Positions 1-64,000 of a stretch of 64,000 nt of DNA are shown piece by piece (the first letter of the stretch is position 1; each line of letters starts with the position of its first letter). The notes beneath the pieces are model-generated. The model saw nothing but the letters and a program-made list of their open reading frames with translations. It was not told the origin of the DNA and did no database searches. The stretch lies in assembly GCA_000310025.1 (NCBI GenBank), contig FN649729.1, positions 3,779,912-3,843,911 of the forward strand, read 5' to 3'. The position numbers and the translations under genes were made by a program. The stretch comes from Ectocarpus siliculosus (taxonomy: Eukaryota; Sar; Phaeophyceae; Ectocarpales; Ectocarpaceae).

Positions 1-1347
1 GTAGCTATATAGGGAACCAAGATTTGGGAAATTCCGTCAACTGTAGGCTTCAAACTTGTCGGCGCAATACGCAGCCCCTCCCCTAAAAAAATGTGAGACT
101 CGTATCTACGCGGCGCAACCACACTGCTGTGCACCCGCCAAATCGACCAAGCACAAGAACACGCCCGCTACAGCATCAATCGCCACCAAACTTCGAGGGA
201 AGATGGACTGAGAATCACAGAGTATATTTCAGCAAGGTTGAACTTGGTTAATGCCGGGAATAGAGAGGTAGACACGGATGAAGTCGAAAACTTGCATCCA
301 CATACAGGGACCATGCTTATCTTCTGCCACGCCACCGGCAATACCGAGCCCTGGTAAGGTTAGCTGCTGATGTTGTGGTTGTAGAGCACTTGGAATTATG
401 CTGCAAGACGTACTACAGGTGGAGTACTCTTGAATTGCGTCAGCTAGATTTGAACTGAAAATGCTGTTGGGGTGCCCCCTCTCCTGGTGCTGCTGTGTTG
501 CACCGCACACACTTGTGCCTGTTGACTCGGGGCCCTCACCCAGCAGCACAACTCTCTGGAATTCCGGGGAAAAAAAAATGAGAGGATGGAGTAGCGACAG
601 TAACACGGCCAAGGAACTTGGTCGCTGATAACGTTATGCTATCTGATGTCGCACGCAGACGGCACGGCCGGCAATATGTACACATTATTTATGGTTGAAG
701 TATTTTTTCTCAAACCGTAAGCATACGAATACATGTACATACATTGTACGCACTGAGCATTGGGTGTGTCGAAAACGCGATGAAATACTTACACACGAAC
801 ACCGCACACAAGACCGCCCCCCCCGGGTTGTCCAAACCTAGCAACAAACATCTTATTTACAGTCAGTAAAAACGACACAAGCAAGCCCGGAACGCACACA
901 GCATCCCCGTACCTTTCAGGCAGTTTGTGACCCACAAAATACCATGCCAATAAACAACGGACACCCAGCGCGGCCGAAGGAAAAATAATCCCCCCCGTCC
1001 ACCTCCCTGCGCAACTGGGTAGGAGAACACAGGGGAGAAAACGCGCGCTCTAGCCGGCTGGTCAGCGTTAGGCTTCTGTTCATCCGCCTGACATTTTGTA
1101 TCCCAGGGTCGTCGTATTTGACTGATGGCTGCATCCAACGGAAGTGAAGCACGGGCCTGTTTAACCACCAACAAAGACGCGCAAAATGTGGCACTGAAAT
1201 ATGGAGTTACAATGAATCATACCACAGCGATCTTTCCCTACTATGGTGGAGATCTGACGTGCAAGAATGCCCGGCACGGCACCCCCAATCCCAAGCCAGG
1301 TCTCTCAAGGAACGTTACATGCACCTGCCTGAAGAAGTAGTCAGATC
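1..1347. other. No supported gene
   Basis: Several open frames of 70-130 codons exist on both strands, but they overlap in conflicting frames and show no domain or splice-supported continuation. I see no RNA gene and no repeat that stands out. The 3' end of the broken PIN-like gene lies just to the right. Confidence 0.5.
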
Positions 1348-1932
1348 TCAGTTCCAGGCGTCGGTGACGAGATCCGCAACACCATCATCTGTGTCCCCGT
1401 CACTACAACCCGGGTCGTCGCTCTTCCCACTCAACCTGTCAGATCCCCCATCGCTGGACCCAGATTCGCCCGAAACCAACTTGATCAAATCGTCGAGCGC
1501 ACCGACCGAACCGTCGCCGTTCTCGTCCGACTCGGGGTCCTCCAGTTCTGCGTTCTTCGATTCCGCGGCCTCGCCAGAGGAAACGTCGTTGCTCGCAGGT
1601 GACTCAGGGGCCCCCACCTCCACGCCGTTCTGCTCCGCTCCGTGCGATTCCTGCTGCTTCATAGAGGCCATGAAGAGTGCCATGGCATTGGCAACACTCC
1701 CGGATAGCCGTGGTCGAGTCTCGATGGGTGGTTGGGGTCGGGCGGCACCCTCGATCGGCCCAGTTTGACGAGTACCCACCGTAGGCCGGGATGCAGACCT
1801 CCCCCCTGCTTGCACGGGTGCCGGCGCCGCCCGACGTTGGGTGCAACGACCTCTGCAGCCGCAAGCGAGCGAGCACTTCCTGTCCTTGCACATGCACCTG
1901 TCGCACAGGGTCGTCTCCGGATTGCAACCGCA

Positions 1933-1976
1933 CGCTAGCGTGATTGTCTTTCGGCGCTAGCGTGATTGTCTTTCGG
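1933..1976. repeat. 22-bp perfect tandem duplication causing a frameshift
   Basis: Positions 1933-1954 and 1955-1976 are identical 22-mers. Because 22 is not a multiple of three, the duplication shifts the frame exactly where the Cys-rich tail of the PIN-like gene should begin. Confidence 0.9.
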
Positions 1977-3564
1977 TCTGGGGCGATGTAAGAAAACTCG
2001 GACAGGTCAAGCACGCAGTTCTTGACTGTGAGTTCGATGCCGTCATTCCCCTTTCCTCGTGGGTTGACGCTCCATCCTTTGCCGGCAAACTCTGTCGCCG
2101 GCATGGTCTCCCATAGGCCATTCTGCCAGTACCGGAAGATGGCATTACCCCGTTCGGCCTGCTTGCGCAAGGAATAATATGACGGACAGATGGCGGTCGT
2201 CTTCTTCTTGGGGAGTTGGAGGATGGCGTAGCGGATCACGCTCACGTAGGCTTCGACGTCGCCATAAACGCTTTGGACCACCTGGGCTGGAGTTAAATGA
2301 GCAGTGCCAAACGCCGCTTCATCCTTGTAGAAGAACAAGGTCGCCAAAAGCTTCACGCATTCGTCGACATCCACGGCCCACGTGCCGTCCTGCTCTTCGA
2401 AGAACAACGGCTTATCAAACAAACCTTCCGTCCGTACGCTCTTAAGGACGAGTACCCACATCTCGTCGAACGGCAGCCCGGAAATTGCCGGGAGGTAGTC
2501 ACAGCCCGACTCCAGGAAGGTTAGGGCGAACAGACGGACCTTGTCGTTGTCCGTGGGAATCCAGCTCCCGAAGGTCAATGGCGGCCACGCGGACTCGCTT
2601 CCGTCCTGGAGTTCGCAGATGCTGGCGAACACTCCGTTCATCCACAGGAACTTGGTCTCGCCACCCACGACCCTCAGGACTGTCACATCAACTGCCCTCT
2701 CGCCACGGGGCGTGAGCCAACCAGTTGTCATCGCCAGTAGAATGATCATCCATAGGTCCGTGTCTACCGATGAAACGACCCACTTGTCGAAGCTTTTCCC
2801 CCAGTACTTCTTCGCCCAAGCGATGAAGTGTATCACGGAGAGCTCCGCCTCGCCGATGTCTGGCCCACGCTGTCGCTCGACGCCCTCGATCGTGTCGGTT
2901 CTGTCTCCAAAGTGAAGGAGTGGTTCAGTTTCGGGAAGCGCCTCCCCGGCACCTTCCCTTGCCATCTCGAGACCTATGCCCTCGGCATCTACACTAGGTG
3001 GATGATCAGCACTCAGATCAGGCTCACCTCTAACGCCATAGAATGCGACGATTCCATTCGGCTTGGTGTCGCCCGTCCAGACATCATCAGCTAGCACGCG
3101 CGTGGCGAGGTGGGCGGCGATTCCGTCCCGCGCCGCCTTGCCATCGGCTCGAAGCCATGACCCATACTGTAACGAAGGAACTGGGTCCGTTGACTTCGGG
3201 TCGAAGGTCCTAGAGCACTCACCAATTTTCTCGCTTCTCCCAAGCTGTTCGTGTCCTTTGATTACGGGCACCAGTTCCTGTCGGTCGTAGCACACCACGA
3301 GTAGCTCCGTCGACTGCAGCCACTTCGACAACAGCTGATTCTTGAAGTAGTCGATAATCCCGCAGTTCCCTTCTCGAGATATTCCGGGTGCACCCCTTGG
3401 TGGATAGACACGGGGAGATCCACGCCATGAGCGTCGGCTTCGTAAAACGGGTCGTCTGCGAATCCATCGGCACAATGCTCTCTGACCCATTTCCCTGGAC
3501 CTGCCGCCTTGTTGGCGTGCTTGGCTCCTGATACGTTAAAAGGAGAGATTTCCAACAGGGGTGT

Positions 3565-3590
3565 ATGGTGGTGGTGGTGGTGGTGGGGGG
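3565..3590. repeat. GGT trinucleotide run
   Basis: A short GGT repeat ending in a G run lies within the proposed intron of the PIN-like gene. Confidence 0.8.
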
Positions 3591-5489
3591 TGAACACAAT
3601 GCGATGCGGTATGCATTACGGTAATAACAGTCAAAACACGGGCGTGGAGAATGGGTGAACTTCGGCTGGGAGCGAGAGCTCGAGATGACAACGCTCTTCA
3701 GCGCTTAATCTGTACAGTCAGACTAACCCGCTACAGAGTCAATACATATCTACTCGTTTAAATTGCGCACGCTCTCTCCCTCACCTCCCGTCGCGTTCGC
3801 CATGCTGTACGGCGTGGCCGCTCCTATGGACGCCACCATTTCCAGCATCTGGTCTTGTGTCACCACACCCCCGCCTTCTCTGGCGGCATCAAACATGTTC
3901 AGCGTGAGGGCCTTCCACTCTTGGCCCCCAGCGTAGGAATTGCCGACGGAGTCCTTCAGTGCAGACGACCTCCCTTGACTCTTCGTGGCCTTGTTGGTGC
4001 TGTTCCTAGCCGGGATGGAGAAAACCTTCTTCTTGGTCGCGCCCTTTAGTTGTTTCTTCTTGAAGACGTAGTACAGGACACACTCGTGCATTTTCGCACG
4101 AGCTTTGACGGCCGCGTCGATAATCTCTTGCCACTTGACCGGCGGAAACACTCTCCCGTCCAACGCCACGACCTTGTCTTTGCCATCGTCGCCTTTAAAT
4201 GCCGGGCTCTCTCTCAAGCAGTCCATCGCCGCCCTGACTGCTGGCGCACGCTTCACCGCCAACTCTCTGCAACGGTCCCTTTCTGTGTGTGATTTCTCGA
4301 TGAAATGCGATTCGATGTCGAAGATGGCGACTTCACGAAGCTGGGCAATCGGTTCCAGCTTTTCTATCGTGCTCGAAATGACCCTTTTCGTCAACGTCTT
4401 GTAGAGACGATTGGACACCTCCTGCCGCTCGTCCAAGCCGATTCGCGCAAAAGTGTCAGCGCCGAGTGAGACGGAGAATAGCTGGGATACGACCCTCATA
4501 TCATTGCGCGAATAACTCGACACCTCCGTCAGATGATCTACCGCGAGGAACTGGTACTTGTCGTTGCCGGTGATGAAAAAAATGGGGGCGATACGGCGAA
4601 GGCCTCAAGCCCCGGGTCATGTGTCATGTTTGACTCGTACCATCATGGCAAAGCACCGAGTCTATTTTTAACTTCAAGACAGACGTACTTGCCCAATCGA
4701 AGCCCAGATTTTCTATAAATTGTTATGATAGCCTGACCCTGACCTAGCGTGGTTGTATCGGGCATTTCCATCGCATCTTTGGATGGGGATCGTGTATCCA
4801 GTGGATGTACATGCGCAACATGCACCAGCGTGCGTTCGAACCCCCAGGCGTGGGCTCTCCTGAAATTTGAATTTTGAACACACCATGCTTATCTCCTGCC
4901 GCACTAAATCGCCTCAAACCTTTTGCATTAGGTGTCAGTGAGACCTAGGTATATGTCGGCAGCATAAGTAGGCTGCAAGACGCCAACCTTGCGTAGAGGT
5001 CGGTTCGCGTGTGAAGCTTCCTCGCTGATTTTGGAGCTGCTGCAGTGTGGTACGCTCTGGCTAAAGATCAAATTTCTCACCCTACCATGTGTTTCTGGGC
5101 GTATAAAACATACCCTACTGTGCTCTTGCATCGTGTTAACATATCTCTCGTGTTGTCTGGGCAGATTAGCTTCTGGTTTGCCCTCTAGAGCCGGTCCTGG
5201 GTGTGGAGGTCTGTTGCGCCGCGAGCCGCCTCATCAGAGGGGTTTCCACAGGGGGCTGCTTTCCCGTTGGAAGCTTTTTTTCTCACACTTACTTTTTTTT
5301 TTTTCAGTCGTGCAGCACTGGGAAGTACTGCGATCCCCCCCCGCCCCCTTAACCTTCCTATTTAGTACCTACGTACGTACCTACTGTCGTACGCAAAATA
5401 AAAATGCCGAAAAAATGTTTGTCAGCCATTGATTGGTCGAGGGGCTACAGTCCCTCCAAATAATATGAGCTCCATGCCAGACAAAGGGT

Positions 5490-5556
5490 GACTTGGCTTC
5501 AGCATGAAAAGTGTCCCCAAAACACGTAGGGACACTTTTCATACTGAAGCCAAGTC
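5490..5556. repeat. Short perfect-stem hairpin (28-bp arms)
   Basis: The arms are 5490-5517 and 5529-5556 with an 11-nt loop, and there is one mismatch in 28 pairs. If transcribed it would fold into a stable stem-loop. No gene surrounds it. Confidence 0.85.
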
Positions 5557-6510
5557 AGCATATTTTTCCAGTACCAGGCGATGTACAGCAGTTTTGCGAA
5601 CTGGGGGGCACGCAGGTTGGGAGATGTGCACAGCAAGTCAGAGGCCCATGAGAGGCATCACGGCATCACACAGCATATATATCATCCCATATCACACAGC
5701 GTGTACCACCGCAGCCAAGCATGATAGACCAAGGGATCTCAAGTACGTTGCATACAGCGGAGCCTAGGTTGACTACAGTGCGGTAAATAGGCCTTTGAGT
5801 GCTGTGTCCCAAAGTGTCTCCCCAAATCGTCCCCAAAAGGGCTTCCTAAATAGGAGGAGGGTATTGTTGTGAAGGCGTTGCCAAGTCTGTAACCGTCATC
5901 AGGTGATCTGTTGACGGGCAGAGACAAGCGCACCACCACGTTGAGCCAAGGCTTCTCTGATGCTCCCCACTTGCAGCGCAGCTTAAAATCCATGAGCGTG
6001 GACCACGAAGGATTGTGTGCCAGCCGTTGCTGCGTTGGGCTGGCGCTGATGTGATGACGTGGCAAACATTTTTCAAATATTGGTTCTCTTTTCGACAGTT
6101 GCCGCTCGGCAGATTCGGGTTCTTTTTCCGCCGCAGCGCCGCAGCGGTTTCCAGCAGGCAGCAGGTAGCAGCCCCCCCACTGCTGCTGTTGCATGCTAAC
6201 ACAGCAGAACCCATCCTTTCGACTGGGTTATAGCATTGGCCGCAAAGGAGTTCTGCGGGCCGGTTTGTTTTTTCATCGATATTGATGTATGTGGTGTCTA
6301 TGATAGCTTACTACCTTTCGCATCATCATCAGTGACTTGAACGTATAGATACATAGATAACACGCAGAGACTAATAAAGCATCGTACACACCCCACCCAG
6401 CCATCCATTTTCACTTCGAAAAAGAGGTGGTGATGATAATGTGGTGATGGATCATTTGCTGTCAAAATCTACAGCAAATAATCTACAGTTGTCGAGGTAA
6501 AGATTGAACG

Positions 6511-7220
6511 GCGGCCACCGCCTCAGGGCCTCCGGCGGCCGCGCCTGGTACTACTGCTGTAGGGATAACACATGCCTGCACATGCCTGCTTGCACGGGGG
6601 GGGGCGCGGTACATAGGAATCATCACATATATTTGTTTGTAGGTTGAGTCATCCGCAGGGAGGGCTGTAAATGACGCATCACTCAGTTCTTGACATGTAG
6701 GCGGCCACCTCCGGCGCCCTCGGTGGCCGCGCCTTGAACGGGGAGAAGATGTTATGGTATTTGGAGGTAGACAAGTGATCGCGGTTGGTCATGGTTATTT
6801 GGCGCTGTCGGATGCTATGACGTGACGTCATGCTAGATCAGGGCTTTATGCCGAGACATGTGCCCTTCTGTTCAGTGTGTGCGTACAGACGATCTATGAT
6901 CGTGTGTGCGTGGGATATTGTGAGTTGGCTTGGAAAGCGTTAATCAAGAGAAAGAGAACAACGGAAAGCAACAACAACCTGCTACTGTGGTCGGACAAGA
7001 GAGTTCCACACAGCTCAAAGGTGATTGGTTCTGAAGGAAGGGGTCAAATACCATTACAAAGACAGAAAGAGAGATAGGTAGGTCCAGAAACCGCCATCTC
7101 CAGCCAGCTACATGTAATCACGCTGATATCGTACTATTATCTACACTGCTGCTGTGAGAATACATTATCGTTGGTTTTCAAATGGAGGCCACCTCCGGCG
7201 GCCGCACCATGAACGGGAGG
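6511..7220. repeat. Three dispersed GC-rich palindromic modules
   Basis: Related modules lie at 6511-6545, 6701-6739 and 7184-7220. They share GGCCACC, CTCCGGCG and GGCCGC words in a less GC-rich surrounding. The last two are followed by TGAACGGG. They look like copies of a small repeat; function unknown. Confidence 0.55.
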
Positions 7221-9095
7221 AGAAGGGAAGAAGAGGTCGCTCCAGAAACCGTCGTCTTAGCCGTGCTACTTGTCGTAAAGCGAAGTTACACTACTACTTA
7301 TGTGTTGTCGTCTGGTGCACCGTCTGCCCAAAATCGTACGCTATCGACTTATGTGCGTTGACCTACTGCTGTATGTGGACACATGTCGACCAGTGCGTCG
7401 ACCTACTACTGCTGTAAGTGTGTGAACACATGTCAGTACGGGTACCGGATACATACTGTTGATGGTTGATGATTTGATTCTTGGTTCCACTGTCGACGAA
7501 TGTTGCGTTTCGTGCTCGAACGAACCGACTTACTTGTCGTCTGGTAGTCTCGTCCTGTGTGATGACTGTCATGGAGTGCAGACCTCCTCATCGGCGTTAG
7601 CAACGCACGAAAGAGCCCCATTCTTGGCGTGAGTGAGTGTCGTACAGCGCACTTCGTTTGCAGGTGTTCTGTGTGTCCCGGCAGCGGTGTACGTTTGTTT
7701 AGCGGCGGCCTACCGTGCTAGCGCCGTTGAGTATGAAGGTCGTTTGTGTCCGTATTTAGAACCGTGTCCTATCATAGTAGCATGTTTGTCGCCGTTGACT
7801 TAATTTCGAAAAGAAACGCAGGGAGTTGAGCCCGGACGAGGAGGCGTGACAAGTTCGGAGCCAAATAATTAGCTTGCACGTGGTTCGCCCGCACATGGCC
7901 CAGTTTTGGTGATTGAAATTGAAAATTGAAACTGGGAACCTGGGAATTTCTCGAGCGGGTACATAGTTGCAGTGATTGTGGACATATCTTCTAAAACCTA
8001 CCCCAAGAATTACAACAGCTTAGAGAGCTTCCCAAAATCTTGAACCTCAAGAACTCTCGGTTTTTGGTTGGAAGTACCTCCTACAGGAGGACGGTGATGG
8101 TGCATATACATACATACATGCATTCCAGGATTTCAAAAGTAGCTTTTTTCACAGCGCGAACCCGCCACTTCCAATACGCTCATTCGAACCCTACTGACGA
8201 GAGCATTCTCACTCCTCACATATATTCATTCGATGGGATGTCGGCCTCCCTTTCTATATTTTTCAAGACCCGAAGAGAGTCCAAAATCGGTGGCGCAAGT
8301 GCCGTCACGCAGCTATACAACAACCTATGGACAACATGCTCTGGCTATGCATCTCTTCTCGGCAAGGTCCCCGTCCGTGAGCGAAGGGTTGCGCACCCGA
8401 CCTCCCAAAGCACTCAGCGCAATGGTGTTGCAACTTTTACTCACTTCAAAGCAATCAAGAGTCTCGGTCGCGCCCCTTCAAGCAACAAGGCGACAGGCAG
8501 ACAGATGATCCGGACGGCGAAAAAAATATCTGGAATGGAACTCACGTCTACAGACCGTGCAGAGAGCAGCTTTGTCCCCACTCTTTTGAAGAGCATCCCG
8601 CCTTTGTGTCACTGCCCTTGTTGTTCGCATATTGCACATGACAGAGTCCGAAAAAGAAAATAATGAAAGACTACATGTAGAAGGGTTGATGGGTGGTCGC
8701 GGTGCGGCCGGCACGGCAGCAGGTTGTTAGCCTCAGACCTTGAAAAGATCAGTCGTCACGCTGCCTACTTGTAAACTACTCTATATATCTGTCTGTTTTT
8801 AGTACAATATCCAAATGATCTATGAAGAGAAAATGATTGATGAGAGGGCTTCCTTGTAGACCTACAGCTGAAATTTGTAGGTGATTCTTTTATGGCGGCG
8901 CCTGGAGAAAATTGACAATAGAAAGCAAGAAAAAGGTCCAGGCCGAAACACCCAACCAACCAATATCTTGACGACCGCGACGTCGATTCACAAGCAACCA
9001 AGTGGACTGTTACAATAGATAGTGCGGAACTTTAGTCATTGCAGCCTGTATCACGACGAAATCACATGCAGCCGCAAATTATCCACATTCAAATG

Positions 9096-9411
9096 CCGGT
9101 CGCCCCGGTGGTCTAGTTGGAAACTTCGAAACCTTCTAGAGGTCAGGTCAGGGGTTCGAATCCCGGCGTAAGCGAGCTTTTCTTGCAAAGTGAGTTTTTC
9201 TCTCGGTTCTGCTCCTGGCCTAGTGGACAGCGTTAGTTCGTGTGTACACAGAGGGAAGAGAGTGCTGAACTCTTCTCGCATTAAAAATCGAACGCAAAGT
9301 ACCGCAAGAGGGGACGGTAGAGCGGAGCTCTTCTGTGTGACCACGGGTTGGAGGAAAATGGCACTAGTACTGTGAGCGCTGATTTCAAGTGAAGACAAAG
9401 AAAAAAAAAAA
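9096..9411 (+). mobile_element. tRNA-derived SINE, full length
   Basis: The head carries a perfect RNA polymerase III A box (TGGTCTAGTTGG, 9109-9120) and a B box (GGTTCGAATCC, 9153-9163) at tRNA spacing. The T stem beyond the central pairs is mispaired, so this is not a working tRNA. A tRNA-unrelated body of about 240 bp follows and ends in an A-rich tail at about 9400-9411. The body recurs, 5'-truncated and with the same kind of tail, at 44291-44469 on the minus strand, which shows a dispersed family. Flanking target-site duplications are not clear. Confidence 0.85.
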
Positions 9412-9818
9412 TGGAAAGGTGATCCTTAAACCACCATCAAAACCACTTCTCAGTGAGGTGCATCATCTGCCGACCAAAACATATCTATATCTATCTATGC
9501 AATGGGGAGGAAGAATTGAGGACTAAAGCGTACGTATAGAACACCGTTTCTCTCTCTTTCTCAAAATGGAAAGGAAGAGACAACAACAAACGTAAAGCAT
9601 ACTACAGGTTCTACATATATTCTCACCCAGATCCCAGACACTCGAACTCTTCAAGCATAACACAGAATATTGGTATCAAACTTCTCTAGGTAAATTCAAG
9701 GAGAACTGGGATCCGTCCACCGTCAGGATATACTTCACACATGGAAACTTACAGTAAGTACACCTAATATCTACCGCCAAACTCACTCTTAGTTTTCGAG
9801 GGCATAAACGTATCCTCA
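9412..9818. other. No gene seen
   Basis: Only short AT-richer sequence lies between the SINE and the foldback. I see no open frame or motif worth reporting. Confidence 0.5.
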
Positions 9819-10047
9819 CAGGTGGAGGTCTACCCCCCTTCCCCAGAATATCCGATGCCCTCGCCCCCTTGTGGACATCTTGACAAGGTCGAACACCTTG
9901 GAGAAGACAACCAAGGCCTCAAAAATACCTCGATGTCTCCCCTTTCGCGGCCTTGGTTGTCTTCTCCAAGGTGTTCGACCTTGTCAAGGCCTCCACAAGG
10001 GGGCGAGGGCTCCGACATTTTGGGGAAGGGGGGTGGACGTCCACCTG
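9819..10047. repeat. Foldback inverted repeat with ~99-bp arms
   Basis: The left arm is 9819-9918 and the right arm 9949-10047, with a 30-nt loop at 9919-9948. The inner ~60 bp of the arms are almost identical and mismatches increase outward. A transcript from either strand would form a long near-perfect hairpin. It could be a foldback transposon remnant, a MITE or a small-RNA precursor. No protein is encoded. Confidence 0.88.
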
Positions 10048-10667
10048 TCTGTGCTTCCCTTGCCGTCTTCATTGTTTTTCATGGAGTGAATCAACAGGCG
10101 TATATAGCAATGTTTTCCGAGGTCAGTCAGTGCCTTTTCGTCTTCACATAGTAAGTACTACAAGCAAATGATATTCTCTCTTGACACATACAGTAACATT
10201 AAGCTCCTCCAACCAAACGCACCATCCGCGCATCATATTCCATATCGTACTCACGCCGGTTTTCGCGATAGCATCACACTCACGTATTAATTTCATCCAT
10301 ACTACCCAGTTCTGACCCTCGTCATTTTCGGCGACCCCATATCAACATTCACTCATTCTCTGTAGTCCCGCCCCGCAACAAGAATTACAAATTATACTCA
10401 ACTGAAATGCCGGGCACTCGACCTCTCTTTCTGGTGACTTTCAAACCATCGAACCACCTCCCGAACGTCTACATACTAATCGAGCAAGTTGCGAATATTT
10501 TACGAAAATAGGTATCTGACATACAATCTACAAGGAGGCGTCGTTTTTGTTCGCCTTCTTCTTCGCCCTTTCCCCCTGGAGCGCGTCATTGTGGTGTTGG
10601 TTGTTGTTGGTGATTGGCGAGACTGCTTTCTTCCCCCCTCTTTGATGTAGGGTAGCGCCCATTTGGG

Positions 10668-10970
10668 TTACTTGACACTCTCCTTGCCGACCTTGGGCGC
10701 CGGGACCGTGCCTCCGACAACAGAGCTGGGGTGTTTGGCATCCCCGTTGCCGTTGTAGTAGCCAAGGACCAGGTATTCGTTGTCGTTCTCTTGCCACTTG
10801 TTGTCACGGCGAGTGAAGTGCCCAAGCGCCCCGAACTAGCTTCGGTTTGTCACGCCAGAGCGAAGGGTCGAGCAGAATGGCGCCCGTCTCGAGGTTGATC
10901 GAATCCTGGAGTTTTACCAGGCCCTTACCGTCCGCGGAGAGCGCCAAGCCCAAAACCACGTGCCTTGAGG
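10668..10970 (-). pseudogene. Decayed coding fragment, family unknown
   Basis: On the minus strand a protein-like frame (LSADGKGLVKLQDSINLE, then ILLDPSLWRDKPKL) breaks near 10840. It continues one base out of register as FGALGHFTRRDNKWQ and YLVLGYYNGNG and stops at 10668-10670. The sequence reads like real protein on both sides of the shift. I do not recognise the family. It may belong with the coding-like arms at 12113-12592. Confidence 0.4.
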
Positions 10971-11340
10971 GGCTCAGAAGCGGGGGCGGTGCCCGCCTCC
11001 TCTGCCCCCTCTTCCCCCGCATCGACTTGTTGTTATTTCCCTTTGATTGGCCGCCTGTCTCCCGTTGGGTCCTGCACCGATGTGGTTGGGCATATACTAG
11101 GAGGAATGGGAAATCACGCATTAGATCACACGGCACTGTGTGACTTGGCTATACAACAAACAACACCAACCGTCGCATAATTGAATATCCACAGGCCACA
11201 ACATTGTATGCTCAAACACAATGCCCTGGCAGCATCGCTTTACGTAAATCAGCGACGGGGATACCACCGTGGATACTTGGCGTTCATGAAGAAGACCCGG
11301 TGTGGGCGTGGGACGATGAGGAAAACTACACCAACGAAAT

Positions 11341-11378
11341 CAACCACCACCACCACCACCACCGACAACAACAGCAAG

Positions 11379-11454
<76 letters not shown>

Positions 11455-11475
11455 GCAGCAGCAGCAGCAGCAACC
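11341..11475. repeat. CAC/CAA/CAG microsatellite
   Basis: About 130 bp of trinucleotide repeats passes from CAC through CAA to CAG. It gives long poly-His/Gln/Asn frames on the plus strand and Leu/Val frames on the minus strand, none of which has gene support. Confidence 0.95.
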
Positions 11476-12112
11476 GAACGCTTGGCACAGGCCTCATCTC
11501 CGATGCGTCCTGGAACGTCCGAGGTCCATGCGACGAGGAGCGAAGAGAGACAGCCATGAACCCAAACACCGACTAGACGCGCGGATTGGAGGAGGTTGGT
11601 TTCAGAAAACCGTCGATTTATGCCGAGCACATTTGTTGCCTGTCGATAGGGCGGGTACAGTAGTCCGCAAACGTTCATTAGTTCACTCTTTCAAAGTCAA
11701 TAATGTGATAGCATTGATGTCAACAACAACAGCAACAATCCTTTCATTCATTCATCTCCATTCATTCATTCATTCATGCACAACTTCGCCTTTCAACAAC
11801 TGCACGCACTTTGTACCAACAACCAATCACCAACAATAACGAAACTTAATGACAACATTGTGTCGCCCGTCGTAAGTGGCCATCGCTCCGGTACTCGGCT
11901 CGCGGGTAGTCAACAACAACCAAGCGAACGACTCTCAAACCATACCTCCGGTTACGCCGTGGGTGGTGCCGAGTCAGTGGTAGGCGGACGACTCTGCTCT
12001 TCGGGGTGTACCCGGAACAGCGAAACGCCCGTGGTGAAGTCTCCCTCCTCTCGAATACGACCTTAGACCCTCCTTGGCGGAACACGGTCTCTGTTCGTGA
12101 CCTCGGCGGCCC

Positions 12113-12592
12113 ACCTGACGCACCAGCGAGCGTCTGACAGCGCGGGCATTCTCTCCAACGGCAAGCCCGTCGCCGGTGGGGTAGACCTTGCCCAGGCACC
12201 TGTCGTCGCCGGCGCCTTCGCTACCATTGATTGCCTGGTTGGCGTGCAGCAGGACATCGTTCACAAGACTACGCAGGAACGAGGGCAAATTCACACGTCT
12301 CATTCTGACAAGATGGGCTTCGATGCCCGTGGTACGATTCAGCTTTGAGGAGAACATCCACGCCTAGGTGAACCGTGCCAAGGGCATCGAAACCCATCTT
12401 GTCACGATGAGACTTGTGAAATTACCCTCCTTCCCGCGCAATCATGTGGACGCAGTCCGCACGCCAACATGGCGTTCCTTGACGGTTACGGCGCCAGCGA
12501 CGACAGGCACCTGGGCAAGGTCTACCCCGCCGACGACTGGCTTGCCGATGGAGAGCATGCCGCGCTGTCGTGTGCTCGCTGGTGCTTCAGGA
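12113..12592. repeat. Diverged head-to-head inverted repeat, arms ~225 bp
   Basis: The reverse complement of 12113-12342 aligns along its length with 12369-12592; the spacer is 26 bp. Both arms read outward as related peptides (TGIEAHLVRMRRVNLPSF against KGIETHLVTMRLVKLPSF). The right arm then shifts frame. This looks like two inverted copies of one coding fragment, both decayed. Product unknown. Confidence 0.7.
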
Positions 12593-13647
12593 CAGACTCG
12601 ATGTGCTGACGCTCCCCGTCGCTGAAGTTCTGCACGACCACCGCGCGCGGGAAGAAAGCCCCTTCTTGATCGTGTTTAGCACCGTCGTTGGTATCCGCGC
12701 CTGTAGCAAAAACGTGGCGGTAGGTACGCAGGTGCGGCCACCAGTGAAATGACAATGAACGCCAGTAGCGCTTCAGAGTCCGCCCAGAGAAGGCAAGCAA
12801 TAACTTCTATTCTGAGCCGGGAGGGAACGTTAGTGCAAAATGGAAACTACACGACTACCGACGACACGTGGGCCAGTTACTCTCCGTACCATCAGGTTTC
12901 CGCCTCCCCTGCTCACGCTGTTGCCGCTAAAGCTTGGTTCCCTTCTCCTCTTTCCCGCAGATTTCGCGGGTGTACGCTGGGCATCATTCTCCTGACTATG
13001 AAGGGTGGGAAACATCAGCCACCAAACAGTTGGATGACAAACAAGGCGTGTATGGCAACACCTACTGACCTCCAGGGTAGACTTGAAACTGTAAGCGATC
13101 GTCATCGTAGGGTCGTGTCTGACGGGAGGGTGTGTGTGAGTGGACGATGGGGGGGTCACTTGTGTTCTCGCGATCACCGGGTGAAATCGAAAATCAAAAG
13201 CAACGGAAGTGTTATCACTACTGTAACGTTGTTGTTACTTCTCGTATTTTACCGAATTAGTTAATCGGTGATCGGTACTACTGTAGCGCTGCATCATCCT
13301 CGTAAACAGGCTTTCCCAAGAGCCAAACAGTAGATTCACCGGTTACCTTGCCGGGTGAACTGGGTGCCGGGCTGTTGGGTGGTTGCGGGGTGAGAACTCC
13401 CCGACCGGACGCCGATTTTTCCCATTCCCGAAATTTGTGACCGGGCATCTCCGCAAAATGTGAAGAATAAGCACATTGACACAGCGGGAAGGGGACAGAG
13501 TCAACTGAGCGCCGCGTCCTCGCTCTGAAAGCAGAGGATTTCAACAACTGATTCCTCGTTACACCGGGGTGGATGCGATTCTTGTGGATATCGAAAGCAC
13601 GTGTCACGTCCGGCGGGTCTCCCACACGTTCACAGTTTTCCCAACGA
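12593..13647. other. No supported gene
   Basis: Overlapping frames up to 171 codons are present, but none has a motif or splice-supported extension. Confidence 0.4.
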
Positions 13648-13733
13648 CCCATGGGACTCCCATGCGTCACCTATGGGCCGCCCATGGGCACCCCGTTAGG
13701 CCCATGGGCAACCCATGGGAAGCCCATGGGCGG
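13648..13733. repeat. Cluster of CCCATGGG palindromes
   Basis: Four perfect CCCATGGG octamers and several near copies lie within 86 bp. A related set (CCTATGGG, CCCATGGG) recurs at about 13960-13992. Confidence 0.8.
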
Positions 13734-13877
13734 CCATGAGAGCCCTTCAACCGAGCCAGTGTACTCCTAAACAATAGATGATCTCCTTTGGAATGGGCAC
13801 AATAGCGGCTGGTAACCCTAACGCTAACCGCAACCGTAAAACCTCGCGCCCACACGGTACGTGCTAGGTTGGAGCTG

Positions 13878-13958
13878 GTGGCTAAGTTCTAGGTTGATGT
13901 GAAAGTGGCTAAGTTCTAGGCTGATATGCCAGTGGCGAAGTTCTCCTGTAGGTTGAAG
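13878..13958. repeat. 27-bp tandem repeat, three copies
   Basis: Units start at 13878, 13905 and 13932 with the word GTGGCTAAGTTCT (GTGGCGAAGTTCT in the third). The spacing is exactly 27 bp. Confidence 0.8.
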
Positions 13959-14147
13959 TGCCTATGGGCGGCCTATGGGTGTCCCATGGGCGGAATAACA
14001 AAATTGTCAGTTGTGTGGGAGATTGGGGCTGTAGAGTTACAATAGAGAAGATGGGGTGGAAGCTATCTATGCCTTGTTGGAAACTGGCTGGTGCTAGAAG
14101 TGGGGCTCTAAGCGTCACCGGCAACAGCTGGTGGTTTCTTACCAACT

Positions 14148-14572
14148 GATGGAGTGAAAACAGTAGGAGTGAAAGCAGTAGGGGTGAACGCAGTAGAGGT
14201 GAAAGCAGTAGAAATGAAAGCAGCAAGGGTGAAAGCAGTATCAGTGAAAGCAGTTGGATGGAAAGCAGTGGGGTTAAACATTACGAGTGAAAGCAGTGAG
14301 ACTGAAATCAGCATGAGTGAAACCAGCAGAAGTGAAATCAGTAGGAGTGAAAGCAGTAAAAGTGAAACTTGTAGGGGTGAAACCACTATGAAAGAAACCA
14401 GTAGAAATGAAAGCAGCAAGGGGGAAAGCAGTTCCAGTGAAAGGAGTTGGAGGGAAAGTAGGGGTCAAAACAATACGAGTGAAAAAAAGTTAGACTGAAA
14501 TCAGTAGGAGTGAAACCAGTAGGAGTGAAACTAGTAGGAGTAAAACCAGTAGGAGTAAAACCAGTTGGAATG
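14148..14572. repeat. 15-bp minisatellite
   Basis: About 28 units of a 15-bp motif near GTGAAAGCAGTAGGA, with A/G changes along the array. As 15 is a multiple of three, both strands stay open and produce spurious repetitive frames (VKAVG-type on plus). Confidence 0.92.
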
Positions 14573-17500
14573 CAGCTCGAAGGAAGGAATCCGTCCCTGC
14601 CCCCACCGCTCCCCATCATTTTCCCGGCCTGGCGGACGGGACTGTTCATGGTGGACATGACGGAATCGATGTCGCAAATACCGTCCATCTGCTGATGATG
14701 ATGCCGTGTTCACGATGAATATCCATCCACAGTCACAGCCGATTGCGACACAACCCAACCTGCGGGAAATTGTCCAAGACAACGGACAAGACAGGGCGCA
14801 GGGGAAAGCGAATTCACTGCTTGGGTCGTTCTTTGATAGCAGGGTTTTCTATCCACCTTCTACATCAGTCACATGGCTAAATACGCCTACGTTCCATCAC
14901 GCACATTCGGACTGTTTCTCGTCTATGCGTGCGGGATAAATATTGTCGACATCTCCCGCTCCTTGAATATCACCCTTCAATGGGAACCTTCTCATGTACT
15001 CGAGGAGGCGACGGCTTCAGTCAGCATTGGCCTTCAATTCAGAGTTTCCGAAATACAACGGTTGCCCATACTGAGATCCTGGCTGGACCTATCGCCATCG
15101 CAAACTTTCGCGTGTCCTATGTCGCAGTTGAGTACCACACCATATGAACGCGCCTTTGTTTAGGGGGTCTTGCGTGTCATTGGTGTGAAAAATGAACAAG
15201 TCACGTCTGCGGTGCTCCATGTGTGTGTTTTCCCGCCCACATATTCGCTTCACAATTTATAGATATTCGCCGCCTTGCCGCCCAAATTGAAAACTTCCAA
15301 CCTATTTTAACCCTGTATTCCGGAGGGAGGGGTGCTTGCCTCTGATTTTCAACGCGCCAGAGAACGCTTCAGTCATGCTCCCCGCACGTTTCCGAACAAA
15401 CAACGAAAGTTTCCGAGCAAAAAAGCAAGCAGCTCCGCGGTTGCTGCAAGTTTGAAACGCTGACGGCAGTACTTACAGCAGTAGACAACCGCACCCAAGA
15501 AGCACAGAATCAAGATACAATGAAGTCATGTACGTTGTATTACATTGAATACAAAACTACAATGTTTAGCAGATGAGGAGGACTTGCTGTCGTCCTACAG
15601 CAGTACAGCAGTGTCAAAATGTTGGAGTTGGCCGGCTGTTCGTTTGAATCGATGGGCTATAACACGAATAACCAAGCTTGTACGTCTAAGACAACACGCG
15701 GCCTTGGGTTAGACAACACACGAACGGATATATTTAGTTTTGGTGATCAGGAAGGCAGCTTTTCAGCAACCAAGCAAATTCGATCGCGATTTTTTCTCGC
15801 CTGCCCTGACGCTACTTGCCCTCTGTTGGTATGTTCGATATGGGAACAGAGTAATGCGCGGACTTGCTGCTGACGAGTAATGGGAGGACGGACAGAAATG
15901 CTCGTGCAACTACTGACTGGGGTTAGTCGTTGCGGCAGTTCACTCCTGCTACGCTACATATCTGCAGCACGCCCAGAGACCAGTATTCGTGTCGAAATGG
16001 ATTGGGAAAGGAGCACATGGGCCATTGATACCGCCTGTACAGCTATACAATAGATCAACGACCCTTAACGCGCACCGGGCACGCCACGGCAGTTCAACAT
16101 GACCGTGGAGCTGCTGCTGCAGCAATGAAGGCACCCAATGAACTGAAATGACACGGCACGGTGGCGACCGAACCACAGCCGCCAGCTCAGTAGCAGCCCT
16201 GCGTTCGAGCGACTCCATGCTTCACTCCGGATCCGACTAACCTACCGAGTTGGCGGTGGTGGCCGAAGCCAGCCACCACCTCAGTAACAACCCTTACATG
16301 TAGTGGTATGCACGCGTGGTGAAATAAATCTGGTGGACCCGTGAAGAAGAACTCACTTGTTATTACTGTTGCAGAACAACAGCAGCAGTAGCTGTTGCCT
16401 TAGGTACCGGTAGGAATGACACCAAAGGGCCCAGAATCCTCTACTCAAGCAGGGGCTACTATAGTAGATCCTGTCCCCTGTTTTATCCTTCCGTGGGGAG
16501 TTTAATCTATCCGCGCTTTCTAGAAGGAACCTTTCTCTTAAATGTTCCGTCTGCCGTCCACACATCTGAACCCCATAACACACCGGTATCCGCGCCTAGC
16601 TGTGCATCTATTTAGCGGCCTACCAGAGCACCACCGGTCCTCAACTTACTTTGAACGGCGTGCGAGGGTAGCTTGACAGGAGGGGGGTGTGAGGCCTCTG
16701 TCAGAGTGTCCAAGAGAGGTTGCACGACGGCAACGACGGGGGGAGGGGGGCACACGGAGGAGAACATCATGTCAGCGGGCCAACACTGTCGGGTGTCCAT
16801 CGACAGCAGTAGTATTCTGGTCTTGGATGATCGTCAACTCTCCTGTGTCTTTTACGTCTGGTGGTGGTGCTACTACGGAGGCCACACACAGGAGGAACAA
16901 GGAAACGAATCATACATGGAAGAAGGTACAGCAGTGCTACTGAAATCGTGAGAATTCATCTTTAGTAAAGAAAGAGTTCAGTTTGGTTTGTTTGTCCGCC
17001 TCTCCTCCTCACGTTGGAATTTTTCTTTCTCTCTCGCTGAGAGGACCTTCTTCATGTTTACGCGACAAAGCTTTAGATTCACTTGTAGCTAATTTCGGCC
17101 CAACGGCAAGTGGCACGGCAGTGAGCGCGGGTTCCCCGATGCCAAAGGTCCGTTCTTCCCAAAAAGAAATAGATCCATGGCCCGACCACGCACAAGAGGG
17201 CACATGACTTCTGAACCATCTCTCTCTCTCAAAGAAAGTTGCGGTTGCCAACAACTTTTTTTTCGTTCCTTGCTGGTGCTGTGCTGTCCATTGCATGCAT
17301 GAGCATGAAAGTAAAACGTTTTGTGCAAGGGCCGTTCATTCGAACGACAAATTTTCTTGTTTGTCTGGCACAACGGGATGCTCTAAAGCCAATCCTGGAT
17401 ACGCCCTCGCTTGGAATGAGCGGGTGCCACCCGGCACACACGGGGCATTTTGCCTGCCTAACCACTGTTAGCCCACATAGCTCCTGTTGAAACGCGCAGT

Positions 17501-18141
17501 ATTTCTAATCAATTCCCATCCAAAGACTTGGGGACGCCTACAAAACCAAACGCATGCGTCTGAAGAGGAACAAGAGTGCTCATCTTGAGTACTTCTATAC
17601 GAGCATTGGTACGCACAAAAAACGTCAGGCTACTGCTCTGAATACCCAAGTACTACGGCATCAGCAGCAAATACTGCATCAAAATGCACACGGTGCTGTG
17701 TCTTGTGTGCCCACGCGCCCAGAATTGGGGAGATGGAACAAGGCATGGGTCTGACACACACACTCGTCTTCGTCTCAAGTCATCAGTATTCCTTCCACCA
17801 GCTGCCCTCCACCGCGTGTGGACGCTCCTGCCGACAAATCTACCTAGTACCTAGTACAGTAGTGGTAGATAATAACACTTGCCCTACCGCAGAACCACGC
17901 CAACACGAAAAAAAAAAACGCCAAACAGACAAAAAGACTCATTTTACGCCTTCTCCACCCCCACCCGCTGCCGGCCCACCCTTAATCGCCAGCTTCTCCC
18001 CGCGTTCCCAAAGCATCAGCAGCGCAAACACGCTAGCTATAATAAAACCAATAAAAAAATCGACTCTGATTCAGCCACTGCTATGTACTACCACCACCAC
18101 CGCTACGTAACGTCAGAAATCAATGTCTGGCCGGACCAAAA
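14573..18141. other. Gene-poor stretch 3' of the flippase gene
   Basis: Only short conflicting open frames are present. The right edge abuts the flippase stop codon, so its 3' UTR and poly(A) site should lie just left of 18142. I could not fix them. Confidence 0.45.
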
Positions 18142-21139
18142 TCAACCCCTCCCTTTCTCCTCGCCCACGCCACCCCCCCCTGCTCTGAACGAGCCCGCGA
18201 ACACACTCCCCGCCGCGGAGTCCTGCGCAGCCAAGAAGCGGCGAGTGCTACCCCCGGCAGCCCCTTCGGCGGCGGTGTCCCCGTAGGTTGTCGCAGCCAC
18301 CGACATGGACGCCGAATCCCACCGCTCCAAAGAACGGGACCGGCTTTGCCTCACGTGCGCCTCCCCCTCCTGCACACACAAAAGGGGTTTAATGATCGTT
18401 GTTGTTGCTTTCAGTCTACGGGTAGGTAGGTGGCGTGGGGCGTTGGTTGGCCGGTGTTTTATAATCAAAAGAGCGTATCCCCCTTCCTGCGCACAAAGAG
18501 ATCATTCATTGTTGTTGGTGGCATTGGGGTATTGATTGTGGCCGCTTGTTGAAGCAAGGAGCGTACCGCGTAGATTCAGCACCGGGGTTTTAAGCAACAG
18601 CATCACCAATAACAACAACAACAACAACAACAACAACACAACCATGTCTGCGACACAGTCGAGTAGCAGCAGCCCATCGGCATCCATACTGACCTCGGCG
18701 ACACACCGCCAAGCATTGCCACCACCACCAACACAACCATCTCGGCAACACGATCAAGCAACGGCAGCATCACCACTACAACCCAACAACACCCACCCAC
18801 GCCTGCGACACAGTTTCCTAACAGCAGCCCCAACAACGCCCATCAGCATCCACACTGACCTCGGCGACAAGGTTGCGGAGCTCCTCCTGGGCGGCGCTGG
18901 CACCGGGCCCGAAGTCCGCCGTAACGTGATCGAACGCGAAGGACGAGCGGTTCGGGACGGCGTCCGAACCCGCCGTGATGCCCATCGAGGCAAGCTCCCC
19001 CGGGTTCACGCCCTCGTTGAGAGCGCGCAGTGTTTCCGGGCCCATTTTCCATTTCTGACAAACCGTATCATGATAGCGGGGGGGGGGGGGGGGGGCATAA
19101 AAAGGTGTGATTGGCCGGCTAACAATTATGACCAAACCGTACAATGATGGGCGGAGGGGGGATGAGAGCGAATAATAAGATAACAATCGGTGAGAGGGCC
19201 CGTTCGGCGATTGGCCGTCTAATCATGTACGGCTTCGGCTATTTAGAAGGAATCGGTGCAGCACCGTTCATCGTCAGTCCGCCCGTCACGTTTGTTGACG
19301 TCGCTTGCCAACTCGTCAAGTTTGCTACACCGCACACAAAGTTGCACTATTCAACATTCGCATCAAGAGACACAGCAGTTCTGACAGCAGTCCTCGGTAG
19401 CATCAAAAATTGTCCATGCAACAATGACAGACAAGACACGTCTATTGTATGCTTCCCGGGCCGGTGTCATCAGGAGACGGCTCAAAAACGCCCCCGCACC
19501 TACCGAACCCTATAAAACAAAAAACGGCCGAACCCCTGCTGTACCAACATTAACGCTACCAAGACTCTTACCGGACACGCCGCTGCTACGAAAGGGATTG
19601 CGGCACCACGATATACTACTTGTGTGCTGCGAAGACCATGAACGTCTATAATAACCCTTAACCCTAATAAACGCCAACTCTGCATCAAAGCAGCGGCGCA
19701 CCCGCTACTACATACTCAACGGGCTTGACTGATCGGTCGACTGACTTACATGGTTCGCATCGTCCCTCTTCGGGCCGAGGACCTCCTGAACGTCCGTGTA
19801 GCCGCCGGGGGTCGGGGACAGCTCTTCGGCCCTCGCCCGGGCCTTGATCTCGTCGAGCCGCTGCAGCCCGGTCTCCGAGGTGAAGCCACGGTCGAACTCT
19901 GCACACACAAAGATAGCAACAACAACAACACCAACAACAACAACGGAACCAAAATGTGCTGTGTGACCAAGACCGGCAAGAGAAAAACGTGCGGTAGAGC
20001 GGTAGTACTAAACGTTCACGCGCACGAAGCACATGCATTGCAGCCACTGCATTATTTTTTTTGCACGTGCTTCGTAAACTACTGTAGATGGGCGACGATC
20101 ACAATTTTGGCAACTTGTCCCATGTGGAGCAGTCCCATGTGGAGCAGGATCATCCGCACAACAAGCAGGGGATCGACCTTGCTGTGACCAATCGAGACGT
20201 GAGTCTCACAGAAACAGAAAATCAACAGGACGCGTACACCGGCACAACGAAAACAAAAAAATGGGGGAGAAACACACAGAAATACATGCCCTCCACAGCC
20301 GTAGGTGTTGGTTTCTAAGCAGGCTCTTTGCGCGTTGTTGCATGGCCTAAAAAAGTAAGTGAACCAAACGAGGCCCATCTGCCTGGCCATGAGCAAAAAG
20401 CAACGCCCAGTTAGAAGAGGTATCAAGGCGAGTCGCCCCAAGCAATGCTTGGCCATCTAGCACAAGCAACCGAGAGGATGATCGTACGTCCTATCCTCTC
20501 TTTTTGGTTGCTATACATACCTCTGGCGTGGTGGCCGACGGTTGGGCGGAAGTTGTGCTCCAGCATCTTGATGAGGGTGTCCAAAGACCATGTAACGCAC
20601 GGCACCTAAAATTAAACCGAAAAAAATGACGACGTCAGGGCCAGAGACAAGGGCAAGACAATAAGATGGGGGTGAATGGAGAAATGAAAAACAAACAGAG
20701 TACACTACGGACACGACGAGATCAGAGTGGAAGCATACGCTCGCTACCCACGCACGCGACACGCAACAAAAAAAATGGAAAGAAAAGCCGCCATCACGGC
20801 CTACGTCTCTATCTGCTTCGTCATGCGACGACAGCATCCTGCATACTTAGTAGACAACAGCGACAACGAACGATGACATCGGCATCGGCAGCCGGGGTTA
20901 CGGTAGCAGCAACAGCATCACCAACAGCAGCAGCAGCACCATCACCACCACCACCACCACCACCATCACCAGTAGCAGCAGCGCGGCAGACACAACATGT
21001 AGTAAGCGAAAATCACAACAGCAACCGTAGCAATAACATCAAACTCAGCAACAGCACCGTCGACCACAACCGCCTGCTACCGCTGCACCAGAAACAACAA
21101 CAGTAGCATCAGCAGCAGCTGCTATCGCTGCACCAAACA

Positions 21140-21174
<35 letters not shown>

Positions 21175-24100
21175 CCAACCCCAACGCTAACAACATCACC
21201 CCAACACACCTGTATGATGATGAGCCAGAACGCGCTGCGGCTCATGAGCTGCATGGCCACGTAGTAGAAGTCGTAGGCGTACGACACCAAGAGGGAGTAG
21301 AGCGAGATGAAGGAGAAGAAGAGGGCTATCGATCCCCACCAGAAGAACCAGCTCTGGTAATTCCATGTCTGTGTTCCGCCAAACAAAAACCATACCATCC
21401 ACGTTTCCGCGTTTGGAGTTCCGCACAAGGATCGGGAAGAAGGGGAGTGAGTGGTCAGGAGGAGGTACCGTTGTAGCTGCTGGCGCTACGTTCACAGGCA
21501 TCGAAATAACCAGTATCCCACGGTCGTACAGATCCTAAACATAGCATTAGAAAAAAAAAAAACGTTGGAGTATGCTACGAGATTCCGCCAAAAATATGTC
21601 GGCAAATCAAACTCCTTGTCATGATACACACACGCATGCTACAGCATGTATAGGGTGTGTCGATACACGACACACAAGAATAAATACGAAATTATTTTAG
21701 GTAAGTATTTGATACATGCATATTGAGGCACACAAATACATGTGGAGGCCCAAGCACAGATCATCGGCGACGAAATCTCACGTTGGTCATGTTGAAGACC
21801 TTCATCATCATGGCCATGATCAGGCCGGCGTACACGGTCGTGCCGAACACGTACAGCCCGTCCCCGTAGCCTCTCTCCGCCCAAACCGTCGTGGCGTCCC
21901 TGTAGGCCGCCAGCGGCAGGAAGAAGACCGTCAGCGAGTCCAGGATGGCCTGGCACACCCACTTGGTCATCGTCTGCCGAAGGCAGAGGGGTGTTCGAGT
22001 GTGCGTGGACGGTGACGGGTGCAACATTGGAAATAGTAATGAAATTGGGAAGATTGGAGGTCATGGCAGGAGCGTCCCCAGGTGTGTGTTTTACTTGTTC
22101 GTGCGTGTCCCCGTGCGGTGAAGCGAAAAGTGACCAGAGCAAGGGACCGCCGCCGTCCGCAAAGGACAAGGGGTGTTCGAGCGTGTGTGGATGGTGACGG
22201 GTGCAACATTGAAAAGAGGTTAGGGTTCACGCGGACACATTGTATTTAGGAAGGACCACTACTACTTCAGGAGCGTTCCGAGGAGGGCTTTTATTTTTTG
22301 TGTTGTATGTGACAAAACTTGGCGAGAGAAAGGGGGTCAAATGATGCCAACACATGGGGGCGAAATGTTGGTATTGTAGTTTGTTCCCGGGATGAACGGC
22401 GTACCGCTACAAAATCTTCTCTATCCATCGTCACAGAGCTGGCCCAAACCATGGCCTGGCACACCCACGATCGCCAGAGGGCCATCAGAGCTCCCCAGCA
22501 ATTCCATCCAACAAAAAAACACAAGGCCGATGTGACGACCCCACCCCCCTTATCCTTCCTTCCATACGACAAGCCAAATACCAAATACCGGCGGTGTTTC
22601 GCGCTTGGTGATGCGAGAGCCTGGTCCGGTGAGAACCCGGCGTGCTCCGTCCCACCTTCTGAAGGGATGCGAGCAGGTCAATGGTCTAACGACTACGGCA
22701 TGCAGGAACTATTCGCCCTGCCGCGTCCCGGCCTACCTAGATGCTATCTTCGAAACACGATATACATCATGGCATACATGACCGTGAGACTAACCCCCGC
22801 CCCCCGCCCCCCGCCCCTTCCGTTCCGTTCCGTTCCCGGTGCGTACGTGTCCCTCCCACTCACCCTGAGGTTAAGGTCCATGCCGGCCCGGCCGACGGCG
22901 TATAGCTTGTGGCACTCCGTCGCGGTCTGGTTGCCGACGTCCTTGTCGAAGATGCCGATCAGCAAGATGGGCATGGCCGTGAAGAAGTTGAACCCAGAGT
23001 ACACCAGCGACTCGAACAGCGACTTGAGCACGTTTCGCGGTAGTAGGAAAAAGTCGAAGAAAAGAGAGTGCGACGCCGGGGGGGGCACGTCAATACCACA
23101 CGAAACGGTTGGGAGTAGAGGGCGGGGCGCGCACGCGCCGACAAAACAAGTTCAGAGGAAAAAAATATAAAAAAGGTGGTCACCACCACCTCCAACTTGA
23201 ATATCACGTACTGCCGTAGCAGGTTTGGGTTATTGCGGCCTTGCTGCTACTGCGCCGCTCGGGTCCGAAACCGAGTGCCCATCAGGATGGACATGACCGC
23301 TTGAGAAAGTGGGAGCTCTAGCAGCGCTCGAGCAGCGACTGCGGCAGAGCCGTGTGGTGTCATTCCGTGGTCGATGGGACGGGATTCCGAAAAGCGATAT
23401 GTACCGCATTCCACATTTGAGTATTTTCAACAAAAAACAAGCATGGCGTCTCGGGACGCATCAAGTCGGAGACAGGAGCAAGGCAGGAGAAAACGCTGAA
23501 CTTTTCCAACGGAAATTACAATAAAAAAAAAAGCTACACACTTACGTACAATCAGCTTCATAAAAAAAAAAATAGCAACAAAACAACACACGGAAATCCG
23601 TCGGGAGGGGGCTCGAAGTCCGAGCAGGGCGAGACAACAACCAACAGCGGTGTCGGCAAAAAGACTTCACGCATCCCCTTCGACTATGGTATTATCTCGA
23701 ACGGTGGTATTTCTGTGAGGTTATGTATACTTTCTAAAAAAGAGGGCAGGAACTCTTGAACCACCGAAACACAGAAGACCCCACCATTCACAGGAGACAA
23801 GAGCGTCAGGCCAAGAGAAAAACACTCACCTGGCCGCTGAACCCGGTGTAGAAGCAGAAGTAGAAGAGGCAGAACGTCAGCACGAAGTTTTTGTAGAAGC
23901 TGTACAGGATCACCTGCTCAAGTCGAAAAGGTTTTACGGCAAAGGTCAAGGCTAGCATAGCGTTCTGGAGCCCCCTCGTGTGTTTGGCCGGGCTATTATA
24001 GCTCAGCGTGAGCGTCGCCGTGGGCACGTTGCAAACGTGGATTTGGTGGCCACATCTACGGTACCTTTGTGGTCGTCTTCGTATAGCACGGGCTCGACCG

Positions 24101-27100
24101 TCACCTTCTTCAGCCCCATCTTGCCCCCGAAAACACTATACAAATACAACCTTTGGTAATGGCTAGATCAATATTTGGAGAGAAAACCGTCCCTACATGG
24201 AACAGACCCACGCATGCATGGAACAGACCCACGCATGTAGCGCATCGAGAGACTGGCAGCCCTGCAACCCCGCATCAACAAACCTTGCACACGCGGCGGT
24301 AATCCCAGTGGCCGTGCACCAGCATGAGCCTCTTCAGGAACCGGAATTGCGCGATGGCGAAGTCCGAGTTGTTCACCGCCTGCCGACCCTCTTTCCCGCT
24401 GATGCCCACCCCAATCTGCAGGAAACCAGCAGCGTGTGTGTTTTCATTTTTTGTTATTTGTACCGACCGGGCTAACCGGCTGACGAATGAAAAGACGCCA
24501 GTCTCAGCGCCGTTGAAAACACAAAATGCTTCTGAAGGCCACGACCTGGGACCCCGCGAGCGGGGGTCATGGGGGAGTCTATGCTACTGTGTGTGTGCAA
24601 TACTCGTGTAAACGCAAGGCCGCAGTCGTTAGACCATTATCCTCGCGTCCCTACCACGCCGAGACGGAGCGATATGCAGGGTTGTCGCCGGGCCAGGCTA
24701 TGTTTCATGTGTGCGTGTGGTGTCTGATACACCACAATTCTTGAGAGATTCCGTACGCAGATGTATCTTGCACACAGGCAGAAAAGAAGAAACGAAGCTC
24801 TTGTAGAGCACACGCTGACATGGAGATCACCGCTTTCTCCTGGAGTCCAAAATGGTGACCTCCGCTAATGCCGCATCCTACGCTACTTTGTACCCGCAAA
24901 GCAAAAAAAAAAAAAAAACACTTCCTCTTCTTGCCGAACATGCACTTCCTCCTGAATCACCCTGACGTCCTACCATACATGTCCTACCCGAAACGCAAAC
25001 AATAAATTAATCACTATCAAACCTAATGAAACACACACCACACAACACACAGCAAAAATCACTCAACTCACCAGATACACTCTTCGTGCCCGCAAAGCAC
25101 ACAACAAACTCTCCCCCTGCGTACCTGAGCCTCCTGAATCATCCCGACGTCATTAGCCCCGTCCCCGATGGAGAGGGTCACCGGCGTTGGCACCACCCCC
25201 CTCTTCACAAGCCGGACGATCAGCCGCTTTTGCGCCGGGCTAACCCGGCACGCGATGACGCTCTTGCACATGCTCCCCAGCGTCAGAAGCATGCGCTCCG
25301 CCTCGGGGTTGCCAAGGACGTGGGCCTGGAGGGAGGGAGGAGGTAGGGCATAAACCGTGAGACGTGGGGCACATAGGCCTGGTTATCATCCGCCATAATC
25401 CGCCATCGACCATCCACTATCATCCATCACTCATTCGACCAAAAACAGGGAGGGGAAAGATACGCAAACATGAGACATATGTACAACCATGGGGTCTCAT
25501 TCATCATTTCTGCCGAGACTTTTCCGTCATACGTCCGGCGATCAACAGGGAGGGTGAGGCATGAAACCGTGAGACATTACCATGGGATCACCGAAGGTTT
25601 CTGTTTATGGGGAGGGTACACTTCTGTGATCGTCATCCATCATCCACTGACGAAAACACGGAGGGCAAGAGAGAAACCGTGAGACACTACCATGGGATCA
25701 ACCATGATTTCTGCTATGGTTTTCGGGGTGTCCACTGGCACAAGCCCGTGGGCCTGGCTAGCATCCACCATCCATCAATAACAGCGAGGGAGGGGGAATA
25801 ATCAAGAACCATGAGACACAAAATGGTGGGGTCTACTTTTGTCATTTCTGTTGAGACGCAAACCCTGGGATCACGTACATCAGTGCCAGCAAGGTGTACG
25901 GGGGTCTGTACTAGCACACGTGGGGGAATTACCGCGCATAGCCGCCGTTGTGCTTCATGCCGTGAACGACAACAACATCAAGAGCGATAGAATCTTTCGA
26001 ACCGTATCCTACAACATGAAAAAAGAACCCAATATTTTTGCCGATACGAGGTGTACTTGCTCTCTGTCTCTGTCTCCCGCCCTCTCCTCCGCCCGCCCAA
26101 CCACCACGCAACCAAAACCACCCCCCAAAAAAATACAAATCAACCCCCAAAACCCAACAATCTCTCACCAAGCTAGGCCCGTCTAGCACGAGCGCCAGGG
26201 AGTCCGCCGTCAGCTCCGACAGCGGCGGGGCCCCCTGAGGCTGCTCCAGCAGGGGGGTCGGCAGAGTGGCCGCGCCGTCCTCCTCCATGGTGGCCACGCC
26301 GCCCGTCCGATTGCGATCCCCCATGGAAGACGGGGCGGAAAGGCCACCCCCGCCCCCGTGCCTTCGAGATCTTCTCAGGAGACCCAGGGGGCTTTGCTTT
26401 ACCTGCCGGCAATAGGGGCATCATTTTTTTTTTTTGGTGGGGAGGGAGACACGTTGCTGGTGATTGGTTGTTTTGTTTGGTACGATGGTTCCAACATGTA
26501 AATGCAGTACCAAATTTCGTTTTTTTTGGGGGGGGAGGGAGAGGTTGGTGGTGATTGAATTGTTGTTTGGTTTCGGACGATGGTTGTGATATGTAAATGC
26601 AGGTACGCAAGAATTTTGTGAAAAAACATCCACCCTCTTCTTCCTGGCAACACTACCACGGTGAAATATAACGCCTATAATTCGAATATACAATAACAAG
26701 CGATGTGCCTTCCAACAAGCAAAACCTACCACTATCCATCACGTCCCATCATAAACCAGGCCATGTTCATATAACCATGGCCCAATGCAACTGCGTTGTT
26801 TTTGTGTGCTCTTTTTGTGTTTTTGTGTCCTCCTCACATGTCCCCAGAAGCGCTTCACCAGCCCGTCGTCTTCCACCAGCCTGTTGAAGTGGGTCATCAA
26901 GGCCCTGAGCTGGTTCACTACAGACTGCGGGTCCCCCTCCTTCTCCTTCAACTTGATGAGAGTCATCTCCGGCTCCAACAGCCGGCAGCTGGTTCATCAA
27001 ATGCGCCATTACGGAAGTGGTGGAGAGAGCAAACAACGGTGGTAGTAGAGAGGTATGGGGAGGAAGTGAGGGGGTACATTTAGTCCTTCCCGAAGCCTCC

Positions 27101-30100
27101 TGACACGAGATACCACTGCTACCACCAACACTCGGGTTCGGTAATGGTCGGCATGGTTTGGTATTCCCTACTATTATTGTATTTATCACGGTAACTTGGT
27201 TTTCACCAATTACCGCGGAATAACTATCCCGGAATTTATCGTGATAAAAGTGTACCGAGGGGGACCCTGATATTTTTGCAGAAGATATCTTGCGTAATGT
27301 CCATGGCCACCCCTAGGGGATATAGATGCTGCACTCCCTTCACTTCCATCCAACACCAGCAACAATCTTGACCGTGTCACCGGCGCTACCGTCCTATCTC
27401 TTTGCTCCCTCCTCGGCTTCGTGAGAGTGTTTTTTCCTTCTTGTGTACATGTACTTCGTGCTTGTTTCTTACTGTCCTGCCAGATGGGCACGCAACCCGC
27501 CGTCCTCTTCCAACCTAGATACAACCTCTGATACAACCCTTTCCTTCTTCACGAAGGCGTTCGGCAATAATCAGGGGGGTGGGGGTAGAGGTGATCACTG
27601 ACTAAATAGAGGAGCAAGAAAGTAGGGGCTTTGAAACAAGAACTCTCTGGCTCAAGGAGCCTGCGGGGGATCCACGGAATCTTGAATCACATAGAGTACG
27701 CGTGGCAACCGGTGTTTTCGGGCGCCGCCTACAACGACCCCGCCCACGCCGTCACACACGCCATCAACCTGCCCTTCCAAAAAGAAAAAGATGATGAAAA
27801 AGATGAAAAGGTGCCGATCTTCACGAAGGGTACAACCTCCCCAACGTCTGTCTGTCGAGGACGATTTCTCTTCTCGAAACATGACACAAAGCAAAAAAAT
27901 TCTGGAACCGGTTGTACGCAAGGAATTGCTATCCATGTATGCATATCCATATTCATGTGTTATTGGTCGATTTGATCGACAAGCAACCCCGCCACTTTTA
28001 AGCCTATTTATCTAGTGCGTGATTTGGTCTATCGTATATCGACGAGAATCCCCCGGCCACTACTAATACTATATTAGTAGAGGCTACATCCAGTGTGTGC
28101 TTCGGTCGATGTTTATCGACAGGTACCCCCCCCCCCCCCCGCCCGCGCGCACACGCGCTCACCTGTATCCGATGTTGATGGCCGTCTCCATCTTGTCCCC
28201 CGTGAGGACCCACAGCTTCACGCCGGCCTTGCCGAGGTCCGCGATCGTCGCTGGCACTTCGTCCTGCAGCTTGTCCTCGATGGCGGTAGCGCCAACAACG
28301 TCCAGGTCGGCCTGGGCGCAAGTGATCGCATCGTCGTGCAATAGCACGGCAGAAGAAGGGGCGGCGGGGTTATTGTACACGGGGGAGAGAGAGTGCGGTA
28401 TGGACGATTGTGTCACGAACACCAATAGCGTGGTGCAGCAGTAGCGCCGATAGCAGCTGAAGCGGTTACTTTGCCGCTCCGTCGTGTGAGTGAACTTCCA
28501 GGCTTAAGAGTTTCACATGCGTTTGTACCCATCTGTTAGACTTGGATCGAGACTAATCGCGCAAGCTCTAATCAGACCGCAACCGGCTGACGTGACTTGG
28601 TTCGAGCCTTCCCTTTCCCCCCCCTGACACAACAACCTTTATGGACGTTTCCGTACAGCTACTACAATTTGAAACCCTTTGAGACAGATGAAAACACAGC
28701 GCCAGCACCACAACCACCGCCACCAATAACAACACATGCTACTCCAATACCAAACAATTCGAGACAGCGACTGCTGCAGCACGGTGTTAACAACGCACAC
28801 CTCACCTCGACTTCCTTGGCCACCTCGGCGATCTGCTCCGCACGGTCGCCGGTGGCGATGGACGCCTTGCGGTACTTCTCGTACCACTCGTCGAAAAACT
28901 CCTGAAGGCAGCAGAGAAACACACACACGCGCAAACAAATGGGAGAACAGCAGGTTGTAAAAAAGAAAAAGAGAGGGAAAAATGATAAAATTGTCGGCGG
29001 AAAGCGCTATTTACACATTCGTTTTGCTCTGCTGGGTGGCCCATCTGTTGGTTCTTCTCGGCTCCCCCCCGTCGTCAGCAGTGCCCCAACCTGCTCTTCC
29101 TTCTCTAACTCCTCCGAAAGCTCGACAACCTAACAACAAAGCCAGAACAGCATGCATTACGTCCGAAATTTCGATGGCGTCTTACGAGAGGGTTTGTCCG
29201 CCCTTTCCACGTCTCACTTTCTTTCTTCTCTCTATTGTACCGTTTTGCTCCTTACATCAGAGGTATTTATTTTCCTTGCTTCCTTCTCCTCTCTACGCAC
29301 TTTCTCCTTTCCTCAGAGGTATTTCTTTTCCCTGCTTGCCTGAGACATCTCCTTCTTGGCCAGCAGGAGGGTGCGAAGACCGTCGTTGGAAAACACGCCA
29401 AGATGAGAAGCCACGGTTTCCTTGTCAGACCCCATGTACCCCCTCGAACGGTCCATGATGATGTTGTCCGCCCCCTTCACCGTACACAACAATGGATTAA
29501 GACGGGGGAGAGGGCGGGGGTACTGTTAGTCCATGACGATGTCCGAGCCCTTTACCAGTAGATAACCAGGGATACGGGATACGGGGAGGAGTACTCAACA
29601 CAGCCGTAGTCAACATGAGACCATTGCCTGTAATACCGGGACGGGGCTATTCAGGGGGATGGCGTACTCTCATGTTTTGCATGCCTTAGCGGATAGACCA
29701 TTGACCACGCGCCTTCGAGAGGACGGAGCACTGTTCGCACAGGACTTATCATCAGCCAATCGTTCCTTCCTGCTATTCAGGTGGGGGGGGGATAGTGGAA
29801 AGAAAAAAAAATGAGAAAAACAGAAGGCACCCTGTTCGTGATGAAGCTGTCTGTTCCCTACATACAACAGCAGCGGTCACCTGAGTTCACGGCAAAACCA
29901 AGGACCACAAAGTTACCGGTAAGCAAGGGTATTCTCTAAGGAAGACACCAGGCCTCCTCCCACTCAAGTCGTAGATATCTCCAATCCAATCCGGTGCTAC
30001 AATGCCATTACACACAGAGAGACCCCCTGCCGCACTACATGTCTCCTCCGACTCGTACCGCAAGAACGAAAATTTCCATCCTTTCCCTCATTCAGAAGCT

Positions 30101-31176
30101 ACCCACGAACACGCGCTATCTTTACGTATACTACAAAAAAAAAACAGGAAATAGATGCTGTGCTGGGCGCGGGGGTTGGGGGAGGTACAAACTTTTGCAT
30201 GCCTCTTCTAAGTGTTGTAAGACCATCGCGGGGAGGGGTATCGTACTCCGCTGCTGGTGTTGGAACTCCCGGCTCAGCGACCAGAAGACTACGTACGAGG
30301 AGGTTGCGAGATTTCACAACAACGCCCCGACGCGAGACACATATACACACACACGACCGACCCCAGACGTTGTACTGTACATACCTTGCAGTACAAGACG
30401 TACGAGCCGTCGGGAGCACGAACGACGACCGACATCCGCTTCCTCGTCGAGTCGAAGGGGATCGTGAGGATGAGGTTGTACGACAGCCGGCCCTTGCCGG
30501 TCACGTCCAGCTCCACCTTCCCCGGCGAGCGGTCCACGAAATTCACTCCTAGCGTCTGCCGGTGTTTTCGTGACGAAAAACACACAGGGAGAGGGTGTGA
30601 GAGGGGGGGGGCGGGGGGCGGGGTCCGGTAAACGAAAATTGCGAGAGGGGGGTAGGGGGGTTGGGAGGAATATTTTCCGAGAATGCCACTCCCAAAAATA
30701 AACTAAGGTTTCAACACAAGGAGTGGGCTGAGGGGGGGCACACCTTGGTTTCATCGCGCAATAGGGAGAACGCGGTATGCATTCAGATTACAGTGCCGAC
30801 TTCGCATTATCACGAGGACCCTCTGGCGAACACGGAGTCCAACCTCGACTGCTGAACTTCGCCATTGGCGGCCATGGTCATTTGGCAAGACACTCAACGG
30901 CGATCGCCGACCAGCGAGCGTTGACTCATCTTTACCATGTGCTGGAATGTCGTACAAGACACCAGCAACATGCTCACCGAACATGAGATACCCAGGGAAT
31001 TCGCGAAGGGTTTGGCTGTACGCACCAAATACCATGGGCGAGTTGCACACAAACACAGAAACAAAGTTGTGCCCAACTAATCGTTTTACACCGGACGTTC
31101 GAAATTTCATCACTATTGCCAGCATGCCGTGCATCGTCCCCTGCACGCAGCCGACAACTAACCGTCAACAACAACC

Positions 31177-31223
<47 letters not shown>

Positions 31224-34200
31224 CACCCACAAAACAAGACTCCCTCCCGCGACCGATCCAATGACCCACCTTTCCCCCGTCCACCAACGCCTCCTCGTCC
31301 GGCGACTCCGCCTGCATCTGCTTCTGGCCCGTCTTCGGGTCTTCCTCTAGCACCACCGTGTGGTTCAGAGCCAGGCACAGCGCGAAGTCTAGCGGCGCGC
31401 TACCCTTCTCGGCGCCGGCGATGTTCGACGCCAGCTCGGATAGCGGGGGTGCGTCTACCGCGTGCTGGCCAAAACCATCGTGGGGTTGAAGGTAAGGGGC
31501 GGGCAAAACACATGAGGGAGGGGGGGGGGAAGAGATAGAGTGGGAAATGATGAGGGGCGAGGAGTGAAGTTTGGAGGGTGCGTGGTTCACGGCGATCGTC
31601 GAGAAAAAACAGACACAGCACGGGCTCGGGCAATCCGGGTGTTCCAAACATCGGAATATAACGCATGTAGATGGCTGACGCACAGGGAGTTAGCTTCTTC
31701 GCAACGGCAGCTGTTTTTTTTTTTCGTGCTACATTTATTATGGCGACAGTCCCCCCAATTTTTCGTTGCGAGACGTGTACTGTACTACACTTGGTGTCAA
31801 TGTATTTTTTCGTACAACTACAACCATCCAGGGTGACACAGGAGGGGGTAAACAGTGGTATGCATGGACATTTATCATTGTTGTTTTTTGGTCCAGAGTC
31901 CCCCCCGAAGAACAAACCAAAACAAGACGTACTTCAAAACACACAACACGCACAAACAACGGGCGACGTCACACACTGAAGACCCAAGAATGCCTGTTGC
32001 CTGATAACTACTATTTACTCAGTCCAACACAAGAATACCAAACCCGCACAAGCCTTCCGTGTGCACGTATACCTGGCAAATGCGCGCCTACAAAAAAGCA
32101 ACAAAAAAGCATAGAATCGACGCCTTCTCAGCAACGCTCTCACCGTCAGCTGCTGCGGGGTCATGAGGTCCTTGGACTTCTGGTCCAGCTCCCCGTATAT
32201 CACCCCGCCCACGCTGCAGCGCTTGAACTTCATGAGGTTCTGCGTCAGCGTCCCCGTCTTGTCGCTGAAGACGTACTCCACCTGCCCCAGGTCGGCCCCC
32301 ATATTCGAAGACCGCGCTTGGGCGGGGGTGTCCTGATCGCAGAGTGTGTCACACGGGACGACAGCGGCACGTCAGCGGACGAAAAAAGAGTCTTGCCACT
32401 TCCCCCGACATTTTTTCAACAGGCGGCGGAGGCCGAGGAACAACACGCACGAGCACGAAAACAACACCAACAGGGAGGCATAAAAAAGCGCCACCGCTCG
32501 AGAAAATATGGTCGTTGACAAGTCGAGGCTAAAACAAAAAAAAAAAACGCAAAAACTAGGAGGCATTTCTGATGCCTGGGTAAATGGGCTTTTTCTACAG
32601 AAACGTTCCTCGTACAAGTATATCGTGGCTGTCAACGGCCTGCAGAGGATTTAAAACGAAACGAACCGTAGCCGACAAGGGAGGACCTGCGGTTACAACT
32701 ATAATGAAGGGCGTCCTGCAGCCGAACACCCTTTCCTTGTAATTTTCCTCGGCTCCAATACTTCAATTCAACACCGTGATGGCATCTCGCGCTACGCGTA
32801 CCTCATATACTCTGAGCTATTCAGCTAATGCTGTTGCGCTAGTGGTTTGTATCTCGCCCCGTCCCAAGCCCCTTCGGCGATTGGCCCCGTGAAGGGCCCC
32901 ATCTATCTCTCTTACGCTTAGTAAGCCTTCTTCGGCATTATTTCGCTTACTGAAGATTACGCCCGTCAGTGGGGTGGGTGGTGGTGGGATGGGGGCAATC
33001 AGGCATGCAGCCAAGACCCGTATGCGTCGCCAGGCTAGAGTCGTCACGTACATACATACCCTCCCCGAAAAAAGGAGAAGAGACAGAGAGAAGCGCCATT
33101 CCGTCGGAGCTGGATAGAATTCCACCAGAAGCCAGGGGCAGCGGATAGCCCAAGGAAACCAAACCCCAAGATCAACATCGGTAACAAGCGGGGGAGAGCC
33201 CACTCCTACATCTGAACTCCATGCCGCTGCCCCTGGCCACTCGTGAAATTCTACCTAGCTCCGATGGAAGGGCGCTCGTGACTAGTTCCGCCGCCTTGGG
33301 TCGCACGGGTATACACACGCTCGTATGATACAAGGCGGCGGACCTAGTCACGAGCGCCATCCCGTCGGAGCTGGGAAAAACTCCACGAGCGGCCAAGGAC
33401 GCAGCGGGCAGCAAAGGCATCCCAAACCCAAACCTCTCATTCCGCTGCCCCTGGCCGTTCGTGAAATTCTACCCAGCTCCGACGGAAGGACGCTCGTCGC
33501 TAGTTCCGCGGCCTTGAGTCGCACGGGTTTACACACGCTCGTGTGATACAAGGCGGCGGACCTAGTCACGAGCGCCACCCCGTCGGAGCTGGGAAGAACT
33601 CCACGAGCAGCCAGGGGCAGCGGATAGCCCAAGGCACCCAAACCCCACCTTCGACATCGGAAACAAGCAGGGTAGAGCCTACTCCTACATCTGAACTCCA
33701 TGCCGCTGCCCCTGGCCGCTCGTGAAATTCTACCCAGCTCCGACGGAAGGGCGCTCGTGACTAGTTCCGCCGCCTTGAGTCGCACAGATATACACACGCT
33801 CGTGTGATACAAGGCGGCGGACCTAGTCACGAGCGCCATCCCGTCGGAGCTGGGAAAAACTCCACGAGCGGCCAGGGACAGCGGACAGCGGACAGCCGAG
33901 GCACCCTCACCACAAAGTATTCAGATCAACAGACGAAGTATCCACAACGCGGAGACATGAACGGGCTGGCCAACATGTTTCCGTCCAGGGCCGTGGGGTT
34001 AGGGCGCCTTAACAATACGTGCTGCCCCTGGCCGCTCGTGAAATTCTAACCCACCTCCGATGGAAGGGCGCTCGTCGCTAGTTCCGCCGCCTTGGGTCAC
34101 ACGGGTATACACACGCTCGTGTGATTCAAGGCGGCGGACCTAGTCACGAGCGCCATCCCGTCGGAGCTGGGAAAAACTCCACGAGCGGCCAAGGACGCAG

Positions 34201-37200
34201 CGGGCAGCAAAGGCATCCCAAACCCAAACCTCTCATTCCGCGGCCCCTGGCCGCGCGTGAAATTCTACCCAGCTCCGATGGAAGGGCGCCCGTGGCTAGT
34301 TCCGCCGCCTTGAGTCGCACGGGTTTACACACGCTCGTGTGATACAAGGCGGCGGACCTAGTCACGAGCGCCATCCCGTCGGAGCTGGGAAGAACTCCAC
34401 GAGCAGCCAGGGGCAGCGGATAGCCCAAGGCAACCAAACCCCACCACCGACAGTGGAAACAAGCAGGGTAGAGTCTACTCCTACATCTGAACTCCATGCC
34501 GCTGCCAGTGGCCGCTCGTGACATAGTTCCGCGCGCCGTTGGAAGTCGGCACGGGTATACAAACGCTCGTGTGATACAAGGCGGCGGACCTAGTCACGAG
34601 CGCCATCCCGTCGGAGCTGGGAAAAACTCCACGAGCGGCCAAGGACGCAGCGGGCAGCAAAGGCATCCCAAACCCAAACCTCTCATTCCGCTGCCCCTGG
34701 CCGCTCGTGAAATTCTACCCAGCTCCGATGGAAGGGCGCCCGTGGCTAGTTCCGCCGCCTTGAGTCGCACGGGTTTACACACGCTCGCGTGATACAAGAC
34801 GGCGGACCTAGTCACGAGCGCCATCCCGTCGGAGCTGGGAAGAACTCCACGAGCAGCCAGGGGCAGCGGATAGCCCAAGGCACCCAAATCCCACCACCGA
34901 CAGCGGAAACAAGCAGGGTAGAGCCTACTCCTACATCTGAACTCCATGCCGCTGCCCCTGGCCGCTCGTGAATTCTACCCAGCTCCGATGGAAGGGCGCT
35001 CGTCGCTAGTTCCGCCGCCTTGAGTCGCACGGGGATACACACGCTCGTGTGATACAAGGCGGCGGAACTAGTCACGAGTGCCATCCCGTCGGAGCTGGGA
35101 AAAACTCCACGAGCGGCCAGGGGCAGCAGAGATGGATAATGCACCCCACGCCCCACCGCGATGGCGATGGAGCAGTATCAAAAGAGGGCATGTACCGCCC
35201 GAGGTCGCGCCGCAAGTGCCCCAAGTACTACCGCCGCTAGGGTGCGGAGCCTTGAGATCCCGCTGCATCAGCTGGTTGTCCTGCTTGTCTCCGATGATAG
35301 CGGTGGGATTCGGGTGCCTTGACTTCATTCACTGCCCGTGGCCGCTCGTGGCATTCTGACGAGCTCCGATGGAAGGGTGCCCGTGGCTAGTTCTGCCGCC
35401 TTGAGTCGCACGGACATACACGCTCGTGTGATACAAGGCGGCGGACCTAGTCACGATCGCCATCCCGTCGGAGCTTGGAAGAACTCCGCGACCGGCAAGG
35501 GACAGCGGACAGCGGACAGCCGAGGCACTCTTAACCCCACCGCGATGGCGATGGAGAAGTATCCAGATCAACCGACGGAGTATCCACAGCACGAAGTCAT
35601 TGAGCTGCGGATGGCCGCCCATGAATTTCCGTCCTGGGCCGGTGGGGTTAGGGTGCCTTAACAATATATGCTGTCCGTGGCCGCTCGTGAATTTCTACCT
35701 AGCTCCGATGGAAGGGCGCTCGTGACTAGTTCCGCCGCCTTGAGTCGCACGGGTTTACAAACGCTCGTGCGATACAAGACGGCCGAACTAACCACGAGCG
35801 CCATTCCGTCGGAGCTAGGGAGAAATCCACCAGAAGCCAGGGGCAGCGGATAGCCAAGGCACCCAAACCCCACCATCAACATCGGAAACAAGCGGGCAGG
35901 GCCCACTCCTACATATGAACTCCTTTCGGCTTGCCCCTGGCCGCTCGTTGAATTCTGTCTAGCCTCGATGGAAGGGCGCCCGTGGCTAGTTCCGCCGCCT
36001 TGAGTCGCACGGGTATACACACGCTCGTGTGATACAAGGCGGCGGACCTAGTCACGATCGCCATTCCGTCGGAGCTGGGAAGAACTCCACAATCGACCAG
36101 AGGCAGCAGATATGGATAATACACTCCACACCCCACCGCGACGGCCATGGAGCAGAATGAAAAAAGGACTACCGCCGGAGGTCGCGCCGGAGGAACCCCA
36201 AGCACTACCACCACTAGGGTGCAGAGTCTTGAGATCCCGCTGCATCAGCTGGTTGTCCTGCTTGTCTCCAATGATAGCGACGGAGTTCGGGTGCCTTGGT
36301 TAGCTGCTGCCCCTGGCCACTCGTGAGATTCTACCCAGCTCCGATGGAAGGGCGCTCGTGACTAGTTCCGCCGCCTTGAGTCGCACGGGTATACAAACGC
36401 TCGCGTGATACAAGGCGGCCGAACTAGCCACGAGCGCCATTCCGTCGGAGCTGGGAAGAATTCCACCAGAAGCCAGGGGCAGCGGATAGCCCAAGGAAAC
36501 CAAACCCCACCACCGACAGCGGAAACAAGCAGGGCAGGCCCACTCCTACATATGAACTCCGTGCCCTGCCATGGCCGCTCGTGAAATTTTGCCCAGCTCC
36601 GACGGAAGGGCGCCCGTGGCTAGTTCCGCCGCCTTGAGTCGCACGGGTATACACACGCTCGTGTGATACAAGGCGGCGGACCTAGTCACGAGCGCCATCC
36701 CGTCGGAGCTGGGAAGAACTCCACCAGCAGCCAGGGGCAGCAGATATGGATGATGCATTCCACACCCCACCGCGACGGCCATGGAGCAGAATGAAAAAAG
36801 GGCTACCGCCAGAGGTCGCGCCGGAGGAACCCCAAGCACTACCACCACTAGGGTGCGGAGTCTTGAGATCCCGCTGCATCAGCTGGTTGTCATGCTTGTC
36901 TCCAATGATAGCGGCGGAGTTCGGGTGCCTTGGTTAGCTGCTGCCCCTGGCCACTGGTGAGATTCTACCTAGCTCCGATGGAAGGGCGCTCGTGACTAGT
37001 TCCGCCGCCTTGAGTCGCACGGGTATACAAACGCTCGCGTGATACAAGACGGCCGAACTAACCACGAGCGCCATTCCGTCGGAGCTGGGAAGAATTCCAC
37101 CAGAAGCCAGGGGCAGCGGATGGCCCAAGCCACCCAAACCCCACCACCGACAGCGGAAACAAGCGGGGCAGGCCCACTCCTACATATGAACTCCATGCCG

Positions 37201-40200
37201 CTGCTCGTGGCCGCTCGTGAAATTCTGCCCAGCTCCGACGGAAGGGCGCCCGTGGCTAGTTCCGCCGCCTTGAGTCGCACGGGTATACACACGCTCGTGT
37301 GATACAAGGCGGCGGACCTAGTCACGATCGCCATTCCGTCGGAGCTGGGAAGAACTCCACAATCGACCAGAGGCAGCAGATATGGATAATACACTCCACA
37401 CCCCACCGCGACGGCCATGGAGCAGAATGAAAAAAGGGCTACCGCCGGAGGTCGCGCCGTAGGAACCCCAAGCACCACCACTACTAGGGTGCAGAGTCTT
37501 GAGATCCCGCTGCATCAGCTCATTGTCCTGCTTGTCTCCAATGATAGCGGCGGAGTTCGGGTGCCTTGGTTAGCTGCTGCCCCTGGCCACTCGTGAGATT
37601 CTACCTAGCTCCGACGGAAGGGCGCTCGTGACTAGTTCCGCCGCCTTGAGTCGCACGGGTTTACACACGCTCGTGTGATACAAGACGNNNNNNNNNNNNN
37701 NNNNNNNNNNNNNNNNNNNNNNNNNNNNNNNNNNNNNNNNNNNNNNNNNNNNNNNNNNNNNNNNNNNNNNNNNNNNNNNNNNNNNNNGTGCCCCAAGTAC
37801 TACCGCCGCTAGGGTGCGGAGCCTTGAGATCCCGCTGCATCAGCTGGTTGTCCTGCTTGTCTCCGATGATAGCGGTGGGATTCGGGTGCCTTGACTTCAT
37901 TCACTGCCCGTGGCCGCTCGTGGCATTCTGACGAGCTCCGATGGAAGGGTGCCCGTGGCTAGTTCTGCCGCCTTGAGTCGCACGGACATACACGCTCGTG
38001 TGATACAAGGCGGCGGGGACCTAGCCACGAGCGCCATTCCGTCGGAGCTGGGTAGAATTCCACCAGAAGCCAGGGGGGCAGCGGGCGGCGAAGGCATGCC
38101 AAACCCCACCACCAACATCAGAAACAAGCGGAGCAGAGCCAACTCTTACAGCTGGACTTCATTCCGCTGCCCCTGGCCGCTCGTGAAATTCTACCCAGCT
38201 CCGACGGAAGGACGCTCGTGGCTAGTTCCGCCGCCTTGAGTCGCACGGGTGTACCCACGCTCGTGTGATACAAGGCGGCGGACCTAGTCACGATCGCCAT
38301 CCCGTCGGAGCTTGGAAGAACTCCGCGACCGGCAAGGGACAGCGGACAGCGGACAGCCGAGGCACTCTTAACCCCACCGCGATGGCGATGGAGAAGTATC
38401 CAGATCAACCGACGGAGTATCCACAGCACGAAGTCATGAGCGGGATGGCCCCCATGTTTCCGTCCTGGGCGGTGGGGTTAGGGTGCCTTAACAATATATG
38501 CTGTCCGTGGCCGCTCGTGAATTTCTACCTAGCTCCGATGGAAGGGCGCTCGTGACTAGTTCCGCCGCCTTGAGTCGCACGAGCGTTTACAAACGCTCGT
38601 GCGATACAAGACGGCCGAACTAACCACGAGCGCCATTCCGTCGGAGCTAGGGAGAAATCCACCAGAAGCCAGGGGCAGCGGATAGCCAAGGCACCCAAAC
38701 CCCACCATCAACATCGGAAACAAGCGGGCAGGGCCCACTCCTACATATGAACTCCTTTCGGCTGCCCCTGGCCGCTCGTTGAATTCTGTCTAGCCCCGAC
38801 GGAAGGGCGCCCGTGACTAGTTCCGCCGCCTTGAGTCGCACGGGTATACACACGCTCGTGTGATACAAGACGGCGGACCTAGTCACGAGCGCCATTCCGT
38901 CGGAGCTGGGAAGAACTCCACCAGAAGCTAGGGGTAGCGGATAGCCCAAGGAAACCAAACCCCACCACCGACAGCGGAAACAAGCGGGGCAGGCCCACTC
39001 CTACATCTGAACTCCATGCCGCTGCCCCTGGCCGCTCGTGAAATTTTGCCCAGCTCCGACGGAAGGGCGCTCGTGACTAGTTCCGCCGCCTTGAGTCGCA
39101 CGGGTATACACACGCTCGTGTGATACAAGGCGGCGGACCTAGTCACGAGCGCCATCCCGTCGGGGCTGGGAAGAACTCCACGAGCGGCCAGGCTCAGCGG
39201 ATAGCGGACAGCCGAGGCACCTCAACCCCGCCGCGAATAGCGATGGACAAGTATCCAGAGCTACAAACGGAGGTAGCGCCAGAGGGGGACCCAGCACTAC
39301 ACCGCCAGAGCGCGGGGTCATGATGTGGCTGGCCCGCATGTTTCCGCCGTTGGCCATGGGGTTTGGGTGCCATGGCTACACCCGCTGTCCGTGGCCGCTC
39401 GCGGAATTCTGTCCCGTTCCGGTGGAAGGGCGCTCGTGCCTAGTTCTGCCGCTTCGAGTCGCACGGGTACACGCACGCTCGTGCGACACAAGGCGGCGGA
39501 ACTAGCCACCCACCGCCATCCCATCGGAGCTGGGAAAAATTCAACAACCGGCGGGGGTCAGCGGATTGGAAGGCACCCAAATTCTGCAGCCAACATCAGA
39601 AACAGGCAGGGCAGCCGCTAATGACTCCGCACCCTCGCGCCGGTAGGGTTCGAAAGTTACTCCGCCGCGACCTCCGGCGGTACCTTGAGATCCGGCTGCA
39701 GAAGCGGGCTGTTCCGCTTGTTTCAGGCGTTGGTGGCGGGGTTTGGGTGCCATGGCTACATAAGCTGCCCCTGGCCAGTCGTGGAATTCCACCTAGCTCC
39801 CATGGAACGGTGCCCGTGCCTAGTTCCGCCGCCCTGAATCGCACGGGTATACACACGCTCGTGTGACACAAGGCGGCGGAACTAGCCGCGAGCGCCATCC
39901 CATCGGAGTTGGGGAAAATTCAACGAGCAGCCAGGGGCAGCGGATAGCAAGGAACCCAATGCCTGCCGCCAACGCCAGAAGCAAGCGGGGCAGCCCGCTC
40001 ATTACTCCGCACTCTGGTGAAGTTACTGCTGGGGGCTCCTCCATCGCCGCCGTGTGTTACAGTGACTTATCCTGATTGCCCTCATCCCATCACTCACGAC
40101 ACTGACTAGTGCAACCTTCAGAAAGCAGGTGCCGAGGAAAGGACTTTTGGCATGTGGAAGGGACATGAATAAATGAGGCACTTCACGCCTGCCCTCGCCC

Positions 40201-43200
40201 GAAGGGCTTGCAAGGGGGAGAGATACCAACCACTAGCGCAACAGCGAAATGGCCCTTTCCCGATACATATCTTTGCCCCCAAGTTGCGAATCCATTACCA
40301 AACGCTTTCGCTAGACCAACTGCTGTTGTCCGCCACAAAGCATCCAACAAACAATGCTCTCTCTCCATCTCTCTCTCTTGCCTGCCCTCCTCTTACTTTG
40401 ATTTTCTTTACCTGGGTCTCGTCGTGCATCACAATGTCTCCTCCCATACGACCATGATCTCCCTGTCTCTCTTCTTTTGCCTGCCCTGTTCTCACCTGGG
40501 TCTCGTCGCACATCAGGATGTCTCCGTCTATACAACCATGCTCTCTCTCTCTCTTTTCATACTTTGCCTGCCCTGTTCTCACCTGGGTCTCGTCGTACAT
40601 CAGGATGTCTTCGTCGATGAAGGCGGCCTGTATAAAGTTCACCATCTCAAGGGTAACGTACAAGCTGATCGGGACGAAGTTGTTGTACAGGATGAGGAAC
40701 GTGAACCACTGCCCCACGCTGCTCGAAGAATCGGAGGACTCGCAGTTGTCCCTGGCATACACACGTATACATATGCCGACCGCGGAAAAGGAAAATGTGC
40801 CATGACAGGGGTGAACGCGCAGGTATCCAGGAAAAGGTGAACAGCAGAAATAATAACGCATCCAGAAGGAGGCTTTCCAACCCCAAAACGTCGGTTTTTG
40901 GGAACAAAGACTGTCGTGGATTTCGAAAACTCCCATAACGCCCAAGCATGCAGATCTGCGACAGACACACTGATCAACTACGAGGACACAGATTTACCAA
41001 ACGCATGCAGGTCTACGACAAGCGCACACATGTACGAAAACCATGAACATGAAAAAAAACTGTCTTGGTTTTCGAAAACTTCCAAACCAACAGGCATACA
41101 ATTGGACGTACCTACGATGAGCGCACAGATGTACCATACGCATGAAGATCCACGACAAGCACACAGATCTACGAATACCATGCAGATCAGTGACAGGGTC
41201 CACGAAAACCACACACACATCTACAGCAGCCCACATATCTACAACGAGAGGGACACACACCTTGCACAACGCGTATTAATGATCACTGGAAGGGTCGAGT
41301 ATTCTGCTAAAGCGAGTCCTACGGACGCACGCCGATAAAACTGCAAAAAAATATATATTTATTTTTCAAAAAAGTATCGCCGGGGAAAAAAGCACGACAG
41401 CAGTCTTGAGGGAAGTTTCAGCGTTTTCAAACAAAAAAAACAAAACGGGATGAAAACCGTACCGGAAAAGCGGGACGGGGCTGTTGTCGGAGTCGTAGCA
41501 GAGGTAGTAGAGCTTGTCATCGTTCTCCGCCTCGAAGACCAAGTATCCCACCAAGGACAGGGTGGTCACGACGGCCATGCACGTGAAGATGACGAACATG
41601 ATCTTGTTCGTCACCTTTCGATCGAACAAAACATAAAAAGGGGTACAACAAAAAATAAAAATAGAAGAGAGAATAAGCATGTGAAGATCACGAACATAAT
41701 CTTGTTCGTCACCTTTCGATCGAACAAAAAATAATAGTAAGGGGGTACAAAAAAAAAAAAAAAGAGAGAGAAAATTCGCACGTAAAGATCACGAACATGA
41801 TTCTTGTTCGTCGCCATTCGAGCAAACAAAAACAAAAAAGGGGATATATGTATACGAGAAAAAAAACACATGATCTCGTTCGTCACCTTCCCACAAACAA
41901 AGAAAAAAAAAGCGGGTACAGAAAAGGGCCCTCAGAAGCGCCGGTTGAATAGTGCCGACGCCCGGTATAGTGCAGCTGTTTTGGGCGGGCATAGACGGAA
42001 TCACCAAAGTCACTCAGTACTTTGAATAGTGCCGGTCCCTCTGATTAGTGCCGGTATACTCGTAACGGTCTGGTCCATACCGGCACTACAGAGGCCCCCC
42101 CACTGTACAATAAAATAGTAAAAAGAGAGTATTCGCACGGAAAGATCACGGACATGATCTTGTTCGTCGCCTTCGAGCTATTTAAACAAAAAAAAGCGGG
42201 TACACTAGACAAGGTTGGCCAAATGAGCAGGTGCGGTAAAAGGGATGGTGAGAGGCGGGGTAAGCACTATTACGCGTTTTGCACGTGTTATTCACGGACG
42301 TACAGTATAGAGAGACCAACCAAAGTAGCCTCACACAAACAGGCGTGTTTCTTCACCTTGTCGAGTTTGCTCTGCTTCGAAGGCACGGACCGAGGGTCCT
42401 TCCTAGGGAAAAAAGACCAAATGAGTATTTCTTCTCTAATCAACACAACAGCCATACTCAAAACAGGCGTCCTTCTTTCACCTTGTCGAGGTTGCTCTGC
42501 TTCGAAGGCACGGATCGAGCGTTCTGCGCGATCTTCGACTCCCTTCCCGTGTAGGCCACCACCCCGATCGCCCACTTCGTGTTCCTCAGCCTCGCCCCCC
42601 GCAGCAGCAGGTTGCTCTGGTCCACGGGAACGTCGCGCGAGCCCGTCCCGCCCCCACCCCCCTCCCCGGAGTCATCTTGCGGGCCCCCCGCCCCGCCGTG
42701 GAGCGTTAGGGTGCCGGTGAAGAAGTGAATGCGAGCGTTGGGAGCTTCGTACTCCAGCTGGCAGACAAGAGGAGTACGAACGGGGGCGCTGGTGGTTTTC
42801 ATAGTTGTCGAGAGGCATACATTATCTAGAGGTCCCCCACGTAACCAGCATCCATCGTGGGCGACTCATTTTCACAAACAGGTAGGCAACAGGTGAAAGC
42901 TAGCGCTGAGAGGTTTGCGTTCCAGCTGTGAACGCGAGTGAAGCGGAGAACAAGTCCATGAAAGCAGTTAACATCTCACCACCAAACAGCGACAGCAGTA
43001 TCCACCAACACCAACACTACCAACAACAACAAACACCACAAACAACAACAACAACAACAACAACAATGACAACAAAAACAACAACAACAACATCAACAAA
43101 AATGACAACATTCAACACGAACCTCCATCCTGACGCCGTGCAGCTCCTCGGCGCTGGACCACAATGGCCCCGGCGGCTGCCCCGGCCGCGTGGGCGCACT

Positions 43201-46013
43201 GGTCCTAATCTTGAGGTTGGTCTCTCCGTCGATGTTGGCCGTCTCGATGTAGGCGACGCCTCCCGGTTCGGACGAAGAGAGGAGCACCACGTCCGCGGGG
43301 ATCTCTTCCTTGTCGGCGATCTTCACGATCCTGGGGGACATTTAAATGAAGGGCAAGTCTTGTGTACGAGCCGACTTTGAAAATACAAAACATATCTCTC
43401 CCATTCACTGCTGTGGGTACATCTCGAACGGGTTTGCAGTCTTTCTTTGATTCCATATCTATTTTCTGATAATAGTTAACAAATCAGATTTGCCACCCGT
43501 TGCACAGAGCCACTTTGAAACCACACAAGTTGCACGGAGCGACCTTGAAAACAAGGAAAATAATTGTTCACAGAAACGTTAACATTACTCAGGCCACGAC
43601 CATCTCCATCACACAAATCGCACAACCGTTTGCATGGTCATATGGGAGAAATAGAACGGTGTCTAAGCTCATCCCTGTACACAATGTAACCGAAATGGCG
43701 ACCGTGAGGAGAGTGAGCGGGAACACTAACTCACATGCCAACCTTGACGTCCTTCCACGCCACCGGCACGAACCCCCCCCTCGTGTGTATGTCCATGGCC
43801 GTGGCCTCCGTGTTGTTCACCTGGGTCAGGTTGCCGCCGCCGCCGCCGGGCCAAAATCACACGGCAGTCCACGCACGCATGCATGCAAAGAGAAATTGGA
43901 TTTCAAAACCACAGGGGATACATCGCTCTGTATGCTGCTTGGGGAATCGCATGCATAGAAACACTGGTAGTGCTTCGCGTATGCTGTGGGTTCATTGCTA
44001 ACGTATCCCAGACCCTTTTCTATGGGTAGAGATGGATTCGTTGTGTCACGATTAAGAAAAAACAAAACAAAAACACACACACAAGTAACCGAGTAACATC
44101 GGTCGGCTGGTGACTGGTCGATCGGCGAGACACAGCGGGAAGGAAGGAGTGTAGATTACTGTGCTCTCACTCAAGTTTGGGGTCGTCCCTATTGGGACGA
44201 ACGCTCATCAAAGGCGCGCAACATAATCCTCAATGGGTGAGAATGAGTTTCTAGTAACATTTGATGTGATACTCCAACTCCTGTTCATTCTTTTTTTTTT
44301 TGTGTGTCTTCACTTCAAAGCAGCGCTCACAGCGCTTGTGCCGTTTACTCCAACCCGTGGTCACACAGAATGGTTTCTCTCCCTGAGCCCCCCTGCCCAC
44401 CCTTCCTGCGGCACTGCTTTGCCTTCGATTCTTGATGCGAGAAGAGTGAGGCACTCTCTTCCCTCTGTACCACCGCGTGTCGCCGTTGCTGTTGGTGCAG
44501 AACGTGGGTGATACCTACAACCGCCCACATGCCTGCCCTAACTCTGCTGCTGTCGTTATCGTCAGCACTGCTGCTGCTGATGATGATGATGTTGCCGTAA
44601 ATCCGCGAGTGCCACAAAAAATACTTCTGAAAACAACGGATGCTGGCTGCTGCAGCAGCACACCTCCCCAACGGGAAACAGCCCGTAAACATATTGGCGT
44701 ATGCCTACCTGGCTCAAAGAGCAGCCAGGTTTGAAAACAGCAAACAGTGATACTTGTCCTCTGGCTATGAACATCCTCATCTCCGACCAATAATTAGCCT
44801 GTCGAGTTCTTTGGTGTAGTTGTGTGCTCGAAATGCTTCGATAATAGAATTTCATTTCTGAATTTGAATTCGATTTTCCGTGGCAACGCGCGGCATGGAT
44901 GATACCCGAACACACCAGCAGCAGATTCCTCCGTTACATACACAGAGAGCAGTCTTGATAATGTGGGGCTCTCGTGGACAGGGCTCTAGTGGACTCAAAA
45001 GTACAACAAGAACTGGAGCAGCAGTGTGCGTTATATACAAGCAAGGACTCAAGAGCACTAGGTTCTCGGGCAACATAAAGGCCAAACGGTAGTGGAGAGG
45101 GGCATCGACCCGAGAGCACGTGACCGATGGCGATGGTATTTATGTAGGCTATGCATAGAGGCAGCGCAACGAGTGGAGGCATCACGCACCCACGGAAGGC
45201 TTACTCCACGCGCGGAGGCGCCGCAATATATTTTTAAAATGTACAAATACGGTACAGATGAAAGCGTCTCCATCCAAAGATCGCAGCAGCCCAACATTTT
45301 GAACAACACGTATACTGCAATCATGTGTGTACGGCATTATGCACGTTTCCCTACACCCACAGCTGGCGAATTCTTTATTGCTTGTGTACCGTCAACAACA
45401 ACTGCTATTACAGCAGTACCCGCAATACCAACGAACTATTTTGTGTGTGTGTGTGTCTGCTCTACTGTTCTGCCTGGAAGCCACCAGCCCCGCGGGTCCG
45501 AAGGCAGTGCCGTCCCCTCACGAGGTGAGCAAATGCCCAACATAATTATTGATCCAGGAAGCAGACAGAGCACTACAAGCCCTTTTTGCTGCAGTGCATG
45601 GATAGCTTGTTGTAGCGCCAACGGGAAACGCATCTTACATGCATTCAACTGTTCTCACTCACCCGGTTGTCGGAACGATGTCTCTTGAGGTCCTCGGCCC
45701 CGTCCTTGACCATGGTTACGCTGAGCACGAGGATGAGCGGGATGATGGTGGAGAAGGGCGCCAGCGGACTCTCGAACAGGTCGGTGTACCAGCCGAGCAT
45801 CATCAGCACGCTGATCACGAGGAAGTAGACGTTCGCTATCCGCCGGAACTGCTCGAAGAGCGACCTGGGCACGAAGGTGATCACGTTGTACTTGGAGGTC
45901 ACCACGCTGTTGTCGGCCATCGCGCTCTGCTCCTGCCCTCCGATGACGCCCTCCCGGAGGATGTCGATCGTCCGGAAGGGCTTTATCTCCGGCCTGGTTA
46001 GTATCGCTCCCAT
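18142..46013 (-). CDS. P4-type ATPase, phospholipid flippase
   Basis: The predicted 1381-aa protein would translocate phospholipids from the exoplasmic to the cytoplasmic leaflet using ATP, usually with a CDC50 beta subunit. The N-terminal part has KYNVITFVP and [13 protein letters not shown] (typical of P4) leading into TM1-2. The actuator DGET is at residues 180-183 and the TM4 PISL at 385-388. The phosphorylation motif DKTGT starts at Asp438. The nucleotide domain has [17 protein letters not shown] and [11 protein letters not shown], followed by TGDK at 713-716 and GDGANDVG at 908-915. TM5-10 follow ([28 protein letters not shown]). Residues from about 1165 form a hydrophilic tail. All catalytic residues seen are intact. 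The chosen ATG (46011-46013) is the first in frame; the frame stays open upstream to a GTG at 46361, so extra N-terminal sequence is possible. Subfamily and lipid substrate cannot be read here. Confidence 0.95.
18608..18641. repeat. AAC microsatellite in intron 23
   Basis: About nine AAC units lie between flippase exons 23 and 24. Confidence 0.85.
19079..19095. repeat. Poly-G run of 17
   Basis: A homopolymer G tract in flippase intron 22, just upstream (in gene direction) of exon 23. Its length may be inexact for sequencing reasons. Confidence 0.85.
21126..21178. repeat. CAG microsatellite in intron 20
   Basis: An imperfect then perfect CAG run just 3' of the exon 20 donor. It is not part of the predicted coding sequence. 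Confidence 0.85.
21985..22216. repeat. Duplicate of the exon 19 acceptor region
   Basis: The stretch next to the exon 19 acceptor (AGGGGTGTTCGAG, then GGTGACGGGTGCAACATTG) recurs at about 22165-22214, roughly 180 bp upstream in the intron. In addition an 18-bp piece of exon 19 (ATGGCCTGGCACACCCAC) recurs at about 22452-22469. Confidence 0.7.
24945..24975. repeat. Copy of the exon 15 3' border inside intron 15
   Basis: CCTCCTGAATCACCCTGACG and the next two bases match the real exon end near 25130-25151 at 20 of 22 positions. An upstream ACCCGCAAAGCA word also matches intron sequence beside the real donor. Confidence 0.65.
25326..25905. repeat. ~110-bp diverged tandem array at the exon 15 acceptor
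   Basis: Four or five diverged units share AAACCGTGAGACA, ACCATGGG, ATTTCTG and CATCCATC words, filling intron 14 next to exon 15. One unit also carries GTGGGCCTGG, which spans the real acceptor and first exon bases (about 25320-25329). Confidence 0.65.
26427..26605. repeat. ~92-bp tandem duplication beside exon 14
   Basis: Two units (about 26427-26515 and 26519-26605) share GGGGAGGGAGA, GGTGATTG, TTGTTTGGT and ATGTAAATGCAG in order. They sit in intron 13 just upstream of exon 14. Confidence 0.75.
27960..28130. repeat. Three diverged units beside the exon 12 donor
   Basis: Units near 27968, 28028 and 28104 share GGTCGAT(N)TATCGACA and a following C-rich word. They lie in intron 12, ending at a poly-C run next to exon 12. 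Confidence 0.6.
29260..29563. repeat. Border duplications on both sides of exon 10
   Basis: Intron 10 beside the donor has two copies of TCAGAGGTATTT plus a pyrimidine-rich tail (about 29262 and 29314). Intron 9 has a copy of the exon 10 start at about 29527-29563 (GTCCATGACGATGTCCGAG), imitating the real border at 29449-29487. Confidence 0.65.
31166..31223. repeat. CCA/ACA microsatellite in intron 8
   Basis: A trinucleotide run about 45 bp beyond the exon 8 donor; non-coding in the model. Confidence 0.85.
33096..40010. repeat. Palindromic satellite array, ~23 units
   Basis: Each unit is a ~190-bp imperfect palindrome running from CTGCCCCTGGCCGCTCGTG to its inverse. Its centre has ACACGCTCGTGTGATACAAG flanked by inverted GGCGG(A/C) and GAGCGCC words. 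Units alternate with several spacer classes, giving unit-to-unit distances clustering at about 218, 260, 320-340 and 377 bp. Many small open frames on both strands ([11 protein letters not shown]-type) are by-products of the repeat. Confidence 0.93.
37688..37787. other. Assembly gap of 100 N
   Basis: The gap falls inside the palindromic satellite. Sequence on its right (37788-38040) is almost identical to 35215-35470, and sequence on its left (37290-37687) to 36020-36420. The true array length is therefore unknown, and the round 100 is probably a placeholder. Confidence 0.97.
40405..40627 (-). repeat. Three in-frame copies of the exon 6 end and donor
   Basis: The end of exon 6 with its donor ([17 protein letters not shown], donor after 40583) is followed by two diverged copies with donors after 40496 (CAG|GTGAGA) and 40412 (CAG|GTAAAG). 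The distances are 87 and 84 bp, both multiples of three. The exon frame stays open through all three, each copy ending in DETQ in phase 0. Confidence 0.88.
40898..41260. repeat. Degenerate minisatellite in intron 5
   Basis: Imperfect units of roughly 35 bp with ACGCATGCAGATCTACGACA and CACACAGAT words. Two related GGTTTTCGAAAACT(C/T)CCA-type blocks also occur. Non-coding in the gene model. Confidence 0.65.
41585..42190 (-). repeat. Five-copy tandem array of the exon 5 acceptor
   Basis: The first coding bases of exon 5 ([12 protein letters not shown]) with the acceptor and an A/T-rich, GGGGTAC-ended stretch are repeated upstream in intron 4. Equivalent acceptor bases fall at 41614 (real), 41712, 41814, 41886 and 42170. 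Copy 2 still encodes the full [12 protein letters not shown] with an AG acceptor. The last interval (284 bp) becomes 95 bp when the 41919-42105 insertion and one TA are removed. Confidence 0.88.
41919..42105. mobile_element. 187-bp MITE with TA target duplication
   Basis: The ends are inverted repeats: CAGAAAAGGGCCCTC at the left and, read inward from the right, CAGTGGGGGGGCCTC; both continue to a GCCGGT word. TA dinucleotides flank the element (41917-41918 and 42106-42107). CAG-type tips with TA duplication fit the Tc1/mariner superfamily. There is no coding capacity. It sits inside the exon 5 acceptor array and restores the array period when removed. Confidence 0.78.
42351..42405 (-). repeat. 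Copy of the exon 4 end and donor
   Basis: The end of exon 4 ([19 protein letters not shown], donor after 42482) is duplicated 125 bp into intron 4 as [18 protein letters not shown], donor after 42357. The offset is not a multiple of three and the copy is out of frame with the real exon. Confidence 0.85.
43012..43107. repeat. CAA microsatellite beside exon 3 donor
   Basis: An ACA/CAA run of about 95 bp in intron 3, starting within 20 bp of the donor of exon 3. Confidence 0.9.
44291..44469 (-). mobile_element. SINE, 5'-truncated copy
   Basis: The minus strand matches the body of the SINE at 9096-9411 from ACAGAGGGAAGAGAGTG to the A tail, including TGTGTGACCACGGGTTGGA. The tRNA head is missing, as expected of incomplete reverse transcription. 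It lies in flippase intron 1, in gene orientation. Confidence 0.85.
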
Positions 46014-46844
46014 GATTGCGCCTCGAAATAGCGGGAACGGCTTCGCGTAGAAGTGTTGTTGCTGGGGAAGATTGTTGTTGTTGCGGCGGGCGACCTGTTC
46101 TTTTTCCTTGCTGAGCTCCGCTTCCACCCTTCTCCCTAGAAGGCTGGAGAGGTCTCTGCAAGAGCCGTAAAGGCGGAAGAATGTGGAGAGGTCGGGGCTA
46201 GAGGAGCTTGCCGGTGCGGGCGTGCTGCGGCGCCGTTCCGGGCGTCTCTCCGACGCTGCAGCGGCAGTAGGGCTCGCGGCGGGCCGTGCTAAAGGGGTGA
46301 GCTCGCTTTGCTCCGCCCGCAACAGCAGCGAAGACGCCCTGCGAAACCACGGCCTTGCCACCTCTCACCATGCAATGCCCTTGCGAAAGGGAGGAGTGCG
46401 CTTCACCCACACACTCACAGGCCACCCCCGGCTCTGCTAACCGTGTGCACCCTTTCCTATAAGTGCACAACATCCGCTCCTGTCGAACGCTCGGGAGATG
46501 TTTTTTTTTTTCGCGCACGGTTTTTTCAACCATTTTGTTTTCGGGGAGGGGGCGGGGGGGGTACATCAAAAACGCCTTCCAAGCCAGATGGCGGTTTCGG
46601 TGTCATCCAGCGTCGATCGAGGAAAGGACCCCGCATCAAACGCACAAGCAAGGTTCTGAGAGAGTGGAAGAGATGAGACTCTTCACACAGGAAATACTTA
46701 GGCGATATGTACCGAAGCAGCCGTTCACGACGAAACACGCCTGAGTGCACCACAGGGTCGCTTGTACGCTCGTGAGCCGTTGCCTATTAGCTACGGCAAC
46801 GTGCCGCGTCGACCAGTTGCGGTATTTCTACCGGCCCATGAACG
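46014..46844. promoter_or_regulatory. Divergent intergenic region
   Basis: About 830 bp separates the proposed start codons of the flippase gene (leftward) and the LRR/EF-hand gene (rightward), so both promoters should lie here. I see no confident TATA box or other named element. Part of it (46014-46361) stays open in the flippase frame and could be coding or 5' UTR. Confidence 0.5.
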
Positions 46845-49800
46845 ATGTTCATCACCCGTTTGAGGAGAAAGACGCAAATTCGAAGGCGGAAGGGAGAGCG
46901 CGAGACACTTATAGAGGATGCAGTGCGATTTCAGGTGAGCTCAACGCGCTTTGGGGGGGCTGGACTGCACGTCTACATTCACACACCTATGAGCAATCCT
47001 CCTCCCTGTAGCACACACTACGGATGTTTGTGTTGCGTTTGTGTATTACGTACGTTCAGTATCAGTCTTCTGCACTGCTGTGCACGTGAGGAGTGACTCT
47101 CATCATACATCCCAGAAGTTCGGGTGGGATGCTCGCCAAATGGACAGAGCCAATATATGCATACGTACTTTTGCGCCGGAGAGTACATCTACACGACGCA
47201 TGACCGCACTAGCCGCCAAAAATTGCCTGATGGCACATGACGGTGTATACCACCCCCCCCCACCATCGATTAGTCTACCACCCTCGTCGTACGCACAAGA
47301 CGAACAGTACCCAAAAGAAGCCTAACAAAAACATTTATCCGTGCGCGTGGAAAAATTTGCTTCGCCGCATGGCGTGTGTCCCGTGGATATTTCGTGCTAT
47401 CTGAAGTAAGGGTACTGTAGGCCAAAGAGACAATCGTGCTTGCGTCTCACGCAAGCACAGAGAGAGAGAAACATACTTTATGCATACATACCTATACTGT
47501 GTAGTCACCGACGTTATTAAAAGTTTCTCCTTTGGTCTGAAAGTTGGCATGAACATTCTGCGCAGGAGCTCGTGGTATCCAAAATCCAGGAGAGGGGGGT
47601 ACCGGTGCCCAGCAAACTTCTGCGGGAGCTGCAGCGGGGGTCGGAGCAGCGAGACGGCGGGAAGCGACTATACAAGTTAGATCTGCGACGGACCCACTTG
47701 ACAGATGCACATGTGAGAAACGAGCAACAGACCCAGCACTGATGTACGTAAGACAAAAATACTCGACGGTACCCGTAATGATGGAGAGACGAACGTATTT
47801 CTCACCGATGACCTCGTCAATGTAGCAGCTTGGGGCATATGGGGCAACCCATTCGTTGACAAATCGAGCGGCTGACTTAGGGACAATTTGCCTGATATGG
47901 AGACAATTGTCTGTGCTACATATGAACACGAGTCGCTGTCTATTATTTGTCCTCGGAGACAACATATGTCTCAACTAGACTAACTGTACGGCAACAGTCC
48001 TTCGTCGCGTAGCAAACTTCTTGAGCGCATGGAACTCATTATGTTCGTTAGCACTCCCGCAACTGCCGAGACTGAAACGGGGGGGGATGCTGTGTCGGAC
48101 AGGTGGAGGCTCTAGCACAGGCACTGCAGGAGCTTCCAGTTGTGCGCAAGCTCGACCTTCGGGGTAACGAAGCCGTTACCATACAGGTGGGGGATCTCAA
48201 CCTGTGCACTGCCAGATTCATCGAAACCTGGCATTCCTCCTTACGTGGTAGTTTCGTCGTGAATTCAACGGAAGTTTACTTTGTGTACGCCCCCCGAGTA
48301 CTTCGTAGAAAATCAGAATCCTCGCGGCAAACATGAATGAGTTGGCACGCCTGCCTCAGATCCCATATCGGCCTAGCTAGGTGCATTCGAGTAGACCATG
48401 TCACAGACATCAACGGTGTTTGAAAGGAGTTAATCTGGTCTCCATCTTTACCTCCTTCCCATCACACTCCTGCCCCCCGTTTCACTCAATAATCCAGGCG
48501 CTCAACGCCCTCAACTCGCTCCTCAAAGGCCAGGTGGAGTTGTTCCGACTGGTGCAAGCCGATGCCAGGTCAGAGAGCACCCATCAAACACCACCGAAAG
48601 GCTTCGGCGAGTTCGCCCCCCCCCAACCCTCAACTGAATTGCTCGGAACGTTATTGCTGGAAGCATTTTGAGATACCGTGCAATGTCCTCTCGTCGTTTG
48701 GCGGTCACCGGGAGATTCGTTTTTTCAGATTCAGGAAACTCCTCGATGTACTCTGGATAGATACTCTATTGATCGGACTGCGAGGTGGGAATGCATTGCC
48801 CACTCGCGCCCCGTTTGCTGTCTTCCAATAGCACCTGTACCTTCAACGATACTCACCCTACGTAGACCCGTTGCTCCAAAAACGAAGCACGCAACGAGGT
48901 CAAGCGGTTCCATGCGCAGTTCAGCACCGGCCGACTGTCTCGCCAGCAGAGCTTGCGGTACTCGTTAAACAGCTGCGACGCGTGGGTAGATCGACCGACC
49001 TGTCATGCGTTCCCACCATCGCCTAAAAAAATAAGCAACATCTCAACCAAACACCAAACCATCCTATAAAAACAATGCAACAGCAACAACTTCTCAACAC
49101 GTGCTTGAATATCTGCCGCACTCCGAATCATCAACCAGCTTGGCCGACTCCAGCCTGAGCTTCTTGTACTCCGTGAAGCTGGACGCAACGGTGCTGTCGC
49201 TTGACCGGAGAGCGACAGAGGAGCTGGAGGCTCAGACAGCCGCGCTGGAGGTCGCCGACTCAGTGCTCGACGTCAGGCACGCTTTCTTCCAGGTGCGCCC
49301 CTTGCCTTCCGTACCTTGAAACCACAAAACATGCAGGCCTGTAACTCTAAGTATGCTTTTTGCTGTGATATCTCTTGCACCACCGACCACTACTGACCTT
49401 CTCGGGGGTGTCATGCCCGCCGCCGTCTCCCTCTGCCTTAGTTTTTCTCCTCGCTTGATTTCTTCAGCTTCCGGAAGAGACGGTTGAGGGTATTCCTCTT
49501 TGGGTTGTGTACCGCACGTATACCGCACGTATACACGCAGACGAACTAAGTGCGTACAAGCTAGAGTGATTGCCATACTTGGTGCTCCCCTTTTCCTGCC
49601 AGGCCGATGTAAGAGGGTCGGGAACCCTGACGGAGCACGAGCTGAGCGGCGCCATGCGGATCGTCATGGGCGTGACGCCGAAGGCCGCAGAGACTTCGCG
49701 CGTGCTGCGGTTCTTCGGCGCTCCGGGAGCCCAGGGTAAGCTCTGCGGTGAATTTCAACAGTGAAGAGATTCATAGACACGTCATTTATTAGATTGGGAA

Positions 49801-50251
49801 AGTGGTAGAGCGTTGCGACAATAACCTACCTACTTCGAAGGCGATCGGTCGTCAAGCCATGCAAACGGTTGCGGTGTAGTGGTTCAGTGTGTTGGGCTTG
49901 CCCTCTCCCCCCCCCCTTCCCCCCCTTGTCACTTCTGTACACCCTCTATCTGCGGTGAGAGAGCCACAACAACCTGATAGCTTGCTCATTTCTGTACGTC
50001 CATCGCCCCGGATGACCCTCCTGTTTCTTCTTCTTCTTCTTTTGCTTCTTTTGGTCCACTGCTTGTCTCGCGGCCATCGACCTGTACTGTAGGGAACGAC
50101 CCGAACGTTATTAATTTGGGAGGGTTCGAGGCGGCCATGGTGGGGAGGCTGCGAGAGTCACACACGCTGCCGGTGCTGCCTCAGAGGCGAGACGACCTGC
50201 TTTTCGGATCGGCGGGCGACAAAGAGGGCCAGGTGATTGAGCCCCGGTAGT
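46845..50251 (+). CDS. Leucine-rich-repeat protein with EF-hand-like motif
   Basis: Seven exons are proposed: 46845-46934, 47566-47712, 48103-48186, 48498-48568, 49139-49292, 49603-49735 and 50093-50251, all joining in frame (278 aa). Exons 2-3 give LRR-type sequence (YKLDLRRTHLTDAH, then LPVVRKLDLRGNEA) resembling the ribonuclease-inhibitor class. Exon 6 has a degenerate EF-hand loop (DVRGSGTLTEHEL): Asp at position 1 and Glu at 12 are kept but position 3 is Arg, so calcium binding is doubtful. The start exon is inferred from an ATG frame ending in CAG|GTGAGC. The end is ambiguous: the frame either stops at 50251, or the donor at 50232 (CAG|GTGATT) splices to about 50885 and fuses this model to the next gene. 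Function not known; probably protein binding. Confidence 0.6.
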
Positions 50252-50773
50252 ACTCCCGTTCAAGCAGCTGCCGCCGTGCATTTTCTACAAGGTTCATTCC
50301 GTGTGACGTTGTTCTTCTCAACCCACGGGCTCCGATCCGAAATGCTTGTACCCTTATTTTTAACGGCCGGTGCGGTTCTAGGAGTGCGAATAAAGAACGG
50401 GCGACGTTTTCCAAAAATGCGAGCAATGATGTTTTCCAGCCAATCCACTCCCGGTTGTTCAAGTGTGTCTCGGGAATTGTTGGAAAGCGAGTGGAGGCTG
50501 CTGCTTAACACAAGCAAATGCCTCACGTTGAAACAATGGTCGGGAGGAAAGAAGAAAATAATGTTGAAGCACCGCAGCAAACACCAGAACGCTGCACTCG
50601 ATCCCCTATGAAAGCCTAAACTTCCAATAGCTTGCGCGGCAGCAAGAGACAGAACTCGTGACCTTTTGGGAGGTTCTTATCAATAGGGTAGTGGCACGCC
50701 CAGTTGGGGCGACACCAAACGGTCCACATCACGTAGGGTAAAGTGTGCAACTGGGCTGCTGTTGTGCTTCCAA

Positions 50774-53700
50774 ATGCTTGACCTCGACCTCATCTTCCGC
50801 ATCTCCATCGTCATGTCAACCCTGGCCTCTCTCCGCAATCCTTGGTATCTTGCGGACTTTAAATCATCACAACCACCACGAAAGGAGAGCCTGGAGTGTT
50901 TTTCTCCTTGGAGCACTCGCTCCTTCGGGGCCACGACCGGTGGCATTCGCGGCGACAAGGTCGGTGGGGGCGGCGTCGGGAACAAGCGAAGCCCTTTGTC
51001 GGCCTCTCAGAAACTTTCGCCGGGGGCGGGGATGGGGACGCATGTGCTCTCCCTGCCGCCGTGGCGCGGAGGAGAGGGTGGATCCGAGCTGAGCAATACG
51101 CAGAACGACGACGAAGGACAGAGCCAAAGAGCGCAGAGGGGCGATGCCGACCTGGAGAACATTTTCGACGACGATAATTGCGACGAGGTTGACAAGAACG
51201 ACGGGGCTGAAGACGCAGCAGCACCGAGGCGCGTAAGAGAGACGAGCCGGACCTCCACTAGAAACAGTGGCAACGGCAGGGAGAGGAGCAACCGAGGGGC
51301 CCGAAGCAGCACCAGCAGCCTTGCAACCGACGCGCGAGAGGAGAAAGAAGAAAGGCACCAAGAACCGGCGCGACAGAGACGGCAGAAGGAGGGAGTCGCT
51401 CTCGTCGCCCACGAGAACAGTGAATTGATGAGCAGCGCGGCTCGTCTGGCGGGGAGTCGCTTCTTGAACAGCGATGGCGGTGGCGACACCGAAGATGACG
51501 TCCTCTCTGACTGCAGCAGCGACGATGACTTGTCTTGTACCTCCGCGCGCGCGCAGAGTACCGGGAAAGGGACGGTGAACCAGAACGGCGGACGACTTCG
51601 AACCGAGCATCCAAATTTCTCAAGAGAAGAAACCGGCGGCGGGGGCGGCGGCGGCGACCCCAAGTCCAACACTGAAAAAACATCGAATTGGAGACGCCAC
51701 AGCTCTAACCCGGCCGCGCAAGGAGGTCCAAGATTTGACGACCGTAGCGCCAGCGGCAGCAGCAGCGGCGGCGGTGGCAGAAGCGTGTGTTTCTCGGAGG
51801 ATCGAGCGAGTGGAGACCGGCGGGTTAGCGATGCGTCGCGGTCTTCTCATTCAGGAGATGATAGCGCGCTGGAGCCAGCGGGGTCTGGTGCCTCGACCCA
51901 CACGAATCCCGGCCGACGGCATTCTATTCTTAAGGGAAACCAAGGCCGCGATGACGGAGTTCGTCGGAACTTCGGGGATGAGACCCCCCCATCCACTCCC
52001 CAAACGGCGTCCGTCCCAGGAAGAGGGGATGCCGTCGTTACGGAACCAGCAACAGCGTCGCGCTCGAACGCCGTTAGGGCGCATCAAACGGGGGGAGTGA
52101 GGACAAACCTCATATCGGAAGAAGGCAACGTCACCGTCATCGGCATGACTGAACCACACAAGGAGGCGGCCACGTCGAGCGCGGCGTCGTCTAGGGCTGA
52201 GCCCCCGGGAGAAGAACCGGCTACACGTTCACGGCTAGCACAAGCGTCGCCATTGACCACAACTAACGGAGGAGGAAGCGGCATGCCGGCCGGTCGAGTT
52301 CTTCTCAAGGCCTCTGATCGAGACCCCCATCCCAGAGGCGTCGTCATCGTCGACGGTGAGACTGGCACGTCGGGGGTACCGATGAAGGCAGAGGCAGCAA
52401 GCAACGGTTACCGGGAAGAGAGGGACGCCACCCTGGGAGAAGAAGCTACCCCAAGCCTCGTTGAGACTTCCGAGACGGTCACTATCGGCGCTAGGCCGGC
52501 TGCTTTGTCATCGATGTCAGCCGTACCTGCGACGGCAGCGACGGGAGTAGTGACCAGCACGGAAGCGGTAACGGCGAAGAAACAGGAGCAGCACGAGGAG
52601 GAAGTAGGACCTACCACGGCTACCTTGTGCGAGCAGCGTCGGCGGGCGGAGGATGCGGGTGATCCGCTGGTCGTTCCGACGCCGTCATTAGAGTTTTCAG
52701 GGGGGAATCGTCTCGTTGCGATGTCTGCCGAAACTGCAGAACCGAACACTTCTCTAGGCGAAAGCAGATGCGGTGGAACATCACCAGGCGCAGCAGCAAA
52801 TTCGAACGCCGCCGCCGAGAGCCAAGTCCGCGGCGGCGTGGTAAGGGATAGCGTGTCGATCGCCGACCCCAAGCGCGTCTCGGCGCCGCAGGGGGTGGCA
52901 ACAACGCTGCTGCACGCATCGTCGGTGAATTCTACCGGCGCTCGCACTCCAGGTGGGGCGGGTGGTGTCCTCGAGAACGATCGAGTGGGCAGGCCTGCGG
53001 GATTGTCTCTGGAGGCCATCGTCGAAGCGCCCGGCTCAGGAGGCGGCGGCGATGGCGGTGATGCACCTGCGGTCGCTGCTGCCGGGGCCTCCACTCTTGC
53101 TCTAGACTACAGCGGTAGTGGCGGTGGAAATAGCGGCCCCATACGCATGCCGTACTGTCTTTCTCCCACGAACGTGGTGCGTCAAGCTCGCGGCGGTTCC
53201 GGTGCGGCTGCAACGGCTGGCTCCAGCTGCAGGGAGAGAGAAAGCCTTGCCGCTCGAATTCAGCGTTTGGGGGACATCAACGCCGCTGCAACAGCCAACG
53301 CGGTCAACCCAGCGGCGCAAAACTGTTCCGTTTCAGAGAGTGGATTCGCTGCACTCAGCGGCCACAGTGAAGGAGGAGGGGGTGCCGCAGGGGGAAGTCC
53401 ACAATTTTTTGCCAATGCCGAGCACCCCCGACTGCCATCGTCGGGGGGAATGCCGACGCCACCCTCTTCCTCTCACGGAGGAATGTCACCCGAACGTTCA
53501 CGTTCTTGCGGGTTGCTCATCCAGGACGGCGGCGGCGGGGGGAGTTACTGCTCTTCACCATCGCCATCTTCACGGTTCCACCTCCCCTCCAGCGAAACAA
53601 AGACCGCCCCCCTGTATAGCGCCGGGGGTTCCACGTCTTTGTTTGAAGGTCAGGTCTTGAGGGCTGATTCTGAGCCAGTGCTACGGCGGGCCGCGGAAAT

Positions 53701-56700
53701 GGGGTCGGAGACGAAAGGAAAGGCAGGGGGGGGCGAGGGCAGGGAGACCGACGGCATGCTATCTTCGCCGGCTGGGGCCCTTCAGCTAGATGAAGAGCAG
53801 CTCGGGGTGAGTGTTGGCGCGTAGGTACACGTGCGGTCGGAATCGTTGTGACACATTGCAGGCATTTATGGAGCGTCGTACATGATGATCTGTTCGAGGT
53901 TGATGTTCACACCGACGACGAAATAGTCCACCAACCAACTTCTGAGCTCAAAGCTCGAACCTGAGTGTCTTGTGGGGGCAATCGGCAATCGCCATTCACA
54001 CTGTTGATATTGACTTGACCATATGGCCCATATTTATTACTTGATGTTCGAGTTTCATCGGTGTTGACACTTACGGGACACCTCACCTTGCGTGTCGTAC
54101 AGCTACGAATCAACGAGGGGGCTCTTGTCATAACTCGTACCGGACTTTCCAAGATGTCTACCGTGCTACAGCTGGAGGCCGTTTACGGATATGGACGAGA
54201 ATCTCTCATTGGTCTACACACACTGGTTCTCAGCTACAACCAGCTCCAGGTGAGATAACTACTTCGTTCTAGTTCGTTTCCAAATAGTGGACTCTTGCCC
54301 GCCGTCAAATAGCATTGGACAAACACCTGTCGTTCAGAGTACAGCGAAAAATCAAATCTTGATGCGAAAAACAACTGCTGGTCGGACAAGGCACGTGAGC
54401 ATGGAACCCCCCCCCCACCAGCCTATATAGGCTCGTTGGGAGCGACTACCCTAGCTCCCCCATTCAAGAACAACCGTGTTTCAAAGTCTACCCAGATACA
54501 CAGGTCGGCTCGGCACAGCTCCTGAGAATTTGCATGGTTAATAAAGAACAGCAGTAGCTTGTTGCGTACCACTTCGAACATGGTGTGATTACAACCAAGA
54601 TCTCGACAACGGGTAAAAAGAAGGAACCCACCCCGTCGAAGTTCACGCGAAATATATTTGCGGTTCGCATCATGCATGCGCAAGTGGGCTAAGACTCAGC
54701 GACCTGTAACCACCGGCGCTCCTCCCGTCGTTTTCAGGTGCTGGACATTTCCGTCTTGACGACCATGCCGGCGCTCCGGCACCTCGACGTCAGCCACAAT
54801 CTTCTCTGCCGGATGGAGCCGATGGACGGGCGAGACCTGCCTCCACGGCTGGAAACCCTCAACATGAGCCACAACCGGATATCGCGGATTGGCGGGATCG
54901 CACAGTGTTTCCTGTTGCGCGCTTTGGACCTCCGACACAATCGTATCAAGGTACTGTAGGTTCGTGCGTGGTTTTCGTCTCGTGCGTGGGCGATCGGTTG
55001 GATTGGGGTTCCTGTTTGTCCCTCTCTCACTTTGTGCCGCTCTAAGTCTGCGTCTACCGTACATTGCTTTCTACGAGTTCTTCGCCCGGCCCTTCTGCAA
55101 TGATCAATGGGAGGAGGTGCGCGAGTGGGCGGGCATTGCAAAGGATCGTAAAGTCGCGAACAGTTTGAACCGCAGATTCAAGCCTGACGCGCACCACACC
55201 TGCATATTTCTCTGTACTCACTCCCGGTCGTGAACGAAACCTTTAGCACACCGAAGGATTGGAAGTTTCGTTAATTGCTTTTCCCACATCCTGATTCCAA
55301 CCTCTCGTCCCAAAACATACCACGCACCTCCTCCCCATTCCCCTTGTGACGCATGCGAAAAAAACAGCGCGTCCAAGGGCTCGAACACCTGTCCCTCTTG
55401 CTTCAGCTCGACCTGGGCCACAACTTCATTTCCAAGGCGGCCTCCGCGCGCGCGCTCAGCTTCAACCGCTCTCTCAAGCTGCTCTGGCTCGAGGGCAACC
55501 CCCTCGCGAGACATCCTCGGTATCGGCCGACCCTGACGTGCCTGCTGCCGCACGTTCGCTCCATCGACAGCCGGGCCATGCCGCCCAGCTCCGACTCAGA
55601 CCAACGACGGTGGGAAGCCGGTGGTGGTTCAGCGGACGAGGAGGAGGGAGGCGATGGTTGCAGCAGCACAGTAGCGGCAGCCGGACATGCGGCCGCGGCG
55701 AGGGGGCATCAGCGCGGGAGAAGCGGTAACACCAGCGCTTCTAGAGAATGGCAGGCAGAACAAGACACGAGACGATCCAAGGAATGGCAGCAGGTGAATT
55801 TCTTGTTCATGGGTGGTGTTTTCGACCTTGGTGTAAAGTGTAGTGTAGATTTTAAGTGAAACAAGGAAATTACTTGAAGCAGAAGTGTCGTGATGTTGGG
55901 TCCCTAAGACTGAAAATATGAAAATAACCAAAACCAAAACCAAAACCAAAACCAAAACGCGCCTGACGGAGGAACGTGTATGTTCTCGCCAACACCACCT
56001 TGCGTTGCAGAGTATGCTAGCACTACAACCCTGTCCCACCCGACTGAATCCCAGGTGATGGAATGGCGAAAGGGCCAAGCGCGGCGCGAGGAAGAGGCCA
56101 AGGGGCAAGCATTGGAAGGCCGACATGATGTGCGACAGGCAATCAATGTGAGCAAGCTCGTGGGTGAGCCAGGTGTTTGGAACGGTTCATTATTTATTGT
56201 TTGTGCCCGACGGCCGGGGCAGGGTCAAACATGCCCTCATCTGTTCCAAATTAAGAATTTTGACAAAAAAATATTGTAGAAGTAATGAATAACCCGTTTT
56301 CAGGCAACAGACGCCTTCTACCAGCAGAGAAGCTCCACTACGAGCATTTCCTCCCAACTCTTGAAGTACCGCAGCAACGTATACTTCACGAATGCTTGAT
56401 GACTAATATATTTTTCCTACACCCCGCCCCACTCTGTCTCTCTCCCCAACCCATTTCTCTGCGCCTGACCTTAGGCTGCGCAGCAAAGGCGGCAGGCGGA
56501 AGAGCTTGCCCGCCCGCGCCCCCGCAAGTGCCCAAGCGAGGAGGCCATCAGTAAGGCCAAGGAAGTAGCATGCCGCCGGCCTGCCGTTGTTTTCGGGATC
56601 AGCTACAGGGGCGAGAGAGAAAGGGGGACGCATGCAAGCGATGCTGCGTACGCGGCATCAGCCGGCATGGACACGGCGAACACACCACCGTCGCCGCCCC

Positions 56701-59700
56701 GGAGCAAAGGCCATCAGCAGCACGGACGCCTGTTCGACGTTGCTGCGGACGGATATGAGCTGCGTGGCAAAGGTGTTGGAGGCGGTTGTGGCGGCGGTAT
56801 GGATCGTCGGGAGGAATACATCCAGTCCCCCCACGGAGCGGCGAGAGAAAACGGAGCGGTTAGCGTTCGAGATGTTCTTGGCCGCCAAGAATGGACGACG
56901 ACCGACCCTCCCCTCCAGGACAACGACGAGTCGTTGCAGCAGGCGTATCAGAACAGTGGTAGTGATGCACCACCGCCTTCATATTTGCTACCATCATCTC
57001 GCGGTCGAAGTTCCAAGAGGTCCTCGGTCGGCGCCGTAGAAGGACACGACAGTCCCACGCCATCAGTGCCGGTAATGATGACTGTTGACAGCGACGGCGC
57101 AGCAACTGCCAGAACCACGGTGCGCGCAAAGAAGGCTCCGGAAGACATTGAGGGGGCTTCAGCTGAATCGTCCGGGGGGGCAGGACACGAGAGAAACGAG
57201 CTGGTGGACAGCTGGCTACTGGACGTCAAGCTTGAGACGGAGACGGCAGGGACTGCGTTGCAGGTAAGTTCGTGTTTCTTACGTTGTGCCAGCGAGTGGA
57301 CCGTTGACACCGCTCAAATCCCAACGCTGGGTCACGCAGCTAAGTAAGGGTGACCACAGCACGAACAAACTTGTACTCCTATTTCCCAAAGACTAAAACA
57401 CTACGTAAAGCACCTCATTATCGTCAACGGAAACAGACGTGGAGTACCTTCCAAGGCTCGTTCTTGAAAACCCGCTCTGTCCTTCTTTGCAAAACATTCG
57501 TCAATACACTCAGGTTCTCCTCAGGATGTGCAAAGAGCGTGGCGGCGACACCGACGGCGAGCGACGGCGACTGTCCAGCTTCCGTACCGCGCTGGAGGGG
57601 ATGGGGCTGTTCTCTCCGCAGCACGGGCCGACGCCGACAGAGTTTGTTGGAGACGAGGCCGGCGTTCTCGCGCACAAGGTCGCGGCAGCCGCAAGACAGT
57701 AAGTGTAGCACGTTTCATTGACCGCGATCTTTGGTTGTTAACCGTTAACGCGAACTAGGGTGTTGGCAGTTTCGGGTGCAGCGTGGACGTCAGAGGTTCT
57801 CTTCGTGGGTGTGCCCATCTAACGCTTGTCCAGGTGGTAGGCATTGGTGAGCACGCTTCCATTCCGCGTGCCTTGTATCAACTTTGTCAGCTTTGTAGCC
57901 TGGCCAGGCTTGCAGCATATGACTCGCCTTGTCATTCAACCGCTCGAGAGATGAAGCACGACGATGTTCTGAAAACTGAAAAATACGTGCATTAGGTTCA
58001 CCCGCTCATTCGTTGTCGCTTGTTTTTGTCCGATCTCTTAGACTAGGACAGTCAAGGTATGTATCCCTCGCTTATCCGCAACCATCCCTGCAACGTCCTC
58101 AGATGCAGAAGCTAAAAGAGTTAACTCTGTGTGTTGTTTTTTGGTGTTCTTTCTGGTAGGGTGGCCATGACGAAGGCGGCGGTGAAGAACCTGTTGCGGC
58201 TCATGGAAAGCGTGGAGCCCGGCGAAGACGGCAAAGCGGAACTCGACCAATACGCCAAGTTCATCCGACTTCAGAGAGAAATTATGATCGGTGTCGGTGG
58301 CCACCCCAACGCTGACACCAGCAGCCCGGAAACAAAGAGAGAGCCGACGACCTCTGCTGCCGTGGTTCAACAGGGCGAAAACGCCAATTGCCATAGAAGC
58401 CTCCCAGAACAAGGCGAACCAGAGGGAAGAGCCTCCGGCAACCCCGGGGGCGGCGTCGCTTTGCCTTCTTCCTCCAGCCTGTACGCCACCGCCACCACAG
58501 CTGCGCGCGAAGGCCCGACCTCTCAAGACCTAAACGACGTATCTGGCTCTGAGGAGAGGGTGATGACTACTGGAACGGAGGGAATAGTTGTACCACCGTG
58601 TGGCGGTGCCGAGTCCGTCCATGAAACTGATGCCAACGACGTCATCGTCCCGCTTGGGCTTGGTCCGGAAGCTTCGGCGCGTTGTACAGGCGGCGCCATT
58701 GATGCCGCTTCTAAGGACGTGCCTGGCACGTTCCAATCGATCACCTGTGAGCCTCTAAGACCTGCCGAGGAGGTCGTCACGGAAGAAGCTCTCGTAACCA
58801 TGGTAGTGGGAATAACACAGGGGAAGGATTCATCCTCGCTGCTGCCAAGCAATCAGGACAGTGTTGTCGTTGCCGGCATAGTTGATCAAAGCAGTATTTC
58901 AGCCGGTGTATCCGAAATAGCCTCGGCGGTGGGTTTCGTTCATCCGAAGTGCACCTCTGCGAACAAGGAGAAGAACGAAGGAAGAGAAGCTAGCCAAGAT
59001 CTGGGAGACTACGCAGGGGGAAATCCATTGATCTCGACAAGCCCCGCGGTTGTCTCCGCTGATGAGACATCAACATCAACACCACGAGTAACCATTGATG
59101 GAACACCAAGCGACTCCTCCCTGAAACCGAACGGCACCTCTGTGCTACGTACTGATAACGGCGACGATGCGGATGCCACAGCCGAAGTTGCCGAGGTGGC
59201 CGAAGTACCAGGGAAGAGGAAGGAAGAGGGAGGCGAGGGGTTATCGGCTACGCCAGTGACGTCAGCAACTTCGACCGCCAACCTTTCTGCCCGAGAACGG
59301 CTGTTGCGCCACGTAAGGGCCACGGCTTCGCCCCGTTCTGGAAGCGACGACGACTCCAGCTGTTGCAGCAGTGGCGGAGGTAGTGGAACCGACAACAATG
59401 ACAGCGAGAGCAAGACCGTACGTCGACTACCAACAACCGAGGGTCTACAACGCGAGCGAGATATCATCTTGGCGCAGGAAGACGGCGGCGAGGAAGGGTG
59501 CGACGGCGAGGTAGCTGCTGGTGGGGATGGGGGCGAAGATATCGAAATTGTTGGTGTCGCCAAACAAGAAGAGGGTGTGGAGAATTCGCGTACACGGGAA
59601 GAAGGTGGTAGCGTCGATGGCAGGCCAATGACGACGCGACCCGCAACACGATGGGAAGGAGAAGGCGGGACAGAAGGAAACGACAAGAACGAACTGGGTG

Positions 59701-61442
59701 TTTCAAGCAATGCCAGTCGACAGCCAGACGTGCCGTCGGCAAGCCCTGCTACTCAGTTGGCAAATCCATTGGCTACAGCCGAGGCGGGGAGCATCGTGAT
59801 ATTCGACAAGGACGGCAGTGTATCTTCTGGCACTCCTGCGGGCATCTCTGGTGACGTGTATCGTGTTGAAGTTGACGTCAGTGCGATTGACACCCCGACA
59901 GCAGCTGGTGCGGGCTTCAGCCCTACCTCAGAACATCAAACGAGCCACATTGAAGCGGAGAGCGATACCGGCACCGTACCATCGACTGACGCTGTTGGGT
60001 CGGGCGTGGACTGCACTGCTGTGTCGTCAGCCGCAACACCAGCGGTGGTGTGTCCAAGCACGATCGCGTCTGATGCAATAATCGACGAGAATGGTGGTGA
60101 ACTACGTGGCTCGACATTAGATGAATCTGGAGAGGTGGCACAAGGGACCACCAAACACGACAACGACAGCGAACAGATCCTCAGCCACCCCGTGTCAGAT
60201 GTTTCAACACCAATCCGGTCGGATCTACATGTAGCTGGGAACGAGAAAGATGACAAGGCTAAAGGTTCTGTTGAAGTGGCAACGGCAGGAAATGAATCAA
60301 CCCTCGGAAACTCGTCCGAAAAAGCTAAACCCGATTCGGGTCGCAGTGACGAAGCCGCGACGACAACGTGCGGTGAGGCGGAGGAAAACGCTGAGGAAGA
60401 AGTGAACACAGGAGGAGATGCCAACACAAAAACCAGTAATGAACGTGATGTAAAGCTCGACGGGGCCGAGAATGAAACCGCCCCCGCAGATCCCACCACG
60501 GAACTGGCTTGGATTGAGGGCTACGATCCAGGCCACGACTGCTACTATTACCACCACGTACCCACCGGGGAAAGCCGCTGGTACAAGCCGGACGAACCCT
60601 ACGAGTCTTATGTGCATTCCGACGAGGAGGACGGCGACGGCGGAACATCATACTCGCTGAGAGACGAAGGCGGCACGCCGATTACGGCCACAACGGCGGC
60701 AGCACTCGAGGACGATAATCTACGACCAGAGAGAAAGGAGCGGAGAAAGGACGACGAGAACGTGGACAACCAACACCTTCGAGGGAAGCGTGGTGGGATA
60801 GAGGAGGAAGAGGCAACAGAAGCAACAACTAGGAGGTCGTCGTTGTCTCGCAAGGTCAAAGAACCTTCGTCTGGGAAAAGACGGTCGTCCAAATCTAGCA
60901 CGGCGTCGGCAGGGTCGCAAGGGCGGAGGAGAGACGACGACGACGGTGGTGCACGAGACCATTCAAGGTCGGGGCGTGCATCCCGGCAGCAGCGCGGAAA
61001 AACCGCTCTCGAGAGGCTCAACGACTTTACCGACGACAACACCTGTGGCTCAGACGATCCCCGAAGCGATGGTTACGGCTGCGAACGCCGGAGATCTAGC
61101 GGTTCATCTAGGCGACAGGACGGCACGGGGTCTCGTCGACATCGCGACGACGACGACGATCGATACCGGTCTCGCCGTAAACACAGCAGCGGGGACGGAG
61201 GTAGCAGGCATAGAAAATCAAGAGGGGATTCGTCGTTGCGGACGGAAGGATACCGTGACGACGGCAAGCGGGACCACGACCGAAGGCGGCCATACTCTCA
61301 GAGGCGCTCGTCTGACAGTAGATATATTCTGTCTTCCGATGGGAGTAGAAACAGCGACGACGACGAAGGCGCTCTCATGGGGAGAACATCAAGCGCTAGA
61401 GATCGCGGCGGGTCGAGGTCCCGTCGCTCCAGCGCCCGATAG
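50774..61442 (+). CDS. Very large LRR and WW-domain protein with Arg/Ser-rich tail
   Basis: Nine exons are proposed: 50774-53806, 54103-54249, 54738-54950, 55368-55793, 56055-56147, 56304-56378, 56475-57263, 57445-57698 and 58160-61442 (about 2770 aa), all in frame. Residues 1-1010 are disordered, rich in Gly, Ser, acidic and Ala residues. Residues ~1010-1200 hold leucine-rich repeats (LHTLVLSYNQLQ, LRHLDVSHNLL, LETLNMSHNRI, LRALDLRHNRI, LLQLDLGHNFI) capped by LLWLEGNPL. Glu/Arg-rich helices follow. The last exon has a WW domain at residues ~2461-2487 (W, YYYHH, GES, W, xxP) and a tail dense in RRSS, RSRR and DDDD. WW domains bind proline-rich ligands, and such tails occur in RNA-processing factors; a scaffold role is inference. 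The start ATG and the acceptor of exon 8 (GAG|TAC) are weakly supported. It may be fused to the upstream LRR gene. Confidence 0.65.
55927..55957. repeat. ACCAAA hexamer repeat
   Basis: About five AACCAA units in the intron between the fourth and fifth exons of the large LRR/WW gene. Confidence 0.8.
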
Positions 61443-61593
61443 CATTCGCCCAAGTATATAAAGCAAGCCTGAGTCGGAATTAGTGGTGGATACATGACAC
61501 AGCAGCGCAATTTATCGTGTCTACACACTAAACGAGGGGAGCTATGCATACTAGATGGGGACCAGTGAGTGGCCCGCCTCGCTTTTCGGTGTC

Positions 61594-62493
61594 GTACCTT
61601 ACATGTTTTGGCCAAGGGGAACACGCAACAATATACCGTAAGAGTCGGAGAGTTGGCACATCTCTCCGGTCGGAGAGATGGCACCGGGGTGCGATAAAAA
61701 ACCCGAGAAAAAATATTTATTTCGAGTTACGCACCGGGGTCGGTGAGATCGCACCCGGTGCGGTCTCTCCAACCCCCAAATCCAAGGTTGAACTCCTTTT
61801 CGGCTGCCAGAATGAGGTACATGTGCGTCCCTTCTACACTTGGGGACGGAGTCAGCGGAGCGCCACTCCTTTGCGTACGATTGGATGGTCGCGGTTCACG
61901 CGGGACGCCAGTTGTTTCCATATTTTTATTGGTATGGAAGTTGCCAACCGTACACTCAACCAAACACACAACGTACAAGCCGCACCCTACCCCACCTTAC
62001 ACAACCCTAAACCACTGTACACTGGTATCCGTAGAAGAAGACCGAAACGAAAGGGGGAAACATACCGAGTGTACTGGTACCACCTCAGATGCGCTATTTC
62101 GCCGCATTTTTTCCGGCTCAGATATGCGTGTGTGTGCAGAAGACCGTGTGCGTGCGTGGTACCTACACTAGTCAATACTATGGCAACGGTCGGGGAGATG
62201 GCACCGGGGTGCGTGCATAAAACACCTGTGTGCATGACATCGGGGATCGCACCGGTCGGAGAGATCGCACCGGGGTGCCTTGAAATTCTAAACGAAAAAT
62301 GATTTAATTGCATTTCCGCACCGGGGTCGGAGAGATGGCACCTGGGTGCGACAAAAAACCCGAGGAAAAAACATTAACAAAAACGATCGCACCCGGTGCC
62401 AACTCTCCGACTCTTACTGTACCCTAGTCATACAATATGTACCTTATATGTTTTGGCCAAGGGGAACAAGCAACAATATACCCTAGTGACATA
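61594..62493. repeat. 59-bp tandem duplication split by a transposon
   Basis: GTACCTTACATG plus TTTTGGCCAAGGGGAACA at 61594-61620 recurs at 62439-62466. With the element removed, the flanks form two adjacent ~59-bp copies. The second copy keeps the empty site (AATATACCCTAG). Confidence 0.85.
61636..62419. mobile_element. 784-bp non-autonomous Tc1/mariner-like element
   Basis: The ends are inverted repeats of about 23 bp: the left begins CCGTAAGAGTCGGAGAGTTG and the right, read inward, CAGTAAGAGTCGGAGAGTTG. TA flanks both sides (61634-61635 and 62420-62421). Internal copies of GGAGAGATGGCACCGGGGTG and GATCGCACCGG near both ends form subterminal repeats, each followed by AAAAAACCCGAG-type sequence. 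No transposase frame is visible. The ends and TA duplication fit the Tc1/mariner superfamily. Confidence 0.82.
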
Positions 62494-62951
62494 CAGTATG
62501 GGCTTTGTTCTGCGCACAGGTGGAGATAAATGGTGCCCTGTACATTCGGTCGGTTGTCTACTGAAAATTTCCAAGCACTCTTCCAGGCTGCCCTACCACA
62601 CGGCCGGAACAGCACAAGGGGTAGGGGGGCAACGTCGCTCGTCGAAGGCCGTGAACGCAAGCTATACATGAAGGCTCATCAGACGTGAACCAGCAATGAC
62701 TAGGCGTGATGCGCATCTCGGTAGGTAGGCTTGACGTCGGGCATAATCTCTTGAGCACATAACATGAAGAGATGATGTTATGATTGGAGGTTGTGCTCGT
62801 TACGAAGGAAAGGCCGGTTGACGACGGAACATGGTGTACAGACTGCCAATACTTCCAACCTACTGTGACCATTGTCGCAAAAGGACACTTCCGCAGCAAC
62901 CCGTCGCCAACCCCCCTACATATCTCAAATTTCTACCTTGTCCGACAAACA
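62422..62951. other. No gene seen between converging genes
   Basis: Apart from the second copy of the 59-bp repeat (62439-62493), this stretch holds only short open frames. The 3' ends of the plus-strand LRR/WW gene and the minus-strand partial gene converge here. Confidence 0.5.
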
Positions 62952-64000
62952 CTATGCTCTACTGCAGTTTCTCCGGAATTTCCGCCGGGCTTTTCGCCAA
63001 CCTTGCCCGACAGCACGCCAAGCCCCTTTCACGGCCCCCCATGGTGACCGTCCGACGTTTGCCTCACTACCACTACCCCTGCGATTCCGTCCGTCGCGAC
63101 TGTCCGTGTCACGTCCCCTGTCACCCCCCCGTCTGTCAGCTCTTCGACGAGCGGCCTCCTGCGCTCGTTGTTTTTCTCTTTCCTCTTCCTGTCTCTTCCT
63201 TCTCCTGCGTCGTTTCTTCCAATCCCCGGGTTTCCACCGGGGCAGGCGGGGCAGAGCGTCTACCGCATCCATCCCTCTCCCGGATTCCTCCTCTTCGCGG
63301 GCTCTCCACCACTCTCCGTCTCGTATTTCAGAAACGACCACGGAAGGCCGGGAGGGGCTGATCGCGACAGCTTCGGCGGCAACCGCTGGTGGGCGTTCAG
63401 CGTAAGGCGCCAAGGCCGCCTTCATGGTGCCCTGTGCTGTGTCGTCGTGCGTGCTTCGGTCTCCGAAGCCCGATGCTCGCTTGCATAGCGTGCCTCGCAA
63501 CAACAACAGCCCCTCCCCCTGTTCTTCCGTGGGCGTCGACGCGGTGCCATAAACTCTCACGTCCGCTGCCATCGGTTCGCCGAGCTTGCTCCAGACATCT
63601 GGTGTGGGCTGCCAGTCGAACGTCGCGCTCGAAAGCAAAGCACTGCTGTGGCCGATGCCGTCCGAAGTGAGGGGTATGGTCTTGCCGGCCGTGTACCAGT
63701 CCCCGTGGTACCCGAACGCGGCTCCCACCTCTACCCTGATCATCGGCAACATGGCCGGTGTTTCGCCTGTCGCCATCAGGTTCCAAGCGGCCAGGGCTGA
63801 TATCGCCATCTGCGCCTCCGTGGGGTTTTCTGTAGTCGCTTCGGTCGCAGCAGCTGCCGCCATCTCCACGTCCTCTCTAGTCGGAACGGGCTCGCCGGTT
63901 CGTCCTCCAGAGGTTTTACCCCCTCGGCCTTCTCTCCATCGTCCCGGATTGTCGACTTCCAGCACCACCTTGACACTGATCGCGCCGGTGGCTGGTGTAT
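62952..64000 (-). CDS. Unidentified protein, C-terminal part only
   Basis: The frame is open from the window edge to a stop at 62952 (about 348 codons). It reads ATGAISVKVVLEVDNPG at the edge, before any start codon, so the 5' part lies outside. The middle looks like a beta-rich domain (IRVEVGAAFGYHGDWYTAGK, then FDWQPTPDVW and DVRVYGTAS). The C-terminal ~110 residues are very basic (KKRRRRRKRQEEER, then RRADRRGGDRGRD) and end in GWRKARRKFRRNCSRA, which suggests nucleic-acid or membrane-surface binding. I do not recognise the family. Confidence 0.6.
   Translation of the reverse strand, partial: TPATGAISVKVVLEVDNPGRWREGRGGKTSGGRTGEPVPTREDVEMAAAAATEATTENPTEAQMAISALAAWNLMATGETPAMLPMIRVEVGAAFGYHGDWYTAGKTIPLTSDGIGHSSALLSSATFDWQPTPDVWSKLGEPMAADVRVYGTASTPTEEQGEGLLLLRGTLCKRASGFGDRSTHDDTAQGTMKAALAPYAERPPAVAAEAVAISPSRPSVVVSEIRDGEWWRAREEEESGRGMDAVDALPRLPRWKPGDWKKRRRRRKRQEEEREKQRAQEAARRRADRRGGDRGRDTDSRDGRNRRGSGSEANVGRSPWGAVKGAWRAVGQGWRKARRKFRRNCSRA

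Follow-up and report, generated by a model that had tools for sequence, protein, structure and literature searches.

A flippase gene and the copies in its introns

The window, a 64-kb stretch of the Ectocarpus siliculosus genome, holds on its minus strand a gene for a P4-ATPase (phospholipid flippase). Our exon model of this gene reads through 1184 codons without a stop, and the protein resembles solved flippases over most of its length. The best of these, 6k7g, aligns in two stretches (residues 29-743 and 837-1174, E 5.5e-218), and Pfam PF16212 also finds matches in the gene. A further last coding exon, predicted from an open frame alone, likely lies at about 19711-19898. The introns are mostly of one phase, 17 of the 20 in the curated 21-exon model being phase 0. 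At exon 10 (29340) the model uses an apparent GC donor, CAG|GCAAGC.

The introns of this gene carry tandem arrays, many of them at or near an exon. Because self-BLAST missed overlapping tandem matches, the copies were detected by diagonal scans combined with local alignments. The features are as follows, in the order in which the gene is read:

20521..46013, minus strand: the P4-ATPase (phospholipid flippase) gene, with 21 coding exons in the model, from the start of exon 1 at 46013 to the end of exon 21 at 20521
42337..42525, minus strand: end of exon 4 copied into intron 4; the unit, 42525-42461, is 44 nt of exon plus 21 nt of intron, and the copy is 42400-42337
41579..42204, minus strand: start of exon 5 copied upstream in intron 4; unit about 41674-41585
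41915..42108, no strand assigned: dispersed repeat (about 190 bp) lying within the array at exon 5
40902..41195, minus strand: array inside intron 5, away from the borders, found by diagonal scan and array detection
40410..40618, minus strand: end of exon 6 in three tandem copies, period 84-87 bp, with decoy donors at 40495 and 40411
33226..39944, no strand assigned: satellite in intron 6, about 7 kb of units of about 180 bp, each an imperfect palindrome, with a 100-base N gap inside
29451..29573, minus strand: weak copy of the start of exon 10 upstream in intron 9 (48 bp, 75%)
29245..29337, minus strand: intron-only array in intron 10, adjoining the end of exon 10 on the donor side and starting about 2 bp into the intron
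26425..26619, minus strand: intron-only array in intron 13 near exon 14, period about 95 bp, 30 to 50 bp from the exon
25334..25713, minus strand: array confined to intron 14, its end 8 bp short of exon 15
24948..25151, minus strand: short weak copy of the end of exon 15 in intron 15 (22 bp, 91%); the decoy donor itself is not alignable
21980..22218, minus strand: intron-only array in intron 18, offset 182, ending 13 bp from exon 19

The copies are direct and local, and they differ from each other by about 5-28%. The end of exon 4 is repeated over 65 bp at 89% identity and an offset of 125, leaving a decoy donor, AAG|GTGAAG, at 42356. At the start of exon 5, a 94-bp match (86%, offset about 100) is joined by three more junction-aligned copies, the set occupying 41775-41677, 41843-41778, 41920-41868 and 42204-42135, and three of the four decoy acceptors have their AG. 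The end of exon 6 is copied over 56 bp at 95% and an offset of 87, with a third copy beyond, so that downstream copies stand at 87 and 171 bp, and no stop interrupts the reading frame across them.

An earlier note on this DNA had placed border-spanning copies at exons 4, 5, 6, 10, 15 and 19 and intron-only arrays beside exons 12, 14 and 15. Exons 4, 5 and 6 do have clear spanning copies and exons 10 and 15 weak ones, but the array at exon 19 lies wholly in the intron, 13 bp off. The intron-only arrays near exons 14 and 15 are there; at exon 12, diagonal scans and array detection found none. The range of 60-125 bp that the note had given for the units was too narrow, since the offsets measured over 26 arrays (flippase and myosins) run from 54 to 319 bp, with a median of 123.

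In the single alignment with 6k7g the flippase is collinear over the junctions of exons 4/5, 6/7, 9/10, 10/11, 12/13 and 15/16, and no insert appears at the affected junctions.

Arrays and exon borders in flippase and myosin genes

For comparison we picked genes without regard to repeats. A genome search with the Pfam myosin head yielded nine myosin genes, and two 100-kb blocks were added, B4 (C4:2200001-2300000) and B15 (C15:4500001-4600000), comprising loci L009-L028. Exons were called by a self-trained exon finder whose training included Pfam-anchored myosin exons and the flippase. Two other approaches had been discarded: a first finder, for which the flippase was the sole training gene, joined too many genes, and a low-order scan for long ORFs retained just three. 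The finder places 51 predicted exons in frame with 51 anchored myosin segments and recovers 18 of 21 flippase exons exactly, an agreement that measures fit and not independent performance, as both sets were used in training. It still joins neighbouring genes in the two blocks. Independent support comes from the myosins themselves, in which 80 of 90 junctions are backed by a collinear alignment with one or more paralogs.

The final set consists of 100 introns (20 from the flippase and 80 from the nine myosins; 66.6 kb) with a median length of 494 bp. We left out introns shorter than 150 bp or longer than 9000 bp, the stretch of intron 6 taken up by the satellite, the 10 myosin junctions (of 90) that no paralog supports and all introns of B4 and B15, whose borders carry no homology check; one border of L029 was restored by hand. 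Low-complexity sequence (0.5-5.6% of bases) was masked. In the null model each array is placed at random in its own intron with overhang into the exon allowed, and an overlap means at least 8 nt.

Placed in this way, the arrays crowd at exon borders. These 100 introns hold 26 direct arrays, 19 of which lie within 40 bp of a border where 8.8 are expected (p<0.0001), and 10 overlap the border against 3.8 expected (p=0.0009). In the flippase, 8 of 10 arrays are that close (2.8 expected, p=0.0005) and 5 overlap (1.2 expected). The myosins alone give the same picture for proximity, with 11 of 16 arrays near a border and 6.0 expected (p=0.005), while their border-overlapping arrays are borderline (5 against 2.6, p=0.09). 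Raising the score threshold to 38 leaves 15 of 21 arrays near a border overall (7.5 expected), 10 of 13 in the myosins (5.1 expected, p=0.004; 5 overlapping against 2.3, p=0.047) and 5 of 8 in the flippase (2.4 expected, p=0.045; 3 overlapping against 1.0, p=0.07). The near-border excess persists when any one array-bearing gene is left out, and both sides are affected, 10 of the near-border arrays being donor-side and 9 acceptor-side. The remaining 7 of the 26 sit deeper in their introns.

Other forms of the test bear on the same DNA. The first, with unequal partner space, gave a weak signal: for donors 5 of 96 junction windows had a tandem match and 14 of 625 intron windows did, for acceptors 5 of 100 and 18 of 668; outside the 64-kb stretch the counts were 6 of 224 against 26 of 1621 (p=0.18). 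With matched windows, 20 of 215 border triples had a match, compared with 23 of 1004 mid-intron ones, and outside the stretch 13 of 176 compared with 20 of 868 (p=0.0015). When positions were shifted circularly inside each intron, 19 stood against an expected 10.1 (p=0.00025), and 13 against 6.6 outside the stretch (p=0.002). Two results are null. For genes outside the 64-kb stretch the junction window taken alone is not significant (p from 0.05 to 0.25, by test and threshold), and among myosin introns flanked on either side by strong exons, in an earlier predicted-exon set, 5 of 10 arrays were near a border against 3.7 expected (p=0.25), with 1 overlapping against 1.7. Chance similarity is rare: partners drawn from other genes reach scores of 30 or more in 0.000-0.002 of comparisons. 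We treat event placement as the main result because its borders are homology-checked; the successive tests share the same DNA and are not mutually independent, and the final form was chosen after earlier results, so that the p-values serve as guides only.

The earlier note had proposed that introns here grow by short tandem duplication at exon-intron junctions. The crowding at borders bears this out in part, and extends to myosins that were not chosen for their repeats; the contrast with mid-intron windows goes the same way, within the sampled genes. But the excess is about two-fold in a small sample and it is not exclusive, as the deeper arrays make plain; in the strong-exon subset of the myosin introns it was absent.

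Genes seem to differ greatly in their rate of arrays. At L029 (about 4201-4620 in locus plus-strand coordinates, the gene lying on the minus strand) the end of a myosin exon is present three times in tandem, and the finder called two of these copies as extra exons; in the one alignment made, these extra "exons" are absent from the best-matching solved myosin, 7dhw. L031, L032, L033 and L034 have one border-overlapping copy each, and L035, L036 and L037 have no array in their 24 introns of the final set. Blocks B4 and B15 hold one array in 46 predicted introns, some of which may be false, although paralogs of the flippase are present there. At least one array is found in 9 of 20 flippase introns and 15 of 80 myosin introns (p=0.02), an unfair comparison as the flippase was chosen for its repeats. 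A further border array, 97% identical over 65 bp, lies in B15 within a 5-kb predicted intron, over the length limit of the count for that block.

Why should arrays sit at borders? The copies may arise evenly and simply be recognised for longer, and deleted less, beside constrained sequence. Selection on the exon would hold one copy in place, and deletions reaching into the exon would be purged. By the same reasoning the exon-side copy decays more slowly, which could make arrays that overlap a border as much as about twice as easy to detect, and effect sizes of about two-fold are what we see. Two findings speak against survival and detection as the whole cause. Fully intronic arrays within 40 bp of a border are also in excess, if marginally (9 against 5.1 expected, p=0.046; in the myosins 6 against 3.4, p=0.09), and the crowding is not limited to diverged arrays: below an identity of 0.88, 11 of 16 are near a border (6.0 expected), and at or above it 8 of 10 (2.8 expected). 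As a sufficient cause we consider this rather unlikely, though it is the strongest of the competing accounts.

Somewhat less probable still is that exon edges are true mutational hotspots, at which a cause linked to transcription or splicing (R-loops, nicks or the step in composition from exon to intron) starts duplications. The excess on both donor and acceptor sides would fit, as would the finding that the least diverged arrays are the most border-biased. Inverted repeats in the same 100 introns show no such bias, with 1 of 6 near a border and 1.3 expected, and this too agrees with a hotspot for duplication. The marginal excess just inside the intron, together with the pronounced border preference among the least diverged arrays, hints at a mutational bias. 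The samples are small, however, and the bias of the least diverged arrays is confounded by the slow decay of the exon-side copy, since pairs that overlap a border change at a slower pace and seem younger than they are. Nor are tandem matches scarce away from genes: they occur in 29 of 740 intergenic windows, against 23 of 1004 mid-intron windows.

Local origin of the copies and their splice sites

Probes of the arrays at exons 4, 6 and 19 and of the L029 myosin border match their own locus only in the 189 Mb genome (match counts are lower bounds, very common words being skipped). Four of the five probed arrays are thus confined to their locus, and we take the arrays to be local duplications. 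The fifth probe, from the exon 5 array, matches at least 39 other places, solely through the stretch of about 190 bp between two of the copies; 40 of 229 candidates were scored, and the 39 other matches are at 73-85%. This dispersed repeat probably inserted between two exon 5 copies after the duplication, and its position would give a relative date, the insertion being the later event.

That the arrays themselves are dispersed elements, or errors of assembly, is extremely improbable. The dispersed repeat in the exon 5 array is the one thing that recalls such an element, and it is a separate insert. As for assembly, differences between copies of about 5-28% are unlike those of an assembly duplication. 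We also rejected an introner or other transposed element as the source: four of the five probes find their own locus only, and in the fifth it is the separate 190-bp insert alone that is dispersed.

Whole-exon duplication producing mutually exclusive exons was also considered and rejected. The 10 border-overlapping arrays each hold a single border with 14-54 nt of exon, within a detection reach of at most 60 nt into the exon.

Introns may also be born when an exonic segment with AGGT is duplicated in tandem, and we asked what such an origin would leave behind in these genes. Some features are compatible with it. Among 97 well-scored introns 66 are phase 0 and 41 have AG|G junctions, and paralogs have few intron positions in common: 25 of 257 comparisons between myosins, and for the alignable introns of the flippase one exact and two within three codons. 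This scarcity may reflect old divergence, later gains, or both. The signature expected of recent birth, however, is missing from the sequence itself. In register, exon ends match intron ends at 0.253 against 0.247 when shuffled (p=0.22), and exon starts match intron starts at 0.255 against 0.251 (p=0.31), in the same 97 introns, a test in which old introns could have lost the trace. Moreover, the copies stand beside one border and not at both ends of an intron. Birth of these introns by duplication is therefore a very remote prospect.

The earlier note was right that the copies leave decoy splice sites. In flippase and myosins together, the GT or AG is intact in 14 of the 15 copies with an alignable junction (lines of identity 1.00 over 30 bp are probes lying on their own flank and were ignored). 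All seven donor decoys score in the top 0-2% of intronic GT sites, and seven of eight acceptor decoys have their AG. With this degree of divergence, chance alone would leave most dinucleotides unchanged, so the intact decoys are, from the sequence, no sign of selection for or against them.

Could the copied borders nevertheless be kept because they yield protein variants? The strength of the donor decoys would suit such a role. So would the exon 6 copies, which are in frame at 87 and 171 bp, and the copies in L029 and L032 that the exon finder read as coding. Against it, the distance from decoy to true site is a multiple of three in 4 of 15 cases, with no preference. The best solved flippase (6k7g) and myosin (7dhw) also lack such inserts. 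We regard selection for alternative splice sites as quite unlikely.

Probable lengthening of introns at exon edges

The copies are direct and head-to-tail, and their source is local in four of the five probed arrays, as is typical of short tandem duplication by break repair. We therefore favour, as the probable explanation, ordinary duplication of this kind that is tolerated, and perhaps favoured, at exon edges and that lengthens existing introns. Short stretches of DNA, at offsets of about 55-320 bp (median 123), would be duplicated head-to-tail when staggered breaks are repaired or templates switched. A duplication within an exon would damage the protein and be removed by selection, whereas one that falls in an intron, or straddles an exon edge, would leave a complete exon and could be tolerated and fixed by drift. 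Each event would add about a hundred bases to the intron, and an edge-straddling event would leave a second copy of the splice site inside it. Windows centred 60 bp into exons are nearly empty of tandem matches (1 of 187 or 0 of 241, in two settings), as would follow if selection removes such duplications from coding DNA.

Neutral fixation on its own gives no reason for arrays to be commoner at borders, so this explanation needs an extra cause. It may be a bias in mutation, or copies next to constrained DNA may be better retained. It is slightly weakened by the behaviour of the flippase at the stricter score and by the three myosins without arrays.

How does this compare with what is known? 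Intragenic tandem duplication is an established source of introns (PMC3443670), with work by Gao and Lynch (2009) and Hellsten (2011) on intron-making duplication, as cited in PMC3443670 and PMC4974935. In the passages of these two papers that we draw on, the duplication is likewise short and intragenic and carries splice signals, but there a new intron is made from exon sequence, whereas here an existing intron is lengthened and the signature of birth is absent. The closest case is the RdRp of potato (PMC4974935), where, in the part describing it, the duplicated piece crosses the border between an intron and the next exon and brings splice signals with it. That duplication is a single case and gave rise to a new intron. 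Those described here affect several borders, in several genes, and their copies are apparently left in the intron. Novel intron positions in Drosophila, ascribed to sliding or tandem duplication, similarly involve duplicated sequence with a proto-splice site, but in the portion of PMC2891723 used here the duplications lie in coding sequence and create new positions, unlike those we describe.

The repair process itself has its own literature. Short tandem duplications from break repair, following induced breaks in mouse and human cells, are also short head-to-tail copies (PMC8355091, which cites Vaughn and Bennetzen 2014), but the account available from that paper makes no link to exon borders, and the units here are mostly longer than 100 bp. 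For Ectocarpus, a section of PMC12477816 gives an intron length of 524 bp, similar to the median of 494 bp here, and describes tandem repeats as relatively evenly spread over site classes. Among the matches listed in the open-licence literature, no earlier report presents border-seated duplication as a way in which introns repeatedly lengthen.

What makes introns long in some fairly compact genomes is an open question. If introns lengthen at exon edges, then intron growth and the appearance of new splice sites are one process, and copied borders will mislead gene annotation in such genomes, as they misled the exon finder at L029. A bolder idea, to which we give little credence, is that duplications in this lineage preferentially start at borders, DNA breakage being coupled there to transcription or splicing; introns would then grow from their ends inward, with each spanning step seeding a decoy. 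If true, this would be a self-driven source of both long introns and alternative splicing. Even the plain reading, duplication by break repair, provides a set of natural decoy splice sites whose predicted strength is near that of the true sites.

Intron 6 of the flippase holds tandem sequence of a different sort. In a genome-wide DNA search, in which match counts are lower bounds, its satellite had no match elsewhere; at least 23 direct matches (82-100%) and at least 23 reverse-complement matches (72-84%) all fall within intron 6.
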